From Desulfatitalea sp. BRH_c12 (lineage in GTDB: Bacteria; Desulfobacterota; Desulfobacteria; Desulfobacterales; Desulfosarcinaceae): DNA of 41,819 bases. The stretch is from positions 1 through 41,819 of the forward strand of contig LADR01000027.1 of assembly GCA_000961655.1 (NCBI GenBank). The letters run 5' to 3'. The notes beneath the pieces were generated by a model that worked only from the letters and a program-made list of their open reading frames with translations, was not told the origin of the DNA and ran no database searches. Shown here piece after piece: positions 1-41,819 of this stretch. Made by a program: the position numbers and the translations under genes. The first letter of the stretch is position 1, and each line of letters begins with the position of its first letter.

Positions 1-199
1 GGGCGTGTTGTCCGCGCCACACGCCATTTCGCTCAAGTGAGACTAAAGGTGTGCGTGGGGTCGGGCCGCAAACTCGCTGGCGCTCAAACAGTGCGGCCCA
101 AACACCCTACGCACACCTAAGTCTCACTAAAGCTCATGGCTGACTGTGGCGCGGACAACACGCCCGGCTCACCTCACTACGTGCCAATCCCGAAAGTTG
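1..199. repeat. R1 palindromic repeat, copy 1 (left end outside the window)
   Basis: This is a nested long palindrome. The outer arms at 1-21 and 145-165 are perfectly complementary over 21 bp (core TTGTCCGCGCCACA). A middle arm pair (about 38-57 with 110-128) carries the motif GTGAGACT, and an inner pair at 63-70 and 92-99 is GGGCCGCA/TGCGGCCC. The right end is CCCGAAAGTTG (189-199), the terminal motif shared with the copies at 12097 and 14239. There is no coding capacity. It lies just beyond the 3' end of the ycgN-like gene. The left terminus lies before the window. Confidence 0.85.
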
Positions 200-256
200 C
201 GTTAATTATCTGGAATCGTCGCTCAGGCTGTAGAGGCGAACCTAAACCATAATCAC

Positions 257-715
257 CTATGGTCTTTCCTTCATGCAGAAATTTTCCAGATCGTCGGGGT
301 GCACGAAGCGCGATGAAATGGTCCGATGGCGCACAGATATACCGGCTGTGTGAACCGACTCCGGGTCGCCGCTGATCAACGGGTGCCAGGCGGGCAGTTC
401 CTTGCCTTCAGCCACCAGTCGATAAGCGCAGGTTCGTGGCATCCAGCGCAACGAGATAATGTTGTCCGGTCGCAGCGCGATACAATCAGGAATGAGAATA
501 TGGCGCAGATCATAATCTGTGCAACGGCAGGTATCGCCGTCGAGCAAAGGGCAAGCCACCCACGTATAATAAACCTTTCCCGTGGTGGGATTTTTGAGTT
601 TTTCGAGGCAGCAGCGTCCACACCCGTCGCACAAGGATTCCCATTGCCCGGGGGTGAGCTGGTCCAGGGTTTTGTGCCGCCAAAAAGGATCGGCTGAATT
701 GGGCGCGAATTGCAT
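257..715 (-). CDS. YcgN-type (UPF0260) CxxCxxCC-family protein
   Basis: The 152-residue product matches the YcgN/UPF0260 family of small cytoplasmic proteins of unknown function related to the CxxCxxCC Zn/Fe-cluster group. Visible marks are the N-terminal FWRHKTLDQLTPGQWE stretch, the cysteine motif CDGCGRCCLEK, the CPLLDGDTCRCTDY block, and the conserved C-terminal half with WMPRTCAYRL and W-HPLISGDP. The start is placed at the ATG of MQFAPNS, because the open frame upstream runs into repeat R2 and shows no family similarity. No strong Shine-Dalgarno sequence is visible. The gene stands alone between repeat R1 (3' side) and repeat R2 (5' side). Metal binding is inferred from the cysteines; the biochemical role is unknown. 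Confidence 0.88.
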   Translation of the reverse strand: MQFAPNSADPFWRHKTLDQLTPGQWESLCDGCGRCCLEKLKNPTTGKVYYTWVACPLLDGDTCRCTDYDLRHILIPDCIALRPDNIISLRWMPRTCAYRLVAEGKELPAWHPLISGDPESVHTAGISVRHRTISSRFVHPDDLENFCMKERP

Positions 716-769
716 GGCGCTCAAGATATCAGGCGCGCGCGCTATGTCAAGGCTTGCATGCTGCGCGCA

Positions 770-1045
770 CAGGTAACCGCATTTGCGTATGGGCGGCATT
801 TCAGAAATGGAACAGCGGGGGCCGAACCTTGTGTTCGCCCGGTGCGAAAACGTCGGTCGATCCCTGGGGCGAACGGACACCTTGGTCCCGATGCCCGCTG
901 TCGGGGCGACCGGCGAAGCCCTGAATTGGGATCATCGCCCAAAATGGCGCGGCCATATTCTCCCGCACCTATGATTGCCTGGTGTGGTGGCCTTGCACCT
1001 GCGCCGGGCGGTCGCCCCTACAGGTGGAAGCCCTCATGACCGTCG
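770..1045 (+). repeat. R2 MITE-like repeat, copy 1 (right end degenerate)
   Basis: It begins CAGGTAACCGCATTTG (770-785), one base shorter than the terminal repeat of the intact copy at 14444. It keeps the order of internal blocks: TGGAACA, CGAACCTTGTG, GGGGCGA-GGACACC, GGGGCGACCGGCG, TGGCGCGGCC, CTCCCGCACC, TGATTGCCTGG and GTCGCCCCTACAGGTGG. The right inverted repeat cannot be recognised, so the end coordinate is approximate. The short open frames inside (710-1039, 783-974) are products of the repeat and are not genes. Confidence 0.75.
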
Positions 1046-1126
1046 GACACCTGCATTTTTGACACATCGCAAGACGGCCCTTACGTTGATGCATCTTTCA
1101 ACAGCCTGCTAGGGAGAAAGTGGGTT

Positions 1127-1972
1127 ATGAAAAAGCAGATAATCATCGTCGTTATCATTTTGACGGTTATGGCTGCCGGGTGCCGGTCCCTTTTGGGTAA
1201 AGACTCGTTGAGATTGTACGATCTTGAAGCGGATCGTACGTGGGTTGGCGAAGAGGCGCTCGACCGGTTGCGTGAAACCCGTATTGTCGTGGTCGGCGAG
1301 CAGCACACCAATGCGGCCCATCATCGGGCCCAACTGGCGGTTGTCCAGGCGCTGCACCAAGCAGGGAAGGAAATCGCCATCGGTTTGGAGATGTTCCGCC
1401 ATGAAAGCCAGGCCGATCTGGAACGGTGGGTAGCAGGCGCGATCGAGGAGCCGGACTTCAAGACTGTCTACTTGGACAATTGGAATTTCGATTGGGACCT
1501 TTACCGGCCGATCTTCTTGTATGCCCGCCAGCAAAACATTCCTATGCTGGGGTTGAATGTGCCTCGCAACTTGTCCAGCCAGGTCGCCCACCATGGTTTC
1601 AAGTCGCTTTCAGACGAACAGAGGGCGGGATTGCACGCGGTGGTCTGTGACGTCACGCCGCAGTACCGCGAGTTTATCCGCCAGGCCTACGGTGCCCATG
1701 CGCACGGGGCCATGCAGTTTGAAAACTTCTGCGAAGCGCAGCTGCTGTGGGATGTGTCCATGGCCAAAAATGCAGTCGATTATCTCAATGCGCATCCGGA
1801 AGCGACCCTGGTCGTGTTGGCCGGTAGCGGTCATGCGCGCAAGATGGGCATCCCCACGCAGGTGCAGAAACTGAGCGACTTGCCGGTGGTCGTGCTTTTG
1901 CCGGAAACCCATGGAATTTTCGAAGCGGACAACACCTCCGAGACGGATGCCGACTACCTGATCCGGCCCTGA
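1127..1972 (+). CDS. ChaN-like lipoprotein (haem-binding uptake/Tiki superfamily)
   Basis: This 281-residue protein has an N-terminal lipoprotein signal: Lys-rich MKKQ, a hydrophobic stretch, then a lipobox ending AAGC with the lipidated Cys at residue 19. The mature part matches the ChaN/PF04187 fold. It shows VVGEQHTN near residue 60, GLEMFRHESQ, the DNWNFDWDLYRPIFLYARQQNIPMLGLN region (described by its first and last motifs: a Trp-rich acidic strand, then a Gly-Leu-Asn turn) and LAGSGHARKMGIP near the C-terminus. Campylobacter ChaN binds haem and the related Tiki proteins are metallopeptidases; which role applies here is unknown. A purine-rich AGGGAGAAAG lies upstream of the ATG. The gene is monocistronic, downstream of an R2 repeat, and the protein is probably outer-membrane anchored facing the periplasm. 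Confidence 0.85.
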   Translation: MKKQIIIVVIILTVMAAGCRSLLGKDSLRLYDLEADRTWVGEEALDRLRETRIVVVGEQHTNAAHHRAQLAVVQALHQAGKEIAIGLEMFRHESQADLERWVAGAIEEPDFKTVYLDNWNFDWDLYRPIFLYARQQNIPMLGLNVPRNLSSQVAHHGFKSLSDEQRAGLHAVVCDVTPQYREFIRQAYGAHAHGAMQFENFCEAQLLWDVSMAKNAVDYLNAHPEATLVVLAGSGHARKMGIPTQVQKLSDLPVVVLLPETHGIFEADNTSETDADYLIRP

Positions 1973-2073
1973 TCGATCGGCTCATGCCTGGTGCGAAACG
2001 TTTCCGCGCGGCTGCAAACGCCCCGGCGTTCTGCGCGGTAGTACGCTCTGTGCAGGGCGGGGAGCCGAATATC

Positions 2074-2814
2074 CTATTCGGACCGGCGGCGTATCACGGG
2101 TTGAATCCAGCGGTTGTTCGCGCCTTCATAAAACCATTTGTCGGGGAAACCGCTGCGGCGGATGAAGGTAGGATTTTTAGACCAATCGATCAGCTTCTCA
2201 TAGGCTTCCTGAATTTTGAGAAAAGCACGCGCGTCCCCGCCCAGATCGGGATGGTGCTTTTTCACTTGGCGGCGGTACGCCTGTTTGATGCAGCCGTGCA
2301 TGTTGGCCGCGGTCAGTTCATCCGGACGAAGCTCCAGAACGATCAGGTTGCTTGCGCGTACGGACGGCAGGGCGAAAGAGACCGGAATGACGCGCTCTTT
2401 GGCTGCCACGGGCTTTCCGGCGTGATCCAGCAACCGTTGGGAGGCCAGGTAGCGCTTGTTGGTTCGGTTTCTCTCATTCCACCATTGGGTTCCCAGCATG
2501 TTGGACAAATCGCAAAAATCGTCGACCGGTTTTTTGACGGATGAACGGGGCAGCATATAGCTGAAAATCTGCTCACGGTCGTATGGCAGCACATCCATGA
2601 CGATGGCAAAATCCGTGAAATAGAAGGTGGCGTAGCGCGTATTCAGTGCGCGCAGCAATCCCGTCCGTCGATTGAGCGATGCCAGCAGCTGCTGTCTGCA
2701 AGCCATGGCGCAGTAGCGCCGGTGGCGTTTGGGCAGTTCACCGCCGCAGGCCAGGCACGTGCGGCGCGGTGCGGTATTAGGTACCGGCAGCATCTGGTGA
2801 TCGGCATTGAGCAT
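2074..2814 (-). CDS. J-domain protein with N-terminal zinc-finger-like motif
   Basis: The 246-residue protein has a C-terminal J domain: a helix with QAYRRQVKKH, the diagnostic HPD at residues 188-190 followed by LGG, and helix III with FLKIQEAYEKLIDW. DnaJ-type domains stimulate Hsp70 ATPase activity. The N-terminus has CLACGG...YCAMAC, four cysteines at 20, 23, 35 and 39 that look like a small zinc finger. The region between (about 55-165) matches nothing I recognise. A good Shine-Dalgarno (GGAGGGG) lies 8-9 bases before the ATG. No Gly/Phe-rich linker or DnaJ central zinc domain is present, so this is a specialised type III co-chaperone rather than DnaJ itself. Substrate unknown. Confidence 0.82.
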   Translation of the reverse strand: MLNADHQMLPVPNTAPRRTCLACGGELPKRHRRYCAMACRQQLLASLNRRTGLLRALNTRYATFYFTDFAIVMDVLPYDREQIFSYMLPRSSVKKPVDDFCDLSNMLGTQWWNERNRTNKRYLASQRLLDHAGKPVAAKERVIPVSFALPSVRASNLIVLELRPDELTAANMHGCIKQAYRRQVKKHHPDLGGDARAFLKIQEAYEKLIDWSKNPTFIRRSGFPDKWFYEGANNRWIQPVIRRRSE

Positions 2815-2972
2815 TTAACACCCCTCCGGGACGACTCGGATCCCGGTCAAATGAGTGAGGAATGAGGCATTCGACCCCGGGACGGTCTCACCCGCACTAT
2901 CCAAGCGAATTGAAAAAGCACTTTATGATTCCAATCCCTCGGTCATTTGTCAAGGCGGGTTGGACCCTTGTC
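2815..2972. other. Intergenic spacer between DnaJ-like gene and R2 copy 2
   Basis: Apart from the Shine-Dalgarno of the minus-strand J-domain gene, nothing is recognisable here. The short open frames crossing it have no ribosome site and run into the repeat. Confidence 0.5.
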
Positions 2973-3185
2973 CGGGGTAACCGCATTTGCGTATGGGCCG
3001 CACTAATGAAATGGAACATCGTTTTTCTTGGTCGAACCATGTGTACGCGCGGTGCGGAGATGTCCGTTGATACCCGGGGCGAATGGACACCTTGATGGTC
3101 GCCAGGCTTATGGTAGCTTTGCTCCCGCACCGGGCGACCGCCGGTCGCCCCACAGGTGGAACCCCTTGCGATAAAACGGTGAAAA
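2973..3185 (+). repeat. R2 MITE-like repeat, copy 2 (internally deleted)
   Basis: It starts CGGGGTAACCGCATTTG (2973-2989), differing from the intact terminus at one position. It then follows the R2 order (TGGGCCGCA, ATGGAACATCGTT, GGGGCGAATGGACACC, CTCCCGCACCGGGCGACC, CCACAGGTGGAACCCC). It lacks the central block of roughly 70-100 bp present in copies 1 and 3. The right terminal repeat is not recognisable, so the end is approximate. About 175 bp of unremarkable DNA follow before the next gene. Confidence 0.75.
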
Positions 3186-3360
3186 GGGTTCGGGCACGGT
3201 CAGCAGGAAGATATGGTTTCTCACCGACGGTACCCAATGGGGTGTTTTTAACGCTCAAACTGCAGGAAATCCTGTATTCCTAATTCTACCGGGCCGGGGT
3301 ATGTATCATAAGTTCTTAAATTATTCGCCAATTTCTTAAATACTTCGCCTAAAAGGAATA

Positions 3361-3549
3361 ATGCCATTGAAGATAATAATTAAGTGCGCATGGTGTCAGC
3401 TACTCATGGGGACCAAACACAGTGACACTTGGAAGAGTACAGCCCCGCCCGTGACCCACACAATATGCCCGTCTTGCCTCAAAAAGGTATCAGACACGTT
3501 ACCCTTGACGCGTTTGGACCAAATCGCTCCGCCACGACCTGCGGTTTAG
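3361..3549 (+). CDS. Small CxxC...CxxC protein, putative zinc-binding
   Basis: This 62-residue protein begins MPLKIIIKCAWCQLLMG and has a second pair of cysteines in VTHTICPSCLKK, giving Cys 9, 12, 36 and 39. Small proteins of this pattern (CAWC-x-x-MG followed by TH-ICP-C) are common in anaerobic Proteobacteria, often near signalling genes; the function is unknown and zinc binding is inferred. An AAAAGGAAT Shine-Dalgarno lies directly before the ATG. The gene is co-oriented with the hybrid histidine kinase about 310 bases downstream. The last 20 residues look like low-conservation tail. Confidence 0.7.
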   Translation: MPLKIIIKCAWCQLLMGTKHSDTWKSTAPPVTHTICPSCLKKVSDTLPLTRLDQIAPPRPAV

Positions 3550-3862
3550 ACTCTCGGTCTTACTTTCAGCCCGGTCTCTTTTCTCACCCACCCTGATCCG
3601 GGGAATATTTTTGTGTACATGTTACAGTCCATTGTCTCGGGAAAATGATCCATCACCCAGCCAAAGCATTGATCTCACCGCAATACGTTTTTACTGTATC
3701 ACGGCGCACGCGCGGCGACGGCAAAGATGTTTTACGGGTTCATCACGTTTTAACGTTCGAGTCAAACCTATTGAATTTGATAGTGGATCCACATGATATT
3801 CTTAAAGGCGTCCGTTGCAACTTGACCTGCCGTGCTAAAGCGAACAGACGACTCATGGTGCC
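3550..3862. other. Intergenic region before the hybrid kinase
   Basis: Two overlapping short open frames (3611-3796 and 3645-3866) lack ribosome sites and recognisable protein character. No clear promoter hexamers or hairpin were found. It probably holds the kinase promoter, but nothing specific can be pointed to. Confidence 0.45.
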
Positions 3863-6454
3863 ATGATGTTATACGAAGATTTCATCTATCCCGCCGATGC
3901 GAATAAATCCCGCGAACAACTGCTCCAGGAACTGGCCGTCTTGCGGGCCAACCGCCAATCAGGATCGGAAGCCGGGGCCGCATTGAGAGGGATTACCTGG
4001 GAAACCTTGAAGACTTTCGAAACGATCTATCGCAATGCCCCCGTGGGATTGTGCGTGTTGGATACCGATCTGCGCTATGTGCGCGTCAACGACCGTCTGG
4101 CAGCCATGACTGGCCTTGCGGTCGAAGCGCACATCGGCCGCACGGTTGCTGAAATCGTTCCGGATCTTTCAGCGGTGGCTGAACCAATGATGCGCCAGGT
4201 GATTCAAACCAGCCTTCCGGTACTCGGCGTCGAGGCGACGGGACGGACCGCGGCTGAGCCGGACATTCTTCGCACGTGGGTCTCGAACTGGGAGCCATTG
4301 AAAAACGCCGCCGGCACGGTCGTCGGTCTCAATGGGGTCATCCTGGAGATTACGGCGCAAAAGAGAGCCGAGGAGAATCTGCGTCAGCGAACCGCCGTGC
4401 TCGAGGGCATTAACCGGCTTTTCCAAAAAGCGTTGACCTGCCGGACCGAAGAGGAATTGAGCACTGTATGCCTGCGCGTAGCGCAAGCGGTCACCTCCAG
4501 CGCGTTCGGCTTTATCGCGGAATTGAACGATCAGAATCGTTTGAACGATCTGCGGATCAGTGATGCGGGCCTTGCGGTCTGCCGGATTGCATCGCCGGGC
4601 GACCGGCACGGCGTGACAGACGGATTTCCAATATACGGTCTCTACGGGCAGGTGGTGAGGGAGGGCAAGGGTTTCTACACCAACACGCCGGACGCTCACC
4701 CTGCATACGTCGGGTTGCCTCCAAACCATCCGCCGCTGCTCTCTTTTCTGGGAATGCCACTGGTTCATGACGACACGGTGGTGGGTGTTGTGGCACTGGC
4801 CAACCGACCGGGCGGCTACGGCGCGAAGGATTTGGAAGCATTGGAAATGCTGGCGCCGGCCATCGTTCAAGTGTTTCTGAATCAGCGGGCCGAGGCGCGA
4901 TCGCGCGCGGCCGAGGCGCGTTATCGCCGGATCATCGAGACCGCCGACGAGGGGATCTGGATTATCGATCATGAGCACAAGACCCTCTTTGCCAACACCA
5001 AGATGGCAGCGATGCTCGGTTGCAGTGTGGAAGCGTTGTCTGAAGGCTCGTTGTTCGATTTTATGGATGCACAAGGCCAATCGCTGGCCCGACAATATAT
5101 TGAACGCCGTCGGACAGGCATCGCCGAGCAGCATGATTTCAAGTTCAAGCGCAAGGATGGCTCAGATCTGTGGGCGTTGATTTCCACCAATCCTATTTTT
5201 GACGATAGCGGGCGCTATCAAGGCGCTTTGGCCATGCTCACCGACATCACGGATCGCAAGAAAATGGAGCAGTCGCTGCGGGAACTCACCGAGAGTCTGG
5301 AGCAGCGTGTGGCTGAACGGACCGAACTGGTCAAGGCGCGCTCAAAGCAGTTGCAGGCCCTGGCAGTAGAGCTGATCGCGGCCGAAGAACAGGAGCGCCA
5401 GCGGATTGCCGATTTCCTGCATGATGATCTGCAACAAATTCTGGCCTCGGCACGTATACAAGTGCAGCTGGCCGCTGAAAATTTATCCTTCGAGCCCATG
5501 CTGGTCAATGTGGAGCGGATGCTGGCCGAGTCGATCGCCAAATCGCGCCGCTTGTCGCACGACCTGAGTCCCGTGGTCTTGAACCATTCCGGTCTGATCG
5601 CTGCTTTGCAGTGGCTTTTCCGGCAGATGTTCGAGCAGTTCGGGCTGAATGTCCAGTTTGAACTGGGCGCAGAGCGGCCCTTTGAAAGTGCGCCCTTGAA
5701 GATTTTCCTGTTCCGCGCCGTGCAGGAACTGTTGTTCAACATCGTCAAGCACGCCGGCGTGAAAAGCGCCCGCGTCGCCCTTTCCACCACCACCACCAGT
5801 CTGATCGTCACGGTGAGCGATGTGGGACGGGGGTTCGATCCCGATTTTTTGGATACGTTCACTCCGTCGCCCGGTTTAGGCCTGTTGAGCTTGCGCGAGC
5901 GTGCCAGCTATATTGGAGGCCGTTTGGCCATCGAGAGTGCCGCAGGGCGCGGCAGCCGCTTCACGTTGACCGTTCCGCTCAAATTGGTGAATGCTGCTGA
6001 GCCGCAAGGGCACGACGCCGCCGCCCATCCGCGCCCTATGCTCGCGGAGCCTGCGCTGTCCGAGGAAATAGGGCCCATCCGCGTCATTTTTGCCGATGAC
6101 CACAAAGTGATGCGCAAAGGGTTGATCATGTTGATTGCCGCCCAACCCGATATTCAGGTGGTGGGTGAAGCTTCCAATGGACGGGAGGCGCTCGATCTTG
6201 CCCGCCAGCTCCGACCGGATGTGGTCGTGATGGATGTTTCCATGCCGGTGATGGACGGTATCGAGGCCACCCGGCGTATCAAGGCCGAAGTGCCCGACGT
6301 GCGCGTTATCGGGCTGTCCATGTACGAAGACGACCAGCTCGCGCGCACGATGCATCTGGCGGGGGCGGAGACTTTCGTGAGCAAATCAGCCTCGTCGGCC
6401 AAACTGCTCAAGGCGCTTTATGGGACAACCGGATCCAGACAGGCTGCCCGTTGA
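3863..6454 (+). CDS. Hybrid sensor histidine kinase, PAS-GAF-PAS-HisKA_3-HATPase-receiver
   Basis: This 863-residue soluble protein has no membrane segment. Domain order: PAS (about 52-165), GAF (about 185-345), second PAS (about 350-470), a short coiled coil (470-505), and a NarX/DegS-type dimerisation domain with phospho-acceptor His520 in DFLHDDLQQ. The HATPase domain follows, with N-box Asn626 ([10 protein letters not shown]), G-box DVGRG (653-657) and [10 protein letters not shown]. The C-terminus is a receiver: acidic pair Asp745-Asp746, phospho-acceptor Asp791 ([12 protein letters not shown]) and Lys841. The receiver resembles NarL/FixJ-type regulators but stops after the receiver fold, with no DNA-binding helix-turn-helix. 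It probably passes phosphate on through a separate regulator or acts by protein contact. The start has no obvious Shine-Dalgarno; a second ATG follows at once. The signal is unknown; the GAF domain suggests a small cytosolic ligand. Confidence 0.92.
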
Positions 6455-6489
6455 ACCGTTGCGCCGCCATGGCAATCTGGTTATCCAGC

Positions 6490-6558
6490 ACGGAGGAGGT
6501 GATCCGGGTGGGTGGTCCGCGCCACGTCAGCCATGCGATTTAGTGAGGCATAAGGGAT
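6490..6558 (-). repeat. R1 palindromic repeat, half copy
   Basis: The stretch reads GGAGGTGATCCGGGTGGGTG, GTCCGCGCCAC, then GTCAGCCATG and TTTAGTGAGGCATAAGG. This is the reverse complement of the right half of the full copy at 9931-10108, so only one arm remains and no hairpin can form. It lies 35 bases after the kinase stop codon. Confidence 0.75.
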
Positions 6559-6957
6559 AAATAAGACCTGAATACGGTCTATACACTATGGCAAATTCCG
6601 GCGTCCCGTTCTATCGTACAACGAATTGTGGTGCCGTAGTGCCATTATCCTGAAACCGCAATTTGCGAGTTATAGATCTTGTACTGGTTTTCGATATGTT
6701 CTCCATATGGCAACGGGTAGTCAAACTGTCAAAACCGTTTCATGGGTGCCAGCCCTCCTCCCCATGCCCTTTGTTACCAAGCGCGGGATAAACGCGCTTG
6801 CGCCCCGCACTCACCTGTCGAGTCTCTGGCAAAAATCCACCGGTCTTCATAAGAACATGAAGATGTCGGTACTCTTCGGCATCGATTCACTATTTTTGCC
6901 TTCCGGTACCCCGGAAGACCATGAATGTGTCAAGAAATCATTATAAAAGGAGCCTTG
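6559..6957. other. Intergenic region upstream of phaEC
   Basis: No convincing gene: an open frame at 6626-6946 lacks a ribosome site and looks non-coding. A small hairpin CAAGCGCG/CGCGCTTG (6778-6800, 7-base loop) and a shorter TTCCGG/CCGGAA stem near 6903-6918 are present. The phaEC promoter must lie here, but no clear hexamer pair was recognised. Confidence 0.45.
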
Positions 6958-7506
6958 ATGAAAGAAGCAGAAAAAACAACACAGGATGGAATGCCCGGGC
7001 AGCCTTTCTTCGACTATTGGCAGTCCTGGTATGAAAAGGAGTGGAAGCCTTTTTTCAACATGCCGCAATTCGGAATGACGCGCTATTATCAGGAGCACAC
7101 CAACCAGAACATAGACAAATACTATGAACTGCAAGCGATGTTGACCGAATTTTCCAGCCTGCTCTGCCAGCCTATTGAAAAATCGTTCCAAGCTGTCGGC
7201 GCCGACGTTTTCTCAGCAGGCGCGCAGGATGGGAAGGCGGATGCAGGTAAAGCCTATTACTCCAAATGGATCTCCGCGCTGGAAAAAGAGTATATGACGC
7301 TTTTCCGGTCCACTGAATATGTCGGCTGCCTCAACAAAGCCATGAAAACACTCAATGACTTCATTATCTCGCGTCAGACGGTTTTGGAAGATATGCTGAA
7401 GTTGCTGCCCATTCCGACCAACAGCGAGATGGATGGATTGTACAAAGAGCTCTATGAATTGAAAAAGCGTGTACGCAATCTGGAAAAAGAGCAAGTCCAG
7501 CAGTAA
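6958..7506 (+). CDS. phaE: Class III PHA synthase subunit PhaE (short form)
   Basis: This 182-residue protein sits directly upstream of phaC. It has the PhaE hallmarks: an aromatic-rich N-terminus (FFDYWQSWYEKEWKPFFNMP), a helical middle, and a conserved C-terminal coiled coil (ELYELKKRVRNLEKEQ). PhaE has no catalytic residues and forms the active class III synthase complex with PhaC at the granule surface. The start is the ATG at 6958, preceded by AAAAGGAG six bases away; the in-frame upstream codons have no ribosome site. The classical Allochromatium PhaE is around 350 residues, so this is about half-length, apparently lacking much of the variable central part. It is followed by phaC after a 56-base gap. 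Confidence 0.83.
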   Translation: MKEAEKTTQDGMPGQPFFDYWQSWYEKEWKPFFNMPQFGMTRYYQEHTNQNIDKYYELQAMLTEFSSLLCQPIEKSFQAVGADVFSAGAQDGKADAGKAYYSKWISALEKEYMTLFRSTEYVGCLNKAMKTLNDFIISRQTVLEDMLKLLPIPTNSEMDGLYKELYELKKRVRNLEKEQVQQ

Positions 7507-7562
7507 TGATCCAACAACACTACAACCGCCGCCGGAAGGTGGCTGATCGTGGAGGTTCTCAC

Positions 7563-8789
7563 ATGGTCAATTCTCAAACCGCGGTGAACCCTTTTGCAAC
7601 CCGGTTGCTCGAGAAGTTTTCTCACGCGCAGCGCAAAATGCAGGACGGCGCGCGCAATGTTTTGGGATCCCTGGATACCCGCATCGCAGCCACCCCCTGC
7701 GATATCGTTTATACTGAAGACCGCGTCCGGCTCAAGCATTACCGGCCGGTCACCCCGCAACGCGTCAAAACCCCGGTTCTGATTACCTATGCTTTGATCA
7801 ACCGCGAAACCATGCTCGATCTGCAGCCCGGCCGCAGTGTGGTGCGCAGCTTTCTGGATAGGGGCGTGGATGTCTATATGATCGATTGGGGCACGCCCAC
7901 ACGCAAGGACCGCTATCTGACCATCGACGATCATGTCAACGGATACATGGACAGCATGGTCGATGTGGTGCGCCGCAGGACCCATTCCCAGCAGATCAAC
8001 CTGATGGGCATCTGCATGGGCGGCACGTTCAGCGTCATGTATGCGGCGATGCACCCGCACAAGGTCAAGAACCTGGTGACGACCGTATCGCCGACCAACT
8101 TCGACACCGAGCAGGGACTGCTGCATATCTGGTTGCGCGATATGGATGTCGATCATATGATCGAGGCCTTCGGCAACATCCCCGGCGATCTGCTCAATTT
8201 CGCTTTTCTACTGCTTAATCCGGCCCGCCTGATGGTCGACAAATATGTCGGGCTGTTGGACAATATCGAGGACAAAGCCTTCTTGGAGAACTTCGTGCGC
8301 ATGGAAAAGTGGATCTTCGACAGTCCGGATGTGCCCGGAGAGACTTTCCGGCAATTCATGAAAGACTGCTACCAGAAGAACTTGCTGATAAAAAATAAAA
8401 TGAAGCTCGGCGACCGGCGCGTCGATTTGAATAACCTGACCATGCCGCTGCTCAACTTTTATGGCCGCTTCGATCATCTGGTGCCGCCCGAGGCCTGCGA
8501 GCGCCTGGTGGAGGTCGTCCCCAGCAGGGATGCCACCAATATCTGCCTGGATACCGGCCACATCGGAATCTATGTGAGCAGCAAATGCCAGAAAGCATTT
8601 GCTCCCAAAATAGTAGAGTGGTTGACGGAACGGGAGATGCCGCCCAAGCCGAAAAGAAAACCGGAAAAGAAGGTACGTGCGCCCCAGCCGCAAAAGAACC
8701 TGTTTCACGAACAGGTGCCCATGGACATCGGGGCCACCCAGTTGGGTGTCGTCCCATCTGACAATCCTCAGCATGCGCAGAACGTCTGA
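7563..8789 (+). CDS. phaC: Class III poly(3-hydroxyalkanoate) synthase subunit PhaC
   Basis: The 408-residue alpha/beta-hydrolase-type polymerase joins (R)-3-hydroxyacyl-CoA units into polyhydroxyalkanoate. The catalytic triad is visible: Cys151 in the lipase-like box GICMGG, Asp304 in FYGRFDHLVP and His333 in DTGHIG. These lie two residues further along than in the Allochromatium vinosum enzyme. Length and the adjacent phaE place it in class III. The start at 7563 has GGAGG seven bases upstream; an in-frame ATG 57 bases earlier overlaps the phaE stop and has no ribosome site. The C-terminus carries an extra Lys/Pro-rich tail (about residues 360-378, PPKPKRKPEKK) beyond the catalytic domain. 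No reductase or thiolase gene is adjacent, so the monomer source is elsewhere. Confidence 0.93.
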   Translation: MVNSQTAVNPFATRLLEKFSHAQRKMQDGARNVLGSLDTRIAATPCDIVYTEDRVRLKHYRPVTPQRVKTPVLITYALINRETMLDLQPGRSVVRSFLDRGVDVYMIDWGTPTRKDRYLTIDDHVNGYMDSMVDVVRRRTHSQQINLMGICMGGTFSVMYAAMHPHKVKNLVTTVSPTNFDTEQGLLHIWLRDMDVDHMIEAFGNIPGDLLNFAFLLLNPARLMVDKYVGLLDNIEDKAFLENFVRMEKWIFDSPDVPGETFRQFMKDCYQKNLLIKNKMKLGDRRVDLNNLTMPLLNFYGRFDHLVPPEACERLVEVVPSRDATNICLDTGHIGIYVSSKCQKAFAPKIVEWLTEREMPPKPKRKPEKKVRAPQPQKNLFHEQVPMDIGATQLGVVPSDNPQHAQNV

Positions 8790-8812
8790 CGTTCTGTCGT
8801 TGAAGTACTTTT

Positions 8813-8843
8813 AAGTCCTCACGCGCTACGCGCGTGGGGACTT
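8813..8843. terminator. Bidirectional hairpin between convergent phaC and exchanger genes
   Basis: The arms 8813-8826 (AAGTCCTCACGCGC) and 8830-8843 (GCGCGTGGGGACTT) pair over 14 bp with one G-U, around a 3-base loop TAC. It lies 24 bases after the phaC stop and just before the stop codon of the opposing gene. No long T run follows, so intrinsic termination is likely but not certain. Confidence 0.7.
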
Positions 8844-8846
8844 GCC

Positions 8847-9821
8847 TTATGGCCGGAAAAGACTACTCACCAGGTAAGCGGTGTAACCGGCATAGCATAC
8901 CAGCAATAGCGCGCCTTCGTACCGGTTGATACGTCCGGCCCCCCGTCTGAAGCCATAGCCGATAAGAAAGAGAGAAATCGTCAGGATCCCCATGACCAGA
9001 ATGTCGCGGGAAAAGACTTCCGGCCCTACGGTCAACGGGTGAATGGTCCCCGCGATGCCTACCACCGCCAGGGTGTTGAACAGGTTGGAGCCCAGTATAT
9101 TGCCTAACGCGATGTCGTGTTCGCCCTTGCGCGCGGCAATGACCGACGATGCCAGTTCCGGCAGTGAGGTGCCCACGGCCACGATAGTCAGGCCGATGAT
9201 CAGGTCGCTGACACCGAGGCCATGCGCGATTTCAACGGCACCCCAAACCAGCAGGCGAGAGCTTGCAATCAGCAGGACCAACCCGGCTACGACCCAAAAA
9301 ACGGCCCTCCGGAGCGGCATGGCATGGACATCTAACTCCCGCACCATGTCGTTGCCGAGTGCGTCGTCCTTTTTTTGCATGCCGTTGCGGATAGTCCATG
9401 CCATGAGTCCCGCAAATACGCCCAGCAGAACGAACGCATCGACGCGGGTGATGGCGTTGTCATACACCTGCCATGCAGCCAGGATCGTAACGCCAGTGAG
9501 GATCGGCAACTCCTTGCGCAGCACCTGCGAATGCACGCTGATCGGACTGATCAGTGCCGTGACCCCCAGGATCAAAGCGATATTGGTGATGTTCGACCCA
9601 TAGGCGTTGCCTATCGCGATGCCCGGATTGCCCTGGGTGGCGGCCAGTGCGGATACCAGCATTTCGGGGGCCGACGTGCCGAAGCCGACGATCACCATTC
9701 CGATCAGCAACGGCGGCATCCCGAAATAGCGGGCGGTCGAAGCAGAGCCCTCCACGAAACGATCGGCGCTCCACACCAGCAGCGCCAAACCAAAAACCAC
9801 CGCAAGATAAGCGGTAATCAT
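8847..9821 (-). CDS. CaCA-family calcium/sodium (or cation) antiporter, YrbG-like
   Basis: This 324-residue integral membrane protein has the two inverted alpha repeats of the Ca2+:cation antiporter family: GFGTSAPEMLVSALAA followed by GNAYGSNITNIALILG in the first half, and AVGTSLPELASSVIAA followed by GNILGSNLFNTLAVVG in the second. The acidic residues in the two GTS-PE motifs form the ion site in family members. About ten membrane segments are expected, typical of YrbG. AAGGAG lies close before the ATG. It is transcribed convergently to phaC and is probably monocistronic. Exchange of Ca2+ for Na+ is the usual assignment, but ion specificity cannot be read from sequence. Confidence 0.92.
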   Translation of the reverse strand: MITAYLAVVFGLALLVWSADRFVEGSASTARYFGMPPLLIGMVIVGFGTSAPEMLVSALAATQGNPGIAIGNAYGSNITNIALILGVTALISPISVHSQVLRKELPILTGVTILAAWQVYDNAITRVDAFVLLGVFAGLMAWTIRNGMQKKDDALGNDMVRELDVHAMPLRRAVFWVVAGLVLLIASSRLLVWGAVEIAHGLGVSDLIIGLTIVAVGTSLPELASSVIAARKGEHDIALGNILGSNLFNTLAVVGIAGTIHPLTVGPEVFSRDILVMGILTISLFLIGYGFRRGAGRINRYEGALLLVCYAGYTAYLVSSLFRP

Positions 9822-9874
9822 AAGACTCCTTATGTCCTGCCGTCCATCCGGTCATTTTTTCATAATTGCATAAT

Positions 9875-10127
9875 CTGGTTATCCACTTCGGTCAAGTGAG
9901 ATACGGCGCGGGGGGACGTAGATAAACCCCGGTGATCCGGGTGGGTGGTCCGCGCCACCATCCATTCGATCAAGTGAGGCTATAAGGTGCGCTCCGGACG
10001 GGCCGCAAACTCGCTGCGCTCAAACAGTGCGGCCCCATGTCCTGCGCACACCTTATGCCTCACTAAATCTCATGGCTGACGCGGCGCAGACCACCCACCC
10101 GGATCACCTCCTCCGTGCCAATCCCGA
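9875..10127. repeat. R1 palindromic repeat, full-length copy
   Basis: It opens with the side block TTATCCACTTCGGTCAAGTG (9879-9898), which also occurs at 12195 and, reversed, near 29405. The outer arms 9931-9956 and 10083-10108 are complementary over 26 bp with one mismatch. A middle pair is centred on GTGAGGC/GCCTCAC (9974-9990 with 10049-10063), and an inner pair at 10000-10007 and 10028-10035 is GGGCCGCA/TGCGGCCC. It ends GTGCCAATCCCGAAA. A transcript through it could fold into a single ~180-nt hairpin. Confidence 0.85.
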
Positions 10128-10251
10128 AACGCCAATAATCGCTAGAGCGCACTGAATAACCAAATTGCATAGTTGCCATTTGCCTTGCCGGCTTAATATA
10201 GGGAAGCACAGAGTGTTGGCAATTGCTTATTCAAGGCGGTGCGTAGAATGA

Positions 10252-10272
10252 GGGCGAACACAAGGTTCGCCC
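10252..10272. terminator. Hairpin GGGCGAAC/GTTCGCCC, possible terminator or R2 fragment
   Basis: This perfect 8-bp stem with loop ACAAG lies about 60 bases past the stop of the minus-strand hypothetical gene. The same block (reversed) occurs inside R2 copies near 827-840 and 14508-14525, so it may be a repeat remnant reused as a terminator. There is no T run. The rest of 10134-10331 shows nothing recognisable. Confidence 0.45.
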
Positions 10273-10331
10273 ACACGGGTGAAGCGGGGTGCATGCAGGG
10301 GTAAATTATAATCTGAACTTTCACAAGACCA

Positions 10332-10757
10332 TTAAAAATTCAGCCACTGTTTCAAGCAAGTGGATTCCGTGCAATCGGGGGCCGTTTCCGGTTTCAGGCG
10401 GAACAATCCGACGCGAATGGAAACGCGTTCGGCCGTTCCCCAAGGCCACCACGCCACAAAGAGGACAATGTTTTCAATGGGATTTGAAAGAAAAAAACTC
10501 TGCCCCGGCATCAGCCCGAACTCTGACGTGATTGTGCGTGCAATCGGTGATTCCGTTTCCGAGGGTGATGAAAATTTTCGATGGTCTTCGAATTCCTTGA
10601 TCAGTGGATAGAAAACGAGCTCCGCATCCTGCTTTTCCAAGGTTATCAATGCCACGCGTCGTGTGTGATCCCACTCCCAGCAGGCATTATCCGGCATGTT
10701 CAAGCATATCTTGCCGCAGATGCCCTTAAAGGGGGCAAACTTTTCCGAATTTTCCAT
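10332..10757 (-). CDS. Conserved-looking hypothetical protein
   Basis: I do not recognise this 141-residue soluble protein. It has no signal peptide or membrane span. It contains two N-terminal cysteines (KGICGKICLNMP), a short acidic/aromatic stretch (CWEWDHTRRVALITLEKQDAELVFYPL) read as a beta-hairpin-like region, and an aliphatic/aromatic patch (IENIVLFVAWWPWG). The start has GGGAG five to eleven bases upstream. Codon use resembles the neighbours and no long competing frame exists, so it is probably a real gene, but the function is unknown. It sits between an R1 element and the HPP gene, 142 bases from the latter's stop. Confidence 0.55.
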   Translation of the reverse strand: MENSEKFAPFKGICGKICLNMPDNACWEWDHTRRVALITLEKQDAELVFYPLIKEFEDHRKFSSPSETESPIARTITSEFGLMPGQSFFLSNPIENIVLFVAWWPWGTAERVSIRVGLFRLKPETAPDCTESTCLKQWLNF

Positions 10758-10899
10758 TCCATTCTCCCAATCAAAAGGGTTTCAGAAACAGTATCGGCCT
10801 TGAACCACGAAACATTAGAGCGAATTGGGCAGGAAATGAGCATGGGCCTGGACGCGTCACTCCGGGGAGATCTTTCAACACACCAACCCGTGAGCGGCA

Positions 10900-11433
10900 T
10901 CACCAGAATTCAGGATAGCGCCTGTTTTTGGGAATGTTGTTGATGAGCAGGGCGATGAGCAGCATTACGGCCGCGCCCATCCCGACAGGCATCAGCACGT
11001 ACAGATAGCCGAGGTTGTGTACGCTCTCTCCGCCGATCACCGCAATCAAAGCGGTGGCCCCGCCCGGCGGGTGAAGGGTTTTGGTGGCATGCATCAAGAC
11101 GATGGCCGCGGCGACGGCCACCGCTGCCGCCAGCCACGGGTGTCCACCCAACAAACGCAAAGCCGTGACCCCCACGACGGCCGAAAGCAGGTGGCCGCCC
11201 ATCAGGTTGCGTGGTTGGGCCAGGGGGCTGCGCACGGCGCCGTATATGAGCACGGCCGAGGCGCCGAAGGAGCCGATGATCAGCATGTGCCCAAGAGGGT
11301 CCAGCATCTGAAAGTGGATCAGAGCGACCGCAGCCATGCCAAGCAGACTGCCGATGCCGGACCAGACGATTTCGACCGCCCCCACGCGCGGAGGGCTTTG
11401 GGTATGGCCGCGCATCTTCTCAAAATAGGTCAT
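10900..11433 (-). CDS. HPP-family integral membrane protein
   Basis: This 177-residue protein has four predicted membrane helices and the family signature HPPGGATALIA between helices, plus the conserved SFGASAVLIYG and SPLAQPRNLMGGHLLSA blocks (PF04982). The start at 11433 has AAAGGAGAG six to eight bases upstream; the longer frame would begin inside the neighbouring CBS gene. From recall, HPP proteins of cyanobacteria and chloroplasts transport nitrite, which fits a gene set that also holds a nitrate reductase operon, but transport here is inference. The CBS-domain gene lies 11 bases upstream in the same direction; HPP and CBS domains are often fused in other bacteria, which suggests the two proteins act together. 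Confidence 0.88.
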   Translation of the reverse strand: MTYFEKMRGHTQSPPRVGAVEIVWSGIGSLLGMAAVALIHFQMLDPLGHMLIIGSFGASAVLIYGAVRSPLAQPRNLMGGHLLSAVVGVTALRLLGGHPWLAAAVAVAAAIVLMHATKTLHPPGGATALIAVIGGESVHNLGYLYVLMPVGMGAAVMLLIALLINNIPKNRRYPEFW

Positions 11434-11444
11434 GCGCTCTCCTT

Positions 11445-12050
11445 TCAGCCGAGCATGCAATAGGAATTGACCAGATCAAGGCGGGTCACAATGCCGGCCG
11501 GGCGGCCGTCTTGGCCCACAATGGGCAGACGGTTGATCTTCTTTTCCATGAAAAGCCCTGCGATCTCGCCGACCGATATCTCAGCCGGGGCCGTGATGGC
11601 CGGCGCGGTCATGATATCGCCCACCCTACGATTGCGCAGCGGCAATGCCACGCATCCTTTGTTCTTCAGGCAATGGGCCACCACCTGCATGAAGGAGCCG
11701 CCACTGCCGGCCCCCATTTCAGCCATAAAGTCCTTTTCCGACACCACGCCTACCACTTTGCCGCCGGCATCGATGACAGGTGCGCCCGAAACGCCCTTGT
11801 CGGCCAGCAGTATGGCCGTCTGGATCAAATCCATGTCCACTGAAACGACATGCACGGGCGCGGACATGACATCGGCCGCTTTCAGCGCCTTGAGCATGCG
11901 GTCTTTGGCCAGGGCGTAGGCGATCTGGTACACCTGCTTGAAATCGGCTGGGGTGATGTCGATGTAGCCTTGCATGGCCTTCATGGCCTTGAGCACATCC
12001 TGTTCGGATATGTCCACCGGCCCGCATTCCCTGATGATGGATGATGTCAC
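11445..12050 (-). CDS. CBS-domain protein, partner of the HPP membrane protein
   Basis: The 201-residue protein has a helical N-terminal part (about 1-60), then two CBS modules. The first is MSAPVHVVSVDMDLIQTAILL (cut at about residue 85), ending with GVVSEKDFMAEM; the second is DIMTAPAITAPAEISVGEIA, ending with GIVTRLDLVNSY. Paired CBS domains bind adenine nucleotides and usually gate an attached enzyme or transporter, here probably the HPP protein encoded 11 bases downstream. I prefer the GTG at 12050, because AAGGAG lies eight bases before it. The in-frame ATG at 12095 has no good ribosome site and directly abuts the terminal motif of an R1 repeat at 12097. Confidence 0.85.
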   Translation of the reverse strand: MTSSIIRECGPVDISEQDVLKAMKAMQGYIDITPADFKQVYQIAYALAKDRMLKALKAADVMSAPVHVVSVDMDLIQTAILLADKGVSGAPVIDAGGKVVGVVSEKDFMAEMGAGSGGSFMQVVAHCLKNKGCVALPLRNRRVGDIMTAPAITAPAEISVGEIAGLFMEKKINRLPIVGQDGRPAGIVTRLDLVNSYCMLG

Positions 12051-12096
12051 TGCGTTATTCTCCTTGGTTATTGCTTTCGGGATTGGCTTATTCATT

Positions 12097-12186
12097 CAAC
12101 TTTCGGGTTCCAAACGTCGGTGATCCGGGCGTGTTGTCCGCTCCCCAAACCCGGATCACCTCACTATATGCCAATCCCGGAAGTTG
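12097..12186. repeat. R1 palindromic repeat, compact 90-bp copy
   Basis: The terminal inverted repeats are CAACTTTCGGG (12097-12107) and CCCGGAAGTTG (12176-12186), with one mismatch. The inner arms are GGTGATCCGGG (12119-12129) and CCCGGATCACC (12150-12160). The inner and middle stems of the long form are missing, so this is a reduced version. It sits one base before the alternative ATG of the CBS gene. Confidence 0.8.
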
Positions 12187-12193
12187 AGTTATT

Positions 12194-12316
12194 ATATTAT
12201 CCACTTCGGTCAAGTGAGATACGGGCCTGGGGTGACGTAGGAAAACCCCGGTGATCCGGGTGGGTGGTCCGCGCCACCACTCCACCCGGATCACCTCCTC
12301 CGTGCCAAGCCCGAAT
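12194..12316. repeat. R1 palindromic repeat, copy with short hairpin
   Basis: It begins with the side block TTATCCACTTCGGTCAAGTG (near 12195), then the perfectly paired arms GGTGATCCGGGTGG (12250-12263) and CCACCCGGATCACC (12282-12295), 14 bp with an 18-base loop, and ends CTCCTCCGTGCCAAGCCCGAA. It stands in tandem with the 90-bp copy just upstream. Confidence 0.8.
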
Positions 12317-12399
12317 ACACTTCGCCAGTTCGCTCCAGTAAGACACAGGGATGGGGTGTCACAAGAAGGTTACGTTGTCATTTTTAGAACCTTCAAAAA

Positions 12400-12489
12400 G
12401 CATGCACATAAAAGCGTCCAACATGGGGAAGTGAGCATCAAATCGACAGAATGCCTCCCTTTACACTTTAAACTTTACACTTAACACTT
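12400..12489 (-). repeat. R4 short interspersed repeat, copy 1
   Basis: Read on the minus strand it starts AAGTGTTAAGTGTAAAG, has an extra internal copy of the GTTTAAAGTGTAAAG motif, and continues GGGAGGCATTCTGTCG, TGATGCTCAC, CATGTTGGACGCTTTTATG and TGCATG. The same order is found at 29026-29104. No gene lies between 12051 and 12518; this gap is filled by R1 and R4 copies. Confidence 0.75.
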
Positions 12490-12518
12490 CCCGATCATTT
12501 ATTTAACCCACAATAAGC

Positions 12519-13547
12519 TCATGACCGGTATTTGTCGTGCAGTACTTTTGCCATCTCCTTGACGGCGGCAAAGGCGCGCTCCACAGTGCGTTCTTTGTCC
12601 GGGTTGACCAGGCAGCAGGTGGCCGGCGAAAGCATGGCGCGGTCGATAAGCTGTGCGCGATCGACCCCCTTGGCCTCTAAAATCCTCCAGACTTCTTCGA
12701 GTCGTTTAACCAATGAGGGGATCGCTTCCTGGGCGAACGCCTCGACACCCGTCGGCACGATGCCCCAGACGATAAGACCGCCCCGTTCGATAAACCTGCG
12801 GATGCCGGGAGCATAGGAAGCGAAAATTTCCGCATTGGTATAAACATCCAGCGACAGCACATCCAGATCGAGGTTGAGCAAAAAATCCCAATCCGGATTG
12901 CCGCACAAGTGGATGCCGCGGGGGCGGTCGACCTGAGCGAAGAACACATCCAGATCGTTTTTAGCCTTCAGGTCGCCATATCCCGACATGGCTGAAAACA
13001 GAAACTGCAGGCCCGGCTCGTCCACGAACATAAAGGCATTGGGATTGCGCTTTTGCAAACGGGCCAGTTGCACGTTGAGCCGTTTGGCCATGAACTCGAG
13101 CATGAACGGCCGCACCGTGTCATCGAAGAGAATGGGGCGCTCGTCCTGGTCTAATATGTTGAAGCCAAAGCTGATCGGACCTTCCAACTGCCCCCGGATG
13201 GCTGGCCGATCAGCCAGATCCATTGCGAGAAAACGATGGTAGACCGCCGAATAGGTCTCGCTGACATCGAAGAAGGTCGGATCGTCGAAGCGCAGCAGCG
13301 CTTCTTCGAGTTCTTCGGCGAATTTATCGATGGAAAAACGCAAGGTGCGCTTGTCCAGGTCCAGAACGATGCCGGGAAAATGCTCGGCGGCCTGTACGTA
13401 CATGTCTTCGTAGTAGTTGTAGTTAGGCAGCTGGGGCCAGAAGGGCACGTCCAGTGAGAGGGCTGTCTCGAGGGCGCGCGTCACATCCGTGTGCGGCATC
13501 ACCGCCATGGCGGTGGTCAGCAGGTTACCGGGGATTTTATGGGTCAT
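12519..13547 (-). CDS. MetE/UROD-superfamily protein, putative zinc methyltransferase
   Basis: The 342-residue single-domain TIM-barrel protein resembles the C-terminal half of cobalamin-independent methionine synthase and related corrinoid-type methyltransferases. Visible marks are DEPGL (176-180), the zinc-type motif HLCG with His213 and Cys215, and a late Cys311/Cys312 in LSPATCCLVNP, equivalent to the last zinc ligand of MetE. Such enzymes move methyl groups to thiols; the acceptor here is unknown, and the N-terminal half of MetE is absent. The start at 13547 follows GGAGGG by about nine bases. It lies 28 bases behind the DUF6448 gene in the same direction, so the two are probably one transcript. 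A uroporphyrinogen-decarboxylase role is unlikely given the zinc-type residues. Confidence 0.78.
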   Translation of the reverse strand: MTHKIPGNLLTTAMAVMPHTDVTRALETALSLDVPFWPQLPNYNYYEDMYVQAAEHFPGIVLDLDKRTLRFSIDKFAEELEEALLRFDDPTFFDVSETYSAVYHRFLAMDLADRPAIRGQLEGPISFGFNILDQDERPILFDDTVRPFMLEFMAKRLNVQLARLQKRNPNAFMFVDEPGLQFLFSAMSGYGDLKAKNDLDVFFAQVDRPRGIHLCGNPDWDFLLNLDLDVLSLDVYTNAEIFASYAPGIRRFIERGGLIVWGIVPTGVEAFAQEAIPSLVKRLEEVWRILEAKGVDRAQLIDRAMLSPATCCLVNPDKERTVERAFAAVKEMAKVLHDKYRS

Positions 13548-13575
13548 GGTCGGGCCCTCCAGGCGATGAGAAGGA

Positions 13576-14175
13576 TTAGTGCGCACTATGGTTGCTGGGA
13601 TCAGATACAATGGCGCTGTGGATGGCCTCGACGAAGTGCATGTAGATCACGTACGCTTCAACAAACGCGCGACCCGCCGCCACGCTCTGGTCCTTGTTCT
13701 TTTCGGCTGCCAGCGCCTTATTGAATTTTTCCCGGACGGCATGCCCCATGTGGCGGTTGATATCGTGGAGCATCTGATCGGCCGAGCCGGCAGCCAGCGC
13801 ATTGTCGGCCATAGCCACGATGGGTTCCACAGGCGCGTCTTTGATGCCGGTGAACGGCGCGCCTTCCCCCAGACGGTGCAGGCGAATAAGTGTTTCGAGA
13901 AAGTATTGTTCAGCCACGTCCTGGGCCTCGGGACCCTTGGTGCGGACGGTGACGGCCTTGGCGAATGCGTTTTTGATTTCCCCTTCGTTCTCCTTCTTGA
14001 CCCATTTGAGGACAGGCGTCAGGTCGCCTTTTTCCAGCGCGGCTTTGGCCTCGGGAATGATGGGCCCATTCATGGTATCACAATGGGCAAAAACGGTGTT
14101 TGCCACGACCGCCGAGGCAATCAGTCCCACTGCCGCATACAGGATGCCAGTCATCTTTGATTTTTTGTGTTTCAT
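13576..14175 (-). CDS. DUF6448-like exported protein
   Basis: This 199-residue protein has a clear N-terminal export signal: Lys-rich MKHKKSK, a hydrophobic segment, and a likely cleavage after VFA, so the mature chain starts AHCDTMNGPII. The mature part is helical, with LTPVLKWVKKENEGEIKNAF (near residue 60), DINRHMGHAVREKF and a His-rich C-terminus (SNHSAH). The AHCDT-GP start and VLKWV block match the DUF6448 family as I recall it. Its function is unknown; the conserved His and Cys near the mature N-terminus could bind metal. GGAGG lies nine bases before the ATG. It leads a two-gene unit with the MetE-like gene. Confidence 0.78.
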   Translation of the reverse strand: MKHKKSKMTGILYAAVGLIASAVVANTVFAHCDTMNGPIIPEAKAALEKGDLTPVLKWVKKENEGEIKNAFAKAVTVRTKGPEAQDVAEQYFLETLIRLHRLGEGAPFTGIKDAPVEPIVAMADNALAAGSADQMLHDINRHMGHAVREKFNKALAAEKNKDQSVAAGRAFVEAYVIYMHFVEAIHSAIVSDPSNHSAH

Positions 14176-14238
14176 GATAAAATCCTCCATTGATTTTAGC
14201 AACATGCGTGAACGTGAAGTTCTTTTAAGTTAATTGTT

Positions 14239-14377
14239 CAACTTTCGGGTTCCAAACGCCGGTAATCCGGTCGGGTGGTCCGCGCCGCACGCCATTTGCC
14301 TCACTAAAATCTCATGGCTGACTGTGGCGCGGACCACCCGACCGGATTACCTCACTACGTACCAATCCCGAAAGTTG
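14239..14377. repeat. R1 palindromic repeat, 139-bp copy with both termini
   Basis: Perfect 11-bp terminal inverted repeats CAACTTTCGGG (14239-14249) and CCCGAAAGTTG (14367-14377) enclose perfectly complementary 26-bp arms at 14261-14286 and 14326-14351. The arm sequence differs at several positions from other copies (for example GGTAATCCGGTCGG against GGTGATCCGGGTGG), yet both arms changed together. The loop keeps CTCACTAAAATCTCATGGCTG. Confidence 0.88.
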
Positions 14378-14433
14378 GATTAATTATATGCGGGGTGCGA
14401 TGGGAAGTCCTTGCCTTAAGTCAATCGGCAACA

Positions 14434-14443
14434 TGTTTCTACC
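14434..14443. repeat. Left target-site duplication of R2 copy 3
   Basis: TGTTTCTACC directly abuts the left terminal inverted repeat and is repeated exactly at 14770-14779 on the other side. Confidence 0.8.
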
Positions 14444-14769
14444 CAGGGTAACCGCATTTGCGTATGGGCCGCATTTCAGAAATGGAACATCGTTCTTCCT
14501 CGAGAGCGAACCTTGTGCTCGCCCGATGCGTAATGTCGGTCAATCCGGGGCGAATGGACACCGTGATAGTCACGGTGCCCGTTGTAGGGGCGACCGGCGG
14601 TCGCCCGCGCGAACCACTGAATTCGGGTCATCGCACAGACTGGCGCGGCCTTTTTTCTCCCGCACCCATGATTGCCTGGCCTGCCGGCTTTGCACCCGCA
14701 CCGGGCGACCGCCGGTCGCCCCTACAGGTGGGATCCCCTGCGAGAACAATTTCAAATGCGGATACCCTG
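14444..14769 (+). mobile_element. R2 MITE-like element, intact copy (326 bp)
   Basis: The terminal inverted repeats CAGGGTAACCGCATTTG (14444-14460) and CAAATGCGGATACCCTG (14753-14769) match at 16 of 17 positions. The element is flanked by a perfect 10-bp direct repeat, so it was inserted by transposition. Internal symmetrical blocks GTAGGGGCGACCGGCGGTCG (near 14585) and CCGGTCGCCCCTAC (near 14712) add secondary structure. There is no transposase frame; the short open frames inside are not genes. The CAGGG start and 10-bp duplication recall ISAs1- or IS4-type transposases, which would have to act in trans. It lies 36 bases beyond the stop codon of the TDT transporter gene. Confidence 0.88.
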
Positions 14770-14779
14770 TGTTTCTACC
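14770..14779. repeat. Right target-site duplication of R2 copy 3
   Basis: TGTTTCTACC is the exact match of 14434-14443. Confidence 0.8.
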
Positions 14780-14804
14780 GGCTTGATAGCCGGATGCGTT
14801 TGGC

Positions 14805-15923
14805 TTATGTCGATATTTTTGGCCCCCGCAGGTGGGTTACGATGCCGTGCACCATGCCCGCAAAGGTGACGGTCCATGCCGCCATGGCCACGTAAATGAA
14901 GCCCTTGGGAATGGCGCTGATCAGCGGCGCGGCGGTCACTTCCGCCAGACGGTGGGTGCAGGCCGTGTACATGCCCAGCGGAAAGACCGCGCCCCAAAAC
15001 AGGGGACTGTATTGCAAGGGGAAGCGGCGGTACCCGTGGCGCCACACGCCTAAAATGAGGAGCATCGGAATCCACCATGTCGCCGTTGCCCAGAAAAAGA
15101 AGGTGAACCCCTTCAGAAAAGGCATGAGTTCCAGCAGAAACGGAGAGGCCGCCGCATTGGCGATCAGCCCGGTGCCGCCCAACGTGGTGATGGCCACGGC
15201 GCCCATGTTGATCCAATAAGGCGGCGTCAGGTCCAGGGGCGAGAAATGAAAGAACAGATAGCGGTAGAAAATCAGCGAGATCACCCAGATATAGAGCATG
15301 CCGCCGAACAGCCAGGTGATAAACGCCAAAAATAGCATCGGCTCGCGGTAGAGCTGGAAAAAAGGCGCTATGGCCGTGCTCAGCACGGTTACGGCCTGGG
15401 TGGCCACGATGGCCAGCAGCCACCCGCCGTTGATGCCCCGTTCGATTGGTGGCTTGGTCTCTTTGGTGATCAACCCGGTGAACAGGCCATAAATCAGGCA
15501 GATCCACAGCGCGATGGTGATGCACCACAAAACCGCCGCGAGCGTAAAACGGCCCGTGAGCAGCAGGGTCTGGCTGCCCAACACGCCCGAGGCGGCCACA
15601 GCGGTGAAAAATCCCATGCCCGAGGTGTGGTCGCGAAAGTCCTTTCGGAAACGCTCGGTGTAAAAAACGATTCGCGCAATATACATGATCCACAAAATCG
15701 CGTAGGCGGCCACATTGAATCCGAAGAGGGCCGCGGCAATCGCGCCCAAGCCCTGGTAATGGGCGGCAATCGAGACAATGCCCGTGGACATCACCAGGGC
15801 AAAATAGGCTGGATTGAGCGTTGCAATTGCCGTGGACAGGAACCGGGCCGGCGCAGCCGGCAGGGGCGTTGATGACCCCTGATTGTTGGCCGCCGGCATC
15901 GAGGAATTTTCAGTGGACCCCAT
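14805..15923 (-). CDS. TDT/SLAC1-family transporter (TehA-like), last gene of the nar operon
   Basis: This 372-residue membrane protein has about ten helices and belongs to the tellurite-resistance/dicarboxylate transporter family. It shows the first-helix motif [20 protein letters not shown], a central pair of charged loops (YTERFRKDF), and later [19 protein letters not shown]-like helices (here [18 protein letters not shown]). A Ser/Pro/Ala-rich 30-residue N-terminal extension precedes helix 1. GGGAG lies eight to nine bases before the ATG. The start is 20 bases from the stop of the small membrane-protein gene, so it is almost surely cotranscribed with narGHJI. Homologues include SLAC1 anion channels, some nitrate-permeable, so a nitrate/nitrite conduit is a reasonable inference. 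Malate, sulphite or tellurite relation cannot be excluded. Confidence 0.87.
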
Positions 15924-15943
15924 GGCACGAACTCCCGCAAGCG

Positions 15944-16306
15944 TTACTCTGGTTCGAATTTTGGGAAAAAGATCGCCACCAGCACGATGGCGATCACCAC
16001 CACGAGCACAGCGGCACCCGGCAGCATGTAGGCGCGGAAAAAATGGTCGGCATCCGATTCAGACGTGTCATGCACCGCGCCGCCGGCCTGGCCGCCGGAC
16101 GAGGAGCCGGGTGCCGAAACAGTCGACACTGCCGGCCGCTGGTGTGGATCGCGTGCGGTGCGGGTGTTGCCGGTTATGTCCTGCGCCGCCCAGGCCATTG
16201 CGATCGCCCCAAAAACAGCCGTCCAGATCAGGGCGACCCCCCAAAGGCGGCGCTTGCGCAGCATGGGTTGGCGTTCATTGCAGCCAGGATCACGTGGCAT
16301 AGGCAT
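15944..16306 (-). CDS. Small two-TM protein in the nar operon
   Basis: I do not recognise this 120-residue protein. It has a hydrophobic helix at about residues 21-41 ([19 protein letters not shown]), a polar Ser/Gly/Thr-rich stretch, an acidic segment ([12 protein letters not shown]) and a second helix at about 92-114 ending FFPKFEPE. The first helix could be a cleaved signal (AWA-A). The gene lies 43 bases after narI and 20 bases before the TDT gene, both on the same strand, so it belongs to the operon. GGAAGAG precedes two nearby ATGs; the first is used here. A role as a small accessory or assembly factor for Nar or the channel is inferred from position only. Confidence 0.65.
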
Positions 16307-16349
16307 GCTCTTCCATCATCGGGTAATGGTTCCCTATGTTTCAGTACTT

Positions 16350-17024
16350 TCAAAACTGCCGCAAGCGGCGCCGGAAGACGATCGGCGGCCGAAAAAAGTA
16401 GAACAGCGGCGCGCTCCAGATATGCACCAGGCGGCTGAACGGTGAAAATGCGAGCAGGGCCCAGGCCGCTATGACGTGCAACTGGTAGCCCAGGGGGACC
16501 GCCTTCATCAACGTGGCATCGGGCGTGAAAGTGATGATGCCGCGAATCCAGGGCGCCACACTGTACAACACGTTGAAGTGCCCGAACACCACATTGAACA
16601 GCCCTATGCCGATCACTACGACCAAGCCGGCCAGCGTGATCGCATCGTTGCGCGTGGTCACAATTTTCAGGCGCGGCTGGTTCAGCCGCCGCCATCCCAG
16701 CAGCAGCACGCCTGCAAAGGCCGCCACACCCACGGCCAGACCGCTCCAGTAGGCGATAGCCATGTGCCCTTGGGCATCGATGCCGAAAAGGTCAAACACG
16801 CTTTGAGGAATAAGCAGACCCCCGGCATGTCCGAAGACGGTCAAGATAATACCCACATGAAAAAGAACCGATCCTGCCCAAAGGCCTTTTTTGTTCAGGA
16901 ACTCACTGGAACGGGCGTTCCAGCCAAAGCGGTCGGTCACATAGCGATAGGCATGCCCGACGACGAACGTGGTCAGGCACACGTACGGGAAAACGGTGAA
17001 GATGAACGTATACCAAAGGTCCAT
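16350..17024 (-). CDS. narI: Respiratory nitrate reductase gamma subunit NarI
   Basis: This 224-residue membrane cytochrome b has five helices and oxidises quinol, passing electrons through two haems to NarH. The axial haem ligands are visible: His56 and His66 in the second helix (FHVGIILTVFGHAG) and His183 and His201 near the end (YQLHVIAAWAL, SRLVHIW). The first pair has the same numbers as in E. coli NarI. GGAGG lies six bases before the ATG. The gene follows narJ by 24 bases. The length is normal. It anchors the NarGH catalytic dimer on the cytoplasmic side of the inner membrane. Confidence 0.95.
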   Translation of the reverse strand: MDLWYTFIFTVFPYVCLTTFVVGHAYRYVTDRFGWNARSSEFLNKKGLWAGSVLFHVGIILTVFGHAGGLLIPQSVFDLFGIDAQGHMAIAYWSGLAVGVAAFAGVLLLGWRRLNQPRLKIVTTRNDAITLAGLVVVIGIGLFNVVFGHFNVLYSVAPWIRGIITFTPDATLMKAVPLGYQLHVIAAWALLAFSPFSRLVHIWSAPLFYFFRPPIVFRRRLRQF

Positions 17025-17048
17025 TTTGATCCTCCTCGTGCTCGGGAG

Positions 17049-17600
17049 TCAGACCGACGCTTGGGCGCGGTCATCCGGCCTGTCTGTTGCGGCCGCTATG
17101 CAGGCCAATGGCCGCAGCAGCGCCGCATATGCCGGCGAAATTTTTTCCAGGCCCGCCACCAGGGTGGCGGTGGCCCGCAGGCATTGCCACACCGGGATAA
17201 GGGTTACCGGCCGGGGTTGGATCGCCAGAAATTCGAGCAGCAGCGGCAGATAATCGGGCAGTTCCCCGGTGATGCGCGCCCAGCCGGCCTGATCGTAGGC
17301 CTGTTGCAGCCGTGCCAGGGCCGCGGCTCTTTTTTCGTTATCGCCATAGGCGTGATAGGTCAGATTGAGCGTCGTGTCCGGGTGCATGTCAAACGCGGCC
17401 GTGAAGTTCTCCTGCAGTCGGATGGCCGCATGGCCGCCGAGGTAGGCCAAAAAATCAGCGATTGCCGTTTTGATGTCGCTGTCCGGCAGCTGCTTTGCCG
17501 CGGCCGCGATCTCGTCCAGGTGATTCAGCAGGTCATCGTCCGGATAGTGCAACAACACGGACAGCACCCTCAATGCATCGGCAGGCGGGGCGGTCGTCAT
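17049..17600 (-). CDS. narJ: Nitrate reductase assembly chaperone NarJ
   Basis: The 183-residue soluble helical protein of the NarJ/DmsD-TorD type helps insert molybdenum cofactor into NarG and holds the NarGH complex before membrane attachment. Visible motifs are LRVLSVLLHYPDDDLLNHL at the N-terminus, DMHPDTTLNLTYHAYGD near residue 95 and LPDYLPLLLEFLA near 130. The start is the ATG at 17600, which overlaps the narH stop (ATGA) and follows GGAG by about seven bases; an upstream in-frame ATG would overlap narH further without a ribosome site. It is not a subunit of the mature enzyme. Confidence 0.92.
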   Translation of the reverse strand: MTTAPPADALRVLSVLLHYPDDDLLNHLDEIAAAAKQLPDSDIKTAIADFLAYLGGHAAIRLQENFTAAFDMHPDTTLNLTYHAYGDNEKRAAALARLQQAYDQAGWARITGELPDYLPLLLEFLAIQPRPVTLIPVWQCLRATATLVAGLEKISPAYAALLRPLACIAAATDRPDDRAQASV

Positions 17601-19021
17601 AAGGCATCTCCGAAGCCACATCCGCCCTGACGGGCATGAAGGGTTTTGTCGAGCACCGGCGCGGTGGGCAGCACGAAGCGTTCGGCCAGACCGCCAAGGG
17701 CCAACAGGCGATAGATCTTTTCCACTGTGGCCGTATCGAGTCCCACGGCATCCAGCACCTGGGTGTCGGTGCGCTGTTCCACCCGTTGCGTCCGCATGTA
17801 CTGGCGCATGGCCGCCAGGCGTCGCAGGGCCAGCCGGACCGGCGCTTCATCGCCCGCGGTCAGCAGGTTGGCCAGGTAGGTCACCGGAATGCGCATGCGG
17901 TCGATCAGCTCCCCGGTGGCTGCCGGGTCATCCACCTGACTGCTGATCGGGCTCAAGGGCGGCACATACCACACCATGGGCAGCGTGCGAAATTCGGGGT
18001 GCAGCGGCAGGGCCAGATGCCACTGCCGGATCAGCATATCCACCGGCGAGCGGCGGGCCGCGGCCATCATGTTGGGGGCAATGCCTTGCGTTGCGGCGGC
18101 GCGCTGGACGTCCGGGTCTTCGGGGTCGAGCAGGATGTCCAGATGGGCGGGGTAGACATCCCGGTCGCGCGGTGCGGCCGCGGCTTGCGCGATGCGGTCC
18201 GCATCGTAGAGCAAAATGCCCACATAGCGGATGCGACCCACGCAGCTATGCGCGCACAAGGTCGTGGTGCCGGCCTCGATCCGCGGGTAGCAGAAGATGC
18301 ACTTTTCGGCGCGGCCGGTTTTCCAGTTGAAATAGACCTTCTTGTAGGGGCATCCCGATACGCAGTAGCGCCAGCCCCGGCAGCGCTCCTGGTCGACCAG
18401 CACGATGCCGTCCTCATCGCGCTTGTACAGGGCTCCCGACGGGCACGAAGCCACGCAGGCCGGGTTGAGGCAGTGTTCGCACAGGCGCGGTAGCCAGAAC
18501 ATGAAGACATTGCGGAACTGCATGTAGGTCTGGATGTCCAGATTCTTGAAATTGGCATCACCGGGACCGGTTTCGGTCAGTCCGGCCAGATCGTCCTCCC
18601 AGTTGGGTCCCCATTTGACAGCCATGTGCTCGCCGGTCAATTGCGAGTGCGGGCGAATGGCGGGTTGGTGCTTGCGCTGGGGGCTGTTGATCAGGTGACC
18701 GTAGTCGTAATCCCACGGTTCGTAATACGCGTCGATGACCGGCAGATCGGGATTGTGAAAGATGTTCAGCCCCTTGTGCACCTGACCGCCGGCTGTCAGC
18801 CGCAGGCGTCCGCCCTTGAGGGTCCAGCCGCCGCGGTGGATCTGCTGGTTTTCCCACTTTTTGGGATAGCCGATGCCCGGCTTGCATTCGACGTTGTTGA
18901 ACCACATGTATTCGGCGCCCTGACGGTTGGTCCACACGTTTTTGCAAGGAATGCTGCACGTGTGACAACCGATGCACTTGTCCAGGTTCAACACCATGGC
19001 GTATTGCGCCTTAATTTTCAT
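17597..19021 (-). CDS. narH: Respiratory nitrate reductase beta subunit NarH
   Basis: The 474-residue electron-transfer subunit holds three [4Fe-4S] clusters and one [3Fe-4S] cluster. The four cysteine groups are visible: CIGCHTCSIPC (Cys16, 19, 22, 26, numbered as in E. coli), CEHCLNPACVASCP, CRGWRYCVSGCP and CIFCYPRIEAG followed by CAHSC. The Trp in the third group replaces a cysteine and marks the [3Fe-4S] site. The start at 19021 (MKIKAQ) lies inside the last codons of narG, an 11-base overlap that implies translational coupling. The stop overlaps narJ. The C-terminal region (about 330-474) is the normal NarH extension. Confidence 0.95.
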   Translation of the reverse strand: MKIKAQYAMVLNLDKCIGCHTCSIPCKNVWTNRQGAEYMWFNNVECKPGIGYPKKWENQQIHRGGWTLKGGRLRLTAGGQVHKGLNIFHNPDLPVIDAYYEPWDYDYGHLINSPQRKHQPAIRPHSQLTGEHMAVKWGPNWEDDLAGLTETGPGDANFKNLDIQTYMQFRNVFMFWLPRLCEHCLNPACVASCPSGALYKRDEDGIVLVDQERCRGWRYCVSGCPYKKVYFNWKTGRAEKCIFCYPRIEAGTTTLCAHSCVGRIRYVGILLYDADRIAQAAAAPRDRDVYPAHLDILLDPEDPDVQRAAATQGIAPNMMAAARRSPVDMLIRQWHLALPLHPEFRTLPMVWYVPPLSPISSQVDDPAATGELIDRMRIPVTYLANLLTAGDEAPVRLALRRLAAMRQYMRTQRVEQRTDTQVLDAVGLDTATVEKIYRLLALGGLAERFVLPTAPVLDKTLHARQGGCGFGDAL

Positions 19022-22000
19022 ACCATTCCACCTTTCCAGCCTTGCGCACGATGATCGACTCGTCGCGCTGGGCCCCGATGGGTCCATAATAGTTGAAGCC
19101 GTAGCTCAACTGGGCATAGCCGCCGATCATGTGGGTAGGCTTGACCAGGATGCGCGTCACGCTGTTGTGGGTGCCCCCGCGTTTGCCGGATATCTTCGAT
19201 CCCGGCGTGTTGATCAGCCGCTCCTGGGCATGGTACATGAACGCCTTGCCGGGCGGGATACGCGGGCTGACCACGGCTTTGGCCATCACCACCCCGTTGA
19301 CGTTGAAACACTCCAGCCAGTCATTGTCCCGGACACCTATTTTTCCGGCGTCCGCGTCGTTGATCCAGATGGCTTCGCCGCCACGGAACAGGGTCAGCAT
19401 GGTCAGGGTATCGGAATAGGTGCTGTGGATCGACCACTTGGAATGCGGGGTCAGGTAGTTGAGCACGATCTCGCGTTGCGGGTCCCGCTTTACGCCGCCG
19501 GGCTGATCGACCGTCATATCCAACGGCGGCCGATAGACAGGCAACTGCTCGCCGAAGTCGCGCATCCAGGGATGGTCCTGGTAGAACTGGGCCCGGCCGG
19601 TGAGGGTGCGAAACGGCACTTTCTCCTCGATGTTGATCACAAATGGCGAATAGCGCCGACTCTCGGACTCGATGCCGCTCCAGATCGGCGAGGTGATGAT
19701 CTTGCGCGGCTGGACGGTCAGGTCGTCGAAACGGTAGCGCTCGCCTTCACGGCGCAGGCTCAGGTGGCGCAGATCGAGGCCGGTGCGTCGTTCCACCACC
19801 CCCCAGGACTTGACCGCGGTCGCGCCGTTGGTTTCCGGCGCCAGCATCAGGATGGTTTCGGCGGCCTGCTTGGCGGTTTCCATGACCGGCTGGCCCTGGG
19901 CGACCCCTTCGGCCACGGTTCCCAGAGAGGCTTTCAGGGCCGCGACCTCCTCGTCGGCCTTCCACATGATGCCTTTGGAGCCCACGCCCATCGAGGCGGC
20001 CAGGGGGCCCAGGGCGGTCATCTTTTTAAAGGTGTTGGGATAGTCGCGGGTCACTACGGCCAGGTTGGGCATGGTTTTACCTGGCACGGGCGCACATTCG
20101 CCGCGGCGCCAGTCGCGCACTTCGGCCTGTGCGATTTCACCGGGGCTGTCGTGCATCAGGGGCGTGGCGACCAGGTCCTTGACGGTGCCCAGGTGCTCGG
20201 CGGCCAGTTCGGAGAATTTTTCGGCGATGGTCTTGAACTGCTCCCAATTGGTGCGGGTCTCCCAGGGCGGGTCGATGGCCGGGTTGAACGGATGGATGAA
20301 CGGGTGCATGTCGGTGGTGTTCAGGTCATGCATCTCGTACCAGCCGGCGGCCGGCAAAGCGATGTCGGCGTACAGCGCGCTGGTCGACATGCGCAGCTCC
20401 AGGGTGACCAGCAAGTCCAGCTTGCCCTCGGGGGCCGGCTCGCGCCACGTGATCTCTTCAGGGCGCTGGTCGCCGTCGGTGTTGAGCACGGCATGGTCCG
20501 CGCCCAGCAGGTGCTTGAGAAAATATTCGTGGCCCTTGCTGCTGGCGCCCAGCAGGTTGGCCCGCCATAAAAAGAGCATACGCGGGAAATTGGCCGGATG
20601 GTCCGGATCTTCCACGGCAAAATGCAACTCGCCTTGTTTGAGTTTTTCAACCGCGTAGGCCACGATCTCTTCGTCCGTCGTGGCGCCTGCGGCCACGGCC
20701 TCGCGCACCAGGTCGATGGGGTTGCGGTCGAACTGCGGGTATGACGGCAGCCAGCCCAGGCGCGCGGCAATCACGTTGTAGTCGGCCATGTGGCGTGCCG
20801 GCGCCCGGCCGGCCAGGGGCGAGTGGATGGTTGCGGGCCGCAGCGTGTCGTAGCGCCACTGGTCGGTGGCGAAATAGTAGAACGAGGTGCCGTTGTGCTG
20901 GCGCGGCGGGCGCTGCCAGTCCAGGCCAAAGGCCACCTGGGACCAGGCCGCCTGGGGCCGTACCTTCTCCTGGCCCACATAGTGAGCCCAGCCGCCACCG
21001 TTGACCCCCTGGCAACCGCACAAGGTGGTCAGATTGATGATCGTGCGGTAGATCATGTCGCTGTGAAACCAGTGATTGGTGCCGGCGCCTAGAAAAATCA
21101 TGGACTTGCCGCGCGTCTGTTCGGCATTTTGGGCGAATTCGCGTGCCACGCGGATGGCGTCGGCCGCCGGCACACCTGTAATGGCCTCTTGCCAGGCGGG
21201 CGTGAAGGGTTTGGGATCGGTGTCGCCGGCGGGGCTGTCGTCGCCCGTCTGGGGCGCGTTTTCAGGGCGTACGCCCAAGTGGGCGGCCATCAGATCGAAC
21301 ACCGTGGTCACGCGCAGTTCGCCGGTGGGGGTGCTCACGGTCTTGTATGGCACCAGGCCTTTTTTAACCGAGGCCCCGGCGATTTCGAAGATCGGAAAGC
21401 CGACCGTCGTCCATCCGTCCGGCTGGTCCGCAAAACTGAGCAAAGGGTCGATGGGCCGATCCTGCGCCTCCAACTTGAGGTTCCAGCGGCCCTCCTCGTT
21501 CCAGCGAAAGCCGATACTGCCGTTGGGGACCGCAAAACGGCCTTCGGCCGCATCGTATACCACCGTTTTCCATTGGGCATTGTTGTCTTCCAAGCCCAGG
21601 TCCGCGGCACGTAGAAAGCGGCCCGGCGTCTCGATGTCCGCACGCGATTCGAGCGCTACGACGAAAGGCAAATCGGTGTACTGCCGGGCGTAATCCATAA
21701 AATACGGTACCTGGCGCTCAATGTAGAACTCCTTGACGATGACGTGGGTCATGGCCATGGCCAAAGCCCCATCCGTGCCGGCGCGGGCCGGCAGCCAGGT
21801 GTCGGCGAACTTGACGTACTCGGCATAGTCGGGCGCAACGGCCGCCACGCGGGCCCCGCGGTAGCGTGCTTCCGTGTAGAAATGGGCGTCGGGCGTGCGG
21901 GTCATGGGCAGGTTGGTGCCCCACACGATCATGTAAGACGCTTCGTACCAGTCGGCGCTTTCAGGCACGTCGGTCTGCTCGCCCCAGATCTGGGGCGACG

Positions 22001-22703
22001 CCGGCGGCAGATCGCAGTACCAATCGTAGAAGCTGATCATGCTGGCGCCGATCAATGAGAGAAAGCGCGCTCCCGACGCATAGCACACCATGGACATGGC
22101 CGGAATCGGCGAGAACCCGAAGATGCGGTCCGGGCCATGCTTTTTGATGGTGTGAACCAGGGCCGCGGCAATCAGGGTGGCGGCCTCGTCCCAGCCCACG
22201 CGCACAAAACCGCCTTTGCCGCGCGCCTGCTGGAAACGGCGGCGCTTCTCTTCATCGTCGACAATGCCCTCCCAGGCGGCCACCGGGTCGCTGTTGCCGG
22301 CCAGGGCTTCGCGATACATCTGCAGCAGGCCTGAGCGCACCAGGGGATGTTTCAGGCGCACCGGGCTGTAGGTGTACCACGAATAAGTGGCCCCGCGCGG
22401 GCAGCCGCGCGGTTCATGATTGGGGAAGCCCTCGCCGCAGTCCGGATAGTCGGTGGCCTGGGTTTCCCACACCAGGATGCCGTCCTTGACATAGACATCC
22501 CACGAGCACGAGCCGGTGCAGTTGACGCCGTGGGTCGAGCGCACTTTTTTGTCGTACTGCCAGCGCCGGCGGTACAGGTCCTCCCATTCGCGCTGGCCGC
22601 AACGCGTCTGTGACCATTGGTCTGCGCTGTTTTCTTCGCGGCAGTCGTACGCGGGTCCCTTGGGTCGGAAAAAGCGTAGCCGGTTCAAGAAACCGTCGGC
22701 CAT
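19011..22703 (-). CDS. narG: Respiratory nitrate reductase alpha subunit NarG
   Basis: This 1230-residue molybdopterin enzyme reduces nitrate to nitrite. It has the FS0 iron-sulphur ligands His58, Cys62, Cys66 and Cys101 (HGVNCTGSC, GCPRGA) and the molybdenum ligand Asp231 in DWYCDLPPASPQIWGEQTD. All five sit nine residues beyond the E. coli NarG positions, so alignment is without gaps there. The N-terminus (MADGFLNRLRFFRPKG) lacks a twin-arginine signal, so the active site faces the cytoplasm. GGGAGG precedes the ATG by seven bases. It heads narGHJI and two further membrane genes. Its presence shows nitrate respiration, which is less common in the lineage proposed for this genome. Confidence 0.97.
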   Translation of the reverse strand: MADGFLNRLRFFRPKGPAYDCREENSADQWSQTRCGQREWEDLYRRRWQYDKKVRSTHGVNCTGSCSWDVYVKDGILVWETQATDYPDCGEGFPNHEPRGCPRGATYSWYTYSPVRLKHPLVRSGLLQMYREALAGNSDPVAAWEGIVDDEEKRRRFQQARGKGGFVRVGWDEAATLIAAALVHTIKKHGPDRIFGFSPIPAMSMVCYASGARFLSLIGASMISFYDWYCDLPPASPQIWGEQTDVPESADWYEASYMIVWGTNLPMTRTPDAHFYTEARYRGARVAAVAPDYAEYVKFADTWLPARAGTDGALAMAMTHVIVKEFYIERQVPYFMDYARQYTDLPFVVALESRADIETPGRFLRAADLGLEDNNAQWKTVVYDAAEGRFAVPNGSIGFRWNEEGRWNLKLEAQDRPIDPLLSFADQPDGWTTVGFPIFEIAGASVKKGLVPYKTVSTPTGELRVTTVFDLMAAHLGVRPENAPQTGDDSPAGDTDPKPFTPAWQEAITGVPAADAIRVAREFAQNAEQTRGKSMIFLGAGTNHWFHSDMIYRTIINLTTLCGCQGVNGGGWAHYVGQEKVRPQAAWSQVAFGLDWQRPPRQHNGTSFYYFATDQWRYDTLRPATIHSPLAGRAPARHMADYNVIAARLGWLPSYPQFDRNPIDLVREAVAAGATTDEEIVAYAVEKLKQGELHFAVEDPDHPANFPRMLFLWRANLLGASSKGHEYFLKHLLGADHAVLNTDGDQRPEEITWREPAPEGKLDLLVTLELRMSTSALYADIALPAAGWYEMHDLNTTDMHPFIHPFNPAIDPPWETRTNWEQFKTIAEKFSELAAEHLGTVKDLVATPLMHDSPGEIAQAEVRDWRRGECAPVPGKTMPNLAVVTRDYPNTFKKMTALGPLAASMGVGSKGIMWKADEEVAALKASLGTVAEGVAQGQPVMETAKQAAETILMLAPETNGATAVKSWGVVERRTGLDLRHLSLRREGERYRFDDLTVQPRKIITSPIWSGIESESRRYSPFVINIEEKVPFRTLTGRAQFYQDHPWMRDFGEQLPVYRPPLDMTVDQPGGVKRDPQREIVLNYLTPHSKWSIHSTYSDTLTMLTLFRGGEAIWINDADAGKIGVRDNDWLECFNVNGVVMAKAVVSPRIPPGKAFMYHAQERLINTPGSKISGKRGGTHNSVTRILVKPTHMIGGYAQLSYGFNYYGPIGAQRDESIIVRKAGKVEWYEN

Positions 22704-22718
22704 GGCACACCTCCCTAA

Positions 22719-22800
22719 ACCGGCTGCGCCGGCGTTGAAAGTGGAACGTTGAAAGTAGAAAGGGACGGTATTCTGTCGCTGATAGCCCCTATGGCTAGTA
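22719..22800 (-). promoter_or_regulatory. narG leader region with two small hairpins and an R4-like trace
   Basis: The gap between narG and the amidotransferase gene holds CCGGC-tgc-GCCGG (22720-22732) and TAGCC/GGCTA (22785-22799), plus a stretch GAAAGGGACGGTATTCTGTCG resembling the R4 core (split here as AAAGGGA, GGTATTCTGTCG). No FNR-type box or clear promoter hexamers were recognised in this gap, so the operon may be read from upstream. Confidence 0.35.
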
Positions 22801-22844
22801 CACCTTACTTCATAAAGCTGGATGTCTCTAAGCTGTTAAACGGT

Positions 22845-23552
22845 CTATAGTGCAAGAGGCCCTGGATGGGTAAGGGCGTCCAATGCTTTTTCCATGATCA
22901 TGTTGATGTGCTGAAAGCGTCGCCAATCGGCCAGCATGGCGGCCGGGTCCTGGACGTAGGCCGAGTTGTCCAACTCCGGGCGGCAGTTGTCGATCAGGGC
23001 CGCTGCGGATTGGGGCGTGGTTTCCAGGTGGAACTGCAATCCCACCATGCGGTTGTCGATGATGAAACCCTGGTTGGGGCAGGCCTGGCTCGCCCCCAGG
23101 GGCACGGCCCCGGCCGGTAGATCGAACGTGTCGCCGTGCCAGTGGAAGGCATCGAAGACCGGGGGCAGGACATCGCGCAGCACGGTAGTCTGTACTGGGT
23201 CGGCGCGGGTGACGGGGAACCAGCCAATTTCGCGGTGCCGGTTTGGGGTGACGGCGGCGCCGGCTGCATGCGCCATTAACTGGGCTCCCAGGCAGATGCC
23301 CAGAACGGTTTTGTCTAAGGCCATCGTGGCTGAGATGAACCTTCTCTCGCTGGCCAGCCAGGGGTAGCGTGCATCGTCATGGACCCCCATGGGGCCGCCC
23401 ATGATGACCAGCGCGTCGAACGCCTCCGGGTCCGGCAATGGCTCTTCCCGGTACAGACGGGTGACGCTCAGCGGGTGGCCGTTGCGGGCCAGATAAGGCG
23501 CCATGCTGCCGACATTTTCAAAAGGGACGTGGTAGAGGGCATGGACTCGCAA
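22845..23552 (-). CDS. Type 1 glutamine amidotransferase (stand-alone GATase domain)
   Basis: The 235-residue protein has a class I glutamine amidotransferase fold: MGGPMGVHDD (51-60), nucleophile Cys87 in GICLGAQL, and His175/Glu177 in LQFHLE, completing the catalytic triad. It resembles the GMP-synthase-like stand-alone amidotransferases; no synthetase domain is attached or adjacent, so the ammonia acceptor (or gamma-glutamyl substrate) is unknown. Translation most likely starts at TTG (23550-23552), five bases after AAGGAGG; the nearby ATG overlaps that site and is out of frame. It lies 141 bases upstream of narG on the same strand and might be cotranscribed with it. Confidence 0.85.
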   Translation of the reverse strand: MRVHALYHVPFENVGSMAPYLARNGHPLSVTRLYREEPLPDPEAFDALVIMGGPMGVHDDARYPWLASERRFISATMALDKTVLGICLGAQLMAHAAGAAVTPNRHREIGWFPVTRADPVQTTVLRDVLPPVFDAFHWHGDTFDLPAGAVPLGASQACPNQGFIIDNRMVGLQFHLETTPQSAAALIDNCRPELDNSAYVQDPAAMLADWRRFQHINMIMEKALDALTHPGPLAL

Positions 23553-23743
23553 TCATACCTCCTTGAACGGTTGGATGCTTGATCAGAACGCGGAATGTGA
23601 GTTCTTCGAAAAAGGATAATGGATTGCATCGACAGGACACGCTCTCGCAGCGCTGGGGTATCGCTTGCGCTGGAGGTCGCCTGCATGGCCGGTCGGCACA
23701 AAGCGGAACATGACTAAAGATACACGAAATTTATAATAAGAAA

Positions 23744-23757
23744 TTGACCTGAATCAA
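23744..23757 (-). promoter_or_regulatory. Candidate FNR/CRP-family box upstream of the amidotransferase gene
   Basis: TTGACCTGAATCAA differs at one position from the FNR-type palindrome TTGAT-N4-ATCAA. On the minus strand a possible -10, TATCTT, begins 28.5 bases from the box centre (23722-23717), close to the spacing of class II activated promoters. It would drive the amidotransferase gene and possibly nar. The surrounding 50 bases are unusually AT-rich. Confidence 0.4.
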
Positions 23758-23799
23758 ATATCAAAAAAAATTATAAGTCAAATGAACAAAAAGAAGCCG

Positions 23800-25233
23800 T
23801 CAGGTTGCCATTTTGCGAGCCAGGGCCATTACCCGTTGGGCACTGCCATTGTCGGTGTACGATCTGAAAATCTGCAGTTTTTCGGCTTCCAGCGATCCTT
23901 CCGCGTGGATTGCCAGCACTTCCTGGTAGGCACCATAGTCGGATGCCGTCAAATCGCGGATGAAATTCATCATCCGCATCCGTTGGGCCGCATCCACGCC
24001 GTTGCGGCCGACCAGGTACTTCTCCAGATAGGGGCGCGTTTCCGGTGCGGTCCAGTCTTCATCGCCGGGGCCGGTGACCAGGATCCCCCCGGCAAGCTCT
24101 TGCAGGTGCTGTACGGCCGTATGGTACCCATGCGCAAAGTGGCTCTTGGCCATGTTGACCATCAACGGGTCGGGCGCGACCTGCCCAGTGGCTTTGGGCA
24201 CACAGCGTTGGGCGGCCTTCTCGGTCAGCGCCCGCAGGGTTTCCGCATAGACGATGAGACTGATCAATTTCTCCCGGACGTGGGTCGCCCCCAGAATGCC
24301 GTTGTAATCCGCAATGGTCGCAGCGGCGCCCACGATCGCGTCCACCAGGGGCAATTTATAGGAAACGGCCGTGAAGCGGTGATACTCGACAAAGGTCAAC
24401 GCCAGTGCACCCGCCCGCCGGGTGTCGCCATCGAGAAAGATTCTGTCGTTCGGTACGAAGACGTCATCGAAGACCGTCATCGTTTCCATCATCTTGTGGC
24501 GGGCGCTGATCGGCCGTTCGCCCGGACGAACGTCGCCATCGCCAAAGGGGCTGGTCAGCAGCTTCACGCCGGGGGTGTTGACCGGCAGGGCAAAGGCAAT
24601 GCTCCAGTCGGCCTCCCGCTCGCTCATTGCCCGCGTGGGCAGTACGATGACTTCATTCACATTGGGCGTTACGGAAGTGTGGATCTTTGCGCCGCGAACG
24701 ACGACACCATCCTCCCGGCGCGCAACAACACGCAAGTAAAGATCGGGATCGGCCTGGTCTGCAGGCCGTTTCACCCGATCGCCCTTCACGTCCGTCTGGG
24801 CCGTGGCGAGCGCCAGATCGTTGTCGCGGCAGTACTCGTAAAACATACGAACGCGCTGGTGGTACACAGGATCGTCCATCTGCGCGGTGACCGCGAGCAG
24901 CGCGAACAACGCATCCGTACCGATCTCCTTGATCAGCACGACCAGGGTGTCGCCTTCCGCCGTTGCCGCCTCGATCAACCTGGAGCGCAAAAGCAGGTCT
25001 TCGGCGTTGGCTGGAATTTTGTAGTAGCGACTGTAGGTCTGTCCGCCCTCGGATACGACAGCCAGATCGCGGTAGGCAGCGCTCTCGGCCATTTCGTAGT
25101 CGATGGCCGCGTGTTTGACTGCTTTGCCCATCACGGGGTGCGCCGTGACATCCGATATGCGCTCACCCCGAAACCAGACCTCGCGGTCGTCGCGGAGCGA
25201 AGCGATGTACTCGTCAGGTGTGCGAAGCGGCAT
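23800..25233 (-). CDS. HpaB/AbfD-superfamily protein lacking the Fe-S cluster ligands
   Basis: This 477-residue protein belongs to the 4-hydroxyphenylacetate 3-hydroxylase (HpaB) superfamily. It has TPDEYIASLRDDREVWFRGE at the N-terminus, TQTDVKGDR-like AQTDVKGDRVKRP (145-157), HTSVTPNVNEVIVLPTR and DDVFVPNDRIFLDGD. In the paralogue at 32608-34095 the cluster ligands are Cys97, Cys101, His286 and Cys293; the matching positions here are Val99, Glu103, His285 and Tyr292, so a [4Fe-4S] cluster cannot be held. It is therefore more like the flavin-using oxygenases, or an isomerase/dehydratase relative of changed function. No flavin reductase gene is adjacent. GGAGG precedes the ATG by six bases. 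It is separate from and divergent to the Liv operon. Confidence 0.85.
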   Translation of the reverse strand: MPLRTPDEYIASLRDDREVWFRGERISDVTAHPVMGKAVKHAAIDYEMAESAAYRDLAVVSEGGQTYSRYYKIPANAEDLLLRSRLIEAATAEGDTLVVLIKEIGTDALFALLAVTAQMDDPVYHQRVRMFYEYCRDNDLALATAQTDVKGDRVKRPADQADPDLYLRVVARREDGVVVRGAKIHTSVTPNVNEVIVLPTRAMSEREADWSIAFALPVNTPGVKLLTSPFGDGDVRPGERPISARHKMMETMTVFDDVFVPNDRIFLDGDTRRAGALALTFVEYHRFTAVSYKLPLVDAIVGAAATIADYNGILGATHVREKLISLIVYAETLRALTEKAAQRCVPKATGQVAPDPLMVNMAKSHFAHGYHTAVQHLQELAGGILVTGPGDEDWTAPETRPYLEKYLVGRNGVDAAQRMRMMNFIRDLTASDYGAYQEVLAIHAEGSLEAEKLQIFRSYTDNGSAQRVMALARKMAT

Positions 25234-25785
25234 GGTGATCCTCCGGTTTTAGTGGATTGAATGTTTGACTTTCGGTTGACAAGTGCCGGCGATCGGGAAA
25301 ATCCGGATCCCGGTCTGCGCCGGGAGACAACGTGAGGAGAGTAAGTCAAAAACAACATACCGCAGAACGGCACTGGGTCAAGGACGCTCTAACGGATTGG
25401 CGCATGGAATGACCGGGTTCGAAGCACCCTTGCGCATCTGAAAATTGGATTCCGATTTGTCAAGTGCCGTTTCGATATTATATTACCTTCACATTTTGAA
25501 TCAAGTTCGGTCGTATCGGGCGGATGTGCGTTTGCTTTGTCTTTCTACTGCCTCTCCGTGCAAGTGCGAGCGGGTTCAAACCTTCCTTACAATACCGCGT
25601 ATGGTCGCTGCCCATTCCCAGATGCCGCGCAATCGCTTCCACTTCCATTCGTGTCGAACGATCCGAAGCCCTTTTATTCAGCATGCGCCCGAATGGCGCG
25701 TCATTCGTTGGTTTTCACCCGGGATGGACCTTGATCCCTTTATCAATGAATCTGAACGATACTTTCATCAGAGGGGAGGATGACC
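25234..25785. promoter_or_regulatory. Divergent intergenic region with a possible plus-strand promoter
   Basis: This 552-base gap separates the minus-strand HpaB-like gene from the plus-strand liv operon. A weak promoter candidate is TTGTCA (25457-25462), a 16-base spacer and TATATT (25479-25484), pointing at liv with a 300-base leader. Short open frames (25445-25783, 25478-25684, 25524-25976) have no ribosome site or protein character. None of the four repeat families was recognised here. Confidence 0.35.
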
Positions 25786-27066
25786 ATGGCAAAGAAAGGA
25801 TGGACACGCAGGCGTTTTATCCAGGCTGGTCTGTTGACGACCGGAGCGGCGGCTCTGGGCGGATTCGCCAAACCCACCGGTCTCTGGGCGGCAACGCCCA
25901 AGATCAAAGGGCCGATAAAGGTGGGCTACCAGGCTGTGATGTCGGGCACCCTGGCAGGCTACGGGGATTTCCATAGAATGGGCGCCACAATGGCCATGGA
26001 GGAGATCAACGCAGCCGGGGGCATTGCCGGCAACAAGCTGGTGATCGAATTCCGGGACTCCACACTCAAAACGCCGGAAGCAATCCAAAATGCACGCTAT
26101 TTCGTCGACAGTTGGGAGGCTGATTTCCTGGCCGGGGTGGATTCTTCCGGTCAGGCGCTGGCGCTGGGGCCGGTCATGGCTGAACTGGACCGGGTGTTGA
26201 TGGTCACCCATGCGGCTACCGAAAAGCTCACCGAGGAGCAGGTATTCAAAAACGGCATCAAACAGATCTTTCGCATCTGCTCGCCCACCTATCAGGACGG
26301 AAACGCGGCTGCTTTCGTGGCCAAGGATCTGCCTGCCAAGACCTGGGCGACCGTCAGCCCGAAATATGAATACGGTTACACCTGCTGGGAGATGTTCAAA
26401 AACACGCTCGGCAAACTCAAAAAAGATGTCTCTTTCACCGGGGAGTCATGGGCGCCATTCGGTACCACTGATTTCCGGCCGCACATCAATACGATCCTGG
26501 ATGCCAAGCCCGAGGGCCTCTATTCCACCGAGTGGGCCGGAGAGTTGATTACTTTCGTCAAACAGGCCAAACAAGCCCGCCTGTTCGAGAGGATCACGCA
26601 TGTCATGTTCCCGGTGGGCGCGGCCATGGATGTGCTCGAAGGCTTGGGCGCCGAGATGCCGGACAATATTTGGATTTCCGGCCGCTACTTCTTCCTGTAC
26701 CCGGATAGCAGCCAGAACAATGATTGGGTGCAGCGCTTCCGCAAACGTTGGAACCATTATCCGGCCTACGTCTCCGAGACTGGGTACGCCACCATGTTCG
26801 CCTTTAAAAAGGCGGTCGAGGCGGCTGGATCGAAAGATACGGCCGCGGTCATTCAGGCGATGGAAGGCATGCAACTCGATTCGCCGGCCGGCCGGCGCGT
26901 ATTCAGGAAAGAGGACCACCAAGCCATGTATGACGTGCCTTGGGGGCTGACGGCAGCCAGTGACAAATACCCCTTCAAGATTATGGGCAAGCAGGTCATG
27001 GTACCGGCCAAGGACTGTTTCAACCGGCCGCCGTTCGAAGGCGACGAATCGAAGCCGCCCTTTTGA
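25786..27066 (+). CDS. Branched-chain amino acid-type ABC transporter, periplasmic binding protein
   Basis: The 426-residue substrate-binding protein of the LivJ/type I periplasmic fold opens with a twin-arginine signal (TRRRFIQAG at residues 8-16, hydrophobic stretch, likely cut near LWAA). The mature chain starts with KGPIKVGYQAVMSGTLAGYG and continues GATMAMEEINAAGGIAGNKL. A Tat signal is unusual but known in this family in Desulfobacterota. The start at 25786 leaves six bases after GGGGAGG; the ATG at 25780 touches that site and is unlikely. Livh-type permease follows after 77 bases. Such systems import amino acids, amides, or aromatic and short-chain acids, so the substrate cannot be fixed; the neighbours suggest a carboxylate or acyl-amino acid. 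Confidence 0.9.
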   Translation: MAKKGWTRRRFIQAGLLTTGAAALGGFAKPTGLWAATPKIKGPIKVGYQAVMSGTLAGYGDFHRMGATMAMEEINAAGGIAGNKLVIEFRDSTLKTPEAIQNARYFVDSWEADFLAGVDSSGQALALGPVMAELDRVLMVTHAATEKLTEEQVFKNGIKQIFRICSPTYQDGNAAAFVAKDLPAKTWATVSPKYEYGYTCWEMFKNTLGKLKKDVSFTGESWAPFGTTDFRPHINTILDAKPEGLYSTEWAGELITFVKQAKQARLFERITHVMFPVGAAMDVLEGLGAEMPDNIWISGRYFFLYPDSSQNNDWVQRFRKRWNHYPAYVSETGYATMFAFKKAVEAAGSKDTAAVIQAMEGMQLDSPAGRRVFRKEDHQAMYDVPWGLTAASDKYPFKIMGKQVMVPAKDCFNRPPFEGDESKPPF

Positions 27067-27143
27067 ATGCCGGAATATAAGGACAGGAAGAAAGTCCGGC
27101 ACGCCCGCCTGGACGCCCCGGGCGCCGGACAGCGGAGGCGTAT

Positions 27144-28016
27144 TTGAGTCTGGAATCCATTGTCCACGTATGTTTGGCAGGTCTGTCCACGGGTATGTTC
27201 ATCTGGCTGGTAGCCAGCGGCCTGACGCTCATCTTTGGTGTATTGGGCGTGCTCAATTTCGCCCATGGCAGCTTCTATATGCTGGGGGCCTACTGCTGTC
27301 TCAGCGCCTTGAAAATCATGGGCGGCAATTTCTGGATTGGCCTGCTGATCGGTCCGCTGTTCGTATGCGCGGCCGGTTTCATCATCGAACGCTTTTTTCT
27401 GCGGTATGTGTATCACCTTGCGCTGCCCTATCAGTTACTGCTGACGTTTGCCTTTGTGCTGGTGTTCGATGACCTTGTCAGAATTCTGTGGGGCGGCGGA
27501 TCTTTGGGATCTCCGAGCGTGCCGGGGCTCAGCGGGTCGGTAGACATCTTCGGGCGCTATTTTCCCACCTATAATCTGTTTATCATCATCGTGGGACCTC
27601 TGGTGGCGCTCGGTTTGTGGGTGCTCATCGAAAAGACCTGGTACGGCCGCGTCATCCGCGCGGCTTCTACGGAGCGCGAGATGGCCAGCGCCATAGGCGT
27701 CCGGGTGCCGGCGTTGTTTACGTCCGTTTTCGTGTTCGGCACCTGGCTTGGCGCGATGGGCGGCGCTCTGGCGGTTCCCTATGTCGGCCTTTTAACTCCC
27801 GGCATGGGCGAGGCCATCATCATCGATGCTTTTGTGGTTGCGGTGATCGGCGGATTGGGCAGCTTGAAAGGCGCGTTCCTGGGAGCCCTGATCATTGGAT
27901 TGGTCTCTTCTTTCGGCACGCGTTTCATGCCGGCCTTCGACATGTTTTTAACTTTCATCCTGATGGCCGCGGTGCTGCTGCTGCGTCCTCAGGGCTTTTT
28001 CGGGAAGGCATCCTGA
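27144..28016 (+). CDS. livH: ABC transporter permease LivH
   Basis: This 290-residue permease of the branched-chain amino acid family has about eight membrane helices. Typical family motifs are LTLIFGVLGVLNFAHGSFYML near the N-terminus, RAASTEREMASAIGVRVPAL (about 172-191, the loop contacting the ATPase) and VVAVIGGLGSLKGAFLGALI near the end. The start is TTG, five bases after GGAGG; no ATG is better placed. The stop directly precedes the ATG of livM with no gap. It forms the inner-membrane channel with LivM. Confidence 0.92.
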   Translation: MSLESIVHVCLAGLSTGMFIWLVASGLTLIFGVLGVLNFAHGSFYMLGAYCCLSALKIMGGNFWIGLLIGPLFVCAAGFIIERFFLRYVYHLALPYQLLLTFAFVLVFDDLVRILWGGGSLGSPSVPGLSGSVDIFGRYFPTYNLFIIIVGPLVALGLWVLIEKTWYGRVIRAASTEREMASAIGVRVPALFTSVFVFGTWLGAMGGALAVPYVGLLTPGMGEAIIIDAFVVAVIGGLGSLKGAFLGALIIGLVSSFGTRFMPAFDMFLTFILMAAVLLLRPQGFFGKAS

Positions 28017-28955
28017 ATGAACCGTCATCTGAATGCTTTCATCGCGGGACTCGCGCTTGCCATCATGATTCTGATCGGCCTCTTCGGCAGCCGCTTTGTC
28101 ATCTATCTGACCTCGCGCGTGATGATTCTGTCGATCTTTGCCATGGGCTACAATGTGCTTTTCGGCCGAACCGGGCTGCTGTCATTCGGCCATGCGGCAT
28201 TTTATGCGGCCGGCGCCTACGGCCTGGGTCTTTATTCGCTGCATGTGAGTTCTCACCCCTTGGCCGGCATTCTGGCCGGCATCGTGTGTGCGTGCCTGCT
28301 CTCGGTGCTGATCGGCTTTTTTTGCGTGCGCCATACCGAAATTTACTTCGCCATGCTAACCCTGGCCTTCGGCATGATGGTGTTCTCGCTCATCTGGAAC
28401 ATGCGCAGCATCACGGGCGGCGATGACGGCCTGGTCGGCATCATGCGCGCGCCCATCGCCCTCGGGCTGGTCGCCATCCCCATCATCAAGCCCCAAGCCT
28501 ATTACTTTTTGATTCTGTTACTTCTTATCGTCTCTATTGTTTTGATATACCGCATCCATCACTCGCCTTTCGGCCTCGTGCTGGCCGGCATCCGGGAAAA
28601 CGAAAGACGCGTCGCGTTTGCCGGCGTTTCTTTGAAGAATTACCGTTTGGGGGCATTTGTCATATCAGGAACATTTGCAGGTCTGGCCGGTGCGCTGGCG
28701 GCATTGCTGGAAAGCCACGCCGAACCCTTTTCGGCGCACTGGAGTCATTCGGCCGCCCCCATCCTGGTGACCCTGATCGGCGGTCTGCAAACGTTTTCAG
28801 GTCCCATTGTAGGCAGCGTGGTTTTTATTGTACTGCGGGAAACGATCGAGCGCTTCACCCATAACTGGATGCTGTGGTTCGGCCTGATTCTGCTCGTGAT
28901 CATCATGGGTTTCCGCGGGGGCATTGTGGGTATTCTTTCGCGCTGGCGAAAATAG
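28017..28955 (+). CDS. livM: ABC transporter permease LivM
   Basis: The 312-residue second permease has the family motifs GYNVLFGRTGLLSFGHAAFY at about residues 42-61, IRENERRVAFAGVSLKNYRL (the ATPase-contact loop near 195) and TLIGGLQTFSGPIVGSVVFI. About nine helices are predicted. The ATG follows the livH stop directly, so the two are translationally coupled. The ATPase genes come only after a 502-base gap filled with repeat elements, which is unusual for a liv operon. Confidence 0.92.
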   Translation: MNRHLNAFIAGLALAIMILIGLFGSRFVIYLTSRVMILSIFAMGYNVLFGRTGLLSFGHAAFYAAGAYGLGLYSLHVSSHPLAGILAGIVCACLLSVLIGFFCVRHTEIYFAMLTLAFGMMVFSLIWNMRSITGGDDGLVGIMRAPIALGLVAIPIIKPQAYYFLILLLLIVSIVLIYRIHHSPFGLVLAGIRENERRVAFAGVSLKNYRLGAFVISGTFAGLAGALAALLESHAEPFSAHWSHSAAPILVTLIGGLQTFSGPIVGSVVFIVLRETIERFTHNWMLWFGLILLVIIMGFRGGIVGILSRWRK

Positions 28956-29025
28956 ACGCCGTTGGTTTTAACGATTACCATAAAACCTGAATTTGGATAT
29001 CCAGTTCGTTCCAGTGACTCTGGCG

Positions 29026-29104
29026 AAGTGTTAAGTGTAAAGGGAGGTATTCTGTCGGTATGATATGCTCACCTCCCTATGTTGGACGCTTTTACGTGCA
29101 TGCA
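29026..29104 (+). repeat. R4 short interspersed repeat, copy 2
   Basis: It reads AAGTGTTAAGTGTAAAGGGA, GGTATTCTGTCGGT, ATGCTCACCTCCC, TATGTTGGACGC and TTTTACGTGCATGC, matching the copy at 12400-12489 in reverse orientation without the internal 11-base duplication. It lies between livM and an R3 element. Confidence 0.75.
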
Positions 29105-29113
29105 TTTAGCCAG

Positions 29114-29276
29114 GTAGGGTGGGCATCGCCCACCATTGTCCTGGCCGATCGCCTCTGGATTGGCCGTATTCAACGTTCATCGATAGGTTCGATCCATCCA
29201 AGCGCTTGGGCGAGGCCAGTGCCAGAAACCGATGATGGTGTTTGCGGAAAATAGTGGTGGGCAATGCCCACCCTAC
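29114..29276 (+). mobile_element. R3 MITE-like element, copy 1 (163 bp)
   Basis: The ends are GTAGGGTGGGCATCGCCCAC (29114-29133) and GTGGGCAATGCCCACCCTAC (29257-29276), inverted repeats with one change, each also containing its own GGGC-AT-GCCC palindrome. The interior includes CTGGCCGATCGCCTCTGGAT and ACCGATGATGGTGTTTGCGG. A second copy, in reverse orientation, starts at 41656. There is no coding capacity, and no clear target duplication was found. Confidence 0.82.
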
Positions 29277-29304
29277 ATGCGGTTGGCACGCAATTAGGTG
29301 ATTT

Positions 29305-29406
29305 GGGTGGCGTGGTTGCGCGGACCACCCGCCCGGATCACCCCGGGGTTTTGACTTTTTTACGTCACCCTACACCCGTATCTCACTTGATCGAAGTGTG
29401 GATAAC
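29305..29406 (-). repeat. R1 palindromic repeat, half copy
   Basis: Reverse-complemented it reads GGTTATCCACTTCGATCAAG, TGAGATACGGG, GGGTGACGTA, CCCCGG, GGTGATCCGGGCGGGTGGTC and CGCGC. This is the left side block plus one arm of the full copy at 9875. The second arm is missing. It ends about 50 bases before livG. Confidence 0.72.
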
Positions 29407-29457
29407 CAAAAACCTAAATTGTGACAATACTCCGGCGGAACCGGTACAGGAGAAGCG

Positions 29458-30219
29458 ATGGCCTTGGAAATCTTGAAGATTGTCAATCTGAACAAGTCCT
29501 TTGGACGTGTCAAAGCGGCCAGCGACATCAATCTTACGTTACAGGAAGGGGTGCTGACCTCGATCATCGGTCCCAATGGGGCTGGAAAATCAACGCTGAT
29601 CAACATGCTCTCCGGTTCCCTGCCCGCTGATACCGGAAGAGTGTTTTTTTATGAGACCGATATCACGCGTCTGCCGGTCCATCAGCGCGTTCAACTGGGA
29701 TTGTGCCGATCGTTTCAACTGGTCAACATCTTTCCTGAGATGACCGTTTTAGACAACCTCTTGTTGCCGACGCTGGCCGTCAACAAACGCACCCGGCGCT
29801 TGTTTCGCGCGCTGCGCAATGAAACCGGCGCCCATCGGGAAGTCGCGCAGATCCTGGACCGGATCGGCCTGAAAGAAGAAGCCGACACCGTCGCCAGCGC
29901 ACTGTCGCATGGCGACCAGCGGGTTCTGGAGGTCGGGGTGGCACTGGCCGCCAAACCCAGGCTTTTGTTTCTCGATGAACCGACCGCCGGAATGAACCCG
30001 GTCGAACGGGTGCGCATACTGGAGAATATCCGCCGGCTTTCGGAAAAAAAAGAGACCACTTTCGTCATCGTGGAACACGATATGGACATTGTCTTTTCGC
30101 TCTCCGACCGTGTTATTGTGCTGCATCATGGCGAGGTCATCGCCGATGGCACCACCGAAGAAGTGAAGAACGATCCGAAGGTGCGGGAAGTTTATCTGGG
30201 ACAAGAGGTGGCGGTATGA
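29458..30219 (+). CDS. livG: ABC transporter ATP-binding protein LivG
   Basis: The 253-residue ATPase carries Walker A GPNGAGKST (38-46), the LivG-type signature LSHGDQR near residue 144 and Walker B LLFLDEPTAGMNP near 170. The switch His lies in VIVEHDMD. The Q-loop is followed by CRSFQLVNIFPEMTVLDNLL, the stretch typical of the branched-chain family. AGGAG lies five to six bases before the ATG. The stop overlaps the livF start (ATGA). Despite the repeat-filled gap upstream it is surely the partner of LivHM. Confidence 0.93.
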   Translation: MALEILKIVNLNKSFGRVKAASDINLTLQEGVLTSIIGPNGAGKSTLINMLSGSLPADTGRVFFYETDITRLPVHQRVQLGLCRSFQLVNIFPEMTVLDNLLLPTLAVNKRTRRLFRALRNETGAHREVAQILDRIGLKEEADTVASALSHGDQRVLEVGVALAAKPRLLFLDEPTAGMNPVERVRILENIRRLSEKKETTFVIVEHDMDIVFSLSDRVIVLHHGEVIADGTTEEVKNDPKVREVYLGQEVAV

Positions 30220-30917
30220 TGCTGATGGTCGAAGCCATGAACACTTACTACCGTAAGTCGCACATTCTGCAGGAGGTCTCCTTTGCAGTGGCGGCCGGAG
30301 AAGTCGTGGCCCTGCTCGGCCGCAACGGGGTGGGCAAGACAACTTCTCTGCGTTCGGTGATGGGGCTCACGCCCCCGCGCAGCGGTTCGATTCGGTTCAA
30401 AGACCATGAGGTGCGCGGCAAGCCTCCCTATGTTATGGCCAAGCTGGGCATGGCCTACATGCCCGATGATTTGCGCATCTTTCCGGATCTGACCTGTGAG
30501 GAGAATCTGGAGATTGCCCGTCGTCTCTCCGGCCGCAGCGGCTATTGGACCAAGGCGCGCGTGGAAGCGCTTTTCCCGGTTTTGGGCGATCGCCGCAAAC
30601 AGATGGGAATACTGCTTTCCGGTGGCGAGAAGAAAATGCTCGGCATGGGACGTACACTGATGGCCAATCCGGAAATGATCCTGCTGGATGAACCCTCGGA
30701 AGGTCTGGCCCCACTGGTGGTCGACAATCTGGCGCAGGTGATCGGAGAGATCCGCAACTCGGGCATGACGATTCTGATGGCCGATCAGAATCTCAAATTC
30801 TGCCGCAGGGTGTGCGAGCGCGGTTACATTCTTGAAAAAGGGTGCATCGTCTACGCGGATAGCATCGCGAATATTTGGGAGAATGAAACGATCATCAAAC
30901 ACTATCTCGCATTATAA
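30216..30917 (+). CDS. livF: ABC transporter ATP-binding protein LivF
   Basis: The 233-residue second ATPase has Walker A GRNGVGKTT (35-43), signature LSGGEKK (134-140) and Walker B MILLDEPSEGLAP (from 154). The switch region is MADQN, with Gln/Asn where LivG has a His (a usual LivF feature). The start overlaps livG by four bases. Directly after its stop an R1 repeat remnant begins. It completes the LivJHMGF transporter. Confidence 0.93.
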   Translation: MMLMVEAMNTYYRKSHILQEVSFAVAAGEVVALLGRNGVGKTTSLRSVMGLTPPRSGSIRFKDHEVRGKPPYVMAKLGMAYMPDDLRIFPDLTCEENLEIARRLSGRSGYWTKARVEALFPVLGDRRKQMGILLSGGEKKMLGMGRTLMANPEMILLDEPSEGLAPLVVDNLAQVIGEIRNSGMTILMADQNLKFCRRVCERGYILEKGCIVYADSIANIWENETIIKHYLAL

Positions 30918-30920
30918 AGG

Positions 30921-30960
30921 CGAAATGGCGTGTGGCGCGGACAACATGCCCGGAGCCCAG
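30921..30960 (-). repeat. R1 palindromic repeat, remnant
   Basis: The motif GGCGAAATGGCGTGTGGCGC, then GGACAACATGCCCGG, is the reverse complement of the left arm of copy 1 (GGGCGTGTTGTCCGCGCCAC plus ACGCCATTTCGC). Only one arm remains. It starts three bases past the livF stop. Confidence 0.65.
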
Positions 30961-31090
30961 AGCACCAAGTCACCCACCCTCGAAAGATCCTGTTTTCCAT
31001 AAAGCCCAGCTGGCTGCGGTATGGTTGGGTTGCTGAATATTATTCAGGGAATGCCATTAAAATCTAAAATTAATGTACGTAAATAAATCC

Positions 31091-31119
31091 TTGACATTTG
31101 GGTGGATGGTTCATTATTC
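31091..31119 (+). promoter_or_regulatory. Candidate sigma-70-type promoter of the TetR-SDR gene
   Basis: TTGACA (31091-31096) is a perfect -35 hexamer. After 17 bases comes TTATTC (31114-31119), a weak -10. It is the best promoter pair in the window and lies directly before two operator-like repeats, as expected for autoregulation. Confidence 0.55.
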
Positions 31120-31120
31120 A

Positions 31121-31149
31121 TGATTAGTCATTCACATTCTGATTAGTCA
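31121..31149 (+). promoter_or_regulatory. Tandem operator-like repeats TGATTAGTCA
   Basis: TGATTAGTCA occurs exactly at 31121-31130 and 31140-31149, 19 bases apart, about two helix turns. Each has the dyad TGA-N4-TCA. The first, with flanks (CATGATTAGTCATTCA), resembles the dyad bound by acyl-CoA-sensing FadR of the TetR family as I recall it (TGAATGA-N4-TCATTCA). It overlaps the presumed transcription start. Confidence 0.55.
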
Positions 31150-31175
31150 GTCAGATTTTGGAATGGAGGTATCCT

Positions 31176-32543
31176 CTGGTTAAAATCCCAACCACGGTCA
31201 AGAACAAGCTTTTGGTCGAACAGCGTCGCCGGCAGATCGTTCTGGCTGCGATCAAGCTTTTCTCCCGGAACGGCTTTCATAAAACCACCCTGAAAGACCT
31301 GGCCGAGGAAGGCGGGCTAAGTTATGGCAACATTTACGACTACGTGGGCAGCAAAGAGGATATTTTTTTCCTGATCCACGATTTTCTGGCCAGCTCGGCC
31401 ATGGAGATCCTCAACCGCAGTATCGAGGACATTCAAGATCCCATTGAAAAGCTGCGCCGTATGATCCGGGGGGAATTCAACCTCATGGATCAATGGGCCG
31501 ACGCCCTGCTGCTTATTTACCAGGAAACCCACATTCTGCAGGGCGAATTTCTGCGAAAGTTGCTTCAGCGCGAACGGGCGCACCTGGAAAAATTCGAAAT
31601 CGTCCTCAACGAGTGCATCGCCAACAGCCAGTTGCGGCCATGCAATGTGCGTCTGGTGTCCAACCTGATCAAATCGATGATCGATTCCTGGACAATCAAG
31701 CGTTGGGATCTGCGAGGACATGCGAGTCAGCTCGAAACCGAACGCATGATCATGGAGATTATCACCCGCGGGCTGGAAGAACCCTCGGCAGCCGCCACGA
31801 CGCTCCCGGCGCCCGATGCCCTGATCGGCAAAACAGCGCTCGTGGTCAACGGGGGGACGATGCTCGGCCAGGCGGTGTGCAGCGCGCTGGCTGCCAGGGG
31901 CGTGCGGATTCTCGTTCATGTCGACCCAAGGACCCGCTTTCCCAAGTGGTCGGAAAACACCGAGGCGGCCACCTATTGTGAACCGGCGTTTATCCTGGAG
32001 CAGACCGAAAGGGTGACACCGGAGCAGATCGACGACATCGAAAAGCAGTTCGGCCCGATCGATTTTTACCTGCACGATCTTGGTATAGGCACCATCGAAC
32101 AGCCAGGGCGGTCTTCCAAAGCCCATTCCGGCCCCTCGCTGGAAGCAAGCCTGCACCAAGCGCAAGCGCTGGCCGCTTACTTCAAACGGAGGATGGGCGA
32201 GCGGTCGATGGGCCGCATCGTTTACCTTTCGCCCTGGGCTTGGGACGCGTATGCCGATCCGCTCTGGTTCGACATTGTCAAGGCCGGCACGACCGCCTTG
32301 ACGCGCACACTGTCCGGGCAGTTGGCGGCCGCCGCGGTGACGGTCAACTGTATCGTTCCCGGTTATATCCGGGGAATCCGGCCGCTGAAAATCGAAAAAT
32401 CACTGGGCCGGGATCTTCTGGAAAAGCTCCCCTCGGGACGCCTCGGAGAAGCCTTCGACGTGACCGAAGCCGCCCTTTTCCTGATTCGGGACGGATCCAA
32501 GTATTTGACGGGCCAGGTCCTTTGCGTGACCGGCGGGGAGTAA
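31176..32543 (+). CDS. TetR-type regulator fused to a degenerate SDR domain
   Basis: Residues 12-62 form a TetR helix-turn-helix (RRRQIVLAAIKLFSRNGFHK, then LKDLAEEGGLSYGNIYDYVG). Residues 63-200 form the TetR-type ligand/dimer domain. After a Pro/Ala linker (203-215), residues 216-455 form a short-chain dehydrogenase/reductase fold: GGTMLGQAV in place of TGxxxGIG, a Ser352 in VYLSP, then FDIVK (365-369) where active enzymes have YxxxK, and late VNCIVPGYI. The catalytic Tyr is thus Phe, so the domain probably binds a nucleotide or acyl-CoA without turnover. The start is uncertain: CTG at 31176 lies six bases after GGAGG, while TTG at 31158 has no ribosome site; no usable ATG exists. It precedes the AbfD-like gene and probably controls the cluster. 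Confidence 0.85.
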   Translation: MVKIPTTVKNKLLVEQRRRQIVLAAIKLFSRNGFHKTTLKDLAEEGGLSYGNIYDYVGSKEDIFFLIHDFLASSAMEILNRSIEDIQDPIEKLRRMIRGEFNLMDQWADALLLIYQETHILQGEFLRKLLQRERAHLEKFEIVLNECIANSQLRPCNVRLVSNLIKSMIDSWTIKRWDLRGHASQLETERMIMEIITRGLEEPSAAATTLPAPDALIGKTALVVNGGTMLGQAVCSALAARGVRILVHVDPRTRFPKWSENTEAATYCEPAFILEQTERVTPEQIDDIEKQFGPIDFYLHDLGIGTIEQPGRSSKAHSGPSLEASLHQAQALAAYFKRRMGERSMGRIVYLSPWAWDAYADPLWFDIVKAGTTALTRTLSGQLAAAAVTVNCIVPGYIRGIRPLKIEKSLGRDLLEKLPSGRLGEAFDVTEAALFLIRDGSKYLTGQVLCVTGGE

Positions 32544-32607
32544 AGACCGCCGAACGTGATTGCCGGCCTGCACTTCATAATAAACACACAAGACAAGGAC
32601 CAAGACC

Positions 32608-34095
32608 ATGCTGAGAACCAAAGAAGCGTATCACGAGAAACTTTTTGCCATGCGGCCGAATATCTTTATCGGCGGGGAACGGGTGGGCCGGGATGATCCG
32701 CGCCTGCGGCCGGGAATCAATGTGCTCGACATCACTTTTGATCTGGCCCGCGATCCTGAATGGAAAGGGCTGGCCACGGCCACATCGACGGTCACCGGCC
32801 AGGAGATCAACCGGTGGGCGCATTTGCCCCAATCGCCTTACGATTTGATGCAGAAGCAAAAACTGATTCGTCTGGGCGCCCGCCGGGCGGGCGGGTGCAT
32901 TCAACGCTGCATGGGACACGATGCCATCAATGCCCTGGCGATCTGTACCAAGGAGATGGACCAGGCCAATGGCAGCGATTACCATGGTCGATTCCTTGAC
33001 TACCTGAAGATGTATCACGACCAGGACCTGGACGGATGCTGTGCCCAGACCGACAGCAAAGGCGACCGGATGAAAAGGCCCAGCGAACAAGAGGACCCGG
33101 ACGCCTATCTGCACATTGTCGAAGAGCGGCCTGACGGCATCGTGGTTTCCGGTTTCAAAATGTCCATCACCCAGGCGCCCTATGCCGATGAAATCATCGC
33201 CTTGCCGACCCGCGCCCTGGCCGAGTCCGATCGCGATTTCGCCGTGGCATTCGCCGTGCCGGCCGACGTCGAGGGGTTGAGCCTGATCACCCGCCCGGTC
33301 TGGCTTCGGGAAAAAGACGACGCCGCGGCCGGACCCTTTTGCCATTACGGTGTGTCCGACTGCATCGTCCTTTTCGATAACGTGTTCGTGCCTCGCGACA
33401 GAGTGTTCATGTGTGGGGAGTGGCAGTTCGGCCGCCGACTGGCACTGCTTTTCGCCGATTCCCACCGCCACAGTTACAGCGGTTGCAAACCGGCGGTTTC
33501 CGATATTCTTTGCGGGGCTGCGGCATTGGCAGCCGAGGCCAATAACATCTCAAAGGCCGCGCACATCAAGGAAAAGCTCTCCGAGTTCGCCGGTGCCGCG
33601 GAACTGGCCTACGCCGCCGGCGTCGCCGCGGCAGTGTACGGAAAGAAGACCGCCAGCGGGGTCTTCTTTCCAAATGAAATCTACGCCAATGTGGGCAGAC
33701 GTCTCACCGGCGAAACGATTTACCATGAGTACAATCTGTTGACGGAAATCGCCGGCGGCATCGCGGTGACCATGCCTTTCAGCGGCGATTTCGATCACGG
33801 CGACAACAAGGATGCGCTGGCGCGGTTTATCGTGAGAAACCCGGCCCTTTCTCCGGAAACATCCCGCAGGATATGGCAGTTTGTCGAAAACGTGGGCGCA
33901 TCGTCCATGGCCTCCTGGTACAAAATCGCCGGCGTCCACGGAGGGGGATCCCCGATCATGGAAACGATCGCCCTGAATATCGGCTACGATTTTGAAGACA
34001 AAAAGCGCGTCGCGCGCTACCTGGCCGGCATCGACGAGCACCTGGACGATTCCTGGTTGCGGGATTTGGAACCCAATTTCCCAACCAAGGATTGA
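32608..34095 (+). CDS. 4-hydroxybutyryl-CoA dehydratase-like flavin/[4Fe-4S] enzyme (AbfD family)
   Basis: This 495-residue protein belongs to the HpaB/AbfD superfamily. All four ligands of the AbfD cluster are present with the same spacing as in the Clostridium aminobutyricum enzyme: Cys97 and Cys101 (GGCIQRCMGHD), His286 and Cys293 (HRHSYSGC). AbfD uses FAD and a [4Fe-4S] cluster to dehydrate 4-hydroxybutyryl-CoA by a ketyl-radical route and also isomerises vinylacetyl-CoA. Other motifs are CAQTDSKGDRMKRP, DNVFVPRDRVFMCGEW and GRRLTGETIYHEYNLL. AAGGA lies nine bases before the ATG. The substrate here may differ, since the neighbours are an acyl-CoA ligase and an SDR, not the usual 4-hydroxybutyrate genes. 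It is probably oxygen-sensitive and cytoplasmic. Confidence 0.9.
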   Translation: MLRTKEAYHEKLFAMRPNIFIGGERVGRDDPRLRPGINVLDITFDLARDPEWKGLATATSTVTGQEINRWAHLPQSPYDLMQKQKLIRLGARRAGGCIQRCMGHDAINALAICTKEMDQANGSDYHGRFLDYLKMYHDQDLDGCCAQTDSKGDRMKRPSEQEDPDAYLHIVEERPDGIVVSGFKMSITQAPYADEIIALPTRALAESDRDFAVAFAVPADVEGLSLITRPVWLREKDDAAAGPFCHYGVSDCIVLFDNVFVPRDRVFMCGEWQFGRRLALLFADSHRHSYSGCKPAVSDILCGAAALAAEANNISKAAHIKEKLSEFAGAAELAYAAGVAAAVYGKKTASGVFFPNEIYANVGRRLTGETIYHEYNLLTEIAGGIAVTMPFSGDFDHGDNKDALARFIVRNPALSPETSRRIWQFVENVGASSMASWYKIAGVHGGGSPIMETIALNIGYDFEDKKRVARYLAGIDEHLDDSWLRDLEPNFPTKD

Positions 34096-34140
34096 GTCGG
34101 GCGGCGTCTTATCTACCCCGCAGAAGTGGAGCAGGCAAGT

Positions 34141-34647
34141 ATGAAAAGAGTATTGCACGCCGTGGACAGCATCAGCGATTGGTCGGGCAAGATCGTCTCG
34201 TTTGCGATCTACCTGGGAATTCTCATGCTGGTATTCGAGGTCATCGCCCGCTATTTTTTCAATTCGCCGACTGTCTGGGTTCATGGCTATTCGCAGCGGC
34301 TTTTCGGCAGTTATTTTATCCTGGTGGGCGCGTACACGCTCCTGAAAGACGGCCATGTGCGGGTCGATATTATCTACCAGCGTTTTCCGATCAGGGTCAG
34401 AGCGCTGCTGGACATCCTCAACTACAGCCTGCTGGCGATCTGGGTGTTTGTGCTGATCAAGGAGGGGGGCACGTTTTTTTACAACTCCTGGATGATGCGT
34501 GAAGCAGACGAAATGGCCCTGGCCCACCCGGTTTATCCTGTCAAACTCATACTCGTCGTTGGCGTGCTGCTGATTTTCCTCCAGGGGCTTTCCAGATTGA
34601 CGACATCCTGCATCACGTTGGTCAAGGGGGTGAAGTATGAGCTTTGA
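34141..34647 (+). CDS. dctQ: TRAP transporter small membrane subunit (DctQ)
   Basis: The 168-residue protein has four membrane helices. Typical DctQ motifs are LVFEVIARYFFNSPTVWVHG in helices 1-2, GAYTLLKDGHVRVDIIYQRF and a last helix GVLLIFLQGLSRLTTS. It forms the small inner-membrane subunit of a Na+-driven carboxylate transporter. The start is the ATG at 34141, with GGAGCAGG upstream; the GTG 15 bases earlier is less likely. It overlaps dctM by 11 bases. Confidence 0.88.
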   Translation: MKRVLHAVDSISDWSGKIVSFAIYLGILMLVFEVIARYFFNSPTVWVHGYSQRLFGSYFILVGAYTLLKDGHVRVDIIYQRFPIRVRALLDILNYSLLAIWVFVLIKEGGTFFYNSWMMREADEMALAHPVYPVKLILVVGVLLIFLQGLSRLTTSCITLVKGVKYEL

Positions 34648-35947
34648 AATTCTTTTGACCATCGGCATGTTCGGGTCCCTGGTGCTTTGTATCATGTTCG
34701 GGGTGTCCCTGGCCTTCGCGCTGGGCTCGGTCGGCGTCATTTCGGCACTGCTCATGTATGGCCCTGACGGGTTGATGCCGGTGGTGACCGGGGTGTTCAA
34801 CTACATGTGGATGCTGCTGCTGGCCGCGGTGCCCCTGTTCGTTTTCATCGGTGTGGCGCTGTCCAAATCGCGAATTGCCGTGGACATGTACGATGCCTTC
34901 TACCTTTGGTCCGGACGCCTGCGCGGCGGGCTGGCCGTCGGAACCTGTGCTTTTGCCGCCGCGCTGTCGGCCATGACCGGCAATTGTTCGGCCTCGACTG
35001 TGACCACCGGCCTTGTGGCGATTCCGCCCATGCGCCAGCGCAAGTATAATGAACTGATCATCTTCGGGTCGATTGGATCTTCCGGCACGCTCGGGATCCT
35101 CATCCCCCCGAGTATCACCTTGATCGTCATCGGCATGATGACGGGTCAATCCATTGGCAAGCTGTTTGCCGGCGGCCTGGTCGCCGGGGTTGCCATTGTC
35201 CTGTTGTTTATGGCCTACATCATCTTCATGGCCTGGCTGCATCCGGAGCTGTGCCCAGCCATGGAAGAAACACCGACAATGCGTCAAAAGCTCCTCGCCT
35301 TGAAGTCGGTGGCCCTGCCCTCCTTGATCATTCTTTCGATTCTCGGATCGCTGTTTTTCGGCATTGCCACGCCTACTGAAGCATCGTCGGTGGGTGCCAT
35401 GGCCGTGTTGATATGCGTGGCGATCCGCGGGGAGTTCACTTGGAAGTTTTTCAAGGAGACGGCCTATCAGACCGCCAGCATTACCGGCATGGTGTTGTGG
35501 ATCATGTTTGGGGCCGCCGCATTCGTTTCCATTTACAGCGGCGGTGGCGGCATTTACTTCGTTCAAAACATGCTTCTGGGTCTGGATGCCAGTCCCTGGA
35601 TGATCATTATCATTCTTCAGCTTGCCATCTTGATATTGGGGATGTTTCTCGACCCGATGGGCATCATTTTGCTTTGCATGCCGCTGTTTTATCCGGTGGT
35701 CATGTCGATGGGCTTCGATCCGGTGTGGTACGGCGTGGTGTTCAATATCGCCCTGTGCATCGGCTACATCACCCCCCCGTTCGGCTATAATTTGTTTTAT
35801 CTCAAATCGCTGAGCCCGGAAACAAGCATGAACACCATCTTTCGAAGCCAATTCCCCTTTATCCTGATCATGGTCGGGGCTCTGATTCTGATGATGCTTT
35901 TTCCGGCCATCATCACCTGGCTTCCGAATGCGATGAGTTTGGGATAA
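34637..35947 (+). CDS. dctM: TRAP transporter large membrane subunit (DctM)
   Basis: This 436-residue protein has about twelve helices. Visible family motifs are AVPLFVFIGVALSKSRIA, GRLRGGLAVGTCAFAAALSA, MTGNCSASTVTTG, IPPSITLIVIGMMTG, FFGIATPTEASSVGAMAVL and the late FLDPMGIILLCMPLFYPV. It is the translocation subunit and works with DctQ and the periplasmic DctP. AAGGGGG precedes the ATG within dctQ. The matching binding-protein gene is not adjacent but lies 3.3 kb downstream. Confidence 0.93.
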   Translation: MSFEILLTIGMFGSLVLCIMFGVSLAFALGSVGVISALLMYGPDGLMPVVTGVFNYMWMLLLAAVPLFVFIGVALSKSRIAVDMYDAFYLWSGRLRGGLAVGTCAFAAALSAMTGNCSASTVTTGLVAIPPMRQRKYNELIIFGSIGSSGTLGILIPPSITLIVIGMMTGQSIGKLFAGGLVAGVAIVLLFMAYIIFMAWLHPELCPAMEETPTMRQKLLALKSVALPSLIILSILGSLFFGIATPTEASSVGAMAVLICVAIRGEFTWKFFKETAYQTASITGMVLWIMFGAAAFVSIYSGGGGIYFVQNMLLGLDASPWMIIIILQLAILILGMFLDPMGIILLCMPLFYPVVMSMGFDPVWYGVVFNIALCIGYITPPFGYNLFYLKSLSPETSMNTIFRSQFPFILIMVGALILMMLFPAIITWLPNAMSLG

Positions 35948-36033
35948 AGAGGAAAGTATTCCGGCGATTTGATCGGGTGTTTTACGTTGCCCATAAGGGC
36001 TGTATCGAGGTTTAACTGCTGGAGATTCTGGAT

Positions 36034-36552
36034 ATGCCGCCTGTCATCGAAAAAATTCTATTTACTTCCGACCTCACCGACACTTCGAAGCATGCTTTCT
36101 CCTATGCCGCCAGTATGGCCGAGCGCTACTGCGCTCAGATCGTGTTCCTCTATGTGATGGAAGATGTGCCGCACAGCGCCAAGGGCTTTCTCGACGCCGA
36201 AGTCATCGCACAGATTCGCAGTCGTGCCGTGGGCAATGCAATGCAGTCTCTGATCGGCAAACGGCAGGATATGGCCCTGGTTCAGTCCGGTCTGCGCCGT
36301 TTCTGCGAGAGTGTCCGCGACGGTCTGCCCCTCGACGGTGAAAGGTACCCCGCGGCCGAGGTGGTTGTCAGGGAAGGCAACGTGGTCGATGAGATCATCG
36401 CTGTGGCCGCCGAATTTCAGTGCGATACGATCGTGATGGGGTCAGCGCGTCGGGGCACCTTCGCCGAAGCGATGCTTGGAAGCGTTCTCAAGGGGGTTTT
36501 GAAGCGTTCAGACGCAATGGTGGTTGTGGCGCCGCCCCTGAAGAAAGCGTAG
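36034..36552 (+). CDS. Universal stress protein (UspA family)
   Basis: This 172-residue cytoplasmic protein starts with the typical strand KILFTSDLTDTSKHAFSYAA. It ends with the ATP-binding motif MGSARRGTFAEAMLGSVLKG followed by VVVAPP, matching GSxRRG...GS of nucleotide-binding Usp proteins. UspA-type genes are often attached to TRAP operons (as in TeaD of Halomonas, which adjusts a TRAP transporter), which fits its position 86 bases after dctM. A GGAG lies nine bases before the ATG. A regulator of the transporter is inferred from context. Confidence 0.88.
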   Translation: MPPVIEKILFTSDLTDTSKHAFSYAASMAERYCAQIVFLYVMEDVPHSAKGFLDAEVIAQIRSRAVGNAMQSLIGKRQDMALVQSGLRRFCESVRDGLPLDGERYPAAEVVVREGNVVDEIIAVAAEFQCDTIVMGSARRGTFAEAMLGSVLKGVLKRSDAMVVVAPPLKKA

Positions 36553-36639
36553 CCGGTCGGTCGTCGGGCAGGCAAAGAAAACCGATGGGCAGCAACGGTA
36601 TGCTGCCGGTAGGTCGCAACCCAGGAGGAGAGAATCGTC

Positions 36640-37404
36640 ATGAATTTGGACATATTTTCACTTAAAGGCAAAGTGGCCATGGTCACGGGCAGTTCGAAAG
36701 GCCTGGGCCGCGCAGCCGCCCTGGCGCTCGCCAAGGCCGGATCCGATATCGCCGTGTGCGGCCGGAACCAGGCCGACATCGACACTGTAGTCAATGACAT
36801 CCACGCGCTGAACCGGCAAGCGTCCGGTTTTGTATTCGATGTCACCCGCAAAGAGAGCGTGCACAAAGGCGTGAATGAAATTCTGGCCCGCTTCGGGCGC
36901 ATCGACATTCTTATCAACAACGCGGGCACCAACTACCGCGTGCCTGTCCTCGAATACCCGGAAGAAGAATGGGACCGGATCATCGCTATCAACCTGAAAG
37001 GCTATTACCTTGTCGCCCAGGCGGTCGTGCCTCAGATGATTACACTCGGTTACGGCAAGGTGATCAATATGAGCTCCATCCTGGGGCACATCGGCCTGCC
37101 CAACCAACTCGCCTACGCATCGTCCAAAGGGGGCGTCGAGCAGATGACCAAAGTGATGGCCCTGGAGTGGGCCAAAGCCGGGGTGCGGGTCAATGCCATT
37201 GCGCCCACCTACTTTGAAACCGAGATGGTCAAACAGATCCGGCATGACAAGGAGCGTTTCGATTTCATCAATGAACGCACACCCATGGGCCGCTGGGGCA
37301 AACTCGAGGAGATCGAGGGCATCGTGATTTTTCTGGCCAGTGCCGCATCCGATTTCATCACGGGTCAGAGTCTGGTGATCGATGGCGGATGGACCGCCTG
37401 GTAA
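36640..37404 (+). CDS. Short-chain dehydrogenase/reductase (FabG-like)
   Basis: The 254-residue classical SDR has the cofactor motif TGSSKGLG (16-23), NNAG (93-96), Ser145/146, and the catalytic pair Tyr159 and Lys163 (YASSK), ending TGQSLVIDGGW. It interconverts a hydroxyl and a keto group with NAD(P)H. Family members include 3-oxoacyl reductases and sugar-acid dehydrogenases; with an acyl-CoA ligase 17 bases downstream, a hydroxyacyl substrate is plausible. GGAGGAGAG precedes the ATG. Unlike the SDR domain in the TetR fusion, all catalytic residues are intact. Confidence 0.9.
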   Translation: MNLDIFSLKGKVAMVTGSSKGLGRAAALALAKAGSDIAVCGRNQADIDTVVNDIHALNRQASGFVFDVTRKESVHKGVNEILARFGRIDILINNAGTNYRVPVLEYPEEEWDRIIAINLKGYYLVAQAVVPQMITLGYGKVINMSSILGHIGLPNQLAYASSKGGVEQMTKVMALEWAKAGVRVNAIAPTYFETEMVKQIRHDKERFDFINERTPMGRWGKLEEIEGIVIFLASAASDFITGQSLVIDGGWTAW

Positions 37405-37421
37405 GCGCTATAGGAGAGAAA

Positions 37422-39086
37422 ATGAACGGCACATACGACGACAAACCCTGGATTAGGACCTATCCAGAGTGGCTTGCGGCGACGCCGCCGGAAAGCTATG
37501 CGACGGTTTTGGACAAGTTCAAACAAGCGGTGGAAAGCTATCCGCAACACCCGTGCATGTATTACTTCGAACGGGCCATCAGCTTTTCGGAAACCGCCCG
37601 TCTGGCCGATAGTCTTTCGGCCGCGCTGGCCGACATGGGCTTTGCGCGGGGCGACCGGATACTTTTCGTGCTGCAAAATATTCCGCAGGTGCTGGTCGCC
37701 TCGGTGGCGGTCTGGAAGCTGGGCGGGACCGTGGTGCCGGTCAACCCGATGTACACTGCCAAGGATCTGGACCACTTGCTGTCCGACAGCGGGGCGCGCC
37801 TGATTCTATGTGAGGACCTTCTTTATGAAAAGACCGTGCGCGCCGCCGCCGGCGACCGCACGGTGATAACGACGTCGGCGCACGACTTTCTCGGGGAAGA
37901 ACAACCGGTCCCCGTCCAATTGACCGGGGGGCCCAAGCAGGTCTTCGCCGGGACCGTTGATCTCATGGATCTGATCCGAAGATTCGCGGGCCGACACGTC
38001 GAAGAGAATCCGCCTGGGCCCGAAGATCTCGCCTACCTGGTCTACACCTCTGGAACGACCGGTCCGCCCAAGGGGGCGATGATCTCCCACGCCAACATCG
38101 ACCACAACTGCTTTGTCTACGCGGCGACTGTGCGGCTCGATCGCTCAGACGTTATCTGGGGTGTTGCCCCGCTGTTCCACATTACCGGCATCGTCGCCCA
38201 TCAGGCGATTGCTTTTCATTTGGGTATTCCTGTGGTGCTTCACAACCGGTTCGACGCCGCGGACGCACTGCGCCTGATTGAAAAGCATCGCGTCACTTTC
38301 AGTGTGGCGTCGATCACGGTCTACATCGCCCTGTTGAATTACCCGGGCCTGAAATCCTTCAACATTGCCCATTTCCAGAAGGCCTACAGCGGCGGAGCCC
38401 CAGTGTCGCCGGGTACGGTCAGAAAGTTCAAGGAGGCCATGGGGCTGACGATTTACAATGTCTACGGGCTTACCGAAAGCGCGTCACCCGCCACCATCAC
38501 ACCCTTGGGCATGGAGGGCCCGGTGGACAAAGATTCGGGGGCATTGTCGGTAGGCTTGATCATCCCCGGCATCGAGGCCTGGATTGTCGACGTGAACGAC
38601 CGGGGTCAGCGGATGCCGCCGGGACACGAAGGCGAGCTGGTGCTGCGCGGGCCGAGCATCGTGCGCGGGTACTGGCAAAAGCCGGAGGAAACAGCCAGTG
38701 CCATCGTGGACGGCCGTTTTCATACGGGCGATGTGGCCAAAATCGACGAACAGGGCTGGTGCTACATCGTCGACCGCAAAAAGGATCTGATCAATGTCTC
38801 TGGGTTCAAGGTCTGGCCGCGCGATGTAGAAGATGTGTTGTATCAGCACCCCGCGGTTCGTGAAGCAGCGGTCGTCGGCGTCCCGGACAGCTACCGCGGA
38901 GAAACCGTCAAGGCCTTCGTCTCGCTGTCTGAGCCCTTCAAGGGCCAAACGACCCCCGAGGAGTTGATGCTGTTCTGCAAGGAGCGGCTTGCGGCCTATA
39001 AGTATCCGCGCATTGTGGAGATCATCGACGAGGTGCCGAAAACAGTGACCGGAAAATTATTGCGGCGCGAACTGCGAGATCGGTAA
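37422..39086 (+). CDS. Acyl-CoA ligase (AMP-binding, FadD/AliA type)
   Basis: The 554-residue adenylate-forming enzyme activates a carboxylic acid to its CoA thioester using ATP. It has the phosphate-loop YTSGTTGPPKG (208-218), the YNVYGLTESASPAT motif, GELVLRGPSIVRGYW, the hinge DRKKDLINVSGFKVWPRDVE, and the catalytic C-terminal Lys545 in TVTGKLLRREL. The length fits medium/long-chain or alicyclic acid ligases; the substrate is not readable. The ATG at 37422 follows TAGGAGAG closely; an earlier in-frame ATG lies inside the SDR gene. It is probably cotranscribed with the SDR. It likely works on the compound imported by the TRAP or Liv system. Confidence 0.92.
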   Translation: MNGTYDDKPWIRTYPEWLAATPPESYATVLDKFKQAVESYPQHPCMYYFERAISFSETARLADSLSAALADMGFARGDRILFVLQNIPQVLVASVAVWKLGGTVVPVNPMYTAKDLDHLLSDSGARLILCEDLLYEKTVRAAAGDRTVITTSAHDFLGEEQPVPVQLTGGPKQVFAGTVDLMDLIRRFAGRHVEENPPGPEDLAYLVYTSGTTGPPKGAMISHANIDHNCFVYAATVRLDRSDVIWGVAPLFHITGIVAHQAIAFHLGIPVVLHNRFDAADALRLIEKHRVTFSVASITVYIALLNYPGLKSFNIAHFQKAYSGGAPVSPGTVRKFKEAMGLTIYNVYGLTESASPATITPLGMEGPVDKDSGALSVGLIIPGIEAWIVDVNDRGQRMPPGHEGELVLRGPSIVRGYWQKPEETASAIVDGRFHTGDVAKIDEQGWCYIVDRKKDLINVSGFKVWPRDVEDVLYQHPAVREAAVVGVPDSYRGETVKAFVSLSEPFKGQTTPEELMLFCKERLAAYKYPRIVEIIDEVPKTVTGKLLRRELRDR

Positions 39087-39211
39087 GCCGCACATGTTGA
39101 AGGAAGTACCGGACCGGGCAGTGGCGTTGGTCGCCTTGAACCGGTGCCGGAATTGGGAACGGGGCTTTGTGACGTCCTGGCAAAATTCTAATGCACAATG
39201 GAGGCGCAATT

Positions 39212-40276
39212 ATGTCGGAAAACATTTCAAGACGAAAAGTGCTCAAGGCCGGAGTGGCCGGAGCGGCTGCCCTGGCAGCCGGGGCAGCCGCCGTTATCCC
39301 CAAAGTGGCCCATGCCAAAACGGGCAAGAAGATTCGTTGGCGCATGCAGACCCACTGGCCGACCGGTGTCGGCTACTACAAGGATGTCTATGTTCGCTTC
39401 TGCGATCGGGTGCGGGCCGCCACAGACGGTGAACTGGACATCACTCCGCTGCCGCCGGGCGCTATCGTTCCCACCAAGGATGTGTTCGAAGCTTTGGGGC
39501 GTGGGCTGTTCGAAATTTCCTTGATCTGGCCAGCCTATTGGATCGGCATGGTGCCGGTCGCAGGCCATATCAACGGCCAGCTCTATTCCTGGGAAAATGT
39601 GTCGGAGATGTACGGTTACTTTTACGACATGGGCGCCATAGAGATTTTCCGCCAGGCGTATGCCGATCACAAGGTCCGTTTCGTGGCGCCGCTTCCCTGT
39701 GCCGGCCTGGCGCTCTTCTCCAGAAAGCCGCTGCGTACGATCAGCGATTTCAAGGGATTCAAGGTTCGCAGCACGGGCATCGCCGCCCAAGTGTTCCAGA
39801 AAGCCGGGGCCACGCCGGTCTTTTTCCCTGGCGAGGAGGTCTACCAGGCCCTGCAGACCGGTGTGTGCGACGGCGCCCACTGGGGCGGTGTTTCCACCGC
39901 CTGGGACATGAAGTTCCAGGAAGTGACCAAGTTCATCGTCATGCCTTACCTGGCGAACATCAACAATGGCGAAATCATCATGAACCACAAAAAATGGGAT
40001 GAACTGCCATCCGACCTCAAGGCGATCGTCGAAGAGTGCGCCAGCTCGTGCGGCAATGATTTTCTGAGATGGTCCGGCTACAACGACATCATCGACATTG
40101 AAAAGTTCCAGAAAGAGAAAATGGGCGAGCTTTGCCACATGGAAGCGGACGCGGTCGCCCAGATGCGCAAGTTCTCCATCGAAGTCGTCGACGAGTACTC
40201 GAAAAAAGATCCCAAGTACTGCGGCAAAGCCGGCGAACTGCTCAAAGACATGTTGAAAATGACCGGCCGGATCTGA
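39212..40276 (+). CDS. dctP: TRAP transporter periplasmic binding protein (DctP)
   Basis: The 354-residue protein carries a twin-arginine signal (SRRKVLKAG at 6-14, Ala-rich stretch, likely cut after AHA near residue 35). The mature part has the DctP fold: WRMQTHWPTGVGYYKDVYVR, FEISLIWPAYWIG, KGFKVRSTGIAAQVFQKAGA (the Arg that binds the substrate carboxylate), and ALQTGVCDGAHWGG. Similar Tat-exported DctP proteins of the TakP/YiaO type bind 2-oxo acids or lactate, some as dimers. GGAGG precedes the ATG by seven bases. It is the probable partner of DctQM, although separated from them by usp, the SDR and the ligase. Confidence 0.92.
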   Translation: MSENISRRKVLKAGVAGAAALAAGAAAVIPKVAHAKTGKKIRWRMQTHWPTGVGYYKDVYVRFCDRVRAATDGELDITPLPPGAIVPTKDVFEALGRGLFEISLIWPAYWIGMVPVAGHINGQLYSWENVSEMYGYFYDMGAIEIFRQAYADHKVRFVAPLPCAGLALFSRKPLRTISDFKGFKVRSTGIAAQVFQKAGATPVFFPGEEVYQALQTGVCDGAHWGGVSTAWDMKFQEVTKFIVMPYLANINNGEIIMNHKKWDELPSDLKAIVEECASSCGNDFLRWSGYNDIIDIEKFQKEKMGELCHMEADAVAQMRKFSIEVVDEYSKKDPKYCGKAGELLKDMLKMTGRI

Positions 40277-40317
40277 TCCGGCAGCAACGACTCAACACCC
40301 GCCAAACACCCCACGCT

Positions 40318-40347
40318 CTTCCGGCGGAAGCCTTTTTCCGCCGGAAG
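40318..40347 (+). terminator. Perfect 12-bp hairpin between dctP and the M20 gene
   Basis: CTTCCGGCGGAA (40318-40329) pairs with TTCCGCCGGAAG (40336-40347) around a 6-base loop. There is no T run after it. It may partly terminate or stabilise the transcript, giving more DctP than hydrolase. Confidence 0.6.
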
Positions 40348-40395
40348 CAGACGGGTGCTATCCACTGAAAAGCAGCAGACAAGCAAGGTGTTTAC

Positions 40396-41568
40396 ATGAG
40401 CGACCTCAAAGAAGCCATCGATCGCCGCCGCGAAGAGATCATCCGGATGCGGCGTGAATTGCACCGGATTCCTGAGCCGGCCTACACCGAAGAAAAGACG
40501 GCCGGGTACGTCGCCGAACAACTCGCGCGGTTGGCAATCCCGGTACGCACCGGTATCGCCCGCTTCGGCGTCGTGGGGACGCACCGCTTTGCGCAGCCCG
40601 GAAAAACAGTGATGCTGCGCAGCGAACTCGATGCCCTGCCCGTGGCCGAACAGACCGGCTTGCCGTTTGCTTCGCTGCATCCGGGTGCCATGCACGCTTG
40701 TGGTCACGACGGCCATATGGCCATGGTGCTAGGTGCCGCCATGGTCCTGCGCGACCTCGACCCGCCCCTTTGCGGGGCAATCAAATTCGTTTTCCAGCCG
40801 GCCGAGGAGGGCCCGGGAGGGGCTGCCCCGATGATCGCGCAGGGCGTGCTGTCCGATCCCCAAGTCGATACGGTTCTTGGACTGCATCTTTGGCCCGGCC
40901 TGCCGGAGGGAACCGTGGGCATTCGGAATGGCCCCCTGATGGCGGCCATGGACCGCTTCGACATTCATATCAAAGGCAAAGGGGGTCACGGTGCCATGCC
41001 GCATCTCTGTGTCGACGCCCTGGAGATTGGCACCCAGGTGGTCGGCGCCCTGCAGCGCATCGTCAGCCGGCAGATGAATCCGCTGCAGCCGGCGGTCGTC
41101 ACCATCGGCGAATTTCATGCCGGTGCCGCGTTTAACATCATTGCCTCCGAAGCACATCTTTCGGGAACCACACGCACCTTCGACACCGACATATGGCACT
41201 CCTGGGCCGAACGTATCGATCGGATCGTCAGCGGCATATGTGCATCCATGGGGGCCGAATATCGTCTGGATTACCGGCCGGGATATCCGGTGACCATCAA
41301 TGACGAGCAAACTGCCCGCAGGGCGCGGGACTGGGCTGCGGCCGCCGTCGGTCACGAATCCGTGCTGATTCCGGAACAGACCATGGGTGGCGAAGATTTT
41401 GCCTTCTATCTACAGCGCACGCCAGGCTGTTTTATTTTTCTTGGCGCGGGGCGCCCGAATGTCGCGCCGTTGCATAGCCCATTCTTCGATTTTTCCGAAG
41501 ATATTCTGCTAACCGGTGTGGAAATTTACTGCCGTGCGGCGCTGGATTTGCTGCGGGAAAACGGGTAG
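40396..41568 (+). CDS. M20D-family amidohydrolase (hippurate/N-acyl amino acid hydrolase type)
   Basis: The 390-residue metallo-amidohydrolase has the dinuclear metal residues of the M20D group: Cys102 and His104 in HACGHDGHMAM, Glu137/138 in PAEEGPGG, His164 in LGLHLWPGLP and His360 in PLHSPFFDF. The dimerisation domain includes GKGGHGAMPH (194-203). Close relatives cleave hippurate, N-acetyl or indole-acetyl amino acids. Next to an acyl-CoA ligase it would supply the free acid from an imported N-acyl amino acid, which is inferred. GGTG lies upstream of the ATG at moderate strength. It is the last gene; an R3 element follows 87 bases later. Confidence 0.92.
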   Translation: MSDLKEAIDRRREEIIRMRRELHRIPEPAYTEEKTAGYVAEQLARLAIPVRTGIARFGVVGTHRFAQPGKTVMLRSELDALPVAEQTGLPFASLHPGAMHACGHDGHMAMVLGAAMVLRDLDPPLCGAIKFVFQPAEEGPGGAAPMIAQGVLSDPQVDTVLGLHLWPGLPEGTVGIRNGPLMAAMDRFDIHIKGKGGHGAMPHLCVDALEIGTQVVGALQRIVSRQMNPLQPAVVTIGEFHAGAAFNIIASEAHLSGTTRTFDTDIWHSWAERIDRIVSGICASMGAEYRLDYRPGYPVTINDEQTARRARDWAAAAVGHESVLIPEQTMGGEDFAFYLQRTPGCFIFLGAGRPNVAPLHSPFFDFSEDILLTGVEIYCRAALDLLRENG

Positions 41569-41655
41569 GCCCGGCAGGCGATCGCGCCCGAATGGGCTTG
41601 GACAAGTGAATTGCGAAATTCCAATACCCGCCGAAAGATTTGAGCCTGATCAGTT

Positions 41656-41819
41656 GTAGGGTGGGCATTGCCCACCACTATTGCCCGCAAACACCATCAT
41701 CGGCTTCTGGCACCGATCCCGCCCAAGCGATCGGATAGACTCCGGATCGAACATAGCGATGAAACGTTGAATACCGCCAATCACAGAGGCGATCAACATA
41801 AGACAATGGTGGGCGATGC
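41656..41819 (-). mobile_element. R3 MITE-like element, copy 2 (runs off the window)
   Basis: It starts GTAGGGTGGGCATTGCCCAC (41656-41675) and runs through CCGCAAACACCATCATCGG to ACAATGGTGGGCGATGC at the window edge. It is the reverse complement of the copy at 29114-29276; about nine terminal bases are missing beyond the window. It closes the region that the other copy opens. Confidence 0.8.

Follow-up and report, generated by a model that had tools for sequence, protein, structure and literature searches.

Several families of short, dispersed, intergenic repeats with inverted ends and long stem-loops have been described, among them the ERIC/IRU, NEMIS/Correia, YPAL and RUP MITEs, and some bacterial MITEs are reviewed, in the sections consulted of PMC2229807, as transcribed RNA motifs in mRNA regulation. 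REP/BIME sequences, associated with RAYT, are palindromic and dispersed, and bear a GTAG, degenerate or CGTC tag adjoining the palindrome. Complementary stem changes have been shown in REPs, and degenerate tags such as GYAG are known for them (PMC3733652, in part). Template switching accounts for multi-base compensatory changes in RNA hairpins and can both create and repair stems (PMC8794818, sections consulted). What makes the two arms of a stem change in concert is still an open question in the evolution of RNAs and palindromes.

The window analysed here, a stretch of 41,819 nucleotides, is one contig from the genome (6.0 Mb) of a sulfate-reducing Desulfatitalea in which a hairpin termed R1 is present at 108 or more places, of which 106 were extracted as sequences. 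The hairpin was also found in 9 of the 10 other genomes of the genus, and its design in related bacteria of several families within Desulfobacterales. Copy numbers are lower bounds because only part of the candidates was scored, namely 25–40 of the 209–324 candidates that blastn gave for the own genome, and seven per genome in the class search of other genomes. The copies are scattered across many contigs of the own genome, so the alternative of one recent tandem duplication does not hold. Dispersed, self-matching hairpins that recur in relatives suggest a new mobile structured element.

All five stretches named by the original prediction are present as described, long and compact forms do coexist, and three further copies or partial copies were located in the window (Table 1). 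The prediction of one family with common ends and core stands for the core; the ends differ, as the R1 hairpin is carried within at least three element types, A, B and C, distinguished by their inverted ends. Within the window, the CAACTTTCGGG/CCCGAAAGTTG ends belong to type A only (12095–12188 and 14237–14379, plus the right end alone at 1–199), whereas 9873–10162 and 12197–12316 differ in type, sharing the core but starting from a left end that resembles TGGTTATCCACTTCGGTC.

Table 1. R1 copies and partial copies in the window (CM, R1 model match).
Copy	Position	Strand	CM
Type A, long, with tip; left end lost at contig start	1–199	+	1–172, 147 bits
Partial, one arm; 96% complementary to 10051–10118	6488–6555	-	
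Type B, long	9873–10162	+	9931–10107, 175 bits
Type A, compact, tip deleted	12095–12188	+	
Type B, compact; right side runs on into B'-like end	12197–12316	+	
Type A, compact; TTAATT(G/A) on flanks	14237–14379	+	62 bits
Type B, compact, fused to REP-like GTAGGGTGGGCATTGCCCACC sequence	29296–29405	-	
Partial; 30920–30951 97% complementary to 1–32	30920–30959	-	

Imperfect terminal inverted repeats, as in MITEs, are found in A, B and C. Direct repeats of roughly 6–10 nt, often inexact, surround the copies of types A and B far above chance, as after transposition: with 33 A and 18 B copies, the best z among 294 offset/length settings was 8.6 and 9.3, respectively, against shuffled partners. The long type B copy of the window, for instance, is flanked by the 9-base repeat AATTGCATA (9864–9872 and 10163–10171). 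Direct repeats of type C were seen by eye only. A C-type end followed by a second one about 1.5 kb on was considered as a full-length element and rejected; the gene between them reads as an ordinary protein, by eye presumably patatin-like, and the second end is part of an adjacent copy. No autonomous partner with R1 ends was found beside the six DDE_Tnp_1 and two Y1_Tnp genes of the own genome. The REP-type transposase flanked by these ends that had been suggested as mover was thus not found; one of the two Y1 genes sits among its own, different REPs.

In the inner hairpin, of about 180 nt, the outer stem is variable and the two internal boxes are asymmetric; a middle stem and a conserved apex complete the structure. 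RNA folding of three of the five window copies (14237–14379 and 12095–12188 on both strands, 9874–10162 on the minus and 9931–10078 on the plus strand) gave z values of -4.7 to -12.3, and no fold was equalled in stability by any of its 200 shuffles. Plus and minus strands fold almost equally well, 14237–14379 reaching a z of about -12 on either. No known Rfam RNA family was found for R1: there were no matches in the window, and the five obtained at seven copy-bearing loci, each to a microRNA hairpin family, stayed well under the gathering score.

The arm pairing claimed for the long stems was recovered in the window at 21/21 (1–21/145–165), 25/26 (9931–9956/10083–10108) and 28/29 positions (14261–14289/14323–14351). 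Across 40 copies from eight genomes, both sides had changed in 35 of 44 pairs, the covariation expected of stems in a structured RNA, the structure being taken from the very alignment on which it was scored. We used the alignment of the genus because RNAalifold on the own genome alone missed the middle stem. Paired cells amounted to 92% (72% when shuffled) and double-changed cells to 364 (107 when shuffled; score 0.545 vs. 0.185), and with partners slid by 1–3 columns the double-changed cells numbered 55–97. The outer stem (helix 1) showed 189 double-changed cells and 9 one-sided ones. When arms were swapped between copies of one genome, with 59 of the 60 fetched relatives' copies entering the tests (the remaining one lies too close to a contig end), own arms matched each other better on average, both for the outer stem (p ≤ 0.0022 in six of seven genomes; 0.053 in G002) and for the middle stem (p < 0.04 in six of seven; 0.12 in G001). 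The own right arm was the single best partner in just 32 of 103 outer-stem tests. Between copies, identity is 0.52–0.68 for the left outer arm vs. 0.78–0.92 for middle stem plus tip, at fixed offsets with at most 15 copies per genome. Arm differences are paired and not random, and the hairpin itself is what is kept, as had been proposed, with one-arm mismatches also occurring: rare alleles in the own genome are mostly uncompensated (21 one-arm changes, three matched doubles and one unmatched).

Selection, arm-to-arm conversion and a single-strand route had been named as ways in which the hairpin could be kept. Conversion shows signs, because arm lengths change on both sides in G001 and one hairpin was inverted in place. 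The G001 copies carry a variable insert of 16–21 nt, and their arm lengths agree within 2 nt in eight of nine copies, identically in three (the ninth is unreadable); the inversion was seen in the orthologous pair L394/L397, which could instead represent two independent insertions. Selection shows signs because the apex is conserved while stems are replaced, and a single-strand route is possible, given a REP-like GNAG tag at the minus-strand stem base. Of 20 loci representing six families, 18 carry the apical motif, which did not occur once in a 1.18 Mb control; the pattern used was composed after viewing those sequences and permits variants at five letters; the strict form, AAACTCGC-n-GCTCA(A/G)ACAGT, fits 15 of the 18. 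In other families CM scores were 50–83 bits, which taken alone are no proof, the wrong strand of true copies scoring 38–73 bits.

The GNAG tag adjoins the stem on the minus strand in 57 of the 96 copies (out of 105) with a readable stem base, and on the plus strand in none. GYAG accounts for 27 and GTAG for 9, vs. 1.3% (GNAG), 0.4% (GYAG) and 0.2% (GTAG) at control positions; the count is lowered because many own copies' stems run out to the A/B ends. Mismatch types and gene orientation, like the tag, point to the minus strand. Plus-strand mismatches comprise 54 A.C and 18 G.T (37 vs. 17 with equal contexts merged, p 0.009); these counts, which are non-independent, could reflect strand-biased mutation, and the RNAalifold pair set of the own genome is reversed (12 G.T, 7 A.C), while an unbiased alignment of own outer stems gave nearly equal numbers (7 A.C, 5 G.T). 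Relative to the element, flanking genes of the own genome lie on the minus strand in 99 cases vs. 51 (p 0.0001; 101 copies, with the five in the window sequence left out), and minus/minus pairs outnumber plus/plus pairs 29 to 8 (p 0.0008), that is, 13:6 for type A, 13:1 for B and 3:1 for C or other. A cruder ORF-based test gave the same direction (minus:plus 35:18 on the left, 24:15 on the right). In relatives, where most flanks were uncalled, the bias was not significant (23 vs. 15, p 0.26). As to replication-strand bias as a possible cause of this gene orientation, the copies' own orientation among the seven contigs with at least five copies is mixed in three (C24 5:6, C26 4:3, C74 5:3) and skewed in four (C34 5:1, C35 4:1, C47 4:1, C30 2:6).

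Taking these sequence comparisons together, we tentatively favour the view that R1 is a hairpin carried by MITEs, that its minus strand functions in folded form, most likely as RNA, and that template switching re-matches its arms. R1 would spread as a non-autonomous, MITE-like unit moved by transposases. Between genes it would be transcribed, the minus strand 5'-..TTGGCACG..GNAGG-stem-apex-stem forming a folded RNA within transcripts that would most likely serve, by way of its apex, as a signal for processing or stability. Stem sequence would be free provided that pairing holds; template switching or conversion would later either erase a one-arm mutation or copy it into the opposite arm, which would also explain why both arms change in length and how a hairpin came to be inverted in place, and selection on fold and apex would keep the resulting stems. 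Promoter-like matches near the window copies are at chance level (4 vs. 2.6), and the inversion at L394/L397 counts against the RNA reading, as it would swap the transcribed strand. A doubtful extension would make R1 a class of tagged mobile hairpins that spans the order Desulfobacterales and is made as non-coding RNA, each insertion with a near-private stem whose arms are both rewritten at once, while tag and apical loop are retained as binding sites; the identity of its stem would in that case label each copy and limit cross-pairing among a hundred or more copies per cell.

A close rival, and a possible one, is a giant REP-like DNA element in which a Y1/RAYT-like enzyme recognises the folded minus strand as single-stranded DNA, with no RNA function; the A, B and C ends would be shells of MITEs that took up the hairpin or became joined to it. 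The one-strand tag, the paucity of one-sided changes in helix 1 and the copies in G005 and G007 with little conserved (by eye) beyond hairpin and tagged side favour it, and both the tag and the minus-strand excess of G.T over A.C are compatible with single-stranded DNA as the substrate as well. Yet the core is far above the 20–40 nt of REPs, neither Y1 gene of the own genome has R1 ends, and the gene-linked orientation bias has no obvious cause here. Direct repeats are not expected from Y1 insertion, but the A/B ends bear them.

That R1 are neutral mobile palindromes, with arms homogenised by template switching during replication and no selected function, seems unlikely. Template switching does predict both-arm length changes and in-place inversion (PMC8794818, sections consulted), but arm copying would not keep the apex and internal boxes, because both are asymmetric, and six families share a conserved apex though stems are replaced; the one-strand tag and the orientation of flanking genes also speak against it. 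A transcription terminator or insulator family is very improbable, since, for all that these are very stable intergenic hairpins, minus/minus gene pairs number 29 vs. 10 convergent ones and terminator-like matches in 9800–14500 are near the shuffled level (7 vs. 5.6; two are minus-strand matches to short sub-hairpins within type B copies).

If tag and apex are binding signals, Desulfobacterales would hold a so far unrecognised mobile hairpin class, be it a giant relative of REPs or a structured RNA present in abundance. With at least 108 copies in one genome and orthologues in the genus, it becomes possible to measure how often one arm mutates, both arms are re-matched or a hairpin inverts. 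We found no Rfam family, linked transposase or paper for R1, in line with the original remark that no named family with these ends is known. The exact core pattern gave no matches in genome_contigs and viral contigs (own or near genomes may be absent there), the letters of the apical motif none in the literature in six spellings, intergenic repeats of Desulfobacter likewise none, and among the matches listed for Desulfatitalea and repeats no title was relevant; in the part of PMC2267715 covered by a word search, neither Desulf* nor Geobacter is mentioned.

Compared with REP/BIME, R1 is much longer, and its tag usually reads GGAG or GCAG, rarely GTAG. The own genome yielded no R1-ended RAYT, and the A/B shells are surrounded by direct repeats. 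The template switching described in the consulted sections of PMC8794818 concerns histories of RNA genes, whereas R1 is a mobile family of many copies, each with a stem of its own and one of them inverted in place. Unlike ERIC, NEMIS, YPAL and RUP, compared by description only, R1 presents one core under several end types, variable outer stems that pair within copies, and a design found again in several families of one order.

The R1 stretches reported for the window were found in its sequence, and folding of three of the five gave structures of much greater stability than those of shuffled sequence. One sign that the host belongs to Desulfatitalea is an HpaB-like protein encoded in the window, with 91% identity to its counterpart in Desulfatitalea sp. 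UBA4791. In the 6.0-Mb draft genome of which the window is one contig, four queries located at least 108 merged R1 places (the best 40 of 209–311 candidates were scored per query, and places were then merged). The core common to these places comprises GGTGATCCGGG(Y)G(K)GT(K)GTCCGCGCC, the box ACACGCC, the middle stem, the tip, GGGCCGCAAACTCGCTG(G)CGCTCAAACAGTGCGGCCC, and the returning arms; compact copies lack the tip. The shared core of the original prediction stands, but its single family of ends does not, as at least three kinds of ends (types A, B and C) surround the core. Type A forms of 58–59 nt without the GTCCGCGCC core also occur, and one copy is a hybrid. Several contigs of the draft (C47, the window, and C69, C22, C59, C31 and C38) terminate within copies of R1, which means that this family interrupts the assembly. 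An element of about 187–199 nt at four loci of the same genome (L112, L166, L190 and L243) has TGGTTATGCACTTCGCTC-like ends near those of type B and an unrelated interior; the joint pattern of these ends gave 164 matches at one mismatch or fewer.

Features of the window and of other contigs (C-numbers) of the same genome
Feature	Position	Description
Type A ends		TTCAACTTTCGGG../..CCCGAAAGTTGAG, around R1 core
Type B ends		TGGTTATCCACTTCGGTC../..CGAACTGGATAACCA, around R1 core
Type C ends		CAGGGCAATCGCATGTAAA../..TTTACATGCGATTGCCCTG, around R1 core
Hybrid copy	C30:12962	Left end type A, right end type B
Direct repeat	window 9864-9872/10163-10171	AATTGCATA
Direct repeat	C18:182445	TTAAGTTA
REP-like unit	window 14583-14726	Perfect 25-base inverted pair, TGTAGGGGCGACCGGCGGTCGCCCG / CGGGCGACCGCCGGTCGCCCCTACA
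Same REP-like unit	e.g. C13:39194, C82:129653	Inserted into the right arm in certain long copies of type A
Nitrate reductase genes	window 17597-22703	narG/narH-like (Pfam); the genus is sulfate-reducing
Inverted 85-base pair	window 29193-29277/41655-41739	88% complementary, 12 kb apart; repeat family other than R1
Type B copy	window 29283-29405	Right end GGTGGGCAATGCCCACCCTAC
RAYT-like Y1 transposase (L032)	C68:12429-12800	Surrounded by numerous copies of its own REP, GGTGGGCAATGCCCACCCTAC
Second Y1 transposase (L031)	C24:118442-118684	GAATTCGGGGGACAC-like sequences on its flanks

The predicted excess of compensatory changes was borne out in an alignment of 40 copies, where double-changed cells number 364 against 106.6 after shuffling and 55–97 when partners were slid along the alignment. 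Pairing holds in 92.2% of 1738 cells (71.7% after shuffling), double changes occur in 35 of 44 pairs (26.4 shuffled), and none of 500 shuffles equals the real alignment on any of five measures; the structure came from this very alignment, which works in its favour. Independent of that structure is an arm-swap test, in which own arms are compared with arms swapped among copies within one genome. For the outer stem, own arms were better on average in G000 (the own genome), G001, G005, G007, G009 and G010 (p ≤ 0.0022), with p = 0.053 in G002; for the middle stem, they were better on average in six of seven genomes, the exception being G001 (p = 0.12). As the copies are related, the own partner was the single best in no more than 32 of the 103 tests on the outer stem.

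Outer arms pair within most copies despite their variation between copies (mean identity 0.52–0.68, versus 0.78–0.92 for middle stem plus tip). In G001, the variable insert measures 16–21 nt; of nine copies, eight can be read on both sides, and in these eight the arm lengths are within 2 nt of each other, with an exact sequence match in three. Independent indels are unlikely to be the source. Template switching between inverted arms would be expected to yield both re-matched arms and inverted hairpins. For RNA genes, PMC8794818 describes compensatory changes of several bases at once by this route, and PMC8604942 describes homogenisation of arms together with inversion of the spacer. Among 60 loci there are four cross-genome ortholog pairs, two of which were aligned. 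In L394 (G005)/L397 (G007) the flanks are collinear and the hairpin is reversed in place, for which two independent insertions are a possibility; L375/L389 shows a matched outer-stem change, its intergenic flanks having diverged. Rare alleles in the own genome, being mostly one-sided (21, with three matched doubles and one unmatched double), count against an immediate re-matching process.

Three signs, namely a tag, the mismatches and the flanking genes, point to the minus strand of the element. On this strand, the tetranucleotide whose last base is the first base of the stem reads GNAG in 57 of 96 copies (GYAG in 27, GTAG in nine), against 40 of 3072 control positions farther upstream; on the plus strand it does so in 0 of 96. 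In 39 of the 96 copies the stem follows a GCACG leader. Isolated mismatches, counted by aligning each left arm with the reverse complement of its own right arm, comprise 54 A.C, 18 G.T and 143 transversions on the plus strand. When equal contexts are merged, A.C still exceeds G.T (37 versus 17, p = 0.009), and hence the minus strand is richer in G.U/G.T than in A.C. This bias is not uniform (A.C 7 versus G.T 5 in own-genome outer stems), and it is reversed (G.T 12, A.C 7) in the own-genome pair set of RNAalifold, which favours G.U pairs. Genes flanking 101 own copies lie on the minus strand in 99 cases and on the plus strand in 51 (p = 0.0001), 52 of 202 flank sides being uncalled by a strand caller that was right for 17 of 17 training genes. 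Minus/minus gene pairs outnumber plus/plus pairs (29 versus 8, p = 0.0008), and the direction is alike in A, B and C/other. Around the relatives' copies, flanking genes on the minus strand do not significantly outnumber those on the plus strand (23 versus 15, p = 0.26). Of the three signs, the flanking-gene bias speaks for an RNA and the tag for a single-stranded DNA substrate; the mismatch pattern suits both.

A type A query run against 30 genomes of the family had matches in the own genome alone. A long type B query matched the own genome and eight of ten others of the genus, where mainly the inner part of the element aligned, and none of 19 genomes of other genera. We fetched 60 R1 copies from relatives, and those inspected keep the own-genome design with different ends and outer stems. 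When 389 genomes of the class were searched with a covariance model based on 40 copies (eight genomes), 58 had matches at E ≤ 1e-5, including the own genome and nine of ten others of the genus. Two genomes of another family reach up to 167 bits, and there are weaker matches as well; weak scores are no proof, since the wrong strand of true R1 copies scores up to 73 bits. At E ≤ 0.01 the model had no match in 77 other loci (1.18-Mb control). An apical motif, its pattern written after inspecting the sequences with alternatives at five letters, sits at the apex in 18 of 20 returned loci from six families (strict form in 15 of the 18; not found in L421 and L428), with no match in the 1.18-Mb control. 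Both sides of the apex mini-stem differ between families (e.g., GC/GC, GCC/GGC, GCCC/GGGC). An R1 copy and its flanks are 99.7% identical over 651 bases between two species (L358 of G010, L402 of G002), versus 88% for another orthologous pair of these genomes; recent transfer is possible.

The left and right flanks of a copy are much more alike than flanks paired by shuffling (z = 8.6 for 33 type A copies and 9.3 for 18 type B copies, each the best among 294 offset/length settings), and type C copies have flanking repeats of about 8–10 bases by eye. No transposase with R1 ends was found next to the six DDE_Tnp_1 and two Y1_Tnp genes of the own genome. In several type B copies, the right end consists of the REP of L032. 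The reading frames around L031 look by eye Rhs/YD-repeat-like. The L031 transposase is perhaps a member of the TIRYT group of PMC3733652.

R1 matched no Rfam family, and no published description was found in the literature searched, its unpublished status being relative to those searches. The GNAG tag is similar to the GTAG tag found in REPs, of which GYAG is one degenerate form (PMC3733652). R1 is like REP/RAYT systems in its tag but unlike them in size, and, unlike REPs, it has no R1-ended RAYT among the two Y1 genes of the own genome; with MITEs it shares its ends and target duplications. Given the Rfam result, the REP-like tag at another size and the MITE-like ends and duplications, we class R1 with MITE-borne or REP-like stem-loop repeats; in R1 the folded minus strand would have a role.
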